DNA of 64,000 nucleotides. Origin: Sphingomonas swuensis (GTDB lineage: Bacteria > Pseudomonadota > Alphaproteobacteria > Sphingomonadales > Sphingomonadaceae). The translations under genes and the position numbers were made by a program. The DNA lies in contig NZ_BAABBQ010000001.1 of NCBI RefSeq assembly GCF_039538045.1, positions 642,001 to 706,000 on the forward strand, written 5' to 3'. Below, piece after piece: positions 1 through 64,000 of this stretch. The notes beneath the pieces were generated by a model. The model was given only the letters and a program-made list of their open reading frames with translations. It made no database searches and was not told the origin of the DNA. Every line of letters begins with the position of its first letter. Within the stretch, counting starts at the first letter, position 1.

Positions 1-448
1 CGCCTTCGAACATGCCGTGGCTAAGTGCGACCGCGGTGCTCATCGCGATGACGTCGCGGCTGAACAGCGACAGGTCCATCCCGTCCTGCCCCTGAGTGAC
101 CCCGTCGCACATCGCCGGGACGCCGCCCGCGACCTGCGCGGTGGCCCTCGCCTCGCGCGCGAAGATCTTCATCTGCTCGGGATAGCGGGCATAGGGCTGA
201 TGCGCCGAAAGCATGTCGTTGTAGGCGGTGACGATGCCGAGGTTGGGACCGCGGATCGCCTGGATCGCGCCCTTGTCGCCTTCAGCGGCGGCGAAGCCGT
301 GGGCGAAGTTGCCGCAGCTCATCCGCGGGCGCGAGATGCCGCTTTCGGCCTGCCGGGCCATGAGGTCGAGATAGCGCCGGCGCGTCGGCCGCGAGCGCTC
401 GATGATGCGGTCGGTCACGGCCGACAGGCGGCTGTCGAGCTTAGTCAT
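1..448 (-). CDS. edd: 6-phosphogluconate dehydratase, N-terminal part (cut by window edge)
   Basis: Entner-Doudoroff enzyme that converts 6-phosphogluconate to 2-keto-3-deoxy-6-phosphogluconate; an iron-sulfur dehydratase of the IlvD/Edd family acting in the cytoplasm. About 149 residues are visible before the window edge. They begin [15 protein letters not shown] and include the family stretches [20 protein letters not shown] and [17 protein letters not shown], the latter holding a cluster cysteine. The ATG at 448 overlaps the end of zwf by 8 bases, so the two are translationally coupled. It is the last visible gene of the maltodextrin operon, directing released glucose into the pathway. The family call is firm; completeness cannot be judged. 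Confidence 0.93.
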
Positions 449-1883
449 TCCAGCTTCTCCCGTCGCGCTCGATCAGCGCGATGGCCGCCGACGGACCCCA
501 GCTCCCCGCACCATAGCCGCGCGGGGTGAGCCCGGCCTGGTCCCAGGCGGCGCGGATCCCGTCGATCCACTGCCACTGGGCTTCGACCTCGTCGCGGCGC
601 ACGAACAAGGTGGGGTCGCCCTCGATGAGGTCAAGCAGAAGCCGCTCGTAGGCGATGCGGCGGCGAACGTCGGCGAAGGCGTCGGCCTGTTCGATGTCGA
701 GCTCGACGCGGCGAAGCCGGATCCCGCCCCGGTCGAGACCGGGCTGCTTGGCCATCAGTTCGAGGGTGATGTTCTCCTCGGGCTGAATGGCGATGATCAG
801 CCGGTTGGGCGCGGCATTGGCGCCGCGGCCGGCGAACATCGAGTGGGGCAGGTCGCGGAACTGGATCGCGATTTCGGTCCGGCGCGCGGGCAGGCGCTTG
901 CCGGTGCGAAGGTAGAAGGGGACGCCGGCCCAGCGCCAGTTGTCGACATGGGCCTTCAAGGCGACGAAGGTCTCTATCCCGCTCGGCCGGCCAAGCTCCT
1001 CGGCATAGGCCGGGACCGGCTGCCCGCCGACCGCGCCCGCGCCATATTGTCCGATCACCGTCTCCTCGGCCCGGATCGGACGGAGCGAGCGAAGCACCTT
1101 GACCTTCTCGTCGCGGACGGCGGTCGCGTCGAAGTGCGAGGGCGGCTCCATCGCGACTAGCGCGAGCAGCTGGAGCATGTGGTTCTGGACCATGTCGCGA
1201 AGCGCGCCCGATTTCTCGTAATAGTCGTCGCGGCCCTCCAGCCCGACCGTCTCGGAGACGGTGATCTGGACATGGTCGATGTGGTTGGAGCTCCACACCG
1301 GCTCGAACAAAAGGTTGGCGAAGCGGAGCGCGAGTAGGTTCTGGACTGTCTCCTTGCCGAGATAATGGTCGATCCGGAAGGTCCGCTCCTCGGGGAAGGC
1401 GGCGGCGACCGCGTCGTTGATCGCCTGGCTGGACGCGAGGTCGGTGCCGAGCGGCTTCTCGAGCGCGAGCCGGACGTGGCCTCCGGCGAGGCCGACCGCC
1501 TTCAGATTGTCGATGGTCGGCTTGAACAGGGAAGGCGCGGTGGAGAGGAAGATGGCGGTCTCGCCGGATGGGCCGACCGCTTCGGCGAGCCGCTGATAGC
1601 CCGCGCCGTCGGTCGCATCGAGCGTGACGTAGCTCAGCCGTTCGAGGAAGGCGGCGGAGGCGTCCTCGTCGAAGAAGCTGTCGGGGACATGCGCCTTGAG
1701 CGCCTCATGCGCATGGGCGCGGAAGCTCGCGTCGTCATGCGCCGAGCGCGCGGTGGCGACGATGCGCAGCGCCGGTGGGAGCAGCCCGTCGCGGTGAAGT
1801 CCGTAGAGCGAGGGCAGGAGCATGCGCGCGGCAAGGTCGCCGGTCGCGCCGAACAGGATCAGGGTCGTCGCCTTGTCGGTCAT
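441..1883 (-). CDS. zwf: Glucose-6-phosphate 1-dehydrogenase
   Basis: Oxidises glucose-6-phosphate to 6-phosphogluconolactone with NAD(P)+, the entry step of the Entner-Doudoroff and pentose phosphate routes. The 480-residue length is normal. The dinucleotide-binding motif GATGDLA is at residues 12-18, EKPLG at 142-146 and the substrate-binding signature RIDHYLGKE at 170-178. The ATG at 1883 was chosen because the Rossmann strand begins a few residues later and because it overlaps the preceding stop by one base (TGATG). An open frame extends upstream to 2189, but that part reads over the halogenase gene and is not coding. It is followed by edd with an 8-base overlap. Confidence 0.96.
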
Positions 1884-3388
1884 CAGGCCGCCTCTGCTTC
1901 GGCAAGGCGGGCGAGCGCTGCCTGATGCGTGGGAAAGTTGGATGCGCAGCCGCCAACGAAGCGCTCGACCTCGGCTAGGTCGACGGGGCTTGCCGGCAGC
2001 GGACGAAGCCGCGAGGCGGCGGGGTAATTGCCGTAGCCGGCGAGCATGACATGCCAGGACATGGGCGGGTAATAGCCCTCGATCCCCTGCGAAAGCACCT
2101 CCTGTTCGACATCCTCGCCGCTGAACCAGGCGGTGATGACGCGCTTGAGGCTGTCGCTCAGCCGGTCGTTCGCGGTGACGTCGCGCCAATAGTCGGTGTC
2201 GCGGCGCTGGGCGGTGCGATAATGGCAGACGATATAGTCGCGGATGCCCTCGTAGCGGCGGGCGATGGCAGCGTTGAAGCCGTCGCGGTCGCCTCTCTCA
2301 TAGGCGTCGGTGAAGCCCTTCACCGTGGCGAGGACGATGTGCAGCGCGGTCGCCTCGAGCGGCTCGAGGAAGCCCTGCGCGAGCCCGACCGCGAGGCAGT
2401 TGCGGACCCAGCTGCGCTCGATCCGGCCGCACTTCATCGACAGGTGGCGGACCTCGGCGTCGGGCTCGGCACCGACATGGGCGCGAAGCTCGGCCGCGGC
2501 GTCCTCGGGATCGAGGTAGCGGCTCGAATAGACGTAGCCGTTGCCGGCCCGGCTGGTCAGCGGAATGTGCCAGATCCAGCCGGCGCTCGCGGCGGTGGCG
2601 GTAGTCATCGCCCTGGCGCCGTCGGCGGGCAGCGCGGTCGGCGTCACCACCGCGCGGTCGTTGAACAGATTGTCCGAAAAGGAGCGGTGCGGCTCTTTCA
2701 GCGCACCCTCGATCAGGGTCGCGCGAAAGCCGCTGGCGTCGATGTAGAGGTCGGCCGAGAAGATGCGGCCGTCGTCCGCCTGCAGCTCGGCAATGTCGCC
2801 TTTGTCGTCGAGACGGACGTCGGCGATGGTCGCGGTCTCATGCGCGACCCCGCGCCCGACCGCGACGTCGCGCAGCGTCGCGCCGACGAGGTAGGCGTCG
2901 AAGTGGTAGCCGTAGCCGACCGGGAAGGGGAAGTTGGCGGGCGCCAGAGGAGCCCTCCCGTCGCGCGCGATGCGAGCCGCGAGATAGAAGGGGTCGGGGT
3001 GAGCGGCCACGTCCGCGCCGCCGCGACGAAGGCGGGTGGCGGTGAAGAAGGTCGCTTCGGTAAAGGGGTCGACCGCGGTCGGGAAGGGGTGGAAATAGCG
3101 CTCGTGACCCGGCTGGTCCGACCAGCCGACGAACTCGATCCCCGCCTTGTAGGTCGCGTTGCAGCGCCCCATCCACTCGCTCTCGGCGATGCCGAGCTCG
3201 TCGAAGAAGGCCTTGAGCTGCGGGGTCGAACCCTCGCCCACACCGATGATGCCGATGTCGCGGCTTTCGATCAAAGTGACGCGCGTGCCCCGCTCGCCCC
3301 AGCGCTTCTGGAGGAGGTTGGCGGCCATCCAGCCGGCGGTCCCTCCGCCGAGGATGATGACGGATCGGGGCGGTGGCTGCGCGATCAA
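1883..3388 (-). CDS. Flavin-dependent tryptophan halogenase-family protein (first copy)
   Basis: A 501-residue member of the PrnA-like flavin-dependent halogenase family. FAD-binding GGGTAGWMAA lies at residues 14-23, the family signature WIWHIP at 271-276 and a lysine matching the catalytic PrnA Lys79 at residue 81. The segment corresponding to PrnA Glu-Ser-Thr-Gly reads E-A-T-A at 345-348, so the glutamate is kept but Ser and Gly are both Ala. It has no signal peptide and is presumably cytoplasmic. Such homologues occur in TBDR carbohydrate loci of Xanthomonas and Caulobacterales, where substrates are mostly unclear. Start and stop both overlap neighbouring genes (esterase and zwf). Whether it halogenates anything is unknown. 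Confidence 0.85.
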   Translation of the reverse strand: MIAQPPPRSVIILGGGTAGWMAANLLQKRWGERGTRVTLIESRDIGIIGVGEGSTPQLKAFFDELGIAESEWMGRCNATYKAGIEFVGWSDQPGHERYFHPFPTAVDPFTEATFFTATRLRRGGADVAAHPDPFYLAARIARDGRAPLAPANFPFPVGYGYHFDAYLVGATLRDVAVGRGVAHETATIADVRLDDKGDIAELQADDGRIFSADLYIDASGFRATLIEGALKEPHRSFSDNLFNDRAVVTPTALPADGARAMTTATAASAGWIWHIPLTSRAGNGYVYSSRYLDPEDAAAELRAHVGAEPDAEVRHLSMKCGRIERSWVRNCLAVGLAQGFLEPLEATALHIVLATVKGFTDAYERGDRDGFNAAIARRYEGIRDYIVCHYRTAQRRDTDYWRDVTANDRLSDSLKRVITAWFSGEDVEQEVLSQGIEGYYPPMSWHVMLAGYGNYPAASRLRPLPASPVDLAEVERFVGGCASNFPTHQAALARLAEAEAA

Positions 3389-4293
3389 GGGCGCCAGTCG
3401 CTCAGCAACCAGCCGAGCATTTCGGGCAGCCGTGCCGCCCAGGCGTTCTCCTCGTGCGCGGTGCCCTTGTAGACCCGGCTCTCGAAGTCCTTGCCGCGGG
3501 TCCAGCCGGCAGCGGCGACGCCCTCATCGAGCACCGCCTGGTAGGGCGCGTAATGGGCATCGAGGGTCTCGGTGCCATGGTCCATCCACAGCTTGCGTCC
3601 GCCCGGCGCGCCGAGGCGGGTCGAGAGGTAGCGCCGCCAGTCGGCCTTGACGCCCTCGGCCATCGCCGGCTGCTTGGCGAGCAGGTCGGGATCGATCAGC
3701 GGCGAGTGGGTCGAGACCGCGGCGGCCTTGCCGAAGATGTCGGCGCGCTCGGTCAGCGCGTAGAGGCTGATGAGGCCGCCCATGCTGCTGCTCGCGACCG
3801 CGGTGTAGCGCGGCTCGACCCGGGTCCGGAAGCGGGCGTCGATCACCGGCTTCAGCGTGTCGCCGAGGAAGGACAGATATTCGTCGCCGCCGAGCTTGCC
3901 CTTGGCGAAGCCCTCGGTGCCCTGGCGCAGCGGAGCGCTCGCGACGCGGGTCGGAAAGTAGCGGAGGAAGCGGGTCGCGCCGGGGTGGTCGACCCCGACG
4001 ATGATGAAGGGCGCGACCTTGCGCGAGCGGATCAGCCCGAGCGCCGCCTTGTCGGCCGCCCACACCTTGTTGAAGTTGGAGCGCTTGGGAAAGAACAGGT
4101 TCTGCGCGTCGTGCATGTAGAGCACTGGGTAGCGACGCTTGGTCGCCGCGTCATAGCCGGGCGGGAGCCAGACGGTGACATGGACCTGGCCGATGTCGCC
4201 CGGCTGGTCGAACTCGACGAAGCGGCCGCCCGCCTGTGCGGAAGCAGAAACAGCGAAGAGGAGGGCGCAAAGCCCGAGCAGGAAGCGGATCAT
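3385..4293 (-). CDS. Secreted alpha/beta-hydrolase (esterase D/enterochelin esterase-like)
   Basis: A 302-residue putative esterase of the PF00756 type. A signal peptide covers about residues 1-20 (MIRFLLGLCALLFAVSASAQ), so it should act in the periplasm. The nucleophile region reads S-S-S-M-G-G at 168-173, with Ser170 likely catalytic; likely partners are Asp238 (MDHGT) and His280 (GTAHEE). The first glycine of the usual G-x-S-M-G-G motif is a serine. The ATG at 4293 overlaps the GH97 stop by 4 bases; a longer open frame upstream runs over GH97 and lacks the signal peptide at its N-terminus. A role in removing ester groups such as acetyl from imported oligosaccharides is inferred from context only. 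Confidence 0.82.
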   Translation of the reverse strand: MIRFLLGLCALLFAVSASAQAGGRFVEFDQPGDIGQVHVTVWLPPGYDAATKRRYPVLYMHDAQNLFFPKRSNFNKVWAADKAALGLIRSRKVAPFIIVGVDHPGATRFLRYFPTRVASAPLRQGTEGFAKGKLGGDEYLSFLGDTLKPVIDARFRTRVEPRYTAVASSSMGGLISLYALTERADIFGKAAAVSTHSPLIDPDLLAKQPAMAEGVKADWRRYLSTRLGAPGGRKLWMDHGTETLDAHYAPYQAVLDEGVAAAGWTRGKDFESRVYKGTAHEENAWAARLPEMLGWLLSDWRP

Positions 4294-6323
4294 CTGCCGA
4301 GCTTTACAAAGCGCACCGCGAAGCCGCCACCCGGTGCCATGCGAAGGGCAAGCCGGTCGCTGCTGCGGACCACACGCTTCTCGATGGCGATCGCCCGCGG
4401 GTTGGAGCGATAGTCCGCACCATCGCCGTCGCGGTAGATCTCGGCCCGATAGCGGGCGCCCGCGTCGAGGAAGGAGAGCGGCAGGTCGAGGTTGCGGCCT
4501 TCCTCGTCGGTCAGGCCGCCGAGGAACCAGTTGGCTTTGCCGCGCTCCTTTCGTGCCATGACGGCATAGTCGCCGACCGCGCCCTCGAGCATCCGACTGT
4601 CGTCCCAGTCGACCGCGACGTCCTTGATGAACTGGAAGGGCGCCGGATTGGCTTCGTAATTCTCGGGCAGGTCGGCGGCCATCTGGATCGGCGAATAGAG
4701 CACGACATAATAGGCCAGCTGGCGGGCGAGAGTGGAGTTGAGCGGCGTGTTGCCGCGACCCATCAGGCTGAGGATGCCCGGCGTGAAGTCCATCGGCCCG
4801 GCGAGCATCCGGGTGAACACCAGCTCGGTGTCGTAGTGCGGCGGGTTCTTGGGCACCGCCCATGCATTGTATTCCATGCCACGCTGGCCCTCGCGACTGA
4901 CCCAGTTGGGATAGGTGCGGCGAAGTCCGGTGTCCTTGATCGGCTCGTGCGGGTTGATCGCGATGCGGCGCTTGGCGGCCTCGGTGACCACCTTCAGATG
5001 GTGGCGGCTCATGACCTGGCCTTCGTGCCATTCGAACACCTTGCGCCCGTTGGCGTCGAGCGCCTGGACGCCGCCCGCATCGGCGACGTAGCCGGTCTTG
5101 ATGGCCTCCATGCCCATGTCGCGGGCGAGGTCGAGGCCGGCGCCGAGCTGGCTTTCGTAATGGGCGATGTTGGCGCTGGTCTCATGGTGGCCGATGAGGT
5201 GGACGCCCTTGCGGCGGCCGTAGTCGGCGATGCTCTTGATGTCGAAGTCGGGATAGGGTTCGGTGAAGCTGAACTCGTCACCGGTGGCGAACCAGTCGCC
5301 GTCCCAGCCCTTGTTCCAGCCCTCGACGAGGACGCCGCGGAAGCCGTGCCTGGCGGCGAAGTCCATCATCCGCTTGGTGTAGGCGGTGGTCGCGCCATGC
5401 TTGGGACCCGAGGCCCAGCTTTGCGTATCGAGGTGCATGCCCCACCAGATGCCGACATATTTCTGCGGCTTGACCCAGCTGACGTTGCCGAGCTTGTTGG
5501 GGGCGTTCAAGTTCAGGAAGACGCTGTTGGCCTGATAGAGCGAGGGCGCGTCGGGGGTGATCAGCACCACCCGCCAAGGAGTCTCGAAGGGCGTGTCGCG
5601 GACTACCTTGGGGCCGCTCGACGACGGCGTCAAAACCGCCTTCAGCAGCCCGTTCTGCACGTGGGCGACGTTCATCCCCGAATAGTCGATCAGCGCCGCC
5701 TCGTGGATCGAGACGTGGAGGCCGTCATCGCGGCGGATGGTGAAGGGGGTCTGGGCGGTCCCGATGCCGGTGATCGGCGTGTCGTTGTAGAGATATTCCT
5801 CGCGGTTGCTCTCGAACGCCGGCGCCCACCAGGCGCGGCCCTGCCCAACGATCTGGAACTGGGTCAGCTCCTCGACGATGTTGGCGGTCTTGAGGTTGGG
5901 CTGCTCGGGCAGCTCGTAGCGGAAGGCGACTGCATTATCGAACAAGCGGAAGCGGACCCGCATGGTGCGGCGAAGCTTGTCGCGCTCCTGGAAAGTCAGC
6001 GCGACTTCCTGGTGGCGGTCGCGGACCTGCCGCCATTCGCCCCACGGCTGCTCCCAGGTCTCGTCGTGGCTTCGGGTCTGCGTGTCCTTCAGCTCCATGT
6101 TGCGGAGCATTTGGCGGCTGTCGGTGAAGAGGAAGCCGAGCTGGCTGTCGCCGATGACCGGGACCGAGCCGCGGTTGACCGCATAGTTGACGCGGCCTTC
6201 GCCGTTGATGCTGACGGTCAGCTTGAGCGTGCCCGAGGGCGAGGCGGCGGTCGCCACCACGGGCGACTGCGCGAGCGCGGGGGCGGTGAGCGACAGGGCC
6301 GCGAACGCAAACAGGGTACGCAT
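4290..6323 (-). CDS. Secreted glycoside hydrolase family 97 (SusB-like alpha-glucosidase)
   Basis: A 677-residue GH97 enzyme with a signal peptide (MRTLFAFAALSLTAPALAQ), close to the family's usual length. It has an N-terminal beta-sandwich domain followed by a TIM barrel. Family stretches include GFRGVLVEGWNKGWDGDW, GHHETSA, HEPIKDTG and GMEYNAW. The last three carry glutamates equivalent, as far as I can tell by eye, to the base, acid and calcium ligands of inverting SusB, which favours alpha-glucosidase over the retaining alpha-galactosidase subgroup. The ATG at 6323 overlaps the previous stop by one base. It would cut maltooligosaccharides to glucose in the periplasm, alongside the two GH13 enzymes. 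Confidence 0.92.
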   Translation of the reverse strand: MRTLFAFAALSLTAPALAQSPVVATAASPSGTLKLTVSINGEGRVNYAVNRGSVPVIGDSQLGFLFTDSRQMLRNMELKDTQTRSHDETWEQPWGEWRQVRDRHQEVALTFQERDKLRRTMRVRFRLFDNAVAFRYELPEQPNLKTANIVEELTQFQIVGQGRAWWAPAFESNREEYLYNDTPITGIGTAQTPFTIRRDDGLHVSIHEAALIDYSGMNVAHVQNGLLKAVLTPSSSGPKVVRDTPFETPWRVVLITPDAPSLYQANSVFLNLNAPNKLGNVSWVKPQKYVGIWWGMHLDTQSWASGPKHGATTAYTKRMMDFAARHGFRGVLVEGWNKGWDGDWFATGDEFSFTEPYPDFDIKSIADYGRRKGVHLIGHHETSANIAHYESQLGAGLDLARDMGMEAIKTGYVADAGGVQALDANGRKVFEWHEGQVMSRHHLKVVTEAAKRRIAINPHEPIKDTGLRRTYPNWVSREGQRGMEYNAWAVPKNPPHYDTELVFTRMLAGPMDFTPGILSLMGRGNTPLNSTLARQLAYYVVLYSPIQMAADLPENYEANPAPFQFIKDVAVDWDDSRMLEGAVGDYAVMARKERGKANWFLGGLTDEEGRNLDLPLSFLDAGARYRAEIYRDGDGADYRSNPRAIAIEKRVVRSSDRLALRMAPGGGFAVRFVKLGR

Positions 6324-7939
6324 CAGATCACCTCGATGAAAGCGGCGTAGGGGCCGAGCGCTTCCGCGCTGAGCTCGCCGGTGTGGAACAGGGCGCCGCT
6401 CCGGGTGGCGGGCTGCCACTGGTCGGAGAGGTTGAATGTGCAGCGCAGCCGCGAAGAGCCGCGCACCCGGTCGAAGCGCAGAATCGCCTCGCCGGCCTCG
6501 ACGATCTCCAGCGATCCCCAGCGAAGCTCGGGATGCTCGTTGCGGAGCGCGAGCACGGTGCGGGTGAAGTGGAGCAGCGAGTCCGGATCGCCATTCTGCC
6601 GGTCGACGCTGAGGCCGGCATGGTCGGGTCCGAACGGAAGCCACGGGTCGCCATCGGTGAAGCCATGGCCGCGCGCGTCGGCGGTCCACGGCATCGGCGT
6701 GCGCACCCCGTCGCGACTGAGGGTCTGCGGCCAGTTGGCGATCGCCTCGGGATCCTGGAGCAGCTCGAATGCGACCTCGACCTGGGTCAGGCCGAGCTCC
6801 TCGCCCTGGTAGAGGATGATCGAGCCGCGAAGACAGGCCAGAAGCAGCATCTTGGTGCGAGCGAACTGCGCGGCATGTTCGGGAGCGACCCAGCGCGACA
6901 CCGCACGAGGGGCGTCATGGTTCTCGAACGCCCAGCTCGGCCAGCCCTCGCCCGGGCGATCGGGCCAGCGCTCGGCGGTGCGCGCGATCAGTGCCGGGGT
7001 CAGCCGGTCGGCGTAGAGGAAGTCGAAGCCATAGGCGCTGTGGAGCCGGCCAGGCGCCGTATAGTCGTTCATCTCGCGCTCGGCCTGCTCGCCGCCGACT
7101 TCGGCCAGCGCGAAGGCCGCGCCATGCGCGTCGCACAAGGCCCGGAGCCGCTCGAGGAAGGCGCCGATCTGCGGCTGCGACTGGTTGTTGAAATGGTGCT
7201 GGAGATCGAACGGCCGGGTCCGCTTCGCCGGGTTCGCGACCGGCGGATTATCGGTCAACGCCGGATCGTGCATCATGAAGTTGATGGCATCGAAGCGGAA
7301 GCCGTCGACGCCCCGGTCGAGCCAGAAGGCGACGATGTCGAGCAGCGCCTGCTGGACCGCCGGCGAGTGGCCGTTGAGCTGCGGCTGCTCCTTGAGGAAG
7401 TTGTGGTGGTAATATTGCTCGCGCCGAGCGTCCCAGGTCCAGCTCGGCCCGCCGAATACCGACTGCCAGTTGCTCGGCGGCGATCCATCGGGCTTGGGGT
7501 CGGCCCAGACGTACCAGTCCGACTTGTCGTTCTCGCGGCTCGAGCGGCTCTCGACGAACCACGGATGCTGCTCGCTGGTGTGCGAGAAGACGAGATCGAT
7601 CAGGACCTTGAGGCCGAGCGCGTGGGCGCGGGCGACGAGCGCGTCGAAGTCGGCGAGGGTGCCGAAGATCGGGTCGACCGAGCGATAGTCGGCGACGTCA
7701 TAGCCGAAGTCGCGCATCGGCGAGGTGAAGAAGGGCGATACCCAGACCGCGTCGACCCCGAGGTCGGCGACATGGTCGAGCCTCGCGGTGATGCCCTTGA
7801 GGTCGCCGACGCCGTCGCCGTCGCTGTCGCAGAAGCTGCGCGGATAGATCTGGTAGATGGCCGCTCCGCGCCACCACGGCTGGGCTGCCGCGGGTGCCGT
7901 CTCGGCCCGCGGTTCAGCGTGCGGTGCGACAGATGACAT
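6323..7939 (-). CDS. GH13 alpha-glucosidase
   Basis: A 538-residue GH13 enzyme of the alpha-glucosidase/oligo-1,6-glucosidase type. All four GH13 regions are seen: LIDLVFSHTS, GFRFDAINF with the nucleophile Asp, ALAEVGG with the acid/base Glu, and FENHDAPR. AAIYQIYPRSF marks the first strand. No signal peptide is seen: the N-terminus is MSSVAPHAEPRAE with an Ala-rich leader, so it is probably cytoplasmic. The ATG at 7939 is preferred to in-frame positions further upstream, which overlap the amylase more deeply; even so it overlaps the amylase end by 26 bases. It would release glucose from short maltooligosaccharides taken up by the locus's transporters. Confidence 0.93.
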   Translation of the reverse strand: MSSVAPHAEPRAETAPAAAQPWWRGAAIYQIYPRSFCDSDGDGVGDLKGITARLDHVADLGVDAVWVSPFFTSPMRDFGYDVADYRSVDPIFGTLADFDALVARAHALGLKVLIDLVFSHTSEQHPWFVESRSSRENDKSDWYVWADPKPDGSPPSNWQSVFGGPSWTWDARREQYYHHNFLKEQPQLNGHSPAVQQALLDIVAFWLDRGVDGFRFDAINFMMHDPALTDNPPVANPAKRTRPFDLQHHFNNQSQPQIGAFLERLRALCDAHGAAFALAEVGGEQAEREMNDYTAPGRLHSAYGFDFLYADRLTPALIARTAERWPDRPGEGWPSWAFENHDAPRAVSRWVAPEHAAQFARTKMLLLACLRGSIILYQGEELGLTQVEVAFELLQDPEAIANWPQTLSRDGVRTPMPWTADARGHGFTDGDPWLPFGPDHAGLSVDRQNGDPDSLLHFTRTVLALRNEHPELRWGSLEIVEAGEAILRFDRVRGSSRLRCTFNLSDQWQPATRSGALFHTGELSAEALGPYAAFIEVI

Positions 7940-9710
7940 GGCCAAATCCGGGGAGGGTGACACGGACCGTTCCCGGGGCGACCGGGACGGCTGGGCAGGA
8001 GCCCGAAAGCGAGGAGAGGCCGGTGACGTCGGCACCGATCGCGATGTTGCGGGTGATCGGCTGGGCCGAGGTGTTGACCGCAACCATCACCTGCTCGGAC
8101 GGCGAAGTGCGGCTGTAGGCGAGCAGCCCGGGCTTGTCCTCGGTGGCGAGAATGCGGGTGGCACCGCGGCGCAGGGCCTCGCTTCCGCGACGGATCGCGG
8201 ACAGCTCGGCGACGAGCCGGTAGAGCGGGTGGTCGCCGCGGAAGTTCTCGACAGCAGTGGTACGGTCGGTGCCGAGCAGGTCGTCGTCATTGTAGGTCGC
8301 GACCTTGGACGGGAAGAGCGACTGGCGCGAGTCCTGGTCGCCGCCGTCGCCGACGAAACCCTGCTCGTCACCGTAGTAGACGGTCGGAACCCCGCGCCAG
8401 GTGAACATCAGCACGTGGCCGAGCATGGTGCGCTTGAGCAGTTCGTCGGCCGAGGCCTGCGGAACCTCGCGCTTCATCCAACCGGCGAAGCGGCCCGCGT
8501 CGTGGTTGCCGAGGAAGGTCGGGAGCTGCGCGGCGGTGGCATCGCCCTCGGCGTAGAGCACGTCCTGCATCTGCAGGCCGCGGAACTGCTCGGTCGGCTG
8601 CTTGCCCGCGACCACCCGGACCGCGGTCGCGGCGAAGGCGAAGTCGAGCACCGCGGGAAGCTTGTCGCGGCGGGTATATTGCGCCAGCCGGCCAGGCTCG
8701 CCGCTGTCGTCGAACACCTCGCCGAAGATGTGGAAGTTGGGAATTCCACGGGCGGCCGCGCGGGCCTTCATCGCCGGCACGAACTGCTGCCAGAATTCCG
8801 GATTGACGTGGCGCGCGGTGTCGATCCGGAACCCGTCGATCCCGAAGCGGTCGATCCAGCTGCCGTAGACGTCGATGAAGCCTGCGACGACCTTCGGATT
8901 CTCGGTCATGAGATCGTCGAGGCCGACGAAGTCGCCCATGGTCGAGCTCTCGCCGGTGAAGGTGCTGTCGCCGCGGTTGTGGTAGAGCAGGGGATCGTTG
9001 AGCCAGGCCGGGACCTTGACGTTGCGGTCAGCCGGCGGCGTGCTCAGCGTGTAGGCGTAATTGGGATCGGTCAGCCGGGCGAAGTTGCCGGGCGAGCGGT
9101 CGGTCTCGCCGGCAAAGCCGGGGTTGATCGCAGCGCCCGCAGGTCCGCCGCGGCGCTGGTAAGGATAGTCGGCGATGGAGCGATAGGGGCAGGCGTTGGC
9201 CGCTTCACACTCGGCGAACTTGATGACATCGGCAGTGTGGTTGGTGATGATGTCCATGTAGACCTTCATCCCGCGCGCGTGGGCGGCACCGACGAAGGCC
9301 TTGAACTCGGCGTTGGTGCCGAAGTGCGGATCGACCGAGGTGAAGTCGGTCACCCAATAGCCATGGTAGCCGGCGCTTTCCTGGCCCTTGGGGCCCTGGA
9401 CCGGCTTGTTCTTGAAGATGGGCGCGAACCAGATGGCGGTGACGCCGAGGCTCTGGATATAGTCGAGCCGGCGAACCAGCCCCTTGAGATCGCCGCCCTG
9501 GTAGAAGCCCTTCGACGAGGGGTCGAAGCCCGTCGCAAGCCGATCGCCCTTGAGCCCTCCGCGGTCGTTCTTCGGATCGCCGTTGTCGAAGCGGTCAGGC
9601 AGCAGGAAGTAGATCACCTCGTCCTGCGGAGCACGGCTGCGATAGTCGGCGGCCGGGGCAGCCGCGGGCTGCGCGGCGGCGAGCGAAAGTAGGGCAAGGG
9701 TCAGGCTCAA
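7914..9710 (-). CDS. Secreted GH13 alpha-amylase/cyclomaltodextrinase-type enzyme
   Basis: A 598-residue GH13 enzyme. The start (MSLTLALLSLAAAQPAAAPA) looks like a short signal peptide. Conserved regions are MDIITNHTAD, GIDGFRIDTARHV (nucleophile Asp), HIFGEVFDD (acid/base Glu) and FLGNHDAGR. A small all-beta C-terminal domain follows and includes LLAYSRTSPSEQVMVAVNTS. Periplasmic amylases of this kind in Caulobacter and Xanthomonas maltose loci cut maltodextrins arriving through a TBDR. The ATG at 9710 overlaps the second halogenase's stop by 4 bases. The exact specificity (amylase, neopullulanase or cyclodextrinase) cannot be told from sequence alone. Confidence 0.9.
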   Translation of the reverse strand: MSLTLALLSLAAAQPAAAPAADYRSRAPQDEVIYFLLPDRFDNGDPKNDRGGLKGDRLATGFDPSSKGFYQGGDLKGLVRRLDYIQSLGVTAIWFAPIFKNKPVQGPKGQESAGYHGYWVTDFTSVDPHFGTNAEFKAFVGAAHARGMKVYMDIITNHTADVIKFAECEAANACPYRSIADYPYQRRGGPAGAAINPGFAGETDRSPGNFARLTDPNYAYTLSTPPADRNVKVPAWLNDPLLYHNRGDSTFTGESSTMGDFVGLDDLMTENPKVVAGFIDVYGSWIDRFGIDGFRIDTARHVNPEFWQQFVPAMKARAAARGIPNFHIFGEVFDDSGEPGRLAQYTRRDKLPAVLDFAFAATAVRVVAGKQPTEQFRGLQMQDVLYAEGDATAAQLPTFLGNHDAGRFAGWMKREVPQASADELLKRTMLGHVLMFTWRGVPTVYYGDEQGFVGDGGDQDSRQSLFPSKVATYNDDDLLGTDRTTAVENFRGDHPLYRLVAELSAIRRGSEALRRGATRILATEDKPGLLAYSRTSPSEQVMVAVNTSAQPITRNIAIGADVTGLSSLSGSCPAVPVAPGTVRVTLPGFGHVICRTAR

Positions 9711-11206
9711 GCGAACACCTCCGTGGGGGTCTCGGACAGTTGGTTCAGATAGGCTCGGTGATCGGGCATGCGGTCGACCTTGGCCTGCACCAGATCGCGG
9801 ATGCCGGCGAGATAGAGGTCGATGTTCGCATTGCCGGGCTTGTCGGCGAGCGGGTGGTGGGAGCGGGGAACGATCCCCTGTCCGACCATCACTTGCAGCC
9901 AGCCGAGTTCGGTGAAGAGCTCGTCGGCCGTGCGGAAGATGCGGCCGTTGCCGCGGAAGAGCGCGATCTTCTCCGCCAGCGTGTCGGGCACGCGCATCTC
10001 GCGGCAGCGCTGCCAGAAGGCACCGTCGCGGTCGTTGGCATAGTAGTGCAGGATGATGAAGTCGCGGATGCGCTCATATTCGAACACGAGCTTGTCGTTG
10101 AACTTGGCGACGTCGACCGGATCGATGCCGCCGTTCGGAAGCAGGTCGATGAGGTGTTGCAGCCCCGACTGGACGAGGTGGATCGAGGTCGACTCGAGTG
10201 GCTCGAGAAAGCCGCTCGAAAGGCCGAGCGCGACCACGTTGCCGCGCCAGAACTCCCGTCGGCGGCCGGTGGTGAAGCGCAAGGGGCGCGGGTCGGCGAG
10301 CGGCTTGCCGTCGAGGTTGGCGAGCAGCACCGCGGCGGCTTCGTCGTCGCTGATAAAATCGCTGCAGTAGACGTGGCCGTTGCCGATCCGGTGCTGCAGC
10401 GGGATGCGCCACTGCCAGCCCGCGGCGCGGGCGGTCGACCGGGTGAAGGGCGTTACCGGCTCGACGCTTTCGCAAGGGACGGCGAGCGCGCGGTCCATCG
10501 GCAGCCATTCGGACCAGTCGACGAAATCAACGCCCATCGTCTGGCCGAGGAGCAGCGAGACGAAGCCTGAGCAATCTACGAAGAGGTCGCCCGCGACGCG
10601 GCGCCCATCCTCCAGCTCGACGACTGCGACATGGCCGCTCTCACCGTCGTGGTGGACGGTGCTGATCCGCCCTTCATGACGGACGACGCCGAGGCCTTCG
10701 GCGATCTCGCGCAGGAAGGCGGCATAGAGGCCGGCGTCGAAATGATAGGCGTAGGTAGCCGAGCCGAGCGGGGTGCCGGGCAGTGCTTCCTCGCGCATGA
10801 AGCGATTGGCCCAGGCCGCGGTGCCCGACTGGCTGTAGCGTTCGAGCCGCTCGGCGGCGCCGCGCGCCCGGGCCTGGAGCCAGTAATGATGGAAGGGGAT
10901 GAGGCCGAGGTCGCGCCCGACCTGACCGAAGGCATGAAGGTAGCGACTGTCCTCGCCGCCATGCCAGCCGACGAATTCGATCCCGAGCTTGAAGCTGCCT
11001 TGGGTTCGGCGGACGAACTCGGCTTCGTCGATGCCGATGAGTTCGTTGAAGCGGCGGATGGCGGGGATGGTCGCCTCGCCGACGCCGACGGTGCCGATCG
11101 CATCGGACTCGACCAGTTCGATCGTCCATTGGTCGCCGATCACTCGGCCGAGTGCGGCAGCGGCCATCCACCCGGCCGACCCGCCGCCGACGATGACGAT
11201 CCTCAT
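9707..11206 (-). CDS. Flavin-dependent tryptophan halogenase-family protein (second copy)
   Basis: A 499-residue paralogue of the protein at 1883-3388. FAD motif GGGSAGWMAA is at residues 7-16, the lysine equivalent to PrnA Lys79 at 73 (SFKLGIEF), WQWRIP at 264-269 and the catalytic-glutamate segment E-S-T-S at 338-341. Here the serine after the glutamate is retained, unlike in the first copy, but the family glycine is Ser. It lies directly after the TBDR gene, separated by 62 bases holding a strong hairpin, and overlaps the amylase start by 4 bases. The placement matches BrvH and the Xanthomonas campestris halogenases, also linked to TBDR genes. Substrate unknown. Confidence 0.86.
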   Translation of the reverse strand: MRIVIVGGGSAGWMAAAALGRVIGDQWTIELVESDAIGTVGVGEATIPAIRRFNELIGIDEAEFVRRTQGSFKLGIEFVGWHGGEDSRYLHAFGQVGRDLGLIPFHHYWLQARARGAAERLERYSQSGTAAWANRFMREEALPGTPLGSATYAYHFDAGLYAAFLREIAEGLGVVRHEGRISTVHHDGESGHVAVVELEDGRRVAGDLFVDCSGFVSLLLGQTMGVDFVDWSEWLPMDRALAVPCESVEPVTPFTRSTARAAGWQWRIPLQHRIGNGHVYCSDFISDDEAAAVLLANLDGKPLADPRPLRFTTGRRREFWRGNVVALGLSSGFLEPLESTSIHLVQSGLQHLIDLLPNGGIDPVDVAKFNDKLVFEYERIRDFIILHYYANDRDGAFWQRCREMRVPDTLAEKIALFRGNGRIFRTADELFTELGWLQVMVGQGIVPRSHHPLADKPGNANIDLYLAGIRDLVQAKVDRMPDHRAYLNQLSETPTEVFA

Positions 11207-11268
11207 GAAACCTCTCTCCCTGGACGGCGCGCCACGAAGGACGCGCCGTCCAGTTCGTCGTCAGTCGA
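11207..11268 (-). terminator. Intercistronic hairpin between TBDR and halogenase genes
   Basis: An 11-bp perfect inverted repeat, arms 11221-11231 and 11242-11252 with a 10-base loop, sits 17 bases after the TBDR stop and is not followed by a U tract. The halogenase Shine-Dalgarno (GGGAGAGAGG) lies just downstream. A likely role is 3'-end stabilisation of the TBDR message or partial termination, so that the receptor is made in excess over the downstream enzymes. This is inferred from structure alone. Confidence 0.6.
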
Positions 11269-14037
11269 TCAGAACTTGTAGGTCAATCCCGCAAGGAAGC
11301 GGCGACCGTAGATCTGATAGTCGACAACCTGCCGCGGGTTCTCGTTGCCGTTGACCGATGCGAAGCGCTCGTCGGTGAGATTCTGCCCCTGGAGGTAGAC
11401 CGACAGGCCGCGGAACATCGAGTCCTGGTTGAAGTCGTAACCGACCTGAGCGTCGAAGATCGTCTCGTCGAGCGCGATGCGACGGGTCGGCGAGCCGCCG
11501 AAGCCGGTGAAGTCGCCGAGGAAGGTCGACCGGTAACGGGCGCTGGCACGAGCGTTGAAGCCCCACTTCTCGAAGAAGGCGGTGCCGTTGGCGACCCACT
11601 TCGAATAGCCCGGGATCTGGGTGACGTTGCCGTTGAAGTCGCGCACCTTGGTCTTGGTGTAGCCGACGCCGCCGGTGAGGCCGAAGCCGTCGAGGGCGCT
11701 GGTGAACACGCTGAACGGAAGCGTCGCGGCGACTTCGGCACCGTACATCTTGCCGCCCTTGGTGTTCACCGGGGCGTCGAGACGGCCGATCAGGCTCGGC
11801 GGGGTGACTCCGACCGGAAGCGGGAAGCCGCTGTAATCGAAGTCCTCGATGCGACCGTTGTCGATGTACTTGGTAATGTCCTTCCAGAACAGCTGGAGGG
11901 CGACATAACCCTGGCCACCGAAATACTTCTCAACGTTGAAGTCGACCGCATTGGCCTGATACGGCCGGAGCGTCGGATTGCCGCCGCTACCCGAGATGAA
12001 CGGCTGCGGCCGGTCGGTGGTGTTGATGCCGTAGCCGATCGCCGAGCGCATCTGGTCGAGCCGCGGACGCTGAATCTCGCGGGCCGCGGCGAAGCGGACG
12101 ACGATGTCATTCGGCAGGCGCGCGTTGAGGTTGGCGCTCGGCAGGACCATCCAATATTTGTCGCCGGCGCTGACGTCGACGCGATTGCCGTTGAGGAAGG
12201 CGATGCCGGTCGACTTCTGATCGGTGTGGATGACCTGGACGCCGACGTTGCCGGTCAGCTCGGCGGCGCCGATGTTGCCCTTGAGATTGGCCTGCACATA
12301 GCCGGTCCAGACCTTCTCAAAGACATTGTAGGCCTTGGCCGGAATGTCGTTCGAGGTGTTCGGCGCCAGCACCAGCGTGCCGTCGGCGATGAGATCGCGC
12401 GGGTCGTAGCTGACCACCGGGCCGAGGCCGAGGTAGGACAGGTTGGTCGGCTTGAGGAGCGCGCTCGCCGGGATCGGAAGCTCAAGCGCGCCGCCGCGCA
12501 GGCGGACCAGATATTCGTCGGGCGTCAGCGACTTGGTGCGGTCGGTGTAGTTGATCCCGACCTTCACCGCGTCGAGGAAGCTGCCGATTTCCTTCTGCAC
12601 TTCGCCGCGGACCTGGACGAGCTCGTCGTCGAGGATGCGGTTGTTGTAATAGCCGGCCTGCGGCGTGGTCGCGCTGCCGCCCCAGCCGAGCGGATCGGTC
12701 AGGCGGATGAGGTTCGGGTCGCCGTAGTTGAGCGTCGGCTTGAACTTGGTCCCGGTGGTGCCGGTGACGAAGCTGATGGTGTCGGTCGCGCCGAGGCCCT
12801 CGCCGAAGCCGGTGCCCGAGTAGCTCTCGATGCTCAGCTCCTCGCGGTCGGTACGCGAATAGCTGGCGTCGCCGAATGCCTTCCAGCCATTGTCATTGTT
12901 CCAGGCGAGATTGATCCCGCCCGAGAACAGGTCGGCCTTCTTGGCGAAGATGTCGTTGCGGACGACGCCCTGGACGTTGTTGAAGGTGCCCGAGACGACG
13001 GTGCCGTCCTCGACCTGGAAGGTGCCGGTGTTGAAGGTCGTCCCGAAGGCGCCGAAGCCGAGCGGAAGCTCGATGCCGCGCTTGGTCTGGTCGTCCTTAA
13101 ACTTGCTGTAGAAGCCGTCGACGGTGAGGATCAGGTTCGAGGCGAGCTCGGCCTGGAAGGTGCCGTTGAGGCCAAAGCGCTTGAGCTGGGTCGAGGTGAC
13201 GAACGACTTCGAACCGCCGATCAGGTTGGCGTTCTGGCCGTTGACGTTGACGCCGGCATAGCCCCAGGCGTTGAACTCCTGGTTCTGGTAGGGCTCGTCG
13301 ACATAGGAAGCGGCGAGCGAGATGCCGACGCGGTCGTCGTAGAAGCGGTCGATGAAGGTCGCGCTGGCGCGATAGCCTGTGTCCTTCGAGCCCGAGTTGA
13401 GCTTGCCGAGGTCGGCATAGCTGCCGCGCAGGCCGATCGCGATGGTGCGCTTGGCGACGTCGAGCGGACGGACGGTGCGGATGTCGACGGTGCCGACGAG
13501 GCCTTGGCCGACGAGGCTTGCGCTCGGCGACTTGTAGACGACCACCTGGCTGACGACTTCCGACGGATACTGGTCGAATTCGACGCCGCGGTTGTCGTTG
13601 GTGCTGGTCTGCTCGCGCCCGTTGAGCAGGGTCTGCGAGAAGTCAGGGCCGAAGCCGCGGATGGCGATGACGTTGGCGCGGCCGCTGGTGCGCTGCGAAG
13701 CGATGCCGGGCAGGCGGGCGATCGATTCACCGATCGAGTTGTCGGGCAGCTTGCCGATGTCCTCGGCGGTCACCGACTCAACAATCTGCTCCTGGTTCTT
13801 CTTGGTCCGAACCGCGCTCTCGAGGCTGCGGCGGAAGCCGGTGACGATGATCGCCTCGTCCTCGGTCGGGGCCGGGGTGGCGGCTTCATTGCCTTCGTCC
13901 TCGGTGGTTGCCGGCTTGGTCTCGGCGTCGGCGGGCTGCGTGGTCTGGGCCGCGGCGGGCGAAGCGATCAGCGCGAGGCCGAGCGCAAACGGGCTGGCCG
14001 CAAGTGCGAGCCGGCGCAGCGAGGTCGAAGATGTCAT
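11269..14037 (-). CDS. TonB-dependent outer-membrane receptor, probably for maltodextrins
   Basis: A 922-residue receptor. Signal peptide about 1-30 ends ASPAAA before QTTQ; an acidic linker is followed by a TonB-box-like IIVTG at 63-67. The plug follows (IVESVTAEDIGKLPDNSIGE, SIARLPGIASQR, IRGFGPDFSQTLLNGREQ), then a 22-strand-type barrel ending in FLAGLTYKF with a terminal aromatic. This is the MalA-like class in Caulobacter and sphingomonads. The ATG at 14037 is chosen for its signal peptide and the AGGAGGGG ribosome site 9 bases upstream; a start at 14088 would add 17 charged residues before it. It heads the operon and is divergent from lacI. The ligand is inferred from the amylase and glucosidases. 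Confidence 0.92.
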   Translation of the reverse strand: MTSSTSLRRLALAASPFALGLALIASPAAAQTTQPADAETKPATTEDEGNEAATPAPTEDEAIIVTGFRRSLESAVRTKKNQEQIVESVTAEDIGKLPDNSIGESIARLPGIASQRTSGRANVIAIRGFGPDFSQTLLNGREQTSTNDNRGVEFDQYPSEVVSQVVVYKSPSASLVGQGLVGTVDIRTVRPLDVAKRTIAIGLRGSYADLGKLNSGSKDTGYRASATFIDRFYDDRVGISLAASYVDEPYQNQEFNAWGYAGVNVNGQNANLIGGSKSFVTSTQLKRFGLNGTFQAELASNLILTVDGFYSKFKDDQTKRGIELPLGFGAFGTTFNTGTFQVEDGTVVSGTFNNVQGVVRNDIFAKKADLFSGGINLAWNNDNGWKAFGDASYSRTDREELSIESYSGTGFGEGLGATDTISFVTGTTGTKFKPTLNYGDPNLIRLTDPLGWGGSATTPQAGYYNNRILDDELVQVRGEVQKEIGSFLDAVKVGINYTDRTKSLTPDEYLVRLRGGALELPIPASALLKPTNLSYLGLGPVVSYDPRDLIADGTLVLAPNTSNDIPAKAYNVFEKVWTGYVQANLKGNIGAAELTGNVGVQVIHTDQKSTGIAFLNGNRVDVSAGDKYWMVLPSANLNARLPNDIVVRFAAAREIQRPRLDQMRSAIGYGINTTDRPQPFISGSGGNPTLRPYQANAVDFNVEKYFGGQGYVALQLFWKDITKYIDNGRIEDFDYSGFPLPVGVTPPSLIGRLDAPVNTKGGKMYGAEVAATLPFSVFTSALDGFGLTGGVGYTKTKVRDFNGNVTQIPGYSKWVANGTAFFEKWGFNARASARYRSTFLGDFTGFGGSPTRRIALDETIFDAQVGYDFNQDSMFRGLSVYLQGQNLTDERFASVNGNENPRQVVDYQIYGRRFLAGLTYKF

Positions 14038-14088
14038 GTCGAAATTACCCCTCCTGGACGTGCGCCGACCCAACCGGGGTGAGCGCAC

Positions 14089-14182
14089 TTGTCACGGAGG
14101 TGAAATCTACCAGCCATTTTGAAAGCGGGTAGGCCAAGGGCCCGCTATACATACGTATTCAGGTCGCTACACTGTTGCGACA
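14089..14182. promoter_or_regulatory. Divergent control region of TBDR operon and lacI, with LacI-type operator candidates
   Basis: An 8-bp perfect palindrome with the central CpG typical of LacI-family operators, ATACGTAT, lies at 14151-14158 within TACATACGTATTC. A second inverted repeat, GTCGC (14163-14167) and GCGAC (14177-14181), abuts the lacI start codon. Together they would allow the regulator to control both the receptor operon and itself. No clear sigma-70 boxes are assigned. LacI binding is inferred from position and shape. Confidence 0.5.
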
Positions 14183-15208
14183 ATGACGCAGCGGCGCCCG
14201 ACATCGTTCGACATTGCGGCTCTGGCGGGTGTGTCACAGCCGACAGTCAGCCGTGCCCTGTCGGGAAATCCGGCGGTCAGCGCGGAGACCCGGGCACGGG
14301 TCCTCGCCGCCGCCGAGCAGCTCCATTACAAGGTCGACAAGAATGCCTCGGGGCTCCGCCGGCAGCAGAGCCGGACCATCGCCCTGCTGTTCTTCGAGGA
14401 CCCGACCCCCGACCAGACGCTGATCAATCCCTTCTACCTGTCGATGGTCGGATCGATGGTGCGAAGCTGCGCGGCGCACGGCTACGACCTGTTGATCAGC
14501 TTCCAGCAGCTCAGCGACGACTGGCACGTCGACTATGAGGACAGTCGCAAGGCCGACGGGATCGTGCTGCTCGGCTATGGCAACTACCTGCAGTATCGCC
14601 CGCGGCTCGAGCAGCTGGTCGGGCGCGGCGCGCACTTCGTCTGCTGGGGCAATCCGCGCGCGGCCGAATATGGCGCGATCGTCGGCTCGGACAATGAGGC
14701 TGGCGGGCACGAGGCGACGCGGCACCTGCTCGGGCTCGGCCGGCGACGGGTCGCCTTCATCGGGACCGCGAGCGAGGCCTATCCCGAATTCCTCGACCGA
14801 TACCGCGGCTATGTCCGGGCGCATGACGAGGCCGCGCTGAGCGTGCTCGACGGGCTCCGCTGCGACGCCGGTCCGAGCGAGGAGGAGGGGCGCTCGGCGG
14901 TGATGGAGCTCGAGCGCCGGCATGTCGCCTTCGACGCCATCTTCGCGGCTTCGGACCTTGCGGCGATCGGTGCGATGAAGGCGCTTCAGGAGCGCGGCCG
15001 GCGGGTACCAGAGGATGTCGCCGTCGTCGGCTTCGACGATCTTGCCGCCGCCGGCTACGCGACCCCGCCGCTGACCACGGTCGCGCAGGATGCCAAGGCG
15101 GCAGGGCAGGCGCTGGTCGAGGCGCTGCTCGACCGGATCGAGGGTCGCGAGGAGCAGCCGCGGCTGCTCCCCGTTACCTTGAAGGTACGCGGCTCAAGCG
15201 TCGCTTGA
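14183..15208 (+). CDS. LacI-family transcriptional regulator
   Basis: A 341-residue repressor. The N-terminal helix-turn-helix and hinge (TSFDIAALAGVSQPTVSRAL, then A-E-Q-L-H-Y) occupy about residues 7-60; the rest is a periplasmic-binding-protein-like effector domain with GIVLLGYGNYLQ, DNEAGGHEATRHL and VAVVGFDDLA. The ATG at 14183 is required to keep the HTH, but no Shine-Dalgarno precedes it; an inverted repeat does, suggesting autoregulation or weak or leaderless translation. Effector is probably maltose or a maltodextrin product, as with MalI-type repressors in Caulobacter. Its 3' end overlaps the transporter at 15194 convergently by 15 bases. Confidence 0.9.
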   Translation: MTQRRPTSFDIAALAGVSQPTVSRALSGNPAVSAETRARVLAAAEQLHYKVDKNASGLRRQQSRTIALLFFEDPTPDQTLINPFYLSMVGSMVRSCAAHGYDLLISFQQLSDDWHVDYEDSRKADGIVLLGYGNYLQYRPRLEQLVGRGAHFVCWGNPRAAEYGAIVGSDNEAGGHEATRHLLGLGRRRVAFIGTASEAYPEFLDRYRGYVRAHDEAALSVLDGLRCDAGPSEEEGRSAVMELERRHVAFDAIFAASDLAAIGAMKALQERGRRVPEDVAVVGFDDLAAAGYATPPLTTVAQDAKAAGQALVEALLDRIEGREEQPRLLPVTLKVRGSSVA

Positions 15209-16483
15209 AGCTGGCCGCCGGGCGTAGATGCCGTAGGCGGCGATGATCGCGTAGCACAGCGCCGGAAGCAGCAGCGCGGTGCGGAGGCTTCCGCTTGCGT
15301 CGGCGATCACGCCGGTCAGCAGCGGCACGACCGCGCCGCCGAAGATGGCGATGTTGATGATCCCCGAACCGTCCGCCGCGCGTGCTCCCAGCCGCTCGCA
15401 GGCGAGGCTGAAGATGGTCGGGAACATGATCGAGTTCATCAGGCCGACCGCCAGCAGGCTGTAGCCCGAGATGGTGCCGGTCGAGCTGGTCGAGAGCAGG
15501 ATCAGCGCGATCGCGCCGCAGGCGACGCCGGCGAGGATCTTGCCCGGGCTCAGGATGCGGAGGAAGTAGCTGCCGATGAAGCGCCCGACCATCGCTCCGC
15601 CCCAATAGAGGAAGATGAGGTCGCCGGCGCCGCGCTCGCTGAGGCCAAGCGTCGAGGACTGCTGGAGATAGTTGACGATAAGGCTGCCGATCGAGACCTC
15701 GGCGCCGACATAGAGGAAGATGCACAGTGCGCCGAAGCCGAAGCGCTTGCGGCGGATCAGCGACAGTCCGTCGAGCAGCGAGCTCCGCTCATGCTGCTCG
15801 CCCGGAAGGCGGTTGCGGAACAGGAACACGGCGCCGGCGATCACCAGCAAAGCGACGGCAAGTCCGATGTAGGTGCTGACGATCGCGCTCGTCTCGGCCG
15901 CGCGATAGGCGTCGAGCGCGGGACCGCTGAGCTGGTCGGCGCTGACCGCGGCGAGGCCGCCGAGGATGAGCGCGGAGCCGACGATCGGGAAGACGGTGGT
16001 GCCGAGGCTGTTGAAGGCCTGGGCGAAGGTCAGCCGGCTGTGCACCGTCTTTTGCGGTCCGAGAAGGCTGATCAGCGGGTTGGCGACGACCTGGACGATC
16101 ACCACGCCGCTGGCGAGCACGAACAGAGCGAACAGGAACAGTCCGTAGGTCGCGGTGCGCGAGGCGGGAATGAACAGCAGGCAGCCCGCCATCATCACCA
16201 GCAGGCCGGTCATCGCGCCGCGCATGTAGCCGATCCGCTTGACCAGCTGCGCGCCCGGGATGCCGATCACGAGGTAAGCGGTGAAGAAGCAGAACTGCAC
16301 CAGCATCGCCTGCGTATAGTTGAGCGTGAACAGCTCCTTCAGCTTGGGCAGGATGACGTCGTTGAGGCTGGTGATGCCGCCGAAGATGAAGAAGAGCGCG
16401 AAGACGAAATAGCGCAGCTCGGGAGCGTCGACGCCCTCGCTGACCGAGCCGTCAACCGGCTCCGATGCACTTACGACGGCCAT
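15194..16483 (-). CDS. Sugar:H+ symporter, FucP/GluP-type MFS
   Basis: A 429-residue MFS permease of the FHS family (fucose, glucose or galactose uptake in the inner membrane). It starts with a hydrophilic 23-residue leader, then about 12 hydrophobic segments. Diagnostic stretches are FFIFGGITSLNDVILPKLKE, VQVVANPLISLLGP and LTFAQAFNSLGT. In maltose loci this would import the glucose released in the periplasm by GH97. ATG 16483 has an AGGGGGAA site upstream. It is divergent from the second MFS gene, and the 142 bases between carry repeated operator-like elements. Confidence 0.88.
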   Translation of the reverse strand: MAVVSASEPVDGSVSEGVDAPELRYFVFALFFIFGGITSLNDVILPKLKELFTLNYTQAMLVQFCFFTAYLVIGIPGAQLVKRIGYMRGAMTGLLVMMAGCLLFIPASRTATYGLFLFALFVLASGVVIVQVVANPLISLLGPQKTVHSRLTFAQAFNSLGTTVFPIVGSALILGGLAAVSADQLSGPALDAYRAAETSAIVSTYIGLAVALLVIAGAVFLFRNRLPGEQHERSSLLDGLSLIRRKRFGFGALCIFLYVGAEVSIGSLIVNYLQQSSTLGLSERGAGDLIFLYWGGAMVGRFIGSYFLRILSPGKILAGVACGAIALILLSTSSTGTISGYSLLAVGLMNSIMFPTIFSLACERLGARAADGSGIINIAIFGGAVVPLLTGVIADASGSLRTALLLPALCYAIIAAYGIYARRPASSDA

Positions 16484-16625
16484 CCTGTTTCCCCCTCACG
16501 TGAGCGTTCACCTGTGACCATAGAGGCGATGACTGTCACCTGTGAATACCTATTCTGCTGCACTGCACAAAGGATTGGCACTGCTCGGCTTTCCTGCTTT
16601 CGTGCGGGAGAGTGGAGGGACAGTA
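16484..16625. promoter_or_regulatory. Divergent promoter region with operator-like repeats
   Basis: Three elements stand out. A 12-mer centred on CpG, GTGAGCGTTCAC at 16500-16511, has the shape of a LacI-family operator. The 10-mer TCACCTGTGA occurs twice, at 16508-16517 and 16536-16545, each with TCAC/GTGA arms and spaced 28 bases start to start; the first overlaps the 12-mer. They lie between two divergent transporter genes, so one regulator could switch both. The nearby LacI (14183) is an obvious candidate, although its own region carries a different palindrome. Confidence 0.5.
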
Positions 16626-18131
16626 ATGGATCAGGTGACAGGTCGGCTGGAGAAGCCGCGGCAGGGTTGGACGGGGCTTTGGAACATCTCGTTCGGCTTC
16701 TTCGGAATCCAGATCGGCTTCGCGCTCCAGAATGCGAACATGAGCCGCATCTTCCAGTCACTGGGCGCGAGCATCGACGACCTGCCCTGGCTGTGGGCGG
16801 CGGCGCCGCTGACCGGGCTGCTGGTCCAGCCGATCATCGGTTTCATGAGCGATCGCACCTGGCTCGGCCGCTTCGGCCGGCGGCGTCCCTACTTCGTCGC
16901 GGGTGCGGTGCTCGCGGCGCTGTCGCTGCTGCTGATGCCGCTGGCGCCGATGCTGCTCGCCGCGGCGGTGCTGCTGTGGATGCTCGACGCCAGCCTCAAC
17001 ATTTCGATGGAGCCATTCCGTGCGTTCGTCGGCGACCAGTTGCGGCGCGACCAGCATACCACGGGCTATGCGGTGCAGACCGCCTTCATCGGCGCCGGCG
17101 CGGTGGTCGGCTCGCTCTTCCCCTATCTGCTCGAACATTGGGGTGTCGCCAACGTCGCGCCCGGCGGCGGCATTCCCGACACGGTCAAGTGGAGCTTCTG
17201 GGCCGGCGGAGTCGCGCTGTTCCTCGCGGTGATGTGGACCGTACTGACCACGCGCGAATATTCGCCCGAGGAGATGCGCGGCTTTGGCGAGGAAGTCGAA
17301 GGCGACGGAAGCCAGACGGTCCGGGCACTGGCCGCGCGAACCTATGGCGGAAGCCTGCTGTGGGTCGGCGCCGGGGCGCTAGTCGTCCTTGCCGTGGTCG
17401 AGCTTGCGCTCGAGAAGGAAGTGTATCTCCTCGGCGGACTGCTCATCACCTACGGGCTGCTCTCGGCGATCGCGATCGCGCTCGCCAAGCAGGGTCGTCC
17501 GGCGACCATGCTCGGAAGCCTGGTCGGCGACTTTTCGGGCATGCCGCCGGTGATGAAGCAATTGGCGCTGGTGCAATTCTTCAGCTGGTCGGCGCTGTTC
17601 ATCATGTGGATCAACACCACGCCGGTCATCGCCCAATATTTCTTCGCGACCACCGACGCCGACAGCGCCGCCTACCAGGAAGCCGGCAACTGGGTAGGCG
17701 TGCTGTTCGCGGTCTACAACGGGGTCGCCGCAATCGCCGCGCTGGCCATCCTTCCGGCGCTCGCCAAGCGGATCGGCAAGGCCCGCACCCATGCCATCTG
17801 CCTCATCGCCGGAGCGCTCGGCTACGCGAGCTTCTTCGTCTTCCGCGATCCGCAGCATCTGCTGATCGCCGAGGTGGGCGTCGGGATCGCCTGGGCCTCG
17901 ATCCTCGCCATGCCCTACGCGATCCTGGCGAGCGCGCTGCCGCAGGCCAAGCTCGGCACCTACATGGGCCTGTTCAACATCTTCATCGTCGTGCCGCAGC
18001 TGCTGGTGGCGACCGTCATGGGGTCGATCATGAAGGCCTTCTTCCCGGGCGAGCCGATCTGGACGATGGCCTTTGCCGCGGGAGTGATGGCGCTGGCGGC
18101 AATGGCGACGCTGCGGGTCAAAGAAGCCTGA
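16626..18131 (+). CDS. MFS sugar transporter (sucrose/maltose-type, MalY-like)
   Basis: A 501-residue inner-membrane permease of the glycoside/SUC branch of the MFS, with about 12 membrane segments. Characteristic stretches are [20 protein letters not shown] near the N-terminus, [19 protein letters not shown] (loop 2-3 RxGRRRP motif), [19 protein letters not shown] and [23 protein letters not shown] 16626 follows GGAGGGA; the open frame begins 84 bases earlier but without the family start. In Caulobacter a similar protein, MalY, imports maltose. Here it most likely imports maltose or maltodextrin for the cytoplasmic GH13 alpha-glucosidase; the substrate is inferred. Confidence 0.88.
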
Positions 18132-18149
18132 GCGGGGCAGCAACCTTCT

Positions 18150-18174
18150 CCAGCCCCTCTCGTTGAGGGGCTGG
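18150..18174 (+). terminator. Hairpin after the MFS gene
   Basis: Perfect 10-bp stem (18150-18159 with 18165-18174) and a 5-base loop, 19 bases after the transporter stop. There is no U tract downstream (AACGAAGGGG follows), and AAGGGGAG there is also the ribosome site of the next gene. It may act as a weak terminator or as a message-stabilising element between the two genes. Confidence 0.5.
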
Positions 18175-18190
18175 AACGAAGGGGAGCCTC

Positions 18191-19162
18191 TTGCCAGACA
18201 CCACCACCATGCGCGCGGCCGTTCTTTCCGCGCCGCAGACGATCACCGTGTCCGAACTGCCGAAGAAGGAGCCGGGCGAAGGGCAGGTCCGGGTACGGCT
18301 GGAAGGGTGCGGCGTTTGCGCCTCGAACCTCGGTCCGTGGAGCGGCCCCGAGTGGCTGCAATATCCCGGTGAGCCGGGCGGGATGGGCCACGAGGGCTGG
18401 GGCACCATCGAGGCGGTCGGCCCGGGGGTCGAAGGTCTGGCGGTCGGCGACCGGATCGCGGCCTTGAGCTACAACAGCTACGCCAGCCATGATCTTGCCG
18501 ACGCAGACAAGGTGGTGAAGCTTCCGGAGGCGCTTGCCGGACAGCCCTTCCCGGGCGAGCCCTTGGGCTGTGCGTTCAACATCTTTCGCCGCGCCGACAT
18601 CAAGGCCGGGCAGACCGTCGCGATCGTCGGTATCGGTTTCCTCGGCGCGCTTCTGACCCGGCTCGCGACCGACGCGGGCGCGCGGGTCATCGCGATCAGC
18701 CGGCGTCACTACAGCCTGGAGGTCGCGCGCGAGTTCGGCGCGACCGAGACCATCCCGATGACCGATCACCACAAGATCATCGAGCAGGTCAAGGAGCTCA
18801 CCGGCGGCAAGTTCTGCGAGCGGGTGATCGAGGCGGTCGGCAAGCAGTGGCCGCTCGACCTCGCCGGCGAGCTTACCGCCGAGCGCGGCAAGCTGATCGT
18901 CGCCGGCTATCATCAGGACGGCCCGCGGACGGTCAACATGTGGCTCTGGAACTGGCGCGGGATCGACGTGATCAACGCGCACGAGCGCGACCCGCAGGTC
19001 TACATGGACGGGATCCGCGAGGCGGTCGACGCGGTCGCGAGCGGACGTCTCGACCCCAGCCCGCTCTACACCCATCGCTACAAGCTCGATGAACTGGCGC
19101 AGGCGCTCGACGCCACCCGCGACCGGCCGATGGGCTTCCTCAAGGCGATCATCGAACCATGA
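18191..19162 (+). CDS. Medium-chain zinc-type alcohol dehydrogenase-like protein
   Basis: A 323-residue MDR-superfamily oxidoreductase. The N-terminal GroES-like domain has CGVCASN (catalytic-zinc Cys) and GHEGWG (His-Glu). The four-cysteine structural zinc lobe of classic enzymes is missing. The Rossmann motif is near VGIGFLGALLTRL, and the coenzyme is uncertain. The TTG at 18191 is favoured by AAGGGGAG six bases upstream; the ATG at 18209 has no ribosome site but would suit the domain equally well. It overlaps the following Gfo/Idh gene by 4 bases (ATGA), so the two act in one unit, probably oxidising a sugar or cyclitol. Substrate unknown. Confidence 0.78.
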   Translation: MPDTTTMRAAVLSAPQTITVSELPKKEPGEGQVRVRLEGCGVCASNLGPWSGPEWLQYPGEPGGMGHEGWGTIEAVGPGVEGLAVGDRIAALSYNSYASHDLADADKVVKLPEALAGQPFPGEPLGCAFNIFRRADIKAGQTVAIVGIGFLGALLTRLATDAGARVIAISRRHYSLEVAREFGATETIPMTDHHKIIEQVKELTGGKFCERVIEAVGKQWPLDLAGELTAERGKLIVAGYHQDGPRTVNMWLWNWRGIDVINAHERDPQVYMDGIREAVDAVASGRLDPSPLYTHRYKLDELAQALDATRDRPMGFLKAIIEP

Positions 19163-20148
19163 GCGACAAGCCCCGGCTAGGCTTCCTCGGAATCGGCTGG
19201 ATCGGTCGCAACCGGATGGAAGCGATGCTCGGCACCGGCCTCGTCGAAGTCGCCGCGATCGCCGACCCTAGCCACGAAATGCGCGAGGAAGCGGCGGCGC
19301 TGGTGCCGGACGCGGTGGTTGCCGAAACGCTCGACGAGCTGCTGACGCAGGATCTCGACGGACTGGTCGTCGCAACCCCCTCGGCGCAGCATGCCGAGCA
19401 GTCGATCCGCGCGCTCGAGGCGGGACTCGCCGTCTTCTGCCAGAAGCCGCTCGGGCGGACCGCGGCGGAGGCCAGGGCTGTGGTCGATGCGGCAAGGGCG
19501 GCCGACAAGCTGCTCGGCGTCGATCTCAGCTACCGCTTCACAAACGGGATGCGGGCCATCCGCCGGGCGATCGCGTCGGGTGACCTCGGCCAGCCGTTCG
19601 CGGCCGACCTCGTCTTCCACAACGCCTATGGCCCGGGGAAGGACTGGTTCTTCGACCCCGCGCAGTCTGGCGGCGGCTGTGTCATCGACCTTGGCGTGCA
19701 CCTCGTCGACCTCGCCTTGTGGGCGATGGAGTGGCCCGAGGTGGTGAAGGTCGAGAGCCATCTGATGAGCGGCGGCAAGCCGCTGGCCGATGCGGCCACG
19801 ACCTGCGAGGATTATGCGGTCGCGACGCTCACGCTCGGCAATGGCGCGGTGGTCCGGCTGGCCTGCTCGTGGAAGCTGCCGGCGGGCAAGATGTGCGAGA
19901 TCGCCGCGGACTTCTACGGCACCGGCGGCGGCGGCCTGTTCCGCAATGTCGGCGGCAGCTACACCGACTTCGAGGCGTTCCGAACCGCCGGCACCGAGCG
20001 CTGGCATGCGGCCGAGCCCGATAGCGACTGGGGTGGCCGGGCGGCGGCGGACTGGGCCAGGCGGCTCGCCTCAGGCTCGGCGTTCGACCCCGAGGCAGAG
20101 CGGCTGGTCGAGGTCGCACGGGTCCTCGACGCCATCTACCAGCGCTAG
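19159..20148 (+). CDS. Gfo/Idh/MocA-family oxidoreductase
   Basis: A 329-residue NAD(P)-dependent sugar or inositol dehydrogenase. N-terminal Rossmann motif GFLGIGWIGRNRM is at about 8-20, followed by the family lysine motif CQKPLGR (in place of the usual E-K-P) and GGGCVIDLGVHLVDLALW, which holds the D-x-x-x-H motif of the active site. It is translationally coupled to the upstream dehydrogenase. Family members include myo- and scyllo-inositol dehydrogenases, relevant given the Ino1 and inositol-phosphatase genes about 12 kb away, but sugar 3-dehydrogenases are equally possible. Its last 78 bases overlap the opposite-strand gene at 20071. Confidence 0.85.
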   Translation: MSDKPRLGFLGIGWIGRNRMEAMLGTGLVEVAAIADPSHEMREEAAALVPDAVVAETLDELLTQDLDGLVVATPSAQHAEQSIRALEAGLAVFCQKPLGRTAAEARAVVDAARAADKLLGVDLSYRFTNGMRAIRRAIASGDLGQPFAADLVFHNAYGPGKDWFFDPAQSGGGCVIDLGVHLVDLALWAMEWPEVVKVESHLMSGGKPLADAATTCEDYAVATLTLGNGAVVRLACSWKLPAGKMCEIAADFYGTGGGGLFRNVGGSYTDFEAFRTAGTERWHAAEPDSDWGGRAAADWARRLASGSAFDPEAERLVEVARVLDAIYQR

Positions 20149-21723
20149 CTCGAAGCGGTGCGCGGCGGCGCGGTGACGCGCGGCCTCGTCGGAGCCGACC
20201 ATCGCTTCGCTCATCCGGTGCGCACCCAACCGGAAGGCGGCGTAGGCGATCCGGTAGAAGGCGAGGAGTTCGGGATCGCAGCCGAGCAGCTTCTCGAGGG
20301 CGGTGACCTCGGACCGGGCGAGGTCGAGCTCGATCGCGGCCGCCGCCACGTCCCAGGCGAGGTCCTGACAGCCAACGAGGTCGTGCGCCTGGTGATGGTC
20401 GAGCGCATCGGCCTTAAGGAGTTGACCGGACGGCAGACGGAGCCACTCGTGCGCAGCGAGCCTCCCGTCGATCGTCACCGGCCGAACCCTGGCTTGCAGC
20501 ACGTCTGCGGGCGGATTCCAGCGGGACAGAGCGGGCACGTTGCGCCGAACCATCGTGACCAGCTCGGCAAGCGACGCGCCGGGGCCCGCGGGAAGGGTGG
20601 CGCGGAGTGCGAGATAAGACGCGAGCTCATCGAGCGTCGGCTGCGTCGGGCTCGCCTCGGCATGCCAGCGCTGGACCAGCCAGCCGTGCGTCAGGCCGGC
20701 GACCTCGGGTCCGAAGCCGGTGCGGTGGAGCAAGCGGGCAAGGGCGAGTTTGCCCTCACCGATTGACCCTAGTCCCGCAAAGCGGACCAGCCACTCGACA
20801 CCGTCGGCGCGAACGAGGAACTTGGCGCGCTCCCAAGCAGGCGTGACCGGCGGCCAGGACCGCTCGTCGGCGCTCCACCGCGGGCGCCAGGCGCCGGCAA
20901 AGAGGTCATCCCAGCGGTCGATCGGCCCGGTAAGCTGCTCGACCCACGAACGCAGGCCGTCGATGCGGGCGACCGGGCGCTGCGCTTTGGCCCAGCGCGC
21001 GCAGTGGGCGGCGTCGGCCTCTGGGCCGAGATCGCCGTCGTGGCCGGGGAGGAAGGCGATGCGGTCGCGGGGCACGCCGCGGGCCTCGAGCCAGTCGGCG
21101 ACGCAGCCGAAGCTGCTTCCGGACAGGCCGGGCCCCTCGTCGACGATGACATAATGCGCCGGCCCCTCGAGCAGTTCGGCGGCCAGCCCCTCGTCGAGGC
21201 GAAGTTCGCGGCGGAAGGGATCGCCGGTCGGGCGCAGCGTCACGGGTCGAGGCGCCCCCAGCGCCGCCGCGGCAATGGCGGCGAGCCCCGCGCCAATGCT
21301 GCGCAGGCCGATCAGCCGTGGCCGCGCCTCGAGCGCAAGCATCCGTGCCGCCAGGCCATAGGCCTCGGGGTAGAGGGCGTAGAAGGCATAGCCTTCGGGC
21401 AGCCGGACTAGGACATTGTCGGGGAGAACGGGGATCGGCGGGATTGGCGGGGCAAGAGCGCCGGGACAGCCCAAGTCCCACGAGTGCATCAGCGCGCCGG
21501 CTTGATCCATCAGGGCGTTGAGGAGCGCGTCCTCCGCGGCACGACGCCGATCGATCCCGGCCGCCCGGAAGTCGCGGTCGGCGACGGCCTGGGCGAGTCC
21601 GGCGAGGGTGATGAAGCGGGCGCGCAGGCGGTCATGGTCAAGCCACCGGCCCTCGTCCGAGGCGAGCTCCTGCAGGCACCGGGCGGGGACGACCTCCTGC
21701 TCATGGTCGCCGTAGACCAGCAT
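20071..21723 (-). CDS. Two-part protein: phosphoribosyltransferase-like region plus possible kinase-fold C-terminus
   Basis: A 550-residue protein I do not recognise as a named family. Residues about 138-205 look like a type I phosphoribosyltransferase core: a loop LRSIGAGLAA, then hydrophobic residues and acidic VDEGPGLSGSSF at 194-205, resembling a PRPP-binding loop. Residues 300-470 contain KFLVRADGVEWLVRF and, at 435-460, LLKADALDHHQAHDLVG and QDLAWDVAAA. These faintly resemble the Asp-rich catalytic segment of aminoglycoside-phosphotransferase-like kinases. No membrane segment or signal peptide. It lies 4 bases after the UDP-glucuronate decarboxylase gene, last in the glycosylation operon. 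A phosphosugar or nucleotide-sugar role is plausible, but function is unknown. Confidence 0.6.
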   Translation of the reverse strand: MLVYGDHEQEVVPARCLQELASDEGRWLDHDRLRARFITLAGLAQAVADRDFRAAGIDRRRAAEDALLNALMDQAGALMHSWDLGCPGALAPPIPPIPVLPDNVLVRLPEGYAFYALYPEAYGLAARMLALEARPRLIGLRSIGAGLAAIAAAALGAPRPVTLRPTGDPFRRELRLDEGLAAELLEGPAHYVIVDEGPGLSGSSFGCVADWLEARGVPRDRIAFLPGHDGDLGPEADAAHCARWAKAQRPVARIDGLRSWVEQLTGPIDRWDDLFAGAWRPRWSADERSWPPVTPAWERAKFLVRADGVEWLVRFAGLGSIGEGKLALARLLHRTGFGPEVAGLTHGWLVQRWHAEASPTQPTLDELASYLALRATLPAGPGASLAELVTMVRRNVPALSRWNPPADVLQARVRPVTIDGRLAAHEWLRLPSGQLLKADALDHHQAHDLVGCQDLAWDVAAAAIELDLARSEVTALEKLLGCDPELLAFYRIAYAAFRLGAHRMSEAMVGSDEAARHRAAAHRFELALVDGVEDPCDLDQPLCLGVERRA

Positions 21724-21727
21724 GAGC

Positions 21728-22761
<1,034 letters not shown>

Positions 22762-22777
<16 letters not shown>

Positions 22778-23865
22778 CCTTCTCCGGCAAGGGCCGCCGT
22801 ATGTTTGCCAACCATGGCTTCCTCAAGATGGCGTTCGAGTTCGCCGGCCCGGACCGCCGACGTGTGCTCCGCCAGCGCCCTAACGCGTGCCGCCTCGCCG
22901 ATCGCGCGTGCCTGGGCGGGAGCGATGCCTTCGAGCGCGGCAACCACGTCCTCGGTCGTGCGTGCAAGCAATATCTCGCGGCCCGGCTCGAACAGCTGGT
23001 CGAGCCCGTCCCAGACATCGGAAATGACCGGGCAGCCGCACATCGCCGCTTCGAACAGTCGGACGCTCGGGCTCCATCCGGCCGCGATCATGTCGGCACG
23101 GGTGACGTTGAGCGTGAAGCGGCTGGCGGCATAGAAGTCGGGGTGCTCGGCCGGCGGGACATGCTCGATCCGCTCGACGTTGGCGGGCCATTCGATGTCG
23201 CCGGGGTAGAGCGGGCCGGCGACGCAGAAGCGCCGTTCGGGAAGCGCGCGCGCGGCGGCGCAAAGAAGCTTCTCGACCGTCGGCTGGCGATCCTCCGACC
23301 AGGTGCCGAGATAGGACAAATCCCAGCGGCTCGGCACGTCGAGCGGCCGGTAGATGGCGGGATCGGCCTGGCAGTAGAGCGCGCGGGCGCCGGGCGAACC
23401 CAGCTCGCGCTCGATGAAGCGCAGCGTGGGGCCTCCGGTGAAGCTCAGATAGACGTCGAAGCCGGGGATCAGTTCGGGGCTGAGATATTCGAAGTCGCCG
23501 CGAGCGAACTTGGCCAGCGTCACCGGCGTGTCGATGTCGTAGAAGGCCGTCACTCCGCGCGCGGTCTGCTGCACGAAACGACCGACGTCCACCCCTTGCG
23601 GCACGTAGGAGCCGACCATGACCGCGTCGGCGCGCGCGATCTCGCCTTGCCAGCGTTCGAGGTCCTTGAGATCCGAATAGAATGAGAGCCGGCAATAGTC
23701 GGGATCGGCAAGGTCGCGCTGGCTGGCGTACCAGGGCACGTCGCGCTCGAGGAACAGGATGTCGTGCCCGCGCGTGGCGAACTCGCCGAGCAGACCGCGG
23801 AAGGTGGTCGCGTGGCCGTTGCCCCAGGAGGAGCTCAGCGACAGGCCGAGGACGACGAGCTTCAT
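22762..23865 (-). CDS. CgeB-like glycosyltransferase 1
   Basis: A 367-residue GT-B-type glycosyltransferase resembling the CgeB/Glyco_trans_1_2 group. It starts MKLVVLGLSLSSSWGNGHAT. The donor-binding half includes FTLNVTRADMIAAGWSPSVRLFEAAMCGCPVIS with the E-A-A-x-C-G-C-P core. The ATG at 23865 is fixed by homology to its neighbour and by a 4-base overlap with the preceding stop. It is 3' in a chain of six genes joined by 4-base overlaps, ahead of the UDP-xylose synthase. No signal peptide, so cytoplasmic. Acceptor and sugar unknown. Confidence 0.83.
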
Positions 23866-24956
23866 GCCGCCACCAGCTCGCGCTTGGCGGCAAGCTCGGC
23901 GCGGAGCACCCGGTCGGCCTCGACCCCGCGATGCGCATAGGTGTGCTCGGCCAGCACCCGGGCGAGCGCGGCGTCGCCGATCGCTCGGGCGCGCTCGGGC
24001 GTGAGGCGGGCAAGGTGATCGGCGACATCCTGTCCGTCGCGCGCGACCAGCACTTCCTTCTCGGGCTCGAGGAACTGCTCGATGCCTTCCCACGCGTCGG
24101 TGATCAGGCAGGCGGCGGCGCCGGCGGCCTCGAAGACGCGGGTGGCGGGCGAGAAGCCGACGTTGGCCATGCTGTCGCGAGCGACGTTGAGGACCGCTGC
24201 GGGCGAGCAGTTGAAGGCGTTGTGGTCGGCGGTCCCGACATGACCGACGGCGTGGACATTGGCCGGCATGCCCTTGCCCGCCCAGCCGTTGCCGCCGAGC
24301 AGGAACCTCTTGTCCGGGCTGACTTCTGCTGCGCGGAGGAAGAACTCCTCGACCCGGGCCTCACGATCGGGAAGACGGTTGGCGAGAAATCCGAGATCGG
24401 CGGCGAAGCGATCCTCGCGCGGCACCGGATGGTGGGTGGCGGGATCGAGGGCATTGTAGATGGGCACGCACTTCCTCGCGCCGAAGCCCTCGTAAGCGGA
24501 GATGACCGGCGGACCGCCGCCATAGGTCAGCACGAGGTCGAACTCCGGCAGGCGGCGGCGCAGCGGATGGTCGGGCGCCCCGGCCAATTCCTCGAGCGTC
24601 GCCGCGGCATCGACGTCCCAATAGACCTTGAGCGCGTTCGGGGCTGCCCGGTCGAGCACGCCTTCGGTCAGCTCGTCGTCGAACACTCCGACGCCACTCG
24701 CCTTGACCGCGATGTCGGCGGCGGCGGCCTCGTCGAGCACTCGCCGGCAGGCATCGGGAGTCGCGTCATAGACCACCGAGCGGGCATAGGCGGGCGGGTC
24801 GATGTCCCTGTGCTGCTGCCGCTCGAAGGCGTCTGGCTCGTAGAAGGTGATGGCGTGGCCGTGACCCGCAAGCTCCTTGAGAATGCCGCGATAGTAGGTC
24901 GCCGCGCCGTTCCAGTAGGCGCTGAGAAGGGAGGAGCCGTAGAAGGCGATGTTCAT
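23862..24956 (-). CDS. CgeB-like glycosyltransferase 2
   Basis: A 364-residue paralogue of the following gene, starting MNIAFYGSSLLSAYWNGAAT. Conserved C-terminal segment is LNVARDSMANVGFSPATRVFEAAGAAACLIT, with WEGIEQFLEPEKEVLVARD as in the other CgeB-like protein. A long open frame runs upstream to 25331, but that part is read over the next gene and is rejected; ATG 24956 gives a 4-base overlap. CgeB of Bacillus is linked to glycosylation of the spore surface; in Gram-negatives the role of these enzymes is not established. Confidence 0.82.
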   Translation of the reverse strand: MNIAFYGSSLLSAYWNGAATYYRGILKELAGHGHAITFYEPDAFERQQHRDIDPPAYARSVVYDATPDACRRVLDEAAAADIAVKASGVGVFDDELTEGVLDRAAPNALKVYWDVDAAATLEELAGAPDHPLRRRLPEFDLVLTYGGGPPVISAYEGFGARKCVPIYNALDPATHHPVPREDRFAADLGFLANRLPDREARVEEFFLRAAEVSPDKRFLLGGNGWAGKGMPANVHAVGHVGTADHNAFNCSPAAVLNVARDSMANVGFSPATRVFEAAGAAACLITDAWEGIEQFLEPEKEVLVARDGQDVADHLARLTPERARAIGDAALARVLAEHTYAHRGVEADRVLRAELAAKRELVAA

Positions 24957-26059
24957 GCGTCGACCTTGTCGGTGAGGGTGGCGACGATGCCGAGCAGCTC
25001 GTCGACCCGGTGGGCGCAGCTGTGGCGGGCGCGGATGGTGGCGAGACCCTTGGCGGCGAGGCGCTCGCGAAGGGCGGGATCGTCGCGCAGGGCGGTGAGG
25101 TGGCGGGTCATCTCGGCACCGTCGCGCGCGACAAGATAGTCCTCGCCGGGAGTGAACAGGCCCTCGCTGTCGTCCCAAGGCGCGCTGACCAAGGGGATCC
25201 CGCAGGCGAGCGCCTCGAACACGCGGATGGTCGGGATGCCGGGGAGCACCTCGCGATAGAAGCGGCGGGGGACGTGGACCGTGGTGAGCGCCCTCGCGAA
25301 CACCTCCGGCGCGGCGGCGTTGGGGAGCCATCCAGCGAATCTGATGCCGTAGCGGGCCAGCGTCGCGAGCGCCTCGGGTGGGTAGCGGACGCCATGGATG
25401 GTGAGCGGAAGACCGGCCTGCGCGGCGGCGCGGAAGAGATATTCCTCGAGCTCGGCCGAGCGCTCGCCGTCGCCCCAGTTGCCGATCCAGACCAGTCCCT
25501 CGCGCTGCTGTTCGCGAACCGGCGGATGGAACAGGCGCGTGTCGGCGGCCTCGTGCCAGGTCCAGACCCGGCCTTCCCAGCCCCAGCGACGGTAGACCTC
25601 GCTCAGCGTCTCGCCGAACGCCAGCACCCCGTCATAGCCCGACAGGTCGAAGGCGCGGATCGCCTGCGGATCGCTGACCGCGCGGTGGTGCGTGTCGTGG
25701 AAGAGGAGGGTGAAGCGGGCGCCAGCCTTGCGCAGCGCTCCGATCGCGGCGACCAGCGCGGGCTCGTTCCACTCATGGACGATGACTAGGTCGGAATCGC
25801 CGACGAGCGCGTCGGGGGCGGCATCCGGAGCGAAGGTCTCGATCACGTCCTGAAGGTCGGGGTAGGCGGCGCGCCAGGCGTCGAGACCCTGCTCGCCGCC
25901 GTCCTGGCGGAGGTTGTCGAGGCTCCAATTGCGCCCCGGCTCGAGCGCGCGGACATGGTGGCCGCGGGCCTTCAGCTCGCGCAGGATGCCGCGCAGGAAG
26001 TGCGCGTTGCCGTGATTCCAGCAGCTGCGGAGCGAATGCGTGAAATAGGCGATCCTCAC
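24953..26059 (-). CDS. Glycosyltransferase (CgeB/GT-B-like)
   Basis: A 368-residue GT-B enzyme beginning (GTG)RIAYFTHSLRSCWNHGNAHF, of the same start type as the two CgeB-like genes downstream. The donor-site half contains LPGIPTIRVFEALACGIPLVSAPW followed by GEDYLVARD. GTG 26059 was chosen because it overlaps the stop of the upstream gene in GTGA and matches the start pattern of its paralogues; the long frame upstream is not coding. Probably works in series with its neighbours on one oligosaccharide or glycolipid. Confidence 0.8.
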   Translation of the reverse strand: MRIAYFTHSLRSCWNHGNAHFLRGILRELKARGHHVRALEPGRNWSLDNLRQDGGEQGLDAWRAAYPDLQDVIETFAPDAAPDALVGDSDLVIVHEWNEPALVAAIGALRKAGARFTLLFHDTHHRAVSDPQAIRAFDLSGYDGVLAFGETLSEVYRRWGWEGRVWTWHEAADTRLFHPPVREQQREGLVWIGNWGDGERSAELEEYLFRAAAQAGLPLTIHGVRYPPEALATLARYGIRFAGWLPNAAAPEVFARALTTVHVPRRFYREVLPGIPTIRVFEALACGIPLVSAPWDDSEGLFTPGEDYLVARDGAEMTRHLTALRDDPALRERLAAKGLATIRARHSCAHRVDELLGIVATLTDKVDA

Positions 26060-27147
26060 GCGGCGACCTTCTGCCGCTCGACGAGCCCGTCGTAGAGATC
26101 GAGCATCGCGCTTCCCATGGCATGCGGGGAGAAATGCGCGGCGCGCGCCCGCGCCGCGTCGCCCAATTCGCCGCGAAGCTCGGGCCGGGCGACCAGCCGC
26201 TCGACCGCGGCGGCGATGGCATGTTCGTCGAGAGGGTCGACGAACAGCGCCGCACCGTCCCACAGCTCGCGGAAACCCGGTCGGTCGGCGAGCACCAGCG
26301 CGCAGCCACATTGCGCGGCTTCGAGGACGGCAAGGCCGAACGGCTCATAGAGCGCGGCCGAGACGAACACCGGCCGCTCGGCGAGGAGGCTGGCAAGCTG
26401 CTCCGACGACAGCGGGCCAAGCGCCTCGGCATAAGAGAGGCGAACCGCGCTGTCGGTAGGACCGTGGAGCGGTCCGGCGGCGCGGAAGGGGATCCTGCTC
26501 AGCGCCGCGGCCCGGTCGAAGGCGGCGACATTCTTGCCCGAATCCCATAGCCGACCGGCGGTCAGCGCATAGTCGACGGGGATCGCCGCTGGACCGGCGA
26601 GTTGGTGGCGGCCGTTGTGCACGGCCTGCGGCAGCGACGGCAACGCGTAAGTCTCCTGCACCGCCGCGGCGAAGGCGCGGGTAGGTGCGACCACCAGCGC
26701 GCTCGCAGCAAGGCCGCGCGCGACCATCGCCGAGCGCCAGGCGAGATCGTCGGGCAGGGGGCCACTCTTGACCGCGTCCCACCAGGTGCCGACGCAACTG
26801 TGGACGACGCTGACGACCGGGGCAGGGTAATCGGCGAGCGCGAGCGCCGGACTGTGGAGCTGGACGAGGTCCGCTCCGGCCTCGCGGGCCAGGGCGGCGA
26901 GCGCGGTGGCCGCGGCGAGCACCTCCTCGTCGCTGCCCGCGGTCCAGTCCAGCGGGAGGCTTGTCCCGACAAGCTGCAAGCCCGGCACCGCGGCGGCGTC
27001 CGACATCTGCTCGTTCGAAGGCGGAGGACCGAGCACCGCGAGCAGGACCACCATGTCCTCGGCCCCGGCGAGTGCCCGGGCAAGGTCGAGCGAATAGGTC
27101 CAGACGCCGCCGACCGCGTCGGTGGTCAGCAGCAGTCGCTGCCTCAT
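26056..27147 (-). CDS. GT4-type glycosyltransferase
   Basis: A 363-residue retaining-type GT-B glycosyltransferase. It starts MRQRLLLTTDAVGGVWTYSL, with the GGVW acceptor-side loop. The donor motif near residue 270 reads YEPFGLAVLEAAQCG, with two glutamates seven residues apart as in GT4 enzymes. Cytoplasmic. ATG 27147 overlaps the stop of the epimerase gene by 4 bases. Together with the three other transferases this implies at least a tri- or tetrasaccharide product or four different acceptors. Confidence 0.85.
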   Translation of the reverse strand: MRQRLLLTTDAVGGVWTYSLDLARALAGAEDMVVLLAVLGPPPSNEQMSDAAAVPGLQLVGTSLPLDWTAGSDEEVLAAATALAALAREAGADLVQLHSPALALADYPAPVVSVVHSCVGTWWDAVKSGPLPDDLAWRSAMVARGLAASALVVAPTRAFAAAVQETYALPSLPQAVHNGRHQLAGPAAIPVDYALTAGRLWDSGKNVAAFDRAAALSRIPFRAAGPLHGPTDSAVRLSYAEALGPLSSEQLASLLAERPVFVSAALYEPFGLAVLEAAQCGCALVLADRPGFRELWDGAALFVDPLDEHAIAAAVERLVARPELRGELGDAARARAAHFSPHAMGSAMLDLYDGLVERQKVAA

Positions 27148-28229
27148 GCCGGAACCCTGAGGCGGACCGTCTCGCCCTCGAGCGGGAGCCCGCGCTCGGC
27201 GGCAAGCCAGTGGGCAAGGGTGGCGACTCCATCCTTCCACCCGCGGGCGGGCGCGAGCCCGAGCTCGCTCGCAATCCGGCGGGTATCGGCAACGAAGTAG
27301 CGCTGGTCGCCCGCGCGCCAGTCGGAATAGCGGACGTCGGGCGTGCGGCCGGTGAGCGCCTCGATATGGCGCATCAGCTGGCGGAGGCTGACCGCATTGG
27401 CGGGGCCACCACCAAGGTTGAAGGCGCGCCCGGCAATCCGGTCGATCTGCTTCCACGCGGCCATGTAGGCGTCGACCGCGTCGCCGACGTCGAGGATGTC
27501 GCGGACCTGCGCGCCGTCGCCATAAAGGGTGATGGTCTCGCCCTCGAGCGCGCGGATCAGGAAGTGGGCGACCCAGCCCTGGTCCTCGGTCCCCATCTGC
27601 CGCTGGCCATAGATGCAGCTCATCCGGATGACCGCGGCGGGCAGGTCGAAGCTGCGCGCATAGTCGAGCACATATTGGTCGGCGGCGCCCTTCGAGCAGC
27701 CGTAGGGCGTGTGGAAGTCGAGCGGACGCGCTTCGCCGATGCCGTGGCAGCGAACGTCGGGATCGACCGGCTCGTAGCGCTCGCCCTCGAGCCGGAACTC
27801 GAGGTCGGCGAGATCGCCGTAGACCTTATTGGTCGAGGCGAAGATCAGCGGCGTTCGGCGACCGGCGGTGCGCAGCGCATCGAGCAGATGCAGCGTCCCG
27901 CGGACGTTGATGTCGAAATCCTCGCGAGGATCGACGAGGCTGGTCGTGACCGCGACCTGCGCCGCCATGTGGAAGACGGCTTCGGCCTCGCGCGCGGCGG
28001 CGGCGAGGCTGTCCTCGTCGCGGATATCGCCGCGGGTGAAGCTGATCCTGTCACCGTGGCGCTGCTGGAGCCAGGCGAGATTGCGCTCGACCCCCGGACG
28101 CGACAGGGCGTCGAACAGGTGGACCTCATGGCCCTTGGAGGCGAGGCGGTCGGCGATATTGCTGCCGATGAAGCCCGCGCCGCCGGTGACGAGGACCGGC
28201 TTCGATCGAAGCAGCGCAGGGCCGCTCAC
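27144..28229 (-). CDS. NAD-dependent nucleotide-sugar epimerase (CDP-paratose 2-epimerase-like)
   Basis: A 361-residue extended SDR. N-terminal VTGGAGFIGSNIADRL, then STNKVYGD and YGCSKGAADQY (catalytic Tyr-x-x-x-Lys), and RMSCIYGQRQMGTEDQGW, which is typical of the CDP-tyvelose/CDP-paratose 2-epimerase branch. GTG 28229 overlaps the preceding stop (GTGA). The actual nucleotide sugar is uncertain because the other genes of CDP-dideoxysugar synthesis are not present in this window. It could act as a C2 or C4 epimerase on a UDP or GDP sugar. Confidence 0.8.
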   Translation of the reverse strand: MSGPALLRSKPVLVTGGAGFIGSNIADRLASKGHEVHLFDALSRPGVERNLAWLQQRHGDRISFTRGDIRDEDSLAAAAREAEAVFHMAAQVAVTTSLVDPREDFDINVRGTLHLLDALRTAGRRTPLIFASTNKVYGDLADLEFRLEGERYEPVDPDVRCHGIGEARPLDFHTPYGCSKGAADQYVLDYARSFDLPAAVIRMSCIYGQRQMGTEDQGWVAHFLIRALEGETITLYGDGAQVRDILDVGDAVDAYMAAWKQIDRIAGRAFNLGGGPANAVSLRQLMRHIEALTGRTPDVRYSDWRAGDQRYFVADTRRIASELGLAPARGWKDGVATLAHWLAAERGLPLEGETVRLRVPA

Positions 28230-29341
28230 GCGACCAGCCCCCGCGCCTCGAGTTCCGCCCGGGCGGCGTCGACCCGGTCGACCGCGGTCTGGCTGGCGAC
28301 CCACTGGGCGAGTTCCGCAAGACCCTCCTCGAAGTCCTTGGTCGCCTCGAAGCCAAGCTGGTCGGCGGCGAGCGAGGTGTCGCAGAAGCAGTGGCGGATG
28401 TCGCCGATCCGGCCCTTGCCGGCAATCTCTGGGTCGAGACCCTTCTTGCCCATCGCGCGGGCAAGGCTCTGGGCGACCTCGCGCACCGAGCGATCCTGGC
28501 CCGATCCGATGTTGAAGACCCCGCCCGCGGCCTGCGGCAGTTCGAGCGCGTCGGCGAAGGCCCGGGCGACGTCCCCGACATGGACGAAGTCGCGGCGCTG
28601 CTCGCCGTCCTCGAAGATTACCGGCTTCTGGTCGTTGAGCAGGCGCGAGGAGAAGATGGCGAGGACGCCGGTGTAGGGATTGGAGAGCGCCTGGCCGGGG
28701 CCGTAGACGTTGAACAGGCGGAGGCACACGCCCTCCATGCCGTAGGCGCCGGTCATGATGAGCGTGGTGCGCTCCTGCACATATTTGCCGAGCGCGTAGA
28801 TGGAGGCGAGGTCGGGCCGCTTCCATTCGGGAGTGGGAACGGGCTGGAGCGGCCGCCCCTCGGCATCGACCGGTTCCCAGCTCTGGCCGTCGCCGGCACC
28901 GGCGCTACGAACCGCGTCCTGCACGAGGGTGCCGTCGGCATCGCGGTAGAGGCCCTCGCCGTAGATGCTCATCGACGAGGCGGTGACCACACGGCGGACC
29001 GGACGATCGATCAATTTCTCCATAAGTACCGCGGTGCCGACGTCGTTGACGCTGGTGTAGCGCTCGACCGCATACATCGACTGGCCGACACCGACCTCGG
29101 CGGCGAGGTTGATGACGCTGTCGGTGCCCTGGAGCGCCTTGGTCACGACGTCGCCGTTGCGGACGTCACCAACGATCAGTTCGACGTCCGAGGGAAGCAT
29201 CTTGGAGCCGTCCACCTCGCCGTGAACCTGCTCGATCAGGGCGTCGAGGACACGAACGCGGTGGCCGCGCTCGAGGAGTTCGCGGCAGACGGAGCGACCG
29301 ATGAAGCCGGCACCGCCGGTGACCAAGACTGTCTCGCCCAC
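28226..29341 (-). CDS. NAD-dependent nucleotide-sugar epimerase/dehydratase
   Basis: A 371-residue extended SDR, the first gene of the minus-strand glycan operon. VTGGAGFIGRSVCRELL starts the Rossmann fold; the active site has ASSMSIYGEG and IYALGKYVQE (Tyr-x-x-x-Lys), then LRLFNVYGPGQALSNPYTGV. This pattern is found in dTDP-L-rhamnose 4-epimerase-like and UDP-glucose 4-epimerase-like proteins. ATG 29341. It is divergent from the histidine-phosphatase gene across a 246-base region. The sugar it modifies is not identifiable by sequence reading. Confidence 0.8.
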   Translation of the reverse strand: MGETVLVTGGAGFIGRSVCRELLERGHRVRVLDALIEQVHGEVDGSKMLPSDVELIVGDVRNGDVVTKALQGTDSVINLAAEVGVGQSMYAVERYTSVNDVGTAVLMEKLIDRPVRRVVTASSMSIYGEGLYRDADGTLVQDAVRSAGAGDGQSWEPVDAEGRPLQPVPTPEWKRPDLASIYALGKYVQERTTLIMTGAYGMEGVCLRLFNVYGPGQALSNPYTGVLAIFSSRLLNDQKPVIFEDGEQRRDFVHVGDVARAFADALELPQAAGGVFNIGSGQDRSVREVAQSLARAMGKKGLDPEIAGKGRIGDIRHCFCDTSLAADQLGFEATKDFEEGLAELAQWVASQTAVDRVDAARAELEARGLVA

Positions 29342-29587
29342 GCTTCCATTCTCCCCGCAAGGCCTTATGCCGGTTTAGCCGAAGTCCCGGCTTCTGAATG
29401 AAGCTTCTTCTTGTTTGTTCCCCGTCATGGCGGCTTCTTTGTCGCGGTGGTGCAACGATTTAGACCTCATCGATCGCTGACTTGCGCCATCTTCAACTAG
29501 TCGTTCCGGTACCTGCAACGATTCTTTGTTGCCGGAGGAACAAAGCTTTTCCCTTGCTGTTGGGCAGGCGAAACACGGGGAGACGGC
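29342..29587. promoter_or_regulatory. Divergent promoter region of the two glycan/inositol operons
   Basis: Noticeably AT-richer than its surroundings and with no supported gene. It contains the direct repeat TGCAACGATT at 29451-29460 and 29514-29523, and an inverted repeat CTTTGTT (29524-29530) and AACAAAG (29539-29545) followed by CTTTT, about 40 bases before the plus-strand start. The direct repeats are candidate activator sites; the inverted repeat could be an operator or attenuator. No confident sigma-70 boxes are assigned. Both operons must start here, so they are probably co-regulated. Confidence 0.5.
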
Positions 29588-30157
29588 GTGCCTTCGGTCC
29601 ACCTGCTACGCCATGGGGCGCATGACGATGTCGGGAAGCGGCTGACGGGCCGTTTGCCTGATCGCGGCCTGACCGAGGCGGGACGGGGGCAGGCACTTGA
29701 CGCCGCCGCCCGGCTCGACCGCTCGCCGCCGTCCGCCATCTACGCCAGCCCGCGCCGCCGCACGCGCGAAACCGCCGCGATCGTCGCCGAACGCTTCGGC
29801 CTTGCCGTCATGGAAGCCCCTGCGCTCGACGAAATCGACTTCGGTGAATGGGCTGGCCGCGACTTCGCCGAGCTCGATCGAGACCCGCGCTGGTTCGCTT
29901 GGAATGCCGAGCGCGACACGGCCCGCTGCCCCGGTGGCGAAACTCAGCGCGAGGCGCAGGCGCGTGCGCTCGCCTTCACCTTCGAGGCCTCTGCGCGCCA
30001 TGGCTCGACGCCGCTGCTGGTCACCCATTGCGACATCGTCCGTTCGCTGGTCTGCTGGTCCGAGCGCCGGTCGCTCGGCGACATCCACGCCGTTCGCTGC
30101 GATCCCGGTGCCCTCGTCACACTCGATCTCGCCGCAACGGCGAGGGTGGCCGCCTGA
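29588..30157 (+). CDS. Histidine phosphatase-family protein
   Basis: A 189-residue phosphoglycerate-mutase-like phosphatase. The phosphohistidine motif LLRHGAH is at 6-12; ASPRRRTRET follows at about 53, then EIDFGEWAGRD, and VTHCDIVRSL near residue 145 holds the second histidine. GTG 29588 has GGGGAG five bases upstream. Members remove phosphate from sugars, alpha-ribazole phosphate or other small molecules. As first gene of the plus-strand operon, followed by a methyltransferase with a TGATG overlap, it may dephosphorylate a pathway intermediate. Specific substrate unknown. Confidence 0.82.
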   Translation: MPSVHLLRHGAHDDVGKRLTGRLPDRGLTEAGRGQALDAAARLDRSPPSAIYASPRRRTRETAAIVAERFGLAVMEAPALDEIDFGEWAGRDFAELDRDPRWFAWNAERDTARCPGGETQREAQARALAFTFEASARHGSTPLLVTHCDIVRSLVCWSERRSLGDIHAVRCDPGALVTLDLAATARVAA

Positions 30158-30936
30158 TGCTCAAGACGGGCGAGCCTGTCCTCGACAAGGCACAGATCGA
30201 GCGAAGGGTTGCGGAGCTCGGGCCGTGGTTCCACGATCTCGACCTCGATGGCGTGCGGACCGCTCCCGACCACTTCCTGTGGGGCTATCCCGAGAACAAG
30301 TACAAGCGCTTCCGCCACGTCATTCCCGAGGACCTCTCCGGCAAGAGCGTGCTCGACATCGGCTGCAACGCCGGCTTCTACAGCTTCGAGATGAAGCGGC
30401 GCGGCGCCGCGCGGGTGCTCGGGATCGACCATGACGAGCGCTATCTCGAGCAGGCTCGCTTCGCCGCCGGCGTGTTCGGGCTGACCGACATCGAGTTTCG
30501 CCGTGGCGAAGTCTGGGACGTCGGCGCGCTCGGCGAACGATTTGATGTCGTGGTGTTCATGGGCGTGCTCTACCACCTGCGCCATCCGCTGCTCGCGCTC
30601 GACCTCATCCGAGAGCATGTCGCCGACGACCTGCTGCTGTTCCAGTCGCTGCAGGCGGGGAGCAAGGGCATGTACCGCCCCGACCCCGACTATGATTTCT
30701 TCGATGGCCTCGGCGAATTCGACCGACCCGAGTGGCCGCGGATGCATTTCATCGAGCAGCGCTATGCCGGCGACCCGACCAACTGGTGGGTGCCGAACGA
30801 GGCCGCAAGCGCGGGCATGCTGCGCGCCGCCGGCTTCGACATCGTCGAGCATCCCGACACCGACGTCTTTCTCTGCCGTGCCGCCGCCGCTCCGGCCGGT
30901 GCCGCGGTCTATCCCGCGAAAGGAAGCCTCGCTTGA
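30157..30936 (+). CDS. SAM-dependent methyltransferase (resembles TIGR04290 family)
   Basis: A 259-residue class I methyltransferase. SAM-binding motif VLDIGCNAGFYSFEM is near residue 63 and VVVFMGVLYHLRHP near residue 130; GLGEFDRPEWPRMHFIEQRY and NWWVPN suggest a carbohydrate-related subfamily such as TIGR04290. The ATG overlaps the preceding stop by 1 base, and the stop overlaps the next gene's TTG start. Probably O-methylates a sugar or cyclitol in the product of this cluster; the family assignment is from memory of its pattern and should be checked. Confidence 0.75.
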   Translation: MLKTGEPVLDKAQIERRVAELGPWFHDLDLDGVRTAPDHFLWGYPENKYKRFRHVIPEDLSGKSVLDIGCNAGFYSFEMKRRGAARVLGIDHDERYLEQARFAAGVFGLTDIEFRRGEVWDVGALGERFDVVVFMGVLYHLRHPLLALDLIREHVADDLLLFQSLQAGSKGMYRPDPDYDFFDGLGEFDRPEWPRMHFIEQRYAGDPTNWWVPNEAASAGMLRAAGFDIVEHPDTDVFLCRAAAAPAGAAVYPAKGSLA

Positions 30937-31865
30937 TCGAAGCCGCGATGATCTGGAACGAGCCCAACAACAAGTCGCATTGGGATCCGCAGATCGACCC
31001 TGACTGGTCGAAGTTCGCCGAGATGGGCAAGCTTGCGGCGCGCGCGATCCACGACGTCAACCCGCAGGTCAAACGGGTGCTCGGCGGGATCTCGCCGATC
31101 GATCCGCAATATATCCAGCGGCTCGCGGGGCACGGCCTGATCGAGGAACTCGACGTGATCGCGGTCCACGGCTTCCCGCTCGACTGGAACCTGTGGAACA
31201 TCAACGAATGGCCCCAGCGGCTTGACGAGATCCGCGCGGTGGTGCCCGATCATGAGCTGTGGGTGACCGAGGTGGGCGTCGGGAGTTTCGGCGCCGAGGA
31301 AGTGCAGGAGTTCGGGGTCAAGCGGACGGCCGAGCTGCTGATCGGCAAGGTGCCGAGGGTCTTCTGGTATTCGCTCTACGACCTCCCGCAGGCGTGGGGC
31401 GCGACCACCCGGCACAAGGAGGCCGAGGGCTCTTCTTACTACCGTCATTTCTACATGGGCCTGATCAAGGAAGACGGTACGCCCAAGCTCGGCCTCAAGG
31501 CGTTCGAGCCCTATGCTGGCGACCTCGGGCTGATGCAGTGGTTCCACTATCAGGACCCGCGCCTCGACGATGCCGTGGCCTGGCTCAAGCGCCTCGGAGT
31601 GAAGCATCTCCGCACCGGCCTCAGCTGGGCGGACAGCTTCCGCCCGGACGCGCTCGGCTGGTTCGACCGGCAGATGGAAGCGCTCGAGGACTTCGACGTC
31701 ACCGTCACCTTCTGCTTCACCCCCGAGCATCTAGGGATCGAGCCGCACCACACCAGTCCGCCTCGCGATCCGCAGCAGTTCGCCGACTTCTGCGCGCAGA
31801 TGATCGAACGTTACGCGCCGGTGGCCACCAACGACGCCAGGCCCGCGCTGGCCGCCGCAGAATAA
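30933..31865 (+). CDS. GH39-like (clan GH-A) hydrolase with apparently circularly permuted barrel
   Basis: A 310-residue protein. Residues 7-14 (IWNEPNNK) carry the GH-A acid/base Glu10 of strand beta-4, and Glu113 in LWVTEVGVG is the beta-7 nucleophile position; FWYSLYDL at 144-151 and [15 protein letters not shown] at 177-191 match beta-8 and its exit. What follows (about 197-295), [32 protein letters not shown] and [12 protein letters not shown], looks like beta-1 to beta-3, which normally precede the W-N-E-P motif. TTG 30933 overlaps the upstream stop with AGGAAG before it; ATG 30948 is the alternative. No signal peptide, so it is cytoplasmic and perhaps a biosynthetic or trimming enzyme rather than a secreted one. 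Confidence 0.7.
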
Positions 31866-31876
31866 CAGGAACAGAG

Positions 31877-33004
31877 ATGATGGAGCCGCAGATCAACATC
31901 GCCATTGCCGGGATCGGCAACTGCGCCAGCAGCTTGGTGCAGGGCATCGCTTACTATCAGAATGGCGGTTCGAACGAGCAGATCGGCCTCATGCACTGGG
32001 ATCTCGGCGGCTACCGTCCGCGGCACCTGCAGGTGGTCGCGGCATGGGACGTCGATGCGCGCAAGGTCGGGCGCGACGTCAACGAGGCGATCTTCGCGCA
32101 ACCGAACAACACCCAGGTGTTCTGCGACCATGTCCCGCCGACCGGCGCGGTCGTCCGGATGGGCAAGCGCCTCGACGGGGTTGCGCCGCACATGGCCGAC
32201 TATCCCGCCGAGCGCAGCTTCATGCTCGCAGACGGACAGCGGGAGCCGAGCCAGGAGGAGGTCGTCCGGGTGCTGCGCGAGACCAACGCGCACGTGCTGA
32301 TGAACTATCTTCCCGTGGGCAGCCAGCAAGCCACCGAATTCTATGCCGAATGCGCGCTCGAGGCGGGGGTTGCCTTCGTCAACTGCATCCCGGTGTTTAT
32401 CGCGTCCGACGAGACTTGGGCGAAGCGCTTCCGCGACAAGGGCGTCCCGATCATCGGAGACGACATCAAGGCGCAGCTCGGGGCGACCATCGTCCACCGC
32501 GTGCTGACGGACCTCTTCGCCAAGCGCGGCGTCCGGCTCGACCGGACCTACCAGCTCAACACCGGTGGCAACACCGACTTCCTCAACATGCTCGAGCGCT
32601 CGCGCCTCAAGCAGAAGAAGGAGTCGAAGACCGAGGCCGTCCAGGCGGTCGCCGAGCGCCGGCTCGAGGACGAGAACATCCATGTCGGCCCTTCAGATTA
32701 TGTCGCCTGGCAGAAGGACAACAAGGTCTGCTTCCTTCGGATGGAAGGGCGGATGTTCGGCGACGTGCCCTTGAACCTCGAGCTTCGACTCTCGGTCGAG
32801 GATTCGCCCAACAGCGCCGGGGTGGCGATCGACATGATCCGCTGCGCCAAGCTCGCGCTCGATCGCGGCGAGGGCGGGCCGGTGGAGGCGCCGGCGGCTT
32901 TCTTCTGCAAGCATCCGCCGCAGCAGATGACCGACGACGAGGCTCACATCGCCACCGAAGCGTTCATTCTCGGTGAGCCAGCTCCCAAGTCACGAGTCCA
33001 CTAG
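31877..33004 (+). CDS. ino1: Inositol-3-phosphate synthase
   Basis: Converts glucose-6-phosphate to 1D-myo-inositol 3-phosphate with NAD+ as catalytic cofactor. The 375-residue length fits the bacterial form. Key stretches are [19 protein letters not shown] (NAD loop), [52 protein letters not shown] and KKESKTEAV, all characteristic of the family. Two starts, ATG 31877 and 31880, share AGGA just upstream. It sits between the permuted hydrolase and DUF1003 genes, upstream of an inositol-monophosphatase-like gene. Inositol synthesis is uncommon in alphaproteobacteria outside special lipids and solutes. Confidence 0.94.
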
Positions 33005-33530
33005 CAACACTCCGACGGTCCAGCTCGCTGACGGGCTGGCCTCGGCGCTGACCCGCAACATCGCGGCGCTGGCCGAGCGGCGCAGGCTCGAGGACGAGCG
33101 GGCGACCGCCGACCAGCGGATTGCGCGAACCATCACCCGCTTTGCCGGGTCGATGTGGTTCGTCTACCTGCATGCCGCAGTGGTGCTGGCGTGGGTCGCG
33201 ATCAATCTTGGCTGGACCGGATTTGCGCCGTTCGACGAGACGTTCGTGATCCTCGCCACGGTCGCGTCGGTCGAGGCCATTTTCATCTCCACCTTCATCC
33301 TCATCGCGCAGAACCGCGCCGCGGAGGCGGCCGATCGGCGTGCCGACCTCGATCTCCAGATCAGCCTCCTGTCCGAGCACGAGGTGACCCACCTCATCCG
33401 TCTGCTCACGGCCATCGCCGAGAAGCTTGGGGTCGAGGAGGCACGCAGTCCCGAACTCGAGGAGCTCAAGCGCAACGTCGCGCCCGAGGCGGTGCTCGAA
33501 CGGCTCGAGGAAGAGAGCGACGATCCTTGA
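32973..33530 (+). CDS. DUF1003 membrane protein
   Basis: A 185-residue protein of the DUF1003 family with two hydrophobic segments ([17 protein letters not shown] and [20 protein letters not shown]) around residues 65-110. A cytoplasmic coiled part with [20 protein letters not shown] follows. GTG 32973 is used; it overlaps the Ino1 gene by 32 bases, and the first 25 residues are low-complexity so the real start could be a little later. Function unknown; members are often found with transporters and stress genes. Confidence 0.75.
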
Positions 33531-33581
33531 TGTCGTCCCGGCGAGGTCGGCATCCTGTCCGAGATCCCGGTCTTCGCCGCG

Positions 33582-34361
33582 ATGATGGACTGGGTTATGG
33601 CCCTCGCCATGATCCTTCCCTTCCTTCACCGGCTTTCCACCACCGCCCGCGGCGTGACCCTCGGCGCACCCGTTCCGAGCGCAGACAACAAGGCTGGTGA
33701 GGGCGCCTTCGACCCCGTCACCGAGATCGACCGCGTGGCCGAGCGCGTCCTGCGCGGCGAGATCGAAGCGGCCTTTCCCGAGGACGGGATCGAGGGCGAG
33801 GAATATGGACTCATCCGCGGCGAGGCCCGGCGCCGCTGGCTGCTTGACCCCGTCGACGGCACCCGCGCGCTCATCTGCGGACTGCCAAGCTGGACCACGC
33901 TTGTCGCGCTGGTCGAGGATGGCGAGCCGACCCACGGCTTCATCGACAGCCCGGCGCTCGACGAACTGATGACCGGAACTCCCGAGGGGGCGCTGCTGAA
34001 CGGTCGTCCAGTGCGCGTCTCTTCGTGCACCAGCCTCGCCGAGGCGCGGCTGTCGACCACCGATCCCTATCTTTTCGCCGGGCGCGAATCCGAAGCGTTC
34101 GAGCGGGTGCGGAGCGGCGTACGCCTCGCCCGCTACGGCCTCGACGCGCTCGCCTATGCGCGGCTTGCCGCCGGTCACCTCGATCTCGTCGTCGAAAGCG
34201 GCCTCAAGCCGCACGACTGGGCCGCGCTGGTGCCGGTGGTGCGTGGCGCGGGCGGAGTGGTCGGCGACTGGCGCGGGGGAACGGACTTCGCCGGCGGCGC
34301 GATCGTCGCCGCGTCGACGCAGGCTTTGTTCGACGAGGCGGTATCTTTGTTGAACGGCTAG
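33582..34361 (+). CDS. Inositol-monophosphatase-family phosphatase
   Basis: A 259-residue Mg2+-dependent phosphatase. The metal-binding motifs are all present: EGEEYG, LLDPVDGTRAL and the C-terminal KPHDWAALVPVVRGAGG, in their expected order. The N-terminal part resembles HisN-type histidinol-phosphatases as well as SuhB. It lies 577 bases after ino1 in the same direction, so the simplest reading is that it releases free inositol from Ino1's product. The start is unsure: ATG 33582, 33585 or 33597 lack strong ribosome sites. The alternative role is histidinol phosphate cleavage, but no his genes are nearby. Confidence 0.8.
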   Translation: MMDWVMALAMILPFLHRLSTTARGVTLGAPVPSADNKAGEGAFDPVTEIDRVAERVLRGEIEAAFPEDGIEGEEYGLIRGEARRRWLLDPVDGTRALICGLPSWTTLVALVEDGEPTHGFIDSPALDELMTGTPEGALLNGRPVRVSSCTSLAEARLSTTDPYLFAGRESEAFERVRSGVRLARYGLDALAYARLAAGHLDLVVESGLKPHDWAALVPVVRGAGGVVGDWRGGTDFAGGAIVAASTQALFDEAVSLLNG

Positions 34362-34396
34362 TTGCCGCGGTCGCCTTTGCCGCTAAGCTGCCGCCC

Positions 34397-35488
34397 GTGC
34401 CGGGTCTTCAGCTTCGTGGCGTGTCCAAAGCGTTCAAGGGTACCGCGGTGCTAGACGCGGTGGATCTCGACGTCGGCAGCCGCGAGTTCATCGCATTTCT
34501 CGGCCCGTCGGGAAGCGGCAAGACGACGCTGCTGCGGATCATCGCCGGGCTGGAAACGGCGGACAGCGGCGAAGTGGTCCTTGACGACCGGCGGATCGAC
34601 GTCCTCGGTCCGGGCGAGCGCGACGTCGCCATGGTGTTCCAGTCCTACGCGCTCTACCCGCACATGTCGGTGCGCGAGAACATGGCGTTCGGCCTCCGCA
34701 ACGCGAAGGTCGCACCCAACGAGATCGAGCGCCTGATCGCCGATGCCGCCCGGGTGCTCGAGATCGAGCCCTTGCTCGAGCGCAAGCCGGCGCAGCTTTC
34801 GGGCGGGCAGCGGCAACGGGTCGCGATCGGTCGCGCGATCGTCAAGAAGCCGCGCCTGTTCCTGCTCGACGAGCCGCTCTCCAACCTCGACGCGGCGCTT
34901 CGCCTGCGGACCCGGGTCGAGCTTGCCCAGCTTCGCCAGCGGGTCGAGGCGGGGGTGATTATGGTCACCCACGATCAGGCCGAGGCGATGACGCTGGCCG
35001 ACCGCATCGTCGTCTTCCATGACCGCCAGATCCAGCAGGTCGCGGCGCCGATGGAGATATATCTTCGCCCCGCCAACAAGTTCGTCGCGCAGTTCGTCGG
35101 ATCGCCGGCCATGACCATCCTGCCCGTCAAGCTCGTCGATGGCGGAGAGCATGCCGCGGTGGCGCTCGGCAACGGCGCACGCATCGAAACAATGGTCCCC
35201 CGGGCAAGCCTTCCGGCCGGCGGTCCGCTCGAGATCGGGCTGCGCTCCGAACATGTCCGGGTTGCTTCCGACGGCACCGCAGCACTGGAGGCGGAGGTGG
35301 TGCTAGTCGAACGCCTCGGCGATCGCAGCCTCGTCTACGCGCGCCTCGCCGACGGGGGCGAGGTCACCGCCGAGGACAAGGGCACCAGCGTGCTCAAGGC
35401 GGGCGAGCGCGTCGGCCTCGCCATCGACGGCGCTTCGGCGCACCTCTTCGGTCCCGACGGCACCGGCTTCCACCGGGCCGGCGCATGA
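34397..35488 (+). CDS. Carbohydrate ABC importer, ATP-binding subunit (UgpC/MalK type)
   Basis: A 363-residue ATPase. Walker [10 protein letters not shown] is at about 37-45, the Q-loop [14 protein letters not shown], the signature LSGGQRQR and Walker B LFLLDEP follow. After residue 240 there is a TOBE-type regulatory domain ([10 protein letters not shown]). GTG 34397 has the family start [14 protein letters not shown]; no clear ribosome site precedes it. It is followed by two permeases and a lipoprotein binding protein with overlaps, so the importer is complete. Substrate is unknown; the position suggests a product or precursor of the inositol/glycan pathway. Confidence 0.92.
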
Positions 35489-36369
35489 GCCAGGCGGCGC
35501 GCCGCCGCGATCCCGGGCTCGCCTTCGTCGGGCCCTTCCTTCTCGTCTACTGCCTGGTGCTGATCCTGCCGATGCTGCACGGCATCTGGCTGTCGCTGCA
35601 CGTGATCGACATCTGGGGCGACGGGCGCTTCGCCGGGCTTGCCAACTATTCACGGCTGTTCGCCGACCCGGTGTTCGGGCAGAGCCTCGTCAACACATTC
35701 ATCGTCACGCTGATGATCGTGCCGCTGCTTACGGTGATCGCGCTCGGCCTTGCGCTCGCGCTCAACCGGGCGACACGGGGCGCAGCGATCCTGCGTGGCA
35801 TCTTCTTCTCGTCCGCCGTCCTGTCGGTGACGATCGTCACCCTCATCTGGCGCTTCATCCTGGCTCCCGACGCCGGGCTCCTCGGCGAGGTCTGGCAGTC
35901 TGCCGGGTGGGAGCCACTGCCCTTCCTCTCGTCGCCCGGCCTCGCGCTGTGGGCACTTGCGATCACCACCATCTGGTGGTCGATCGGCCTTCCGATGCTG
36001 CTGTTCCTCGCCGGGCTTCAGCAGGTCCCCGCTGACCTCTACGAAGCCGCCGCGCTCGACAAGGCGAGCCGCTGGCGGACCTTTACCCAGATTACGCTGC
36101 CTGCGCTGAGGCGCACGACGATCCTCGTCGTCATGCTCCAGACCGCAGCGCAGCTTCAGTTGTTCGGCCAATCGCAGCTTCTAACCGCGGGCGGCCCGAG
36201 CGGCGCGTCGCGGACGGTGGTCCTGTTCATGAACGAGGTCGCCTTCGGCCGCTGGGAACTGGGCTATGCGCAGGCCGCGGCCGAGATGCTGTTCCTGATC
36301 ATCCTTGGCGTGACGCTGACCCAATATTGGCTGACCGGCCGGGCCGGGGAGGGCGATCATGGCCGCTGA
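35485..36369 (+). CDS. Carbohydrate ABC importer permease (MalF/UgpA type)
   Basis: A 294-residue inner-membrane permease with six predicted membrane helices (first LAFVGPFLLVYCLVLILPML). The EAA loop, YEAAALDKASRWRTFTQITLPAL, is near residue 190, where it contacts the ATPase. ATG 35485 overlaps the ATPase gene in ATGA. The next permease starts 11 bases before this gene ends. Confidence 0.92.
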   Translation: MSQAARRRDPGLAFVGPFLLVYCLVLILPMLHGIWLSLHVIDIWGDGRFAGLANYSRLFADPVFGQSLVNTFIVTLMIVPLLTVIALGLALALNRATRGAAILRGIFFSSAVLSVTIVTLIWRFILAPDAGLLGEVWQSAGWEPLPFLSSPGLALWALAITTIWWSIGLPMLLFLAGLQQVPADLYEAAALDKASRWRTFTQITLPALRRTTILVVMLQTAAQLQLFGQSQLLTAGGPSGASRTVVLFMNEVAFGRWELGYAQAAAEMLFLIILGVTLTQYWLTGRAGEGDHGR

Positions 36370-37201
36370 CGCCGTCTCCGCCCGAACCCGGCTTCCGCTC
36401 GCCGCCTGGATCGGCGTGCTGCTTGGCGCCGCGGTGATGCTGACGCCCCTGCTGTGGACGCTGGCGTTGAGCTTCAAGGCCAATTCGGCGCTGGTCGGCA
36501 ACAGCGGCGCGGCGCTGACTCCGCCGTGGACGCTCGCCAACTATGCGGCGATCTTCGGCAACGGGCAGACGCTCCGCTGGCTGATCAACAGCACGATCGT
36601 CTCCATCGGGACGACGATCGGCGTGCTGATCCTGTGCAGCCTCGCCGGCTACGGTTTCGCCCGGCTCGACTTTCCCGGACGACGCTGGCTGTTTCTCTTC
36701 GTGCTCGTCGGCCTCGCCATTCCCGGACAGGCGGTGATCCTGTCGCAGCACCAATTGTTCGCGTGGACCAACCTCCACAACAGCTATCCCGGGCTGATCC
36801 TGCCCGGCCTGACGACCAGCTTCGGGGTCTTCTTCATGACCCAATATATGCGCGCGATCCCGCGCGAGCTGGACGAGGCGGCGCTGCTCGACGGCGCAAG
36901 CCATTGGCGCATCTTCACCCGCATCATCCTCCCACTGACGGTACCCGCGCAGTCGACGCTGGCGGTCTTCACCTTCCTCGGCTCGTGGAACGACTATTGG
37001 TGGCCGCTGATCTCGGTGACCCGGGCCGACATGTACACGCTGACGGTCGGCCTCGCCGCGGCACAGATGAACTATGCGCAGACGTCGGGGCTCGGCTACC
37101 TGATGGCGCAGGCGATCTTCGCCTCGCTGCCGATCTTCGTCGTCTACCTCATCTTCCAGAAGCAGATCATCCAGGCGATGGCGGGAACGGCGATCAAGTG
37201 A
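36359..37201 (+). CDS. Carbohydrate ABC importer permease (MalG/UgpE type)
   Basis: A 280-residue inner-membrane permease with about six helices. EAA loop LDEAALLDGASHWRIFTRIILP lies near residue 170; the end FQKQIIQAMAGTAIK is typical of the MalG branch. It heterodimerises with the preceding permease. The substrate-binding protein follows with a GTGA overlap. Confidence 0.92.
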   Translation: MAADAVSARTRLPLAAWIGVLLGAAVMLTPLLWTLALSFKANSALVGNSGAALTPPWTLANYAAIFGNGQTLRWLINSTIVSIGTTIGVLILCSLAGYGFARLDFPGRRWLFLFVLVGLAIPGQAVILSQHQLFAWTNLHNSYPGLILPGLTTSFGVFFMTQYMRAIPRELDEAALLDGASHWRIFTRIILPLTVPAQSTLAVFTFLGSWNDYWWPLISVTRADMYTLTVGLAAAQMNYAQTSGLGYLMAQAIFASLPIFVVYLIFQKQIIQAMAGTAIK

Positions 37202-38502
37202 GGCGCTTGCTCGCGCTCTTCCTGCTGGTCGCGCTCGGCAGCTGCTCGGGCACGGAGCGCGGGCAGGGGCTCTACATCCAGCGCTTCTTCGGTGAGTGCA
37301 CCAGCGATTACGGGACCGCGACCGACATCGCCAAGGCCGAAGGCGAGTGCGGGATCATCACGACGATGATCAACGCTTTCCGCGCCGCCCACCCCGAGGC
37401 TCGGGTCAGCCAGAATGTGGTCGCCTGGCCAGGCTACAGCCAGCTCACCGCGCAGCTCGCGGCGCGCCAGCCGCCCGACCTCGTCACCATGCACAGCGGG
37501 GTCATTCCCGACTATGCCGGCAAGGGCCTGCTCGAGTCGGTCGAGCCCTATCTTGCGGCGGCCGGGATCGCTCCAGCCGCCTTCACCCCGGCCTCCCGCC
37601 AGGGGGTGACGTGGAAGGGCCGGATGTACGGGCTTCCGTGGGACACTCACGGCGGGCTGTGGCACGTCAACACCAGGCTGTTCGCCAAGGCCGGGCTGAT
37701 GAAGGACGGCAAGCCGATCCTTCCAACCAGCCCCGAGGAATTGCTCAGCCAAGGCCGCCAGTTTCGAGAGCGGACCGGCAAGCCCTACCTCATCCAGAGC
37801 TTGGTCGGCGATCCGGCGGGCGCGGCACGGACCCTCTACACCTACATGATGGCGCAGGGAGCGCCGATCTTTCCGAGCCCGCGACGGATCCAGCTCGACA
37901 CGCCCGAAGGCCGCCGCGTCGCCGAACTGTTCCGCCAGGTCACCGCCGAAGGGATCGGCACCAGCAACATGGACACGCCTGCCGCCATTGCCGCCTTCAT
38001 GAACGGCGAGGGTGGGGTCTATCCGACCGGGACATGGATGATCGGCCAGTTCGAAACCGAGGAGAAGACTGTCGGCCGGCCGCTCTACAAGAGCTACGGC
38101 GTCTTCCCTTATCCCGCGCTCTACGGGGCCCCGGTGATGTTCGTGTCCGGCCATGCCTGGGTGGTGCCGAAGCGCGAGCGCACCCCGGCCGAGAAGCAGG
38201 CGATCGTCGACTTCTTCCGCTTCATGACCGCGCAAGGGTCCAACTGGGCGCGCACCGGGCATCTGCCGGCGCTGCAGTCGGCAGTGGACAGCCCGGCCTT
38301 CCTGTCGATGCCGCACCGCCGCGACATCGCTCCCGTCGCGCGGATCGGTCGGGCCCTGCCCGACGGGGTCATGCGCCAGAATGCGGTCGAGGGGCTGGTC
38401 GGCGAGGAAATGGCGGCGGCGATTACCGGGCAGAAGCCGGTCGAGCGCGCACTCAGCGACGCCGATCGCCGGGTCAACGAGTTCCTCGCCGAGGTCCAGT
38501 AG
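37198..38502 (+). CDS. ABC importer substrate-binding lipoprotein (sugar)
   Basis: A 434-residue solute-binding protein of the UgpB/MalE class. GTG 37198 opens a lipoprotein signal, (V)RRLLALFLLVALGSC, with Cys near residue 17 as the acylation site. The mature part has WPGYSQLTAQLAARQPPDLV and GVYPTGTWMIGQFE, typical of carbohydrate binders. Open reading upstream to 36454 covers the permease gene in another frame and is not real. It completes the importer and would sit in the periplasm, anchored to the inner membrane. Ligand unknown. Confidence 0.88.
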   Translation: MRRLLALFLLVALGSCSGTERGQGLYIQRFFGECTSDYGTATDIAKAEGECGIITTMINAFRAAHPEARVSQNVVAWPGYSQLTAQLAARQPPDLVTMHSGVIPDYAGKGLLESVEPYLAAAGIAPAAFTPASRQGVTWKGRMYGLPWDTHGGLWHVNTRLFAKAGLMKDGKPILPTSPEELLSQGRQFRERTGKPYLIQSLVGDPAGAARTLYTYMMAQGAPIFPSPRRIQLDTPEGRRVAELFRQVTAEGIGTSNMDTPAAIAAFMNGEGGVYPTGTWMIGQFETEEKTVGRPLYKSYGVFPYPALYGAPVMFVSGHAWVVPKRERTPAEKQAIVDFFRFMTAQGSNWARTGHLPALQSAVDSPAFLSMPHRRDIAPVARIGRALPDGVMRQNAVEGLVGEEMAAAITGQKPVERALSDADRRVNEFLAEVQ

Positions 38503-38642
38503 TCACCCCGCTGCAACATGGGCCCTTCATTCTGGCGCCTAGCCGACACGGCGTCTTGCTCCCCTAAGTCACTAGCGAGTAGCCTCTTGTTTAACAGGGG
38601 CGTGCGGGACTTCCTGGCGCCGGAGAGGCCTGGGGAGAGACC
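38503..38642 (+). promoter_or_regulatory. Leader region of the second TBDR gene
   Basis: 140 bases between the binding-protein stop and the TBDR start, with no gene. A ribosome site GGGGAG lies six bases before ATG 38643. Candidate -35/-10 elements could lie around 38540-38600 (TTGCTC and TAGCGAGTAG are weak). No clear terminator hairpin was seen for the upstream operon, so read-through is possible. Confidence 0.35.
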
Positions 38643-41369
38643 ATGAACATCAAGACCATTGCGCTCGGCACCGTCGGACTGGCGGCGCTGGCGATCGCCA
38701 CGCCCGCCTTCGCGCAGGCCCAGCAGCCGGTCGACCCGACCGTCGAGGCGCAGACCAATCCGGCAGATCCGAACGACGGCGCACCCCAGACCGACGATGC
38801 GGTCGCCAACCAGGAGGAAGGCGAGGCGATCGTCGTCACCGGCCTTCGCCGCTCGCTCCAGTCGGCGCAGAACATCAAGCGCAACAGCGACCAGATCGTC
38901 GACGCCATCGTCGCCGAGGATATCGGCAAGCTGCCCGACGTGACCGCTTCCGCGGCGCTGGCGCGGATCACCGGCGTGCAGGTCAACCGCGCCGCCGCCG
39001 AAGCGTCCGACGTGCAGGTGCGCGGCCTGCCCGACATCAGCACCACCTACAACGGCCGCGAAATCTTCACCGCCAACGACCGTTTTGTCGCGATCCAGGA
39101 CTTCCCGGCCGGCAGCGTCGGCGCACTCGAGGTGTTCAAGTCGTCGACCGCCAACCTCGTCGAGGGCGGTCTCGGCGGGCAGGTCAACGTCCGCTCGCGC
39201 AAGCCGTTCGACTTCCAGGGTTTCGAACTGTCCGGCTCGTTCAATGTCGTCGACTTCACCCAGAAGGACGACAAGGACTGGAACGGCAACATCCTCGTCA
39301 GCAACCGCTGGAAGATGGGCGACGGAAGCGAATTCGGGCTGCTGGTCAACGCGGCCATGACCAACATCGACTTCCTCGACAGCACGCGAGAATCGACCCA
39401 GATCTTCCGCGATCTCGGCGGCGGCCGCTTCATCCCGGACATCAACGGTCTCTTCTACGGAAGCGGCAACCGATATCGCCCCTCGGCCAACTTCGCGGCC
39501 GAGTTCCGCCTCAACCCCGACTTCCGCATGTATGTCGACGGCCTGTGGCAGGGCTATCGCGGGCGTGACAGCAACCAGTGGCTGCTCGTTCCGCTGTTCG
39601 GCGACACCGCGATCAGCAACGTCGTCGTCGGCTCTGACGGCCGGGTGGATTCCGTGACCGGCACCGGCGGCAACAATCCCGACGGCTATTACGAGTTCGT
39701 CAAGCTCAACACCAACACCTACCAGTTCGGCGGCGGCTTCAGCGCCGACCTCGGCGCGGTGCTGTGGACGACCGACATCGCAACCACCGACAGCAAGGTG
39801 AAGCGGCGCCAGATCAACGTCGACTATGCGCTCGCGAGCAGCCCGACGCGCAACGTCGACTTCCAGGTCGGCGGGCCGGGCGGACCGGCGTTCGACTTCC
39901 TCAACTTCGACACGCTCGATCCCAACAACTATCGCTATCGCGGCCTCTTCCTCAACAATGAGGAGCGTAGCGGCAAGGACCTGCAGGTCCGCTCCGACCT
40001 CGAATGGGATACCGGCTTCGCCAACCTTCCCAAGGCGCAGTTCGGAGTCCGCTTCTCCAACCGTAAGGCCGACTTCCAGGGCGGCAGCGATTATCGCGGC
40101 TCGCCCTTCCGCTCGTTCGACGACGTCCCGGTGGAGCTCGCCGAGCGGCCGTGCGGCTTCGACTATGAGAATTACCAGGCCGAGACCTGCTTCCTCGGGC
40201 CCAAATATGGCAACGTCTTCGGCAACAGCCTTGCGCTTGCCCGCTTCGCCGGCTTCGCGACCGACGACATCGCCTATGATCCGCTGCGCGCCTACGACGC
40301 CAAGGAGAAGAGCGCGGCGGTCTACGGCCAGGTCCGCTACGAGTTCGACGCGGGCTTCCCGATCGACGGCCTGATCGGCCTTCGCGCGGTGCACACGGAC
40401 TCGACGGTGAACGGCGTCCGCCGGACTTTCCCGGGCGACACGCGCACCCCCATCTCGGTCTCGAACAAATATACCGACTTCCTGCCCAACGCGAGCATGC
40501 GTCTGCAATTCCGGCGCAACCTGCAGGCGCGTCTGGCTTATACCGAGACCCGCACCCGGGCGAATTTCGCCGACCTCAACCCTGGCTCGACGCTCGACGC
40601 GCCGACCGGCGCCTGTGCGATCAGCGGCCCGACCAGCAGCCAGTGCTTCCGCACCGGCGGCGGCGGAAACCCCGACCTGCAGCCGATCAACAGCCGCAAC
40701 TATGACGCGACGATCGAATATTATTTCGGCCGCCAGGGTCAGCTGAGCGCGGCGATCTTCCGCCGCGAGATCCGCAACTTCATCTTCGGCGGCGTGACCG
40801 ACATTCCCGAGGGGACCACGGTCAACTTCATCCGCTACTCGAGCCCGGTGAACGGCGGGAAGGGCAAGATCAACGGCCTCGAACTCGCCGCGACGACCTT
40901 CTTCGACTACGACTTCCTGCCTCGCTTCGCGCGCGGCTTCGGCGTCCAGGCGAACTACACCTACATCGACGCTTCGACCGAACTGGCGCCGCAGTATTCG
41001 AACAACTTCCCGGGCCAGCAGCGCTTCCCGGGCGTGTCCAAGCATGCCGCCAACCTGATCGGTCTCTACGAGCAGGGCCCGCTCTCGGCGCGGCTTGCCT
41101 ACAACTGGCGTTCGAAGTTCGTTCGCGAATATACCGACAACTTCCAGGGCCAGGCGCCGGTCATCCAGAAGAGCCTCGGCCAGCTCGACTTCTCGGCCAG
41201 CTACACGCCGTTCCGCAACGTGACGGTGGCGTTCGACGCGCTCAACCTGCTTGCCGGAAGCCAGCCGATCCGGACCGAGCGCTACAGCCCGTTCGCGCAG
41301 CAGACCTTCGACTTCCAGACCAAGTATCTGGAGCGTGTCTACTCGCTCGGCATCCGCTTCCGCTACTGA
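38643..41369 (+). CDS. TonB-dependent outer-membrane receptor (carbohydrate-type)
   Basis: A 908-residue receptor. Signal peptide about 1-24 (MNIKTIALGTVGLAALAIATPAFA), linker, and TonB-box-like IVVTG at 63-67, then the plug (IVDAIVAEDIGKLPDVTASA, RITGVQVNR, VRGLPDISTTYNGRE) and a long barrel ending SLGIRFRY with a terminal aromatic. Its plug differs from the receptor at 11269. It precedes three GH43 genes and galactose-catabolic genes, so a plant arabinan or galactan fragment is the likely ligand. The nearby ABC importer could also share it. A strong hairpin follows the stop. Confidence 0.9.
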   Translation: MNIKTIALGTVGLAALAIATPAFAQAQQPVDPTVEAQTNPADPNDGAPQTDDAVANQEEGEAIVVTGLRRSLQSAQNIKRNSDQIVDAIVAEDIGKLPDVTASAALARITGVQVNRAAAEASDVQVRGLPDISTTYNGREIFTANDRFVAIQDFPAGSVGALEVFKSSTANLVEGGLGGQVNVRSRKPFDFQGFELSGSFNVVDFTQKDDKDWNGNILVSNRWKMGDGSEFGLLVNAAMTNIDFLDSTRESTQIFRDLGGGRFIPDINGLFYGSGNRYRPSANFAAEFRLNPDFRMYVDGLWQGYRGRDSNQWLLVPLFGDTAISNVVVGSDGRVDSVTGTGGNNPDGYYEFVKLNTNTYQFGGGFSADLGAVLWTTDIATTDSKVKRRQINVDYALASSPTRNVDFQVGGPGGPAFDFLNFDTLDPNNYRYRGLFLNNEERSGKDLQVRSDLEWDTGFANLPKAQFGVRFSNRKADFQGGSDYRGSPFRSFDDVPVELAERPCGFDYENYQAETCFLGPKYGNVFGNSLALARFAGFATDDIAYDPLRAYDAKEKSAAVYGQVRYEFDAGFPIDGLIGLRAVHTDSTVNGVRRTFPGDTRTPISVSNKYTDFLPNASMRLQFRRNLQARLAYTETRTRANFADLNPGSTLDAPTGACAISGPTSSQCFRTGGGGNPDLQPINSRNYDATIEYYFGRQGQLSAAIFRREIRNFIFGGVTDIPEGTTVNFIRYSSPVNGGKGKINGLELAATTFFDYDFLPRFARGFGVQANYTYIDASTELAPQYSNNFPGQQRFPGVSKHAANLIGLYEQGPLSARLAYNWRSKFVREYTDNFQGQAPVIQKSLGQLDFSASYTPFRNVTVAFDALNLLAGSQPIRTERYSPFAQQTFDFQTKYLERVYSLGIRFRY

Positions 41370-41390
41370 TCAGGAAGCAGGCACTGAAGC

Positions 41391-41422
41391 GGCCGCTCCC
41401 GCCAGTGTGGGGGCGGCCTCTT
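41391..41422 (+). terminator. Rho-independent-like terminator between TBDR and GH43 genes
   Basis: A 10-bp stem with one G-U pair (41391-41400 with 41409-41418), an 8-base loop and TCTT after it, 21 bases after the TBDR stop. It lies between convergent genes and may serve both. Confidence 0.65.
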
Positions 41423-41426
41423 CGTG

Positions 41427-42464
41427 TCAGCCGCGCTCGCCGCCGGGCTTGAGCCCCGGGGCGATGGCCGGCGCGCCATTCTCCCAGCCGAACGGGGCGA
41501 TGTAGAGGAAGCGGCTATCCTGCGACTTGCGGCAGCCGCGGGTGGTCGCCCAGCCGTGGAAGCTGATGAAGGTCCCGCCATTGGCACGGAAGATCGACTG
41601 GTGACCGGGCCCGGACAGGCATCCGACCCCGCCGGCATCGCTGTAGCTTTGAAGAATCGGCTTGGGGCCAGCGTCGGTGCAGGGGCCGAGCGGCCCGCTG
41701 CAGCGCGCCCAGTTCATCGCATAGGGCGACAGCCGCTGATTGTCGTTCCAGCCATAATAGCCGCCCGAGTAGAGCATGGCATAACCCTCGGGCACGCGGA
41801 TCATGGTCGGCGCCTCGATCACCTTTTCTTCCCAGGGGTCCTCGTCGGTCATACCGAGATCCCTAGGCTCGCCGGCAAGCTTCGTGCCGTCGGGTGACAG
41901 CGCCGCGCCCCACAGCCGGCTGCGCTTGCCGATGCGGTTTCCGTCGGCCTTCCAGTAAAGGTAGAGCTTGCCGTCCTTGTCGCGGAACGGGTTCGCGTCG
42001 ATCGATCCGCCAAGCTCGAGCTGGCAGACCAGGGGAGCGGCGGAACGGTCGACGAATGGCCCACGCGCGCTCTGGCTGACCGCGACGCCAAGGCACTGCT
42101 TGTCCTCCTTGGCGTGGTTGGCGGTGTAATAGAGAAGGTAGTTGGCGCCGACCTTCATCACTTCGGGCGCCCAGGTAAAACCGCGCTTCACCCATGGTGC
42201 CAGAGTCGGCATGCCGTCGACGCGCTTGCCCGCGGCGTCCTTGACCGGCTGCCAGGAGACGAGGTCGCTGCTGACCGCCATCGGCAGATTCTCGCCGCTG
42301 TTGGTCGCATAGGCGATGTAGCGGCCGGGTGCCTCCTGCATCACGAAGGCGTCGGGAAAATTCTCGCGCAGGACCGGCTCGAACAGGGGATCCTTGGCCA
42401 AAGCCAGGGAGGGAAGCGCGACACTCGTCGCCAAGAGCACAGCCACCAACGCCACTCGCCGCAC
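41427..42464 (-). CDS. Secreted GH43-family glycosidase (1)
   Basis: A 345-residue five-bladed propeller enzyme with a signal peptide (MRRVALVAVLLATSVALPSLALA). Visible motifs are NFPDAFVMQ (a variant of the DPD region), TWAPEVMKVG and KVIEAPTMIRV with the acid glutamate. GH43 enzymes are arabinosidases, xylosidases or galactosidases; subfamily is not resolvable here. It is probably periplasmic and acts on fragments entering via the TBDR. Only 24 bases separate it from the preceding GH43 gene upstream on the same strand. Confidence 0.8.
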   Translation of the reverse strand: MRRVALVAVLLATSVALPSLALAKDPLFEPVLRENFPDAFVMQEAPGRYIAYATNSGENLPMAVSSDLVSWQPVKDAAGKRVDGMPTLAPWVKRGFTWAPEVMKVGANYLLYYTANHAKEDKQCLGVAVSQSARGPFVDRSAAPLVCQLELGGSIDANPFRDKDGKLYLYWKADGNRIGKRSRLWGAALSPDGTKLAGEPRDLGMTDEDPWEEKVIEAPTMIRVPEGYAMLYSGGYYGWNDNQRLSPYAMNWARCSGPLGPCTDAGPKPILQSYSDAGGVGCLSGPGHQSIFRANGGTFISFHGWATTRGCRKSQDSRFLYIAPFGWENGAPAIAPGLKPGGERG

Positions 42465-42488
42465 GCTTTTGCTCCTTCGTCTCGCCCG

Positions 42489-43844
42489 TCAGGGCACCAG
42501 CTTCGCCTCGTCGCCGTCGAACGACAGTCCAACGGTCAGCAACGCCCGGAAGACGTTATAGCCTCCGGTGCCGGGATGATAGGCGTGGAAGAACAGCCGC
42601 GGCTCGCCCTTGGTGCCGACCGAAACCGAGGCGTGCCCCGGCGCCGACCAGTTGGGGTGCGACTTGAGCAGTGGCTCGGCGGCCTTGCGCCACGGGCCGC
42701 TAATAGTCTCGGCGACCGCATAGCCGATGCCGTAGCTCGAACTGGTGAAGTCATTGCCGGCGTAGAACATGAAGTAGCGGCCATCCTGCCGGGTCAGGTA
42801 CGGGCCCTCAATCAAGTGACCTTCCCAATCGAGGTCATTGGCAAGCAGCAGGTGGCGCTCGCCCTCCAGGCTGCGGCCATCGCTTCCGAGCCTTTGGGCA
42901 TAGATGGGCGTCGACATGTTCTCGACGATCTCGGCCGCGACCCCGCTCGCCTCGAGCGCCGACTTCACCTTGCGCCAGCTGTCGAGCGCCGCCCGGATCA
43001 ACGGCTGCATGAGGAAGAAGCGCTCCATCGGGCGGCGGCTATTGGCGAAGGGCTGGACGGCGGCGCAGAAGGCGGCGGTCCGGCGATCCTGCTCGCTGTC
43101 GAACAGGCGTGTGATGAGTTCTGGCCGCTCGCGCAGGAGACCCGCCAATGGCCGCGGCCAGAGGCTGTTGCTGTCCTTCTTCCACAGCAGCCACGGCTCG
43201 CCCTCCGCATCCACATGGACATGGCTGTCGATCACCGAGCCGGTCAGCAGCGGCGCGCCATTGTCGGTCCATGGACCGGCGGGGTGCGGTGCGCGGGCGA
43301 GGCCGATGCTGAGCGTCCGGTCGGCAGCGCGGGCGGTGTAGCTCAGCCAATATTCCTCGCCGACGCGCGCGATCTCGGGTGCCCAGAAGTCGCCCACCTT
43401 GAAGCCGGCGGCGGTCCAGCCCGGGGTCCCGCCTTCCTCGAACACGAAGCCCTTGGGATCCCAAGTCTCGAGGTCGCGCGAATGAAGGATGGGGAAGGCG
43501 TCGGGCGCATCGTTGCTGGTGGCGACGAGCCACCAGCCGTCGTCGGCCTTCAATACCGCCGGGTCGCCATAGCCCGACAGGATCCGCTCGTTGAGGTTGC
43601 CTGTGATGAGCGGCTTCCACGGCGGTTCGGGATAATCCTCGATCGCGCCTTCGACATGATGCGGTCGGCGAGTACCGAAATCGGCGTGGAGGGCGTCATA
43701 GAATGCCGCGAACGCCTCGGGTTCGGGGCCCTCGATCCGGTAGGACCGCACTCCGCTTCCGTCGCTTGGCGTGACCAGGAGTTCGAAGCCTTCGCCCTTC
43801 TCACGTGGCTCGACGGCGAACGTCATTGGGGGTGCATCGGTCAT
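42489..43844 (-). CDS. GH43-family glycosidase (2), cytoplasmic form
   Basis: A 451-residue GH43-like enzyme without a signal peptide. The catalytic core starts late, with SGYGDPAVLKADDGW near residue 90, then TSNDAPDAFPILHSRDLETW, DFWAPEIARVG and a C-terminal EGPYLTRQDGRYFMFYAGNDF carrying the likely catalytic acid. About 75 N-terminal residues (FAVEPREKGEGFELLV) form an extra domain not typical of the family. ATG 43844 was picked as the first plausible start; a longer frame upstream crosses the divergent GH43 gene and is rejected. Would act on arabino- or galacto-oligosaccharides taken into the cytoplasm. Confidence 0.75.
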   Translation of the reverse strand: MTDAPPMTFAVEPREKGEGFELLVTPSDGSGVRSYRIEGPEPEAFAAFYDALHADFGTRRPHHVEGAIEDYPEPPWKPLITGNLNERILSGYGDPAVLKADDGWWLVATSNDAPDAFPILHSRDLETWDPKGFVFEEGGTPGWTAAGFKVGDFWAPEIARVGEEYWLSYTARAADRTLSIGLARAPHPAGPWTDNGAPLLTGSVIDSHVHVDAEGEPWLLWKKDSNSLWPRPLAGLLRERPELITRLFDSEQDRRTAAFCAAVQPFANSRRPMERFFLMQPLIRAALDSWRKVKSALEASGVAAEIVENMSTPIYAQRLGSDGRSLEGERHLLLANDLDWEGHLIEGPYLTRQDGRYFMFYAGNDFTSSSYGIGYAVAETISGPWRKAAEPLLKSHPNWSAPGHASVSVGTKGEPRLFFHAYHPGTGGYNVFRALLTVGLSFDGDEAKLVP

Positions 43845-43928
43845 GGCGAGGGAAGGTAGGGCAGGGTGCTGGCATAACAAGCGGTCGAGCCAAGCTTTCT
43901 TTGCCCGGAAGCGACGCCTAGGCTGCTG

Positions 43929-44969
43929 ATGATGCGCTTCTTTTCTCTCGCCGCCGCTTTGGCGCTCACCGCCTGCGCGACCCTGCCGCAACCTGCTCGC
44001 TTCCAGAATCCGGTCATCGACCGCGACTTCCCCGACCCGGCGGCGATCCGCGCGGCGGATGGGCACTTCTATGTCTATGCCACCCAGGGCGGCGATCCCA
44101 TTCGCAACATCCAGATTGCCCGCTCGCGCGACCTGGTGACCTGGGAAGATACCGGCGACGCGCTTCCGGTGAAGCCATCCTGGGCGAGCCGCACGCAGGA
44201 CTTCTGGGCGCCCGACATCTATCGTCGTGGGCAGACCTACTATCTCTATTATTCGGCCAAGCCCGATGCTGCGCTGAGCGACGACAAGCGCGGCCTCTGC
44301 CTTGCGGTGGCGACCGCCAGCAGTCCGCAGGGTCCCTTCACCGACAAGGGGTCGCCACTCCAGTGCGGGGAGAGCTTCGTCAACATCGATCCGCACGCCT
44401 TCGACGATCCGGCGACCGGCAAGACCTACCTTTACTGGGGTTCGGGATTCGGCCCGATCAAGGTGCAGGAGCTGGCCTCGGACCGCTTGTCCTTCGCGCC
44501 TGGATCAAAGCCCACCGATCTGGTCGATGTCGTCAGGACCGAGAACACGGCCGAGTACCGGCGGCTGGTCGAGGGCGCCTGGGTGATCCTGCGGAATGGC
44601 ACCTACTACCTCTTCTTCTCGGGCGACAATTGCTGCGGCCCCAAGGCGCATTATGCGGTGATGGTCGCGCGCAGCCGCTCGGCGACGGGGCCGTTCGAGG
44701 TGCGCCCGCGCCCGCTTTACCTCGTTCTCGAGGGCAACGCGCAATGGATCGCGCCGGGGCACAACAGCATCGTCACCGACGACGCGGGCGCCGACTGGAT
44801 CCTCTATCATGGGGTGGACGCGCGCCGGCCGCGTTCGAAGCCGACAGACGACGTCAACACGCGCCGCGTCATGCTGATGGACCGGATCGTCTGGCGCGAC
44901 GGATGGCCGGAGATTGCCGGCAAGAGCCCGGGCAGCGGTCCGCAGCCCGGTCCCACGATCAGACGGTAA
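43929..44969 (+). CDS. Lipoprotein GH43 arabinanase/arabinosidase-like enzyme (3)
   Basis: A 346-residue GH43 protein with a lipoprotein signal (MMRFFSLAAALALTACATLP; Cys16 lipidated). Catalytic base motif DFPDPAAIRA is near residue 36; the second Asp lies in QDFWAPDIYRRG and the acid Glu in LVEGAWVILRNG, all three as expected. Similar to endo-1,5-arabinanases and arabinosidases. It would sit in the periplasm, membrane-anchored. It is divergent from the GH43 at 42489 and converges on the galactose dehydrogenase gene with an 11-base overlap. Confidence 0.85.
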   Translation: MMRFFSLAAALALTACATLPQPARFQNPVIDRDFPDPAAIRAADGHFYVYATQGGDPIRNIQIARSRDLVTWEDTGDALPVKPSWASRTQDFWAPDIYRRGQTYYLYYSAKPDAALSDDKRGLCLAVATASSPQGPFTDKGSPLQCGESFVNIDPHAFDDPATGKTYLYWGSGFGPIKVQELASDRLSFAPGSKPTDLVDVVRTENTAEYRRLVEGAWVILRNGTYYLFFSGDNCCGPKAHYAVMVARSRSATGPFEVRPRPLYLVLEGNAQWIAPGHNSIVTDDAGADWILYHGVDARRPRSKPTDDVNTRRVMLMDRIVWRDGWPEIAGKSPGSGPQPGPTIRR

Positions 44970-45888
44970 TCGCCTCCACCGTCTCGCGCCGGGCGACCAG
45001 CATCGCGTCGGCGACGAGACGGAGCGGCTCGACATCGACCAGGCTCTGTCGTTCGTCGATCAGCCGTGCGAACGTCGCATAGAGGTCGGGATATTCTCCG
45101 ACACTGGTGCCGGGAACCTCGTCTCCATTGAGCAGGAGCCGCGCGCCGCCGTCGAGGAGCTTCAAAGTCGCGCCGTCGCCGGTCTCGATCTCGACCGTCC
45201 ACTCCTCCCCGTCGGTCTTGCGCCAGTCGAGGCTGGCGGTGAGCGGCCCATCGCCTGCCGGGCTGGTGAAGGCGAGGTCGGCGGCGATCGGCGTGTGCGC
45301 GTTGGCGGGGAAGAAGAGCGTCGCGCTCTGCACGAACAAGGGTGCAGGCAGGATCGCAGTGGCAACCGAGAAGGCGTTGATGCCCGGGTCGAATACGCCG
45401 AAGCCGCCCGGTTCGAAGACCCACTGCTGGCCGGGGTGCCACTTGTGCACATCCTCGTGCCAGGTGATCCGCATGGAGCGAATTCGCTGTCCCGCCAGCA
45501 GCTTTCTCGCGGAGGCGACGCCCGCATTGTGCTGCGCGTGCCAGGTGGTGAATAGCGTCGTGCCCTTGGCGTCGGCCAGGCGGCGCAGTTCCTCGACCTC
45601 GCCGAGCGTCGCGCAGGGTGGCTTCTCGAGCAGGAGGTGAAGCCCGCGCGCGATGCAGTCGCGAGCGATCTCGAAGCGCGGCCCGGGCGGGGTGGTGATC
45701 GCTGCCGCGTCGAGCGCGATATTAGAGGCGAGCAGCTCGGCGGTGTCGGTGAAGTTCGGCGCCGGACCCTTGCCCTGGCGGCTGACGCTCGCGGCGACCT
45801 CGAACCGACCGCTTCCCTCGATTGCCGGGACATGCTGGTCCTCGGCGATCTTTCCGAAGCCGATGATGGCGGTGCGGATCGGCTTCAC
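44959..45888 (-). CDS. D-galactose (L-arabinose) 1-dehydrogenase, Gfo/Idh/MocA family
   Basis: A 309-residue NAD(P)-dependent sugar dehydrogenase. AIIGFGKIAEDQHVPAI gives the Rossmann loop; LLEKPPCATL is the family lysine motif and HPGQQWVFEPGGFGVFDPG is specific for D-galactose/L-arabinose 1-dehydrogenases of this family. It makes the aldonolactone, the first step of the De Ley-Doudoroff pathway. GTG 45888 overlaps the stop of the aldolase gene (GTGA) and the dgoA and dgoK genes precede it in the same operon. Whether galactose or arabinose is preferred cannot be read. Confidence 0.85.
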   Translation of the reverse strand: MKPIRTAIIGFGKIAEDQHVPAIEGSGRFEVAASVSRQGKGPAPNFTDTAELLASNIALDAAAITTPPGPRFEIARDCIARGLHLLLEKPPCATLGEVEELRRLADAKGTTLFTTWHAQHNAGVASARKLLAGQRIRSMRITWHEDVHKWHPGQQWVFEPGGFGVFDPGINAFSVATAILPAPLFVQSATLFFPANAHTPIAADLAFTSPAGDGPLTASLDWRKTDGEEWTVEIETGDGATLKLLDGGARLLLNGDEVPGTSVGEYPDLYATFARLIDERQSLVDVEPLRLVADAMLVARRETVEAITV

Positions 45889-46514
45889 TTGGCGACGCCC
45901 GCGACATAGGCCTGGGCCCGCGCATGCACTTCGTCGGCGCTTCGTCCCGGCGCGTAGAGACCCGAGCCGAGCCCGAAGCCATTCGCTCCCGCTTCGAGCC
46001 ACGGACGCATGTTGTCGGGCTGAATGCCGCCGACAGCGAGGATCGGCACTGCCTTGGGCAGGACCGCCCGCTGCGCCTTGAGGAACGCGGGCGACGCCCC
46101 CTCTGCCGGGAACAGCTTCAGCGCCTGCGCGCCCGCCTCGAGCGCGACGAAGGCTTCGGACGGGGTGAAATAGCCGGGTGCCGCGACCAGTCCGGCATCG
46201 ACCGCGGCGGCGATGACCTTGGCGTCGGTGTTGGGCGCGACGATCAGCCGCCCGCCCGAATCCATCACCCTCGCGACGCTCAGCGGGTCGAGCACCGTTC
46301 CTCCGCCAACCAGCGCGCGATCGCCGATTGCATCGGCCAGTGCCCGGATCGAGTTGAACGGATCGGGGCTGTTGAGCGGCACCTCGATGATCCGGATGCC
46401 CGCCGCGAGGATCGCCTGACCGACCGCGACGACCTCGTCCGGGGTCACTCCGCGGATGATTGCGACCAGCGGGCATTCGGCAAGGTAGGTGGTGAACTCC
46501 TGTTCCGCGGTCAT
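45885..46514 (-). CDS. dgoA: 2-dehydro-3-deoxy-6-phosphogalactonate aldolase
   Basis: A 209-residue class I aldolase of the KDPG/KDPGal type that splits 2-keto-3-deoxy-6-phosphogalactonate to pyruvate and glyceraldehyde-3-phosphate. PLVAIIRGVTPDE is near residue 15, IEVPLNSPDP in the middle and ALKLFPAEGASP with the Schiff-base Lys (about 138) near the C-terminal third. NSPDP in place of the TLRTP seen in KDPG aldolase favours the galactonate enzyme. ATG 46514 overlaps the dgoK stop by 4 bases, and its own stop overlaps the dehydrogenase gene. Confidence 0.92.
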   Translation of the reverse strand: MTAEQEFTTYLAECPLVAIIRGVTPDEVVAVGQAILAAGIRIIEVPLNSPDPFNSIRALADAIGDRALVGGGTVLDPLSVARVMDSGGRLIVAPNTDAKVIAAAVDAGLVAAPGYFTPSEAFVALEAGAQALKLFPAEGASPAFLKAQRAVLPKAVPILAVGGIQPDNMRPWLEAGANGFGLGSGLYAPGRSADEVHARAQAYVAGVAK

Positions 46515-47407
46515 GACAGTCGCTCCACGATGGCTTGCGCGCCGGCGAGGAAGGCGGCTTCGCCGTCCACCTCGTGATTGGGCCGCCCGACCTGGGTCAG
46601 CGCGGCGGAGAACAGGCGGGTGAGGGCCCCGCGACCCATCACCGTCACCTCGCCCTCACCGGGCATGCCCTTGAGCCCGGTGCGGATGTCGGCACCGATC
46701 AGCAGTCCGCTGACGAAACTCGATACTTCCTCCTCGGCAAGGCTGCCGAGCAGCACCCGGGCGCGGACGGTGAACAGATCGGCGGTGAGCGCCCGACCCT
46801 CCATGCCGCGCGCAACCCCTTCGGCAAAGACCTCGCCCGGGCTCGCCTCGTGGTCGAGCCAGGCCTTGAGCAGGCTCTGCTGCCTCAGAATCGAGAACAT
46901 CTCGCCGGTCATCACCGTGCGGAAGCGGGTCAGCCGGCCGCCTTCCATCAGCGCCCACTTGTTGTGCGTGCCGGGATGGCAGACGAGTGCGTCGGGCGGG
47001 CACAGGCCGGCGTGGACCGCGCCGAAGAATTGCGTCTCTTCGCCGCGGATGACGTCGCCGCGCAGGCCGTCGACGAAGGAGGCGCCGGGAACGACGAAGG
47101 CGCGCTCTCCCGGCACCTCGACCAGCGACCTTGCCAGCGTGTCGAGGTCGAGCGGGCAGGGGAGATATGGGGCGGGAACCCAGCCGCCGCGCGCCCCGAC
47201 CATGCCGGCCATCAGCAAGGGAAGGTCGCCGAGCCGTTCGCGGATCGTGGCGACCGCCGCTGGAAAGCCGCCGGCGGGAACGCTGGTGAAGCCGAGGTCG
47301 TCGGCGAACTCATCCTCGACCGTGCCGCCAGTGACCCGCCAAGCGCGCCGGTTGGTCGTGCCCCAGTCGACCGCGATATACCCTTGTGTCCACATCGGCC
47401 CGCTCAT
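46511..47407 (-). CDS. dgoK: 2-dehydro-3-deoxygalactonokinase
   Basis: Phosphorylates 2-keto-3-deoxygalactonate at C6 with ATP. About 298 residues: YIAVDWGTTNRRAW at the N-terminus is the phosphate-binding loop of the sugar kinase fold and CHPGTHNKWA is the family's central motif. Start is uncertain: ATG 47407 (MSGPMWTQ) is given, ATG 47395 (MWTQ) is closer to E. coli DgoK, and TTG 47434 would add residues without a ribosome site. It is first in the operon with dgoA and the dehydrogenase, and divergent from the lactonase gene. Confidence 0.9.
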   Translation of the reverse strand: MSGPMWTQGYIAVDWGTTNRRAWRVTGGTVEDEFADDLGFTSVPAGGFPAAVATIRERLGDLPLLMAGMVGARGGWVPAPYLPCPLDLDTLARSLVEVPGERAFVVPGASFVDGLRGDVIRGEETQFFGAVHAGLCPPDALVCHPGTHNKWALMEGGRLTRFRTVMTGEMFSILRQQSLLKAWLDHEASPGEVFAEGVARGMEGRALTADLFTVRARVLLGSLAEEEVSSFVSGLLIGADIRTGLKGMPGEGEVTVMGRGALTRLFSAALTQVGRPNHEVDGEAAFLAGAQAIVERLS

Positions 47408-47477
47408 GCCAAGAAAAGCGACGAAGCGCGACAAGGGTCCTACCCATGTGCGCCTGGCTCGTTATTTTGCGCGACCC
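47408..47477. promoter_or_regulatory. Short divergent promoter region of galactose operons
   Basis: 70 bases between dgoK and the lactonase gene; both operons must start here or run over the other's leader. No palindrome was seen, and no Shine-Dalgarno is clear for either start. A weak AT-rich stretch (GTTATTTTG at 47461-47469) is near the lactonase start. Confidence 0.35.
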
Positions 47478-48341
47478 ATGGACATCATCTGCCTTGCCGA
47501 CGTGAAGGCCGTGCTTGGCGAAGGGCCGACCTGGGACGCCGATGCCCAGTCGCTGACTTTCGTCGACATCAAGGGACGCCGAGCCTTTCGCTGGCGTGAG
47601 GATGCGGGGCTGGAGGAATTCGCGACACCCTTCCGCCTCGGCAGCCTGATCCCGCGTGCATCGGGCGGCTACATCGCCGGCACGGACCGCGGCCTGGTGC
47701 ATGTGAATCTCGACCATGGCCGGTTCGAATTGCTGTTCGACCCCGAAGAAGATCGCGAGACCAACCGCTTCAACGACGCCAAGGTCGATCGCTTCGGCCG
47801 GTTGTTCGCGGGGACGATGGACGACGAGGAGAAAGCTGCCAGCGGCGCCTTCTACCGGATCGAGCGCTCGCTTACCTGCACCCGGGTCGAGGATGGCTAC
47901 AGGGTCACCAACGGCCCGGCGTTCAGCCCCGACAACAAGGTCATGTACGCCAATGACAGCGCGCTACAGACCACCTTCCGCTACGACCTCGCGCCCGACG
48001 GGACCCCGGTCAACCGCCGGGTCCTCGCCCGCTACGAGGAAGGCGAGGGCTATCCCGACGGAATGACCGTCGATGCCGAGGGCTGCCTGTGGATCGCCTT
48101 CTGGGATGGCTGGTGCCTGCGTCGCCTGTCGCCCGAGGGCGAGCGGCTGTCCGAACTCCGGCTGCCGGTTCAGCGCCCGACCAGCTGCACCTTTGGCGGC
48201 CCCTCGCTCGACCGCCTGTTCGTGACCTCGGCCCGCATCGGGCTCGAAGAAGAGGCGCTCGCCACGCAACCAAATGCCGGTGGACTCTTTGTCCTCACGC
48301 CCGGTGTCGCCGGCATCGCCGATCGGCCGTTTGCCGGCTGA
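47478..48341 (+). CDS. SMP-30/gluconolactonase-family lactonase
   Basis: A 287-residue six-bladed-propeller lactonase that opens galactono- or arabinono-lactone to the acid. Metal-binding signature: VLGEGPTWD (Glu near residue 14), RFNDAKVDRFGRLFAGTM, and VTNGPAFSPDNKVMYANDS (Asn), followed by YPDGMTVDAEG (Asp). It links the galactose dehydrogenase product to galactonate dehydratase. The 3' end runs up to the GH1 gene. Confidence 0.88.
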   Translation: MDIICLADVKAVLGEGPTWDADAQSLTFVDIKGRRAFRWREDAGLEEFATPFRLGSLIPRASGGYIAGTDRGLVHVNLDHGRFELLFDPEEDRETNRFNDAKVDRFGRLFAGTMDDEEKAASGAFYRIERSLTCTRVEDGYRVTNGPAFSPDNKVMYANDSALQTTFRYDLAPDGTPVNRRVLARYEEGEGYPDGMTVDAEGCLWIAFWDGWCLRRLSPEGERLSELRLPVQRPTSCTFGGPSLDRLFVTSARIGLEEEALATQPNAGGLFVLTPGVAGIADRPFAG

Positions 48342-48393
48342 CCGGCCCGCTTTCCAGAGTACGCCGCCCAAGGAGGCCATTATCGCCAATTTC

Positions 48394-49695
48394 ATGTTCG
48401 CCACGGGAATCGAGAACAGCATTCCCACCATCAACGGCGGTCGAACCCGGGTCGATCAGATGGAGGCTTCCAACTTCTACAATCGGTGGAAGGAGGATTT
48501 CGACTGCGTCGAGGACATCGGCATCGAATATCTCCGCTACGGCCCGCCGCTGCACAAGACCTTCCTCGGGCCGGGCAAGTACGACTGGGAATTCGCCGAC
48601 CTTACGCTGAACGAGCTCAAGCGGCGCGAGATCACCCCGATCGTCGACCTCTGCCATTTCGGGGTCCCCGACTGGATCGGCAACTTCCAGAACCCCGACT
48701 TCAGCCAGCAATTCGCCAACTACGCCGCCGACTTTGCCGAGCGCTACCCCTGGGTGCAGCTTTACACCCCGGTGAACGAGATGTTCATCTGCGCCGCCTT
48801 CAGCGCAAAGTACGGCTGGTGGAACGAGCAGCTGCGCACCGACCAGGGCTTCGTCACCGCGATTAAGCACATCGTGAAGGCGAATGTGCTGGCGATGATC
48901 GAGATCCTGAAGCGCCGCCCCGACGCCATCTTCATCCAGTCGGAATCGTCAGAATATTTCCATGCCGACAGCCCGGCCGCCATCGGTCCGGCCGAGGTGC
49001 TCAACAGCCGCCGCTTCCTGACGCTCGACCTCAATTACGGTCGCCGGGTCGACAGCGAGATGTACGAATATCTGCTCGATAACGGGATGACGAAGGAGGA
49101 GTATCACTTCTTCCTCCACAATCGGCTGAAGCAGCACTGTATCCTCGGCAACGACTATTACCGGACCAACGAGCATCGGGTGCACGCCGACGGGCGAACC
49201 GAGGCGGCTGGCGAGGTGTTCGGCTATTCGGAGATCACTCGCCAGTATCACAGCCGCTACGGGCTGCCGATCATGCACACCGAGACCAACATGCGCGAGG
49301 GCCCCACCGGTCAGGAAGCGGTGCAATGGCTGTGGAAGGAATGGGCCAACGTCCTGCGCCTGCGCAACGTCGGAATCCCGACCGTCGGCTTCACCTGGTA
49401 TTCGCTCACCGATCAGGTCGACTGGGACACCGCGCTTCGCGAGCAGAACGGCAACGTCAATCCGCTCGGCCTCTATGACCTCGACCGCAACATCCGCAAC
49501 GTCGGCCGCGCCTACAAGCAGCTGATCAAGGACTGGCGCGACGTCCTTCCCGCGTCTTCGGTGTGCCTTGCGGTGCCAGTCAAGCCGATCGGCCAGGATT
49601 GCTGGCCGCCGATCGGCAACAGCGTTCCGAACCAGGCCGAGATCAAGGGGCTGGCGATCAGCGATGGCGGACAGCACAGCACGGAGGCCGCGTGA
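48394..49695 (+). CDS. GH1-like (family 1) glycosidase
   Basis: About 433 residues. It resembles bacterial family 1 glycosyl hydrolases: DCVEDIGIEYLRYG, TYPVNEMF-type motif here YTPVNEMFIC (acid/base Glu), and IMHTETNMREG (nucleophile Glu, in the place of the usual T-E-N-G), plus WYSLTDQVDWDTAL near the C-terminus. The start is unsettled: AAGGAGG at 48370-48376 is best spaced for an ATC or ATT start, whereas the first ATG is 48394, 17 bases on. No signal peptide, so it cleaves disaccharides in the cytoplasm. Probably a beta-galactosidase-like partner of the galactose pathway; the specificity is inferred. Confidence 0.72.
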   Translation: MFATGIENSIPTINGGRTRVDQMEASNFYNRWKEDFDCVEDIGIEYLRYGPPLHKTFLGPGKYDWEFADLTLNELKRREITPIVDLCHFGVPDWIGNFQNPDFSQQFANYAADFAERYPWVQLYTPVNEMFICAAFSAKYGWWNEQLRTDQGFVTAIKHIVKANVLAMIEILKRRPDAIFIQSESSEYFHADSPAAIGPAEVLNSRRFLTLDLNYGRRVDSEMYEYLLDNGMTKEEYHFFLHNRLKQHCILGNDYYRTNEHRVHADGRTEAAGEVFGYSEITRQYHSRYGLPIMHTETNMREGPTGQEAVQWLWKEWANVLRLRNVGIPTVGFTWYSLTDQVDWDTALREQNGNVNPLGLYDLDRNIRNVGRAYKQLIKDWRDVLPASSVCLAVPVKPIGQDCWPPIGNSVPNQAEIKGLAISDGGQHSTEAA

Positions 49696-50849
49696 TGGGC
49701 CTGCCCGAGCTCAAGATCGGCAAGATCGAGACCTTCCTCGTTCCCCCGCGCTGGCTGTTCGTCAGGGTCGAGACGGTCGACGGCGCGCACGGCTGGGGGG
49801 AAGCGAGCCTCGAGGGGCATGCCGAGGCGGTCAACGGCGCCTTCGAAGCAATCCGCGACCGCTTTCTCGGCCACGACGCGCGGCGCATCGAGGACATCTG
49901 GCAGATCGCCTATCGCGGCGGCTTCTACCGCGGCGGCGCCGTGCTGATGAGCGCGCTGTCTGGGCTCGACCAGGCCTTGTGGGACCTCAAGGGCCGCGCC
50001 GCCGGGCTTCCCGCATGGGAGCTGATGGGCGGCCGGGTCCGGGACCGGATCCGCGCCTACGCCTGGATCGGCGGCGATCGCCCGCACGAGATCGCCGATG
50101 CGGCCCGCGCCCGCAAGGATCAGGGCTTCTCCGCGGTCAAGATGAACGCCACTGCCGAACTCGACTGGATCGGCACGCCCAGATTGTTCGACGACGTCAT
50201 CCACCGGGTCGAGGCGGCGCAGGCTGCGGGCATGGACGTCGGCCTCGATTTCCATGGCCGGGTCCACCGAACGATGGCCAAGCAACTCGCCAAGGTGCTC
50301 GAGCCGCTCGGGCTTTTGTTCATCGAGGAGCCGCTGCTGAGCGAGAATCCGGAAGGGCTCGCCGACATCGCGGCGCTGGTCTCGACCCCTATCGCGCTTG
50401 GCGAGCGGCTCTATTCGCGGTGGGACTTCAAACCCTTCTTCGAGCGCGGCGCGGTCGACATCATCCAGCCCGACCTCAGCCATGCCGGCGGGATCAGCGA
50501 ATGCCGCCGGATCGCGGCGATGGCCGAGGCCTATGACGTCGCGGTCGCGCCGCACTGTCCGCTGGGCCCGCTGGCGCTCGCCGCCTGCCTCCAGCTCGCC
50601 GCGACCGCGCCCAATGTCGCCATCCAGGAGATGAGCCTCGGCATCCATTACAATGTCGGGCACGACCTGTTGAACTTCATCACCGACCCTGAGGTCCTGA
50701 CCCCGGTCGACGGCTTCCTCGCCATTCCCGAGGGGCCGGGACTGGGAATCGAGATTGACGAGGTCGCCGTGCGCGAAGTCGCCAAGGAAGGCCACCGCTG
50801 GCGCAATCCCATCTGGCGCCACAAGGACGGCAGCTTCGCCGAGTGGTGA
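49695..50849 (+). CDS. dgoD: D-galactonate dehydratase
   Basis: A 384-residue enolase-superfamily enzyme that dehydrates D-galactonate to 2-keto-3-deoxygalactonate. E. coli DgoD has a similar length (382). Residues include GLDQALWDLKGRAAG, GLDFHGRVHRTMAK (metal ligand Asp, His), FIEEPLLSEN (Glu-Glu), IALGERLYSRWDFK and APHCPLGPLALAA (active-site His), all expected. The ATG at 49695 overlaps the preceding stop in TGATG; a frame upstream to 49563 is not used. It completes galactose to pyruvate together with dgoK and dgoA. Confidence 0.93.
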   Translation: MGLPELKIGKIETFLVPPRWLFVRVETVDGAHGWGEASLEGHAEAVNGAFEAIRDRFLGHDARRIEDIWQIAYRGGFYRGGAVLMSALSGLDQALWDLKGRAAGLPAWELMGGRVRDRIRAYAWIGGDRPHEIADAARARKDQGFSAVKMNATAELDWIGTPRLFDDVIHRVEAAQAAGMDVGLDFHGRVHRTMAKQLAKVLEPLGLLFIEEPLLSENPEGLADIAALVSTPIALGERLYSRWDFKPFFERGAVDIIQPDLSHAGGISECRRIAAMAEAYDVAVAPHCPLGPLALAACLQLAATAPNVAIQEMSLGIHYNVGHDLLNFITDPEVLTPVDGFLAIPEGPGLGIEIDEVAVREVAKEGHRWRNPIWRHKDGSFAEW

Positions 50850-50857
50850 GTTAGGAT

Positions 50858-50987
50858 CCTCCCTGCCGCGCAGCGGTGGGGAGGAGGACCGCCGCCGAAG
50901 GCGGTGGTGAAGGAGCCTGCGAAGATTGGCTCGCCCCTCCGTCAGCGCTTCGCGCTGCCACCTCCCCATCGCTGCGCGACAGGGAGG
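50858..50987. repeat. Large imperfect palindromic intergenic repeat
   Basis: Arms 50858-50884 and 50961-50987 are inverted copies matching at 25 of 27 positions. Between them are two smaller hairpins: 50888-50893 with 50900-50905, and CAGCGC-TTC-GCGCTG at 50943-50957. The whole folds into a branched cruciform. It lies between convergent genes (dgoD and a 104-residue gene). Elements of this general form are known from alphaproteobacterial intergenic regions; here only one copy is in the window. May act as a bidirectional terminator. Confidence 0.75.
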
Positions 50988-50998
50988 TTCGGCGACCG

Positions 50999-51313
50999 TC
51001 AGGCCGCCTTACGCTTTCCCGTCGGCCGGTCCTGTTCGTAGGGCACGCCGTCGAGCTTGGCGGCGAGCGCCGCAATCTCCTCGCCGGCGCGACGGTCGGC
51101 GCTGTACTTGAGGTCCGCGGCCTGCTCTTCCGCGGTCAGTTCGCGCCAGTAGCTGATCGACAGGCGGCGGCCGAACACGTCGTCGCCGCGCATCTTCATC
51201 GACGGCTCGGCCGATTCGGGCAGGCTGTCGCGGATCGCGATCAAGGTGGTGATAAGGCGGTCGAGCGAGGTGTAGTCGCTGACTTCGACATAGTCCTTCA
51301 CACGCGTACGCAT
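50999..51313 (-). CDS. Conserved-type hypothetical protein, 104 residues
   Basis: Not recognised as a named family. It begins MRTRVKDYVEVSDYTSLDRL with GGAGGGA nine bases upstream of ATG 51313, which supports translation. The composition is charged, largely helical, with no membrane segment or cysteines. The C-terminus is Lys/Arg-rich (TGKRKAA). It lies between the large palindrome and the aldose epimerase gene, divergent from the latter. No function suggested. Confidence 0.6.
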   Translation of the reverse strand: MRTRVKDYVEVSDYTSLDRLITTLIAIRDSLPESAEPSMKMRGDDVFGRRLSISYWRELTAEEQAADLKYSADRRAGEEIAALAAKLDGVPYEQDRPTGKRKAA

Positions 51314-51442
51314 GGTTCACATCCCTCCCCGGACATGGGGGCTTTACATCGCTCCGTCGGAATCCCGACGCAACAGGATTTGCGAGACTTATCCCCAGAT
51401 GAGTTGCCGCCGAGTGAACATCCCGCCAAGAACGTGTTCATC

Positions 51443-52339
51443 ATGAGCCAACACCATCCCGACATCACCCTGTTCGCCGGCAACCTCGAGTTGGTGCTAA
51501 GTCCTTCCATTGGCGGGGCAATTCGCAATCTGAGCTGGAATGGCGGAAATGGGCCCGTACCGCTCTTGCGGGAAAGCCACAGCGAATGCGAAACCGTCCT
51601 CGGGATGGCGAGCTTCCCGCTGGTGCCGTTCGTCAATCGCGTCCGTGGCGGCCGCTTCACCTTCCGCGGCCGGGAGGTCGTGATGGCACCGAACATGAGC
51701 GGTGATCTTTCCCCGCTCCACGGGCAGGGCTGGCTTGGAGCCTGGTCGGTCGAAAGCCATGGCAACCAGGATGCCGAGCTGCGCTTCGTCCATGCGCCGG
51801 GCGAATGGCCGTGGGCCTATGAGGCGCTGCAGATCGTCTGCCTCGACAAGACCGGACTGTCGATCCGCCTCCAGTGCCGCAACACGAGCGACACGCCGAT
51901 GCCTTGCGGCCTTGGCCAGCACCCCTATTTCCCCTGCGGGCCCGAGACCCGGATCGAGACGGCGGTGGCCACCGCGTTCGAGATCGACGAACATGTCCTC
52001 CCGACCGACGAGGTGCCGGCGACCGGCCGCTTCGACCTTGCCGACCGGCCGGTCTGCGGCCTCGGGCTCGATCACGGCTTCGGCGGCTGGGGCGGGGAGG
52101 CGCTGTTAAGCGATCCTGCCTGGCCGGCCCCGCTTCGGCTCTCGAGCCCGAACGCCGCCTTCTTCCAGCTCTATTCTCCCGAGGCTGGCGGCATCGTCGT
52201 CGCCGAGCCCGTCACTCACGCCAATGCCGCGCTGAACGAGCCGGAGGAACGCTGGACCGAGCTTGGCATGCGCGTGCTCGAGCCCGGCGAGGACATGCGT
52301 CTCGACATGCGGCTGGACCTCGTTGGTCCGCGCGGATGA
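51443..52339 (+). CDS. Aldose 1-epimerase-family protein
   Basis: A 298-residue galactose-mutarotase-like beta-sandwich protein. GLGQHPYF near residue 155 holds a catalytic His, GLDHGF near residue 212 gives the substrate-binding Asp, and ALNEPEERWTEL near residue 275 provides the C-terminal glutamate region. It interconverts alpha and beta galactose (or arabinose), feeding the 1-dehydrogenase in the same catabolic block. ATG 51443; an upstream open frame from 50876 covers the palindrome and is rejected. It overlaps the ZIP transporter gene by 4 bases. Confidence 0.86.
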   Translation: MSQHHPDITLFAGNLELVLSPSIGGAIRNLSWNGGNGPVPLLRESHSECETVLGMASFPLVPFVNRVRGGRFTFRGREVVMAPNMSGDLSPLHGQGWLGAWSVESHGNQDAELRFVHAPGEWPWAYEALQIVCLDKTGLSIRLQCRNTSDTPMPCGLGQHPYFPCGPETRIETAVATAFEIDEHVLPTDEVPATGRFDLADRPVCGLGLDHGFGGWGGEALLSDPAWPAPLRLSSPNAAFFQLYSPEAGGIVVAEPVTHANAALNEPEERWTELGMRVLEPGEDMRLDMRLDLVGPRG

Positions 52340-53121
52340 GCCTCAGCCTCATTGCCACCGGAACGCTCGGCAGCTTCCTTGCCGGCCAGGCCACCACCCT
52401 CGGCGCGTTGCCGGTCTTCTTCATGCGCTCGATCAGCAAGCGCACCGAGAATGCCTTTCTCGGCTTTGCCGCCGGGATCATGCTGGCGGCGAGCTTCTTC
52501 TCTTTGATCATCCCTGCGCTCAACGCCGCGGGCGAGCTTCATAACGGCAGTAAGACGGCCGCCGCGCTGATCGTCGGGGCCGCGATCCTGCTCGGCGCAA
52601 CCACGCTGCACGTCCTGAACCGGCTTGCGCCGCACGAGCATTTCATCTCGGGGCCGATGAGCGGCGCGGAGAAGAGCAAGCTGGCGCGGATCTGGCTGTT
52701 CGTCATCGCCATTTCGCTGCACAATTTTCCCGAGGGTCTGGCGGTCGGGGTAAGCTTCGGAAGTCCGGACCAGACCGCCGGCTATGCCACCGCCTTCGGC
52801 ATCGGCTTGCAGAACATCCCCGAAGGCCTGGCCGTGGCGCTGAGCCTCGCGGCGGTTGGCTATGGGCGATTGTTCTCGTTCGTGATCGCGGTGCTGACGG
52901 GTCTCATCGAGCCGGTCGGCGGCTTTCTGGGCATCTCCGCCATTGCCTTGTCGAGTGAGCTTCTGCCCTGGGGGTTGGGCTTTGCCGGCGGCGCGATGAT
53001 CTGGGTGGTGTCGAGCGAGATCATCCCCGAGACCCACCGCGACCATCAGGAAGGCAATGCCACCTTCGCGCTGATGATCGGCCTTGCGGTGATGATGAGC
53101 CTCGACTGGATCTTCGGCTAG
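52336..53121 (+). CDS. ZIP-family metal transporter
   Basis: A 261-residue inner-membrane protein with about eight membrane helices. The metal-site helices are SLHNFPEGLAVGVSFG and GLQNIPEGLAVALSLA, with the H-N-x-P-E-G and N-x-P-E-G signatures of the ZIP family. It would import zinc or another divalent cation. ATG 52336 overlaps the preceding epimerase gene in ATGA, although the functions seem unrelated; co-transcription may be accidental. Confidence 0.9.
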   Translation: MSLSLIATGTLGSFLAGQATTLGALPVFFMRSISKRTENAFLGFAAGIMLAASFFSLIIPALNAAGELHNGSKTAAALIVGAAILLGATTLHVLNRLAPHEHFISGPMSGAEKSKLARIWLFVIAISLHNFPEGLAVGVSFGSPDQTAGYATAFGIGLQNIPEGLAVALSLAAVGYGRLFSFVIAVLTGLIEPVGGFLGISAIALSSELLPWGLGFAGGAMIWVVSSEIIPETHRDHQEGNATFALMIGLAVMMSLDWIFG

Positions 53122-53156
53122 GGAGCCCGTCTGCGGACAGGAGCGTTGGTCCGGAC

Positions 53157-53906
53157 ATGCAACGATCCTGGGTCAGCAATCGCGATCGCGCCGTGTCCAT
53201 CGCTGCGGTGCTGCTGGTCCACGCGGTGGTGCTCGCCGGGCTGCTGACGCTCGGCGGCGGCCCGGCCAAGGTGCTCGCCGACCTCGATCCGCTGCAGGTG
53301 TTCGACGTGCCCGTGGAGCCGCCTCCCATGCCTCCGCCGCCGCCGCCCGCGGTCGAGCAGAAGGCGCCTGAGGAGGAGGGTGCCGCCGCCCCGCCCGCAC
53401 GCAAGGCCCAGGCGACGCCCATCCAGCGTCCCGAGCCCAGGGTCGAGCTGCCCGTCGCGCCGCCGGTCGTCGCTGCCGAAACTCCCGGGACCGGCGCTGC
53501 CCCGGCGCCTGGAGCGGCACCGGTCGACGGGCCCGGCACTGGCGCCGGCGGGCAGGGCAACGGGACCGGCAGCGGAAGTGGCGGCACGGGCACGGGAGGC
53601 GGTGGCAGCGGCGGCAAGGCGAGCGGACCCTCGGTCATTGCCGGAACCACGCTTCGGGGCCGCGACTATCCGCGCGCGGTGCTCCGCGCCTGGCCTTCGC
53701 GTGCGCGGGTGTTCGTCGCGATCCGGGTCCAGGTCGATGGCCGCGCCACCAACTGCCGGGTGGACCGTTCGAGCGGCAACGCGGTGATCGACCAGTGGAC
53801 CTGCCGGCTGGTCGAGGAGCGCGTCCGCTTCCGCCCGGCAACCGACGATGATGGCAGGCCGGTGGTCAGCTGGTACGGCTACGTCCAGTCGCCGGTGAAC
53901 TTCTAG
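53157..53906 (+). CDS. TonB-like protein (energy transducer) 1
   Basis: A 249-residue TonB-family protein. N-terminal membrane anchor about 12-32 (AVSIAAVLLVHAVVLAGLLTL), a proline-rich linker (PPPMPPPPPP at about 59-68) and a long Gly-Thr/Ser-rich stretch, then a C-terminal domain of about 75 residues with CRVDRSSGNAVIDQWTCRLVEERVRF. It would transmit proton-motive force from ExbB/ExbD to TBDRs. exbB and exbD are not in the window. It is convergent with, and overlaps by 4 bases, a second protein of the same design. Confidence 0.8.
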   Translation: MQRSWVSNRDRAVSIAAVLLVHAVVLAGLLTLGGGPAKVLADLDPLQVFDVPVEPPPMPPPPPPAVEQKAPEEEGAAAPPARKAQATPIQRPEPRVELPVAPPVVAAETPGTGAAPAPGAAPVDGPGTGAGGQGNGTGSGSGGTGTGGGGSGGKASGPSVIAGTTLRGRDYPRAVLRAWPSRARVFVAIRVQVDGRATNCRVDRSSGNAVIDQWTCRLVEERVRFRPATDDDGRPVVSWYGYVQSPVNF

Positions 53907-54691
53907 TCGCGATATTCCTCGGCTAGCGGAGCGGGGTGCCACACGAAATTGCCCGGCGCCCACGCCTCGACCACGCGGCCGGCACTGTCGATCGCCGGCC
54001 GCCAGCGCAGCCGACGCCGGGCGGCGGCGCAGGTCGCATCGTCAAGCTCGCCGATGCCGCTCGACGCGGTGATCTGGCAATCGAGGGTTCGGCCATCGCG
54101 CCCGACCAGCAAGCGGAAGCCGACCCGCCGCGAGCGGTCGAGAACCAGCCTCGGCGGCGCATCGCGGATCTCGATCTCACCGCTTCGGTAGAAGGGGCCG
54201 CTCGCCGGGAGTCCGCCGCCGCCGCCACCACCCGTCCCGGTGCCTGACCGGCCCGAGCCGAGACCGTCGCCGACCCCGCCACGCCCGGTCCCGGGTCCCG
54301 GCACCTCGGCCGCTCCCGGACTTGCCGCCGAGCCGGTCCCGGCGATGGGCGATGCGGGCAGAGGCGGCGGAACCGGGAGCTCGACCTTGGGGGGCGGGGC
54401 GACGACCTCGGTCGGCGTGTTCTTGAGTGCGGGCGGGGCCGCGGCGCCCTCCGGGTCCTTGGGTCGCTCGGTCGGGGTCGGCGCCTTCTCCGGCACCATC
54501 GGGATCGCCGGTGGCTCGGGCTCGGGTTCGGGCGCAAGGTCGAACAGCGGCAGCGGCGGCTCTGGAAGCGTCGGCACCGGAGTCACTCCGAGCCCGGTGA
54601 GCAGCGCGTAGCCGAGCGCCACGTGCACCGCCGCGACGATGACGGCGGAACGGGCACGGTCGGCCGGGGTCGCGAGCGGGCGGCGCTGCAT
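53903..54691 (-). CDS. TonB-like protein (energy transducer) 2
   Basis: A 262-residue protein with the same layout as its convergent neighbour: N-terminal anchor (RSAVIVAAVHVALGYALLTGL, 14-34), Pro-rich linker, a Gly-rich stretch and a C-terminal domain with two cysteines (CQITASSGIGELDDATCAAARRRLRW). Its linker has LPEPPLPLFDLAPEPEPEPPA in place of PPPMPPPPPP. The paired arrangement suggests an inverted duplication followed by divergence. May serve different TBDRs. Confidence 0.8.
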   Translation of the reverse strand: MQRRPLATPADRARSAVIVAAVHVALGYALLTGLGVTPVPTLPEPPLPLFDLAPEPEPEPPAIPMVPEKAPTPTERPKDPEGAAAPPALKNTPTEVVAPPPKVELPVPPPLPASPIAGTGSAASPGAAEVPGPGTGRGGVGDGLGSGRSGTGTGGGGGGGLPASGPFYRSGEIEIRDAPPRLVLDRSRRVGFRLLVGRDGRTLDCQITASSGIGELDDATCAAARRRLRWRPAIDSAGRVVEAWAPGNFVWHPAPLAEEYRD

Positions 54692-54726
54692 GCCTTGGGC
54701 CTAGGTCGCCTGCGCTGAACCCGCGC

Positions 54727-55509
54727 TTACGATGCGGACAGCAATTGGGCGGTGACCGTCACCGGATTGACCACCCGGCTCGCGCCCGCATTTTCGGCGA
54801 TGTCCTCATTGTCGTGGTTGCGGATGGCGATCGCGATATCGAGTCGCGGCGACAGCTTGCGCGCCGAGAGCACGATCAGGATGCCGGTATCGTCACGCCC
54901 GGCGGAGACGATCAGCCGCGATGCGCTCTCGATCCGTACGGCCTCGAGCAGTTCGTCGCGGCTCGCATCGCCCTGGATGACCGCAGCGCCGAGCGCGGTC
55001 GCCTTCTCGCAGGCTTCGGCCGAGCAGTCGATCACGACCAGTGCCGCCGGGTCGAGTCCCTCGGCGAGCAGGTGCTCGGCGGTGCTGCTGCCATTCTTGC
55101 CGAAGCCGGCGATCACCACGTGGCCGCCAAGTTCGCGCTGGATCTGAGTCATGCGCCACCTTTCCCAAACGCGTTTGAACAGGAGCTCGAAGGCCGTGCC
55201 GAGGAAGATCAGCCAGATGAACAGGCGGATCGGGGTCAGCAGGAAGGCGTCGATCAGCCGCGCCCGCTCAGTCACCGGGACAATGTCGCCGTAACCGACC
55301 GTCGTCACCGTGATCATCGTGAAGTAGAGCGTGTCGGCAAAGGAGATGGCGCCGTCGAGATTGTCCTTGAGACCGGCGCGATCGAACCACAGCAAGGCGA
55401 AGGCGGTGGCAAGCAACGCCAAGGCCAGCCCGGCCCGAAGGCCGAGCTTGCGCCACGCCGACGTTTGCGACCGGCGGGTGAGAGGAGGAAGATCGGACAC
55501 CTTGAGCAC
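54727..55509 (-). CDS. Two-helix potassium channel with RCK (TrkA-N) domain
   Basis: About 260 residues. The N-terminal segment has two membrane helices (LRAGLALALLATAFALLWF, and FLLTPIRLFIWLIFLGTAFELL) around the pore loop FTMITVTTVGYGD, which holds the selectivity filter TVGYGD. The C-terminal Rossmann-type domain is GGHVVIAGFGKNGSSTAEHLL. It is a K+ channel whose gating is set by ligand or NAD. The start is unsure: GTG 55509 (VLKVSDLPPL) is used, GTG 55500 is possible, and 55719 would run into mscL. It is divergent from mscL. Confidence 0.82.
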   Translation of the reverse strand: MLKVSDLPPLTRRSQTSAWRKLGLRAGLALALLATAFALLWFDRAGLKDNLDGAISFADTLYFTMITVTTVGYGDIVPVTERARLIDAFLLTPIRLFIWLIFLGTAFELLFKRVWERWRMTQIQRELGGHVVIAGFGKNGSSTAEHLLAEGLDPAALVVIDCSAEACEKATALGAAVIQGDASRDELLEAVRIESASRLIVSAGRDDTGILIVLSARKLSPRLDIAIAIRNHDNEDIAENAGASRVVNPVTVTAQLLSAS

Positions 55510-55594
55510 GGCGGCGTAACGAGCCTGAGCGGCGGGCGGTTGCCTGTCGGCGCGATGAACGTCACACTTGCCCGAGAAGCTCTGACTGGGGGAA

Positions 55595-56026
55595 ATGTCG
55601 ATGCTACGCGAATTCCGAGCCTTCATCGTCCGCGGCAACGTCCTCGACCTTGCGGTCGCGGTCATCATCGGGACCGCCTTTGCGGCCATCGTCAGCTCGT
55701 TGACCGACGACCTCATCATGCCGGTGCTCGGCCAGTTGCTCGGCGGGCTCGACTTTTCCAGCTACTTCGTCCGCCTGGGCGAGATACCGGCGGGCTACAC
55801 GGGCAGCCCGACCGACTATGCCGCGCTCAAGAAGGCCGGGGTGCCGCTGCTCGGCTACGGCGCGTTCGTCACCGCGGTGATCAAGTTCGTCATCCTCGCC
55901 TTCATCATCTTCCTGCTGATCAAGGCCGCCAATCGGGCGATGGGACGCCGCCCCGAGGAGGAAGCCGCGCCAGCCGAGGAGATCCTCCTGCTGCGCGAAA
56001 TCCGCGACTCGCTGCGCCGGCCGTAA
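55595..56026 (+). CDS. mscL: Large-conductance mechanosensitive channel
   Basis: A 143-residue pentameric channel that opens under membrane tension on hypo-osmotic shock. [31 protein letters not shown] is the first helix with its amphipathic start, the second helix reads [22 protein letters not shown], and a charged C-terminal helix follows. ATG 55595 has a GGGGGAA site; ATG 55601 is close to the family start too. Divergent from the K+ channel, a fitting osmoregulatory pair. Confidence 0.93.
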
Positions 56027-56032
56027 CCGCGG

Positions 56033-56620
56033 TCAGCCGACCGCGCTCTTCCAGCGGGCGAGCAGAAGCTCGAAGACCGCAGGGTGGATCTCGCGGCGGA
56101 ACACCGTGCCCGCGCGATGCCCTTCGACCCAGCGCACCTCGGTCTCGATCGCCTCGAGCCCGGGCAGCTGAACCCACAGGAGATCACCGACCCGCGGTGC
56201 GTCGACGAAGGACAGGCAGCAGCCTGCCTCGCTGACGTCGGTAGCGTCGATCCACTGGCTGCGGCGGCCCTGGCGGCGGACCAGGACCGACATGGCGGCG
56301 GCGTGGCGGACCGCCTTGCGCGGCCAGTGGGGACGCTCGTCCGCTCCGTCAAAGGCGAGGCCGACATTCTGACCCGAGCGCCAGCGCACCGTGGCGTCGA
56401 TGTTGCCCCGCGTTCCGAACGACAGGCGGATGGCCTCGCCCCGGCTGAGCGCCGCCTCGCTCCGGATGCGACAGCCTCCGTATGACAGGTTGACGAGGTC
56501 GAACTCGAAGGTGGCCGAGTCCCTCAGGCGAACGAACCAGCCCGACAGCCGGGTCGGCCGGCGCTCCTCGCGGGGCCTGCCGTCCGTCGTCGCGGGCTGC
56601 TGCATGCCCAGCCTGCTCAT
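56033..56620 (-). CDS. PilZ-domain protein
   Basis: A 195-residue protein with two PilZ-like halves. The first has VNLSYGGCRIRSEAAL and GEAIRLSF (residues 43-68); the second has ATDVSEAGCCLSFVDAP (about 125-141) followed by GDLLWVQLP. The N-terminal RPREERRPTRLSG may carry the Arg-rich c-di-GMP motif (R-x-x-x-R). Such proteins bind c-di-GMP, but canonical binding residues in the first half are not all clear. It is convergent with mscL and 212 bases from parE. Its partner is unknown. Confidence 0.72.
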   Translation of the reverse strand: MSRLGMQQPATTDGRPREERRPTRLSGWFVRLRDSATFEFDLVNLSYGGCRIRSEAALSRGEAIRLSFGTRGNIDATVRWRSGQNVGLAFDGADERPHWPRKAVRHAAAMSVLVRRQGRRSQWIDATDVSEAGCCLSFVDAPRVGDLLWVQLPGLEAIETEVRWVEGHRAGTVFRREIHPAVFELLLARWKSAVG

Positions 56621-56832
56621 GCCGTCGCCTTAGGGTCGCAGGCACATCCCGACATAGTCGCGCCAAGGTCGACCGGGGTGCGGCCGAGCCGCGCTCGAGA
56701 TTGAGGCAGGTCCATCAGTGATTCCCGCCGCATTTCTCGCACCACAGCGGTAAGCGCGAGTTGAAGCTTCGCGGTCAATGACCGCTTAACCACCAAATCT
56801 TGCTGGCAAGGCGCAGCAACATCGGCTGCGCC
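56621..56832. other. Intergenic region between parE and the PilZ gene
   Basis: 212 bases with no supported gene. Near its right end, an inverted repeat (56809-56817 with 56825-56833) forms a 9-bp stem that overlaps the parE stop codon on the minus strand and could help end that message; no U tract follows. The AT-richer stretch 56741-56808 may hold the PilZ promoter, but no boxes are assigned. Confidence 0.4.
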
Positions 56833-58821
56833 TCAGGCGTCGAGTTCGTCTTCGCTGACCGCCGCCGCGCGGCTCTGGATGAAGGCGAAGCGATGCTCGG
56901 GATTCTTGCCCATCAGCCGCTCGACCAGATCCTTGACCGGCTGGCGGTCTTCATACTGGCTGGGCAAGGTCACCCGGAGCAGCGACCTCGAGGTCGGGTC
57001 CATCGTGGTTTCCTTGAGCTGATTGGGGTTCATCTCCCCAAGCCCCTTGAAGCGGCTGACCTCGACCTTCTTGCCCTTGAATTCCTTGGCCTCGAGCTCG
57101 GCACGATGCGCGTCGTCGCGAGCGTAGAGGGTCTTGGCGCCCGCGGTCAGCCGGTAGAGGGGCGGCTGGGCCAGGAACAGGTGCCCGCGGCGGACGAGTT
57201 CGGGCATCTCCTGGAAGAAGAAGGTCATCAGGAGGGTCGCGATGTGGGCGCCGTCGACGTCGGCGTCCGTCATGATGATGACCTTCTCGTAGCGGAGCGA
57301 GGTTTCCTCGAACTTGTCGCGGATCCCGCAGCCCAGCGCGAGCTGGAGGTCGGCGACCTCCTGATTGGCGCGGATCTTGTCGGCGGTCGCCGACGCGACG
57401 TTGAGGATCTTGCCGCGGATCGGAAGGATGGCCTGGGTCTTGCGGTTGCGGGCCTGCTTGGCAGAGCCGCCCGCGCTGTCGCCCTCGACGATGAACAGCT
57501 CGGTGCCCTCAGGAGCGTCGGAGGCGCAGTCGGTCAGCTTGCCAGGCAGGCGGAGCTTGCGTGCCGAGGTCGCGGTCTTGCGCTTGACCTCGCGTTCGGC
57601 ACGGCGCTTGAGCCGCTCCTCCATCCGCTCGACGATCGCCCCGAGCAGCGCCCGCCCGCGGTCCATGTTGTCGGCGAGATAATGGTCGACATGGTCGCGC
57701 ATCGCCCCTTCGACGAAGCGCGCCGCCTCGAGGCTGGTGAGCCGGTCCTTGGTCTGGCTCTGGAAGTGCGGATTGCGGATGAACACCGACAGGTAGCATT
57801 CGCAGCCATTCATCACGTCGTCGGCGGTGATGTCCTTGGCGCGCTTGTTACCGACGAGTTCGCCGAAGGCGCGGATGCCCTTGGTCAGCGCGGCGCGCAG
57901 CCCCGCCTCGTGGGTCCCGCCGTCGGGCGTGGGGATGGTATTACAATAATAAGAGGTGAAGCCCTCCGACCAGGTCGGCCAGGCCACCGCCCATTCGGCC
58001 CGGCCCTGGCCGTCGGGGAAGTCCTGCGCGCCGGCGAAGGGCACGTTGGTGAAGCAGGGCCGCTCGCCAAGCTGTTCGGCGAGCGCGTCGCCAAGGCCGT
58101 TCTCGAACTGGAAGGTCGCGGCCTCGGGCACCTGATCCGAAGTCAGCGAGGGATCGCAGCGCCAGCGGATCTCGACCCCGGCGAACAGATAGGCCTTCGA
58201 CCGCGCAAGCCGGAACAGGCGCTCGGGGATGAAGTCGTTGCCCGCTCCGAAGATCTCCGCGTCGGGCGCGAAGCTGACGCTGGTGCCGCGACGGTTCGGC
58301 GCCGCCCCGACTTCCTCGAGCGGTCCGAGCGGAAGTCCTCTGGAGAAGCGCTGGCGATAGAGCTTCTTGTCGCGAGCGACCTCGATCACCGTTTCGGTCG
58401 ACAACGCGTTGACGACGCTGACTCCGACGCCGTGAAGGCCGCCGCTGGTCGAATAGGCCTTGCCCTCGAACTTGCCGCCGGAGTGGAGCGTGCAGAGGAT
58501 CACCTCGAGCGCCGACTTGCCCGGATATTTGGGGTGTGGGTCGACCGGGATGCCGCGGCCGTTGTCGACGACGGTCAGCCGGTTTCCGGCCCCGAGCGTG
58601 ATCTCGATCCGATTGGCATGGCCCGCGACCGCCTCGTCCATCGCATTGTCGATGACCTCGGCGGCGAGGTGGTGGAGCGCCCGCTCGTCGGTCCCGCCGA
58701 TGTACATGCCTGGCCGCCGGCGGACCGGCTCGAGCCCCTCGAGGACTTCGATTGCGGACGCGTCATAGGCGTCGCTGGCAGACGTCGGGGAGGAGGGTGG
58801 AGCGCCAAACAGGTCCGTCAT
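56833..58821 (-). CDS. parE: DNA topoisomerase IV subunit B
   Basis: A 662-residue ATPase subunit that decatenates chromosomes with ParC. GHKL ATPase motifs: AAEVIDNAMDEAVAGHAN, TVVDNGRGIPVDPH, GGLHGVGVSVVNALS. Then the transducer, and the TOPRIM motifs with EGDSAGGSAKQARNR and IIMTDADVDGAHI, and C-terminal FKGLGEMNPNQLKETTMDP. MTDLFGAPPS is the start. Length is normal. Only a hairpin marks its 3' end. Confidence 0.95.
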   Translation of the reverse strand: MTDLFGAPPSSPTSASDAYDASAIEVLEGLEPVRRRPGMYIGGTDERALHHLAAEVIDNAMDEAVAGHANRIEITLGAGNRLTVVDNGRGIPVDPHPKYPGKSALEVILCTLHSGGKFEGKAYSTSGGLHGVGVSVVNALSTETVIEVARDKKLYRQRFSRGLPLGPLEEVGAAPNRRGTSVSFAPDAEIFGAGNDFIPERLFRLARSKAYLFAGVEIRWRCDPSLTSDQVPEAATFQFENGLGDALAEQLGERPCFTNVPFAGAQDFPDGQGRAEWAVAWPTWSEGFTSYYCNTIPTPDGGTHEAGLRAALTKGIRAFGELVGNKRAKDITADDVMNGCECYLSVFIRNPHFQSQTKDRLTSLEAARFVEGAMRDHVDHYLADNMDRGRALLGAIVERMEERLKRRAEREVKRKTATSARKLRLPGKLTDCASDAPEGTELFIVEGDSAGGSAKQARNRKTQAILPIRGKILNVASATADKIRANQEVADLQLALGCGIRDKFEETSLRYEKVIIMTDADVDGAHIATLLMTFFFQEMPELVRRGHLFLAQPPLYRLTAGAKTLYARDDAHRAELEAKEFKGKKVEVSRFKGLGEMNPNQLKETTMDPTSRSLLRVTLPSQYEDRQPVKDLVERLMGKNPEHRFAFIQSRAAAVSEDELDA

Positions 58822-58992
58822 GTGGGGATGCTTCTAGCAGGAGGGGAAAGCGGTTGCCACGCCCTCTTGACGGTGTTCACGGGCTACCCACATCCGCGTC
58901 CGCCGGGCGCCACTCGGGCCCGGTGACGGGTCGCGGGGACATCCCGAAAGCTCCCGCGATCCGCCTCAGCTCAGGCAAAAGGAGGACAGGAG
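58822..58992 (+). promoter_or_regulatory. Possible heat-shock promoter and structured leader of hsp20
   Basis: CTTGAC (58866-58871) and CCCACAT (58887-58893), 15 bases apart, resemble a sigma-32 (RpoH) promoter. The leader could then fold a 7-bp stem, TCGCGGG (58931-58937) with CCCGCGA (58953-58959), and a small one, GCCT (58963-58966) with AGGC (58973-58976), just before GGAGGA at 58981-58986. The latter could be part of a thermosensor such as the ROSE elements known for alphaproteobacterial small heat-shock genes, but this is not certain. Divergent from parE. Confidence 0.5.
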
Positions 58993-59469
58993 ATGCGTCA
59001 GTCATTCGATTTCTCGCCCTTCCGGCGTTCGGCCGTGGGCTTCGACCGCTTGTTCGACATGCTGGAAAGCAGCGCGTCGGCCGGTGTTGGCGAGAACTAC
59101 CCGCCGTTCGACCTCATCAAGGCCGGAGACGATCGATACCGCGTGGAGCTTGTGGTCGCCGGTTTTCGCCGGGACGAGATCGAGGTCACCAGTCACCAGA
59201 ACGTGCTGCTGATCAGCGGCAGGAAAGCGGAGGAGCCGGGCCGCGACTACATCCACCGCGGAATCGCGTTGCGCAGCTTCGAGCGCCGCTTCGCGCTTGC
59301 CGACCATATCCAGGTCACCGGAGCCGACCTACACGACGGACTGCTCACGATCGACCTGGTGCGTGAGGTCCCCGAAGCGATGAAGCCGCGCCGGATCGAG
59401 ATCGGCGGCACCGTGCCGCGGCACGACCGGATCGAGGCCCGGGAGCAGCGGCAGACCGAGCCGGCCTGA
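58993..59469 (+). CDS. Small heat-shock protein, Hsp20 family
   Basis: A 158-residue ATP-independent chaperone. The IbpA-like start is MRQSFDFSPFRRSAVGFDRLFDML, then the alpha-crystallin domain from YRVELVVAGFRRDEIEV to LLISGRKA. HRGIALRSFERRFALADHI is the core and an acidic/basic tail follows. A strong ribosome site GGAGGACAGGAG precedes ATG 58993. Likely induced by heat through the element upstream. A strong terminator follows at 59486. Confidence 0.92.
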   Translation: MRQSFDFSPFRRSAVGFDRLFDMLESSASAGVGENYPPFDLIKAGDDRYRVELVVAGFRRDEIEVTSHQNVLLISGRKAEEPGRDYIHRGIALRSFERRFALADHIQVTGADLHDGLLTIDLVREVPEAMKPRRIEIGGTVPRHDRIEAREQRQTEPA

Positions 59470-59484
59470 TTGTGTGAAAAGAAA

Positions 59485-59518
59485 GGGGGCTCCGGATGAT
59501 CGTCCGGAGCCCCTTGTC
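59485..59518. terminator. Bidirectional terminator between hsp20 and gcrA
   Basis: A perfect 11-bp stem (59486-59496 with 59503-59513) and a 6-base loop, preceded by GAAAAGAAA and followed by TTGTCATTCTT. It would end both the hsp20 transcript and the opposing gcrA transcript. Confidence 0.9.
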
Positions 59519-59528
59519 ATTCTTGCGA

Positions 59529-60227
59529 TCAGCGGACCCGCGGCCCGCCGTAAGGCAGCGGCGGGGGTGGCCGGCGGTCGCGGCGCGGAAGCTGCGCCTG
59601 ATAGGCGACCCCGCAATGCTGGACGCAGTAGGGATAGCCGGGGTTCGCCTGCTGTCCGCAGAAATGGAAGTCAGGCTCGCCCGGATGGCCGATCGGCCAC
59701 TTGCAGATCCGGTCGTTCAGCTCGAGCAGGCTGGTCTTGTCGGCGATCTCGGGCGACGGCTTGGCCGGAACCAGGCGACGCGGCGGCGCGGGCGGGATCG
59801 GCGCCTGCTGCTCGCCGGGACCCTGGCGGATGAAGCCGCCCGGACCGATCGAGCGATAGACGAGGTTGGTCTCGGGCTTGCCGGGGGCCGCGGCAGCGGG
59901 CGCGGGCGCTGCGGGGGCCGGGCGCGGCTCGTCCTCCGGCATCGGTGCGGCGGCCTCGAGGATGGCGGCGATGGCCGGCCGCTCCTTGACCTTGGACGGG
60001 GCAGGGCGGGGCTCGGCGGCGGGGGGAGCGGCGGCCGGGGCCGGCGCGGCGCCCTTCTCGTCACCCGGCTTGACCGGCGATGGTCGCGAGTCGAGACCAA
60101 GGCGATGAGCCTTCCCGATCACCGCGTTGCGGCTCACGCCGCCCAGTTCGTCGGCGATCTGCGAAGCAGTCTTGCCTTCGCTCCACATCGCCTTCAGGCG
60201 ATCGATCCTCTCGTCGGTCCAGCTCAT
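59529..60227 (-). CDS. gcrA: Cell-cycle regulator GcrA
   Basis: A 232-residue alphaproteobacterial cell-cycle transcription factor acting with RNA polymerase sigma-70 at methylated GANTC sites. The N-terminal DNA-binding region is MSWTDERIDRLKAMWSEGKT and ADELGGVSRNAVIGKAHRLG. A Pro/Ala-rich linker follows (about 60-160). The C-terminal part has LLELNDRICKWPIGHPGEPDFHFCG, then YCVQHCGVAYQ. The linker is long, so the protein exceeds the Caulobacter length (about 173). The ATG at 60227 is chosen; longer frames upstream lack the motif start. Confidence 0.92.
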   Translation of the reverse strand: MSWTDERIDRLKAMWSEGKTASQIADELGGVSRNAVIGKAHRLGLDSRPSPVKPGDEKGAAPAPAAAPPAAEPRPAPSKVKERPAIAAILEAAAPMPEDEPRPAPAAPAPAAAAPGKPETNLVYRSIGPGGFIRQGPGEQQAPIPPAPPRRLVPAKPSPEIADKTSLLELNDRICKWPIGHPGEPDFHFCGQQANPGYPYCVQHCGVAYQAQLPRRDRRPPPPLPYGGPRVR

Positions 60228-60287
60228 TCGTCGTCTTTCTCGTGAAACGGTTGCCGCGGCAGCGAGAGCCCGATAGGCGAACCTGCC

Positions 60288-61124
60288 GTGAACAGCCAGC
60301 CCTCTCCCGATCGCGCATGGGCGCGGACCGCCCCCGGACAGCCTCGGCTGAGCGGGGTAAACTGGTTTGGGCTCAGGACCCTCTATGTGAAGGAGGTGCG
60401 GCGCTTCTTCAAGGTGCAGACCCAGACGATCTGGGCGCCGGCCGTCACCACCCTCCTGTTCCTGGTCATCTTCAGCGTCGCGCTGGGCGGCGCCGATCGG
60501 CGGGTGATGGGGGTACCATTCCCGCAATTCATCGCGCCGGGCCTGATCGTCATGGCGATGATCCAGAACGCCTTCGCCAACTCTTCCTTCTCGCTGCTGG
60601 TCGGCAAGATCCAGGGAACGATCGTCGACTATCTGATGCCGCCGCTTTCGACCGGAGAGCTGATCGCCGGCCTGATCGGCGCCTCGGTCACGCGCGCCTT
60701 CCTGGTCGGCGGTGCGGTGTGGCTGGCGATGGCGCTATGGCCGGGGGTCGACGCAAGCATCCAGCATCCTCTCGCCGCCTTCTGGTTCGGGCTGATGGGC
60801 GCGCTGCTGCTGAGCTTCCTTGGCCTGATCACCTCGATCTGGGCGGAGAAGTTCGACCATGCGGCGGCGGTCACCAACTTCGTCGTCGCGCCGCTGTCGC
60901 TGCTTTCGGGCACCTTCTACTCGGTCGAGCAGCTGGCACCGCTGTTCCGCGCGATCAGCCACGCCAACCCCTTCTTCTACATCATCTCGGGCTTCCGCTA
61001 CGGCTTCCTTCGCGAGGCCGATTCGCCGATCCTGTTCGGAGCCATGCTGCTGCTCGCGCTCAACCTCGGGCTGTTTGCCCTCTGTTACGGGCTGCTGAAG
61101 AGCGGCTGGAAGATCAAGAACTAG
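60288..61124 (+). CDS. ABC-2-type transporter permease
   Basis: A 278-residue inner-membrane permease with about six helices. RTLYVKEVRRFFKVQTQTIWAPA is the cytoplasmic lead-in, then FLVIFSVALGG and the C-terminal helices with LLSGTFYSVEQLAPLFRAISHANPFFYIISGFRYGF, the typical ABC-2 end. Members export polysaccharides, drugs or lipids with a separate ATPase, which is not adjacent in the window. GTG 60288 is the likely start. Substrate unknown. Confidence 0.85.
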   Translation: MNSQPSPDRAWARTAPGQPRLSGVNWFGLRTLYVKEVRRFFKVQTQTIWAPAVTTLLFLVIFSVALGGADRRVMGVPFPQFIAPGLIVMAMIQNAFANSSFSLLVGKIQGTIVDYLMPPLSTGELIAGLIGASVTRAFLVGGAVWLAMALWPGVDASIQHPLAAFWFGLMGALLLSFLGLITSIWAEKFDHAAAVTNFVVAPLSLLSGTFYSVEQLAPLFRAISHANPFFYIISGFRYGFLREADSPILFGAMLLLALNLGLFALCYGLLKSGWKIKN

Positions 61125-61243
61125 TCTTCTCAGCAACTTGGGTCGTTTCGCTTGGTGAACGGCGAATAACGACCATGTTCAGGCTGCCGACTTCAAGCCT
61201 CGGCTAGAACCTTCCCATCAAGCCTCGATGAGGGAGTAAAGTC
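61125..61243 (+). other. Intergenic region before the repeat-containing secreted protein
   Basis: 119 bases with no gene. A candidate ribosome site for the next gene is GAGGGAG (61228-61234 area), with ATG 61244. TTGGTG and TAATAA-like stretches near 61153-61168 could be promoter parts, but are not assigned. Confidence 0.35.
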
Positions 61244-61816
61244 ATGAAGAAGTTTCTGATCGCCGCCGCCGGTCTCTCGGCCGTTGCTGCCGCCGCCCCG
61301 GCCGCCGCGCAATATTATCCGAGCCAGCCGGCGCCCTACGGTTACAACCAGCCCGCGCCGTACGGTTACAATCAGCCGGCGCCTTACGGCTACAACCAGC
61401 AGTATGGCTACAACGGCTACAACCAGCAGGGCCTCGTCCAGTCCTACATCATGCGCGCCGACCAGCTTCGCCAGCGCATCGAGCGCCTGGATGGCCGCGA
61501 CCGGATCAGCGAGCGTGAGGCCCGCGTCCTTCGCAACCTCGCGGTCGATCTCCAGAACCGGACTCGTGCCTATGCCCGCAACGGCCTGAGCAGCAGCGAG
61601 CGTCGTGACCTCGACAACCGCTTCTACCAGCTCCAGCAGCGCGCCCGGCTTGAAGTCCGTGACGGCAATAACCGCTACGGCAACGGCTGGGGCCAGGGTG
61701 TCGGCGGCGGTCGTGACCGCGACCGGGACGGCGTCCGCGACAACCGCGACGGCTATGTCGACGCCAACCGCAACGGCATCGACGATCGCCGCGAGGGTCG
61801 ACCCTACCGCCGCTAA
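61244..61816 (+). CDS. Secreted repeat-containing protein with possible calcium-binding tail
   Basis: A 190-residue protein, signal peptide 1-22 (MKKFLIAAAGLSAVAAAAPAAA). Three exact tandem copies of QPAPYGYN lie at residues 28-51, from three 24-base repeats at 61325-61396, followed by more Tyr/Gly/Asn motifs. A helical segment with LRQRIERLDGRDRISERE and LRNLAVDLQNRTRAY is next. The C-terminal D-R-D-R-D-G-V-R-D-N-R-D-G motif and NRNGIDD resemble thrombospondin type 3 or EF-hand calcium loops. Probably periplasmic or surface-exposed. Not a recognised family as a whole. Confidence 0.7.
   Translation: MKKFLIAAAGLSAVAAAAPAAAQYYPSQPAPYGYNQPAPYGYNQPAPYGYNQQYGYNGYNQQGLVQSYIMRADQLRQRIERLDGRDRISEREARVLRNLAVDLQNRTRAYARNGLSSSERRDLDNRFYQLQQRARLEVRDGNNRYGNGWGQGVGGGRDRDRDGVRDNRDGYVDANRNGIDDRREGRPYRR
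61325..61396 (+). repeat. Three tandem 24-base in-frame repeats
   Basis: Copies at 61325-61348, 61349-61372 and 61373-61396, each encoding the same eight residues with only silent differences. Slippage here would change repeat number without breaking the frame. Confidence 0.8.
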
Positions 61817-61825
61817 GGCGAACGG

Positions 61826-61854
61826 GCGGACGAGGGGTTAAAATCCCCGTCCGC
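61826..61854 (+). terminator. Hairpin after the secreted-protein gene
   Basis: Stem 61826-61837 with 61845-61854 (one bulged A), loop TTAAAAT. No U tract directly follows. It is the first of two hairpins between this gene and argD. Confidence 0.6.
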
Positions 61855-61865
61855 TCGGCTATAGA

Positions 61866-61900
61866 GGGCGCGGTTCCCAGGACGGGGACCGCGCCCTTTT
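61866..61900 (+). terminator. Rho-independent terminator or attenuator before argD
   Basis: A 13-bp stem (61866-61878 with 61884-61896) with one G-U pair and a 5-base loop, then TTTT at 61897-61900. It lies 29 bases before the argD start, so it ends the upstream message; if argD's promoter is upstream of it, it could also attenuate argD. Confidence 0.8.
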
Positions 61901-61928
61901 CGTATCTGCACTCCAGGAGCCGTCACTC

Positions 61929-63119
61929 ATGGCCATCACGCCGCTCATGCCCGTCTATCCGCGATGCGAGGTGCGACCGGTGAAGGGCGAGGGCGTCTAC
62001 CTGATCGGCGAGGGCGGCGAACGCTATCTCGATTTCGCCAGCGGAATCGCCGTCAACCTGCTCGGCCATAGCCATCCGCACCTGATCGGCGCGATCCAGA
62101 AGCAGACCGAGACGCTGATGCACGTCTCCAATCTCTACGGCAGCCCCCAGGGCGAGGCGCTTGCCCGCCGCCTGACCGAACTGACCTTCGCCGACACCGT
62201 CTTCTTCACCAACTCGGGTGCCGAGGCGGTCGAGTGCGCGATCAAGACCGCGCGTCGCTATCACCATGCCGCGGGCAACCCGCACAAGCACAAGCTCATC
62301 ACCTTCTCGAACGCCTTCCACGGCCGCACCATGGCGACCATTTCGGCGACCGATCAGGCGAAACTTCGCGACGGCTTCGCGCCGCTGCTCGAGGGCTTCG
62401 AGGTCGTCGCGTTCGACGATCTCGACGCCGCGCTCGCCGCGATCGACGAGAATACCGCCGGCTTCCTCGTCGAGCCGGTGCAGGGCGAGGGCGGAATTCG
62501 CCCGGCCAGCCTCGAGTTCATGCAGGGCTTGCGCAAGGCCTGCGACGAGCATGACCTGATGCTCGTGCTCGACGAGGTCCAGTGCGGCGTCGCCCGGACC
62601 GGTACCCTCTACGCCTACGAGCAGTATGGCATCACGCCCGACATCGTCGCCAGCGCCAAGGGTATCGGTGGCGGCTTCCCGCTCGGAGCCTGCCTCGCCA
62701 CCGAGAAAGCAGCGAGCGGGATGGTCATCGGCACTCATGGCTCGACCTATGGCGGCAACCCGCTCGCCATGGCCGCGGGCAATGCCGTGCTCGACGTCGT
62801 CGCGACCCCGGAGTTCCTCGCCCATGTTCGCGAGACCGGCCAGCGTCTCCGCGCCGCGCTGGAGCAGATGCTTCCCAACCACGACCATCTGTTCGAAAGC
62901 GTCCGCGGCCTCGGCCTCATGCTCGGGATCAAGATGAAGACCGACAGCCGCGCCTTCGTCGGCTATCTCCGCACCCGTGGCATCCTGACCGTCGCCGCCG
63001 GCGACAATGTCGTGCGCGTGCTCCCGCCGCTGGTGATCGACGACGCCAATATCCGCGAGTTCGTCGATGGCCTCAGCGCCGCGGCGGCGGACTATGAGGT
63101 GCCCGCGCAGGCTGCCTGA
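61929..63119 (+). CDS. argD: Acetylornithine aminotransferase (class III)
   Basis: A 396-residue PLP enzyme of arginine biosynthesis (also acting on succinyldiaminopimelate in some bacteria). YLDFASGIAVNLLGHSHP at the N-terminus, TNSGAEAVECAIKTAR in the PLP region, LVEPVQGEGGIRPA, DEVQCGVARTG (Asp contacting PLP) and SAKGIGGGFPLGA with the Schiff-base Lys. ATG 61929 has GGAG ten bases upstream. The expected argF does not follow; a DUF4019 gene does. Confidence 0.92.
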   Translation: MAITPLMPVYPRCEVRPVKGEGVYLIGEGGERYLDFASGIAVNLLGHSHPHLIGAIQKQTETLMHVSNLYGSPQGEALARRLTELTFADTVFFTNSGAEAVECAIKTARRYHHAAGNPHKHKLITFSNAFHGRTMATISATDQAKLRDGFAPLLEGFEVVAFDDLDAALAAIDENTAGFLVEPVQGEGGIRPASLEFMQGLRKACDEHDLMLVLDEVQCGVARTGTLYAYEQYGITPDIVASAKGIGGGFPLGACLATEKAASGMVIGTHGSTYGGNPLAMAAGNAVLDVVATPEFLAHVRETGQRLRAALEQMLPNHDHLFESVRGLGLMLGIKMKTDSRAFVGYLRTRGILTVAAGDNVVRVLPPLVIDDANIREFVDGLSAAAADYEVPAQAA

Positions 63120-63194
63120 TCGGCGCTTGCGCGGCGAAGCCGGGCCGGGCACCATCTCCCCTGCGGCCGTTGCCGCGACAAGGAGATTGCGCCC

Positions 63195-63584
63195 GTGTTC
63201 CTTTCGCCTGTTCTCGCCGTCGCCGCTGCCGTCCAAGCCCCCGCCACCGTCGCACCCGAAGCCGCGGCCGGCGAGTGGGTCGCGCTGGTCGATGGCGCCA
63301 AGTGGGCGGATAGCTGGACAGCGGCCGGTGCCCTGTTCCAGGGACAGGTAACCAGCGACCAGTGGACCAAGGCCATCCAGCCGGTCCGCACCCCGCTCGG
63401 CGCGGTTTCCTCCCGCAAGCTCGAGAAGGTCACCACGACCAAATCGCTACCGGGCCTGCCCGAGGGCGACTATCGCGTCGTCGAGTACCGCACCGATTTT
63501 GCCGCCAAGGCCGGTGCCGGCGAGACCCTGCTGCTCGTCAGCGAAGGCGGGCGCTGGAAGGTCAACGCCTACTTCATCCGCTAG
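63195..63584 (+). CDS. DUF4019-domain secreted protein
   Basis: A 129-residue protein. GTG 63195 has AAGGAGA nine bases upstream. N-terminal hydrophobic stretch (FLSPVLAVAAAVQAPATVA) is a likely signal peptide; the rest, WVALVDGAKWADSWTAAG to TLLLVSEGGRWKVNAYFIR, matches the DUF4019 fold. Function unknown; probably periplasmic. It ends 9 bases before the converging aldo/keto reductase. Confidence 0.75.
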   Translation: MFLSPVLAVAAAVQAPATVAPEAAAGEWVALVDGAKWADSWTAAGALFQGQVTSDQWTKAIQPVRTPLGAVSSRKLEKVTTTKSLPGLPEGDYRVVEYRTDFAAKAGAGETLLLVSEGGRWKVNAYFIR

Positions 63585-63593
63585 GCCGGCGGC

Positions 63594-64000
63594 TCAGCGG
63601 GCGACCTCCGCCAGGATTCGCTCCGCTTCTTCGAACAGCGACGGGTCGACATTCTGTCCCGACGCGGCGGCATTCTCGTGCACCTGCTCGGGCCGCGATG
63701 CGCCGATGATCGCCGATGCGACATTTGGTTCGCGCAGAACCCAGGCGAGCGCGAACTGGGTCATGGTCAGCCCGGCCTGCTCGGCGAGGGGTGTCAGCTC
63801 CTGCACCGCGGTAAGCACTTCGGGCCGCATGAAGCCCGAGATGAACCCGCCCATTTCGTCGCTGGTCGCGCGGCTGCCTTCGGGCGGGGCCTGGTCGGGC
63901 CGGTACTTGCCGGTCAGCACGCCCTGCGCGAGCGGCGACCAGACGATCTGCGAAATGCCGTTGGCGGCGCTCAAGGGGATGACCCGCTCCTCGGGTTGGC
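63594..64000 (-). CDS. Aldo/keto reductase, C-terminal part (cut by window edge)
   Basis: About 135 residues of an aldo/keto reductase, C-terminal half. VWSPLAQGVLTGKY and SAIIGASRPEQVHEN are the characteristic NADPH-binding end of the family; WVLREPNVASA precedes. The catalytic Tyr and Lys lie outside the window. Members reduce aldehydes or sugars in the cytoplasm. The stop is at 63594 and the gene is convergent with the DUF4019 gene. Confidence 0.88.
   Translation of the reverse strand, partial: QPEERVIPLSAANGISQIVWSPLAQGVLTGKYRPDQAPPEGSRATSDEMGGFISGFMRPEVLTAVQELTPLAEQAGLTMTQFALAWVLREPNVASAIIGASRPEQVHENAAASGQNVDPSLFEEAERILAEVAR

Follow-up and report, generated by a model that had tools for sequence, protein, structure and literature searches.

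A conserved bacterial gene cluster with EcfG-type promoter sequences and a predicted inositol glycoside product

EcfG-dependent promoters of Sphingomonas melonis carry the motif GGAAC-N17-20-GTT, which is enriched within 100 bp of starts, and the genes under EcfG control in this species include trehalose genes (PMC6599016). In Sinorhizobium meliloti, RpoE2 has a role under osmotic stress, desiccation and starvation, and most RpoE2-dependent genes have no predicted function (PMC6180224). The gene cluster described here, from Sphingomonas swuensis, resembles the EcfG-dependent trehalose genes in that it appears to be a soluble sugar pathway with general-stress control, but it adds an inositol module, three NDP-sugar enzymes, four glycosyltransferases and tailoring enzymes. 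One of its promoter sequences matches the S. melonis motif in sequence, spacing and start-codon distance; control of the cluster by an EcfG/PhyR (RpoE2) system is nevertheless a prediction, and the beta- and acidobacterial clusters lack the motif.

Several of the enzymes also have described relatives. The glycosidase shares sequence similarity with GH39 enzymes (PslG, beta-xylosidases), both expected glutamates and the WNEPNN and TEVG motifs, but differs from them in being circularly permuted, in showing no signal peptide and in its tie to inositol-3-phosphate synthase (Ino1); in other clusters its unpermuted relative forms one protein with a nucleotide-sugar 2-epimerase-like SDR. Ino1 itself is similar over its full length to the mycothiol-type enzyme (1gr0, from M. 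tuberculosis), yet it scores below the mycothiol equivalog cut-off (TIGR03450, 443.8 bits vs 638) and its host is no actinobacterium. Among solved SDRs, the protein termed SDR2 is by far nearest to CDP-tyvelose (paratose) 2-epimerases, although no CDP-sugar pathway gene was recognised in the cluster. The initial annotation, made from the DNA letters alone, had been unable to match the set to a characterised pathway; in the literature searched we likewise found neither a description of the cluster nor a described pathway for it.

Composition and distribution of the cluster

We analysed a 64,000-nucleotide stretch of the S. swuensis genome, referred to as the window (Table 1). All genes listed earlier for the cluster correspond to open reading frames, with boundaries that agree exactly or to within a few codons. 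Neighbouring genes overlap or are separated by at most about 14 nt along the minus strand (29341 to 20071), and by at most 11 nt in the plus-strand run of histidine phosphatase (HisPhos), methyltransferase, glycosidase and Ino1 (29588 to 33004). The minus strand encodes three NAD-dependent SDRs, one PF00534-type GT4 enzyme, three PF13524 (CgeB-type) glycosyltransferases and a 550-aa protein; further content comprises the four plus-strand enzymes, a DUF1003 protein, an IMPase-fold protein, a Zn-dependent dehydrogenase (ADH) and a GFO/IDH/MocA oxidoreductase (GFO) whose nearest structures are DgpA and 1,5-anhydrofructose reductase. Pfam, NCBIfam and structure-sequence matches bear out the family calls of the initial annotation (epimerases, glycosyltransferases, UDP-xylose synthase-like enzyme, Ino1, DUF1003 and oxidoreductases), and its proposal of inositol and pentose chemistry is sustained by Ino1 together with a UDP-glucuronate decarboxylase-type UDP-xylose synthase.

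Table 1 Features of the window, with the matches on which each assignment rests
Feature	Position	Strand	Evidence
ADH, Zn-dependent dehydrogenase, candidate member of inositol-redox pair	18191..19162	+	second-best NCBIfam IolM, 88 bits (cut-off 450)
GFO/IDH/MocA oxidoreductase, partner of ADH	19159..20148	+	best NCBIfam IolG, 93 bits (cut-off 355)
550-aa protein, PRTase-like and kinase-like by motif reading only	20071..21723	-	
UDP-glucuronate decarboxylase / UDP-xylose synthase	21728..22747	-	347 bits to UDP-glucuronate decarboxylase 1 structures; next family 152
CgeB-type glycosyltransferase 3	22762..23865	-	PF13524, 138.6 bits
CgeB-type glycosyltransferase 2 (CgeB2)	23862..24956	-	PF13524, 128.0 bits
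CgeB-type glycosyltransferase 1	24953..26059	-	PF13524, 128.2 bits
GT4 glycosyltransferase	26056..27147	-	PF00534/PF13439
SDR2, NDP-sugar 2-epimerase-like	27144..28229	-	CDP-tyvelose 2-epimerases 9rl0/1orr, 270/265 bits; next best 122
SDR1, NDP-sugar epimerase-like	28226..29341	-	Pfam Epimerase; nearest solved structures epimerase/dehydratase family, 142 bits
Weaker EcfG-like sequence, GGAAC-N17-ATT	29397..29421	-	55 nt before SDR1; -10 is ATT, not GTT
EcfG-type promoter sequence, GGAAC-N17-GTT	29537..29561	+	before HisPhos-methyltransferase-glycosidase-Ino1
HisPhos, candidate inositol-phosphate phosphatase	29588..30157	+	PF00300
TIGR04290 methyltransferase	30157..30936	+	356.6 bits (cut-off 300); nearest structure EvdMO1
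Circularly permuted GH39-like glycoside hydrolase	30933..31865	+	swapped-order PslG match
Ino1, inositol-3-phosphate synthase	31877..33004	+	PF01658; 418.5 bits to 1gr0
DUF1003 membrane protein, overlaps Ino1	32973..33530	+	PF06210, 93.5 bits
IMPase-fold, HisN-like gene	33582-34361		best score histidinol-phosphatase, 239.1 bits (cut-off 275.15)
Importer binding protein	start about 37198		

The gene set is a real, conserved and patchily distributed cluster. Its genes are co-located in Alphaproteobacteria, Betaproteobacteria and one Acidobacteria MAG, several times on plasmids, over a range that spans sphingomonads and nitrogen-fixing rhizobia; 59 loci hold at least four of 14 core genes, and a figure of 61 also counts tailoring genes. 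Thus the earlier view of one coherent cluster, for which a lack of conserved neighbourhoods had been named as the refutation, stands on recurrent co-location at related loci: the genes do stay together. In a set of 385 alphaproteobacterial genomes that contains the window's own, the glycosidase occurs in 8 and a CgeB2 orthologue in 16 (E <= 1e-40), with all 8 contained in the 16 (hypergeometric P = 1e-12, not corrected for kinship), a co-location far beyond chance.

Other genes recur around this core. The DUF1003 gene adjoins nine related clusters, 21 loci contain both ADH and GFO (in one cut locus, ADH lacks a full GFO), a pyruvyltransferase and FrhB-like pair is found in 13, and a UDP-glucose-dehydrogenase-type gene, which would feed the UDP-xylose synthase, in four (L064 scanned). 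Near-identical locus pairs remain in the counts given here and below for multi-TM genes, phosphatases, ADH/GFO, DUF1003 and neighbours of the 550-aa gene, and locus counts for Ino1, phosphatase, methyltransferase and ADH-GFO leave out L041, L082, L083 and the window. Relatives also carry radical SAM, methyl- and pyruvyltransferase tailoring genes; for TIGR04295/Rta_06860, only a generic radical SAM name was found in the literature searched.

The IMPase-fold gene, previously called an inositol phosphatase, is instead HisN-like, and a tblastn search at E 1e-8 found no counterpart of it in loci L031-L100. Two permeases and the binding protein of the neighbouring sugar ABC importer are likewise without a match at other loci at E 1e-8, while its ATPase does match at eight (best 206 bits at L099). 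As the IMPase, permeases and binding protein have no counterparts elsewhere, we rejected the IMPase-fold gene and the importer as cluster members. In the S. meliloti literature searched, SMb20231 is named as an ABC binding protein.

This distribution bears on whether the cluster might degrade imported plant inositol glycosides or xylosides, a reading to which the glycosidase, the inositol-dehydrogenase-like ADH and GFO and the adjoining importer would lend themselves, as would the ugpC-type ATPase that also adjoins the cluster on pSymB of S. meliloti ABS7. Biosynthetic enzymes are prominent, however, namely Ino1, three NDP-sugar enzymes and four glycosyltransferases, and the importer's permeases and binding protein lack matches at the other loci; we regard degradation as most improbable.

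The inositol module and the permuted glycosidase

The cluster Ino1 is much closer to the inositol-3-phosphate synthase 1gr0 (418.5 bits) than to the five-membered-cyclitol-phosphate synthase 6k96 (199 bits). HisPhos is present in 31 of 40 Ino1 loci, the other nine having a DSP/PTP-type phosphatase, and is absent from all seven Ino1-less fusion loci described below. Because HisPhos co-varies with Ino1, it likely removes the inositol phosphate, which makes it a better candidate for this step than the HisN-like gene. Either HisPhos or a PTP-type protein accompanies Ino1 in 40/40 loci, but this figure is weaker than it looks, since the PTP-type phosphatase pairs with the 550-aa gene, lying 3-56 nt before it in 15/17 loci (two of them without Ino1 or a glycan gene), and its tie to Ino1 is doubtful.

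A phosphatase in each Ino1 locus fits free inositol better than an inositol glycolipid, whose synthesis would start with a CDP-alcohol transferase, encoded elsewhere, that links inositol phosphate to a lipid before the sugars are added. Besides Ino1, that alternative can draw on three CDP-alcohol phosphatidyltransferase matches over cut-off in the window's genome, one of them weak; such transferases occur in 14/14 control genomes too and so say little. A scan of ten recurrent neighbour families showed no recognisable lipid gene. The lipid product considered in the initial annotation is thus without support, and we judge a glycolipid quite unlikely. Two narrower candidates were rejected: a hopanoid cyclitol ether, since S. 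meliloti carries the cluster but is not known to synthesise hopanoids, and rhizopine, whose genes are different from those of the cluster.

Sequence comparison identifies the glycosidase as GH39-like and circularly permuted. Its profile matches PslG as two pieces in swapped order, and rotating its sequence merged two HSPs (114 and 49.7 bits) against the fused, unpermuted protein of locus L084 into a single HSP that scores 154 bits and covers 294 positions, so that the permutation proposed earlier is borne out by alignment. Against Pfam Glyco_hydro_39 it scores 14.8 bits, below the cut-off of 26, and six of 19 relatives match weakly. The two glutamates expected to be catalytic, E10 and E113, are invariant in 19 sequences; we assume, by analogy, that they act as catalytic acid/base and nucleophile. 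No signal peptide was seen by hydropathy.

At seven related loci, an unpermuted GH39-like domain is fused to the 2-epimerase-like SDR2. The permuted form is accompanied by Ino1 in seven of eight genomes, against 36 of 385 overall (P = 3e-7), whereas the seven fusion genomes are without Ino1; it is also absent at glycosidase loci L049 and L069, for which kilobases of flank were in hand, and from genome G527. Since the form of the glycosidase tracks the presence of Ino1, the enzyme likely trims, edits or transfers a sugar at the inositol bond. Glycan genes without Ino1 in seven loci imply that inositol is not the sole acceptor, and the TIGR04290 methyltransferase, found in all seven of these loci, therefore likely methylates the sugar part.

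Searches of Pfam, NCBIfam and the PDB returned no match to the 550-aa protein. Its VDEGPG.SG motif and a C-terminal K.D..H..H.L.G.QD..W motif are kept in 24 relatives, one of which matches Pribosyltran (E 0.32). The protein occurs in many clusters, not all, and is found outside the cluster at L060, L062 and L066; 29 of 34 loci selected by this protein hold another cluster gene, with L060 and L072 (only DUF1003) excluded. In butirosin O-ribosylation, phosphoribosyl transfer is followed by a phosphatase, and by the same route a 550-aa phosphoribosyltransferase/kinase could yield a ribosylated or phosphoribosylated, antibiotic- or signal-like cyclitol. The PRPP-loop-like VDEGPG.SG motif, the resemblance of HisPhos to alpha-ribazole phosphatase (104 bits, cut-off 163), the PTP-type phosphatase directly before the 550-aa gene and the tailoring genes of relatives all agree with such a product. 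It is made highly unlikely by the many Ino1 loci that have HisPhos without the 550-aa protein, by the occurrence of that protein without the cluster and by the lack of any recurrent exporter inside the loci.

EcfG-type promoter sequences

The EcfG-type sequence before HisPhos is the sole GGAAC-N16/17-[CT]GTT match when both strands of the 64-kb window are considered, and it ends 26 nt before the HisPhos start. The sequence GGAACAAAGCTT...CTGTT was also found at Sphingomonas loci L044-L046 and L075, and the weaker ATT-type sequence facing the opposite operon recurs at L044, L045, L046 and L075, 52-79 nt before SDR1. Of 52 alphaproteobacterial loci compared, 37 have GGAAC-N17-20-GTT ahead of cluster operons, whereas none of seven loci from other groups does; counted by operon-start region, it is present in 49 of 139, and in none of the 18 regions of the seven non-alphaproteobacterial loci. 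By comparison, 87 letter-permuted motifs yielded a mean of 0.77 and a maximum of 7 matches, and a scan of spacers from 8 to 27 gave 41 matches at 17 nt, 8 at 18 and 0-4 at all others. Reversed regions hold the looser motif in 33 cases, which is expected of divergent operons and is not a clean control. These counts omit ten loci, as near-duplicates or overlaps (L032, L041, L054, L058, L078, L082) or as loci from other searches (L083, L101-L103); without de-duplication and without L084-L100, the motif was found at 29/136 starts and 26/50 loci (shuffle mean 0.49).

Other observations connect the cluster with the general stress response. In Sinorhizobium loci L053 and L078 the DUF1003 gene has its own upstream EcfG-type motif, and the window's genome encodes the general stress component NepR (PF18557, 40.6 bits, cut-off 25.7). 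At L031, L033, L034 and L036 a gene of one family adjoins the cluster, and the member scanned (L031) is sigma-70-type, with PhyR_sigma2 over cut-off. No SMb202xx tag appears in the main text of either of two papers on S. meliloti regulons. Taken together, general stress response control of the cluster is likely from its promoter sequences. The strict motif is missing in 24/52 alphaproteobacterial loci and the looser motif in 15/52. Control by stress therefore does not extend to every locus, and a different form of control must apply to the beta- and acidobacterial loci, which lack the motif. The EcfG-type promoter sequences, the GH39-like nature of the permuted glycosidase, the switch between Ino1-type and glycosidase-SDR2-fusion loci and the candidacy of HisPhos for the inositol phosphate are new beyond the initial annotation.

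Putative pathway and product

By hydropathy, 60 of 61 loci contain no multi-TM gene, and the one in the remaining locus is an Nramp transporter; ten of 14 multi-TM genes in or near the loci were scanned and none belongs to a polysaccharide flippase, polymerase or exporter family. The window's core enzymes each have at most one hydrophobic segment. The initial annotation had noted no polymerase, flippase or export gene, and none was seen in the window's cluster or inside related ones. Of its overall interpretation, a coherent cluster for inositol and pentose chemistry with no exporter has held up, while the inositol phosphatase and the lipid product have not.

With a flippase and polymerase encoded elsewhere, the product could be an exported or envelope-attached oligosaccharide, such as an exopolysaccharide repeat, an LPS decoration or a spore- or cyst-like coat. 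The CgeB-type transferases would suit this role, as would the GH39 relationship to PslG, which sits in an exopolysaccharide cluster, and the pyruvyltransferase and FrhB-like pair, typical of exported glycans. We nonetheless consider export unlikely, given the scarcity of multi-TM genes, a glycosidase with no visible signal peptide and the presence of Ino1, which is not known from O-antigen or capsule clusters.

We hold it to be probable, if not strongly so, that the genes encode a cytosolic, stress-controlled pathway to a small, likely methylated, pentose-containing inositol glycoside. An EcfG sigma factor would likely turn on the HisPhos-methyltransferase-glycosidase-Ino1 operon, and probably the opposite one too. 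By family function, Ino1 would convert glucose-6-phosphate to inositol-3-phosphate, which HisPhos likely dephosphorylates; ADH and GFO, where present, might form an inositol-redox pair that oxidises and re-reduces inositol to another stereoisomer, a weak assignment. The UDP-glucuronate decarboxylase would supply UDP-xylose, while SDR2 may epimerise an NDP-sugar at C2 and SDR1 at another carbon. The GT4 enzyme and three CgeB-type transferases could then add up to four sugars, as a short chain, to inositol, with methylation and glycosidase action as suggested above; donors, acceptors and linkages in this scheme are guesses. As the searches showed no exporter, the product would be retained in the cytosol, possibly as a stress protectant, and we predict that it would likely help survival of drying or salt.

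More tentatively, and with more doubt than confidence, we suggest that Alphaproteobacteria make general-stress metabolites of a class not seen before. These would be inositol oligoglycosides of the cytosol, assembled from UDP-xylose and C2-epimerised sugars with four glycosyltransferases. The permuted GH39 enzyme would have evolved to act with inositol, would make or edit the bond between inositol and sugar, and would have replaced an ancestral glycosidase-epimerase fusion when a lineage switched to inositol. If true, soil and plant-associated bacteria would make a new stress metabolite, and the cluster would offer a natural case in which circular permutation of an enzyme and separation of its domains accompany a change of acceptor. 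A complete-looking pathway with an EcfG-type promoter sequence is present on pSymB of the laboratory strain S. meliloti 1021, so that the search for its product can start there directly.

Composition and conservation of the cluster

Every gene listed in the initial annotation proved to be a real open frame of the family assigned to it, and the nearest named relatives of the cluster genes in this 2.79-Mb genome belong to Sphingomonas. Using the 550-aa protein (PRTase-like and kinase-like by motif reading) as a query against named genomes, we retrieved 34 loci from Sphingomonas, Phenylobacterium and other Caulobacteraceae, Sinorhizobium, Devosia, Microvirga, Variovorax, Schlegelella, an Acidobacteria gp7 MAG, Myxococcus and others. 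In 29 of these the 550-aa gene has further members of the window's cluster beside it, the exceptions being L060 (Pyxidicoccus), L062 (Myxococcus), L066 and the short contigs L070 and L072. Among 385 sampled alphaproteobacterial genomes, the glycosidase occurs in 8 and an orthologue of the PF13524 glycosyltransferase CgeB2 in 16, with all eight glycosidase genomes falling within the 16. The cluster is thus conserved, and the possibility that its genes are not conserved together, raised in the initial annotation, is contradicted by both results.

Features of the cluster and of related loci (L numbers) in other genomes
Feature	Location	Position	Strand	Remark
SDR1, SDR2, GT4, CgeB1, CgeB2, CgeB3, UXS, 550-aa protein	window	29341 to 20071	-	overlaps or gaps within about 14 nt
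Histidine phosphatase, TIGR04290 methyltransferase, glycosidase, Ino1	window	29588 to 33004	+	DUF1003 next
ADH and GFO	window	18191-20148		
Strict promoter match	window	29537		end 26 nt upstream of phosphatase start
GGAAC-N17-ATT	window	29397-29421		minus operon
Sugar-type ABC importer	window	34397-38502		binding protein from about 37198
PhyR_sigma2-matching gene	L031	15138-16241		
Phosphatase, 550-aa gene	L060	9265-11809		Pyxidicoccus
Phosphatase, 550-aa gene	L062	9317-11800		Myxococcus
550-aa gene	L073	10001-11673		Devosia aurantiaca
TIGR04295 gene	L079	10714-12021		
Pyruvyltransferase, FrhB-like	L081	20626-23063		
Nramp	L049	5018-6355		
Nramp	L069	8460-9827		
Nramp	L097	5103-6410		

Gene order is shuffled among loci, and the block SDR1-SDR2-GT4-CgeB1-2-3-UXS is frequently retained. 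Of 398 Pseudomonadota genomes, counting that of the window, 14 scored above the TIGR04290 cut-off. Copies lie on annotated plasmids (S. meliloti ABS7 pSymB, Azospirillum p2, Sphingobium yanoikuyae pKN1 and Paracoccus yeei pTT13-5), and Acidobacteria branch beside Betaproteobacteria in a tree of 44 SDR2 sequences; the cluster has therefore probably spread horizontally. We found no description of it in the literature searched; parts have already been noticed, since the NCBI family models TIGR04290 and TIGR04295 cover two of its proteins.

Enzymes and glycosidase forms

UXS matched UDP-glucuronate decarboxylases best (347 bits) and SDR2 matched CDP-tyvelose 2-epimerase (265-270 bits), while SDR1, the other epimerase-like SDR, lies nearest to assorted epimerases. 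UDP-glucose dehydrogenase is the usual source of UDP-glucuronate, and members of a gene family of this type neighbour the cluster in L064 (the member scanned), L068, L071 and L073. Ino1 scored 418 bits against the inositol-3-phosphate synthase 1gr0 and 199 bits against a five-membered-cyclitol-phosphate synthase. The dehydrogenase ADH and oxidoreductase GFO are paired in 21 loci, with weak likeness to inositol dehydrogenases, and CgeB2 had no relative of solved structure by sequence.

The window glycosidase matched no Pfam family above cut-off; 18 of 19 relatives matched the catalytic core of glycosyl hydrolases (E < 1). A profile of 19 sequences aligned to PslG (GH39) in two segments whose order is exchanged (profile 200-297 to PslG 25-132; profile 3-165 to PslG 132-302), at E 4e-6 for the whole sequence and just 4.8 and 0.005 for the pieces singly. 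In seven loci, five of them BLAST-verified, a relative in canonical order is joined to the N-terminus of SDR2. Aligned with the L084 fusion, the window protein produced two matches in exchanged order (114 and 49.7 bits), which rotation merged into one of 154 bits spanning 294 positions; the rotated form scored 129-140 bits against the other four verified fusions. The glycosidase is thus a natural circular permutation. The WNEPNN and TEVG glutamates are invariant in all 19 sequences.

The inositol module co-varies with the permuted glycosidase. All seven fusion loci have the methyltransferase and UXS but neither Ino1 nor the histidine phosphatase, and none of the seven fusion genomes encodes Ino1 anywhere. 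Ino1 occurs in 7 of 8 permuted-form genomes (exception G527) versus 36 of the 385 overall. Across the 14 sampled CgeB2 genomes carrying either form, it is found in 7/8 permuted versus 0/6 fusion genomes (P = 0.002, uncorrected for kinship, three of the six being one genus). Neither form was seen in two further CgeB2 genomes, both about 82-83% complete; of these, G457 has Ino1 and G518 lacks it. Ino1 is visible in 38 of 46 permuted-form loci; among the other eight, five are cut close to the gene (L044-L046, L065 and L097, whose genome has Ino1 just beyond the cut), L098 comes from G527, and L049 and L069 lack it. From this co-variation we infer that the glycosidase acts at the sugar-inositol junction, that the methyltransferase modifies the sugar moiety and that the histidine phosphatase works with Ino1. 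The fused or free label requires two changes on the SDR2 tree, and Sinorhizobium (free SDR2, permuted glycosidase, Ino1) is nested with high support in the fusion group, so that one lineage seems to have exchanged one form for the other.

General stress promoter sequences

By motif, the cluster carries general-stress (EcfG-type) promoter sequences. The strict form GGAAC-N16/17-[CT]GTT has a single match across the two strands of the 64-kb window, upstream of the phosphatase, and four Sphingomonas loci (L044-L046, L075) share this GGAACAAAGCTT box, likewise in front of the phosphatase. An identical or similar box precedes Ino1 in Phenylobacterium (L051, L063), L055 and Devosia (L064, L073), and in Sinorhizobium other sequences fitting the pattern lie upstream of SDR1 and of DUF1003. 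The minus operon has a GGAAC-N17-ATT, a form that recurs in four Sphingomonas loci.

The S. melonis EcfG motif published in PMC6599016 is GGAAC-N17-20-GTT. In a de-duplicated set, 49 of 139 operon-start regions (37 of 52 alphaproteobacterial loci) contained this looser form and 31 (28 loci) the strict one; neither occurred in any of the 18 regions taken from 7 non-alphaproteobacterial loci. Scanning spacers of 8 to 27 nt gave 41 matches at 17, 8 at 18 and 0-4 at each other spacing, and 87 letter-permuted motifs averaged 0.77 matches (maximum 7). Reading the same regions in reverse gave 33 looser and 13 strict matches; such matches are expected where divergent operons share one upstream region, but this control is not clean.

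The window's genome encodes NepR. A gene of one family adjoins the cluster in L031, L033, L034 and L036; the L031 member, the one scanned, scored above cut-off for PhyR_sigma2 and for regions 2 and 4 of sigma-70, which fits stress control. Its start was possibly called too early.

Export, phosphatases and neighbouring genes

The window's core enzymes have at most one hydrophobic segment each. A hydropathy count covered 61 loci in which four or more cluster or tailoring genes are present: a single multi-TM frame falls within the cluster (Nramp, in the Acidobacteria locus), and 13 more are found no further than 2.5 kb outside it. Ten of the 14 were scanned, giving three Nramp, two MFS, an Na/H exchanger, a BCCT, an amino-acid permease, a ZIP and one without a match, with no polysaccharide flippase or polymerase among these ten. 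We predict that the product is a cytosolic inositol glycoside with a protective role.

All 40 Ino1 loci have a phosphatase (histidine phosphatase in 31, DSP/PTP-type in 12, both in three). Of 17 loci with the PTP-type gene, 15 have it directly upstream of the 550-aa gene, among them those of Myxococcus and Pyxidicoccus, where Ino1 is absent; it may hence serve the 550-aa protein rather than Ino1, and the two genes may form a separate unit. In L060 and L062 the pair stands without the remaining cluster; in L073 the 550-aa gene is apparently in two frames.

Next after the HisN-like gene, the window encodes an ABC importer of the sugar type, made up of a MalK/UgpC-like ATPase, two permeases and a binding protein; the permeases and binding protein had no matches at other loci. 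A ugpC-type ATPase adjoins the cluster on S. meliloti ABS7 pSymB. Nramp-type transporters adjoin it in unrelated loci (L049, L069, L097, L031 and L033; three assigned by Pfam, two by clustering), and the Sphingobium copy has Mn-catalase and ZIP genes in its vicinity, a hint that the context involves metals or oxidative stress.

A TIGR04295 B12-binding radical SAM gene (L079, L038-L041, L084-L087, L089-L092, L094, L095, L097, L100) marks a further tailoring variant; it mostly separates SDR2 from GT4, which have no gene between them in the window. Genes for a polysaccharide pyruvyltransferase and for a protein resembling FrhB (F420 hydrogenase beta) co-occur in 13 loci (L081, L035, L044, L049, L053, L058, L059, L061, L064, L073, L074, L078, L082). 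In another variant the methyltransferase has an NTP_transferase-type gene beside it, in most cases accompanied by a second CgeB3-like transferase (L031-L034, L036, L038, L039, L069, L092, L098).
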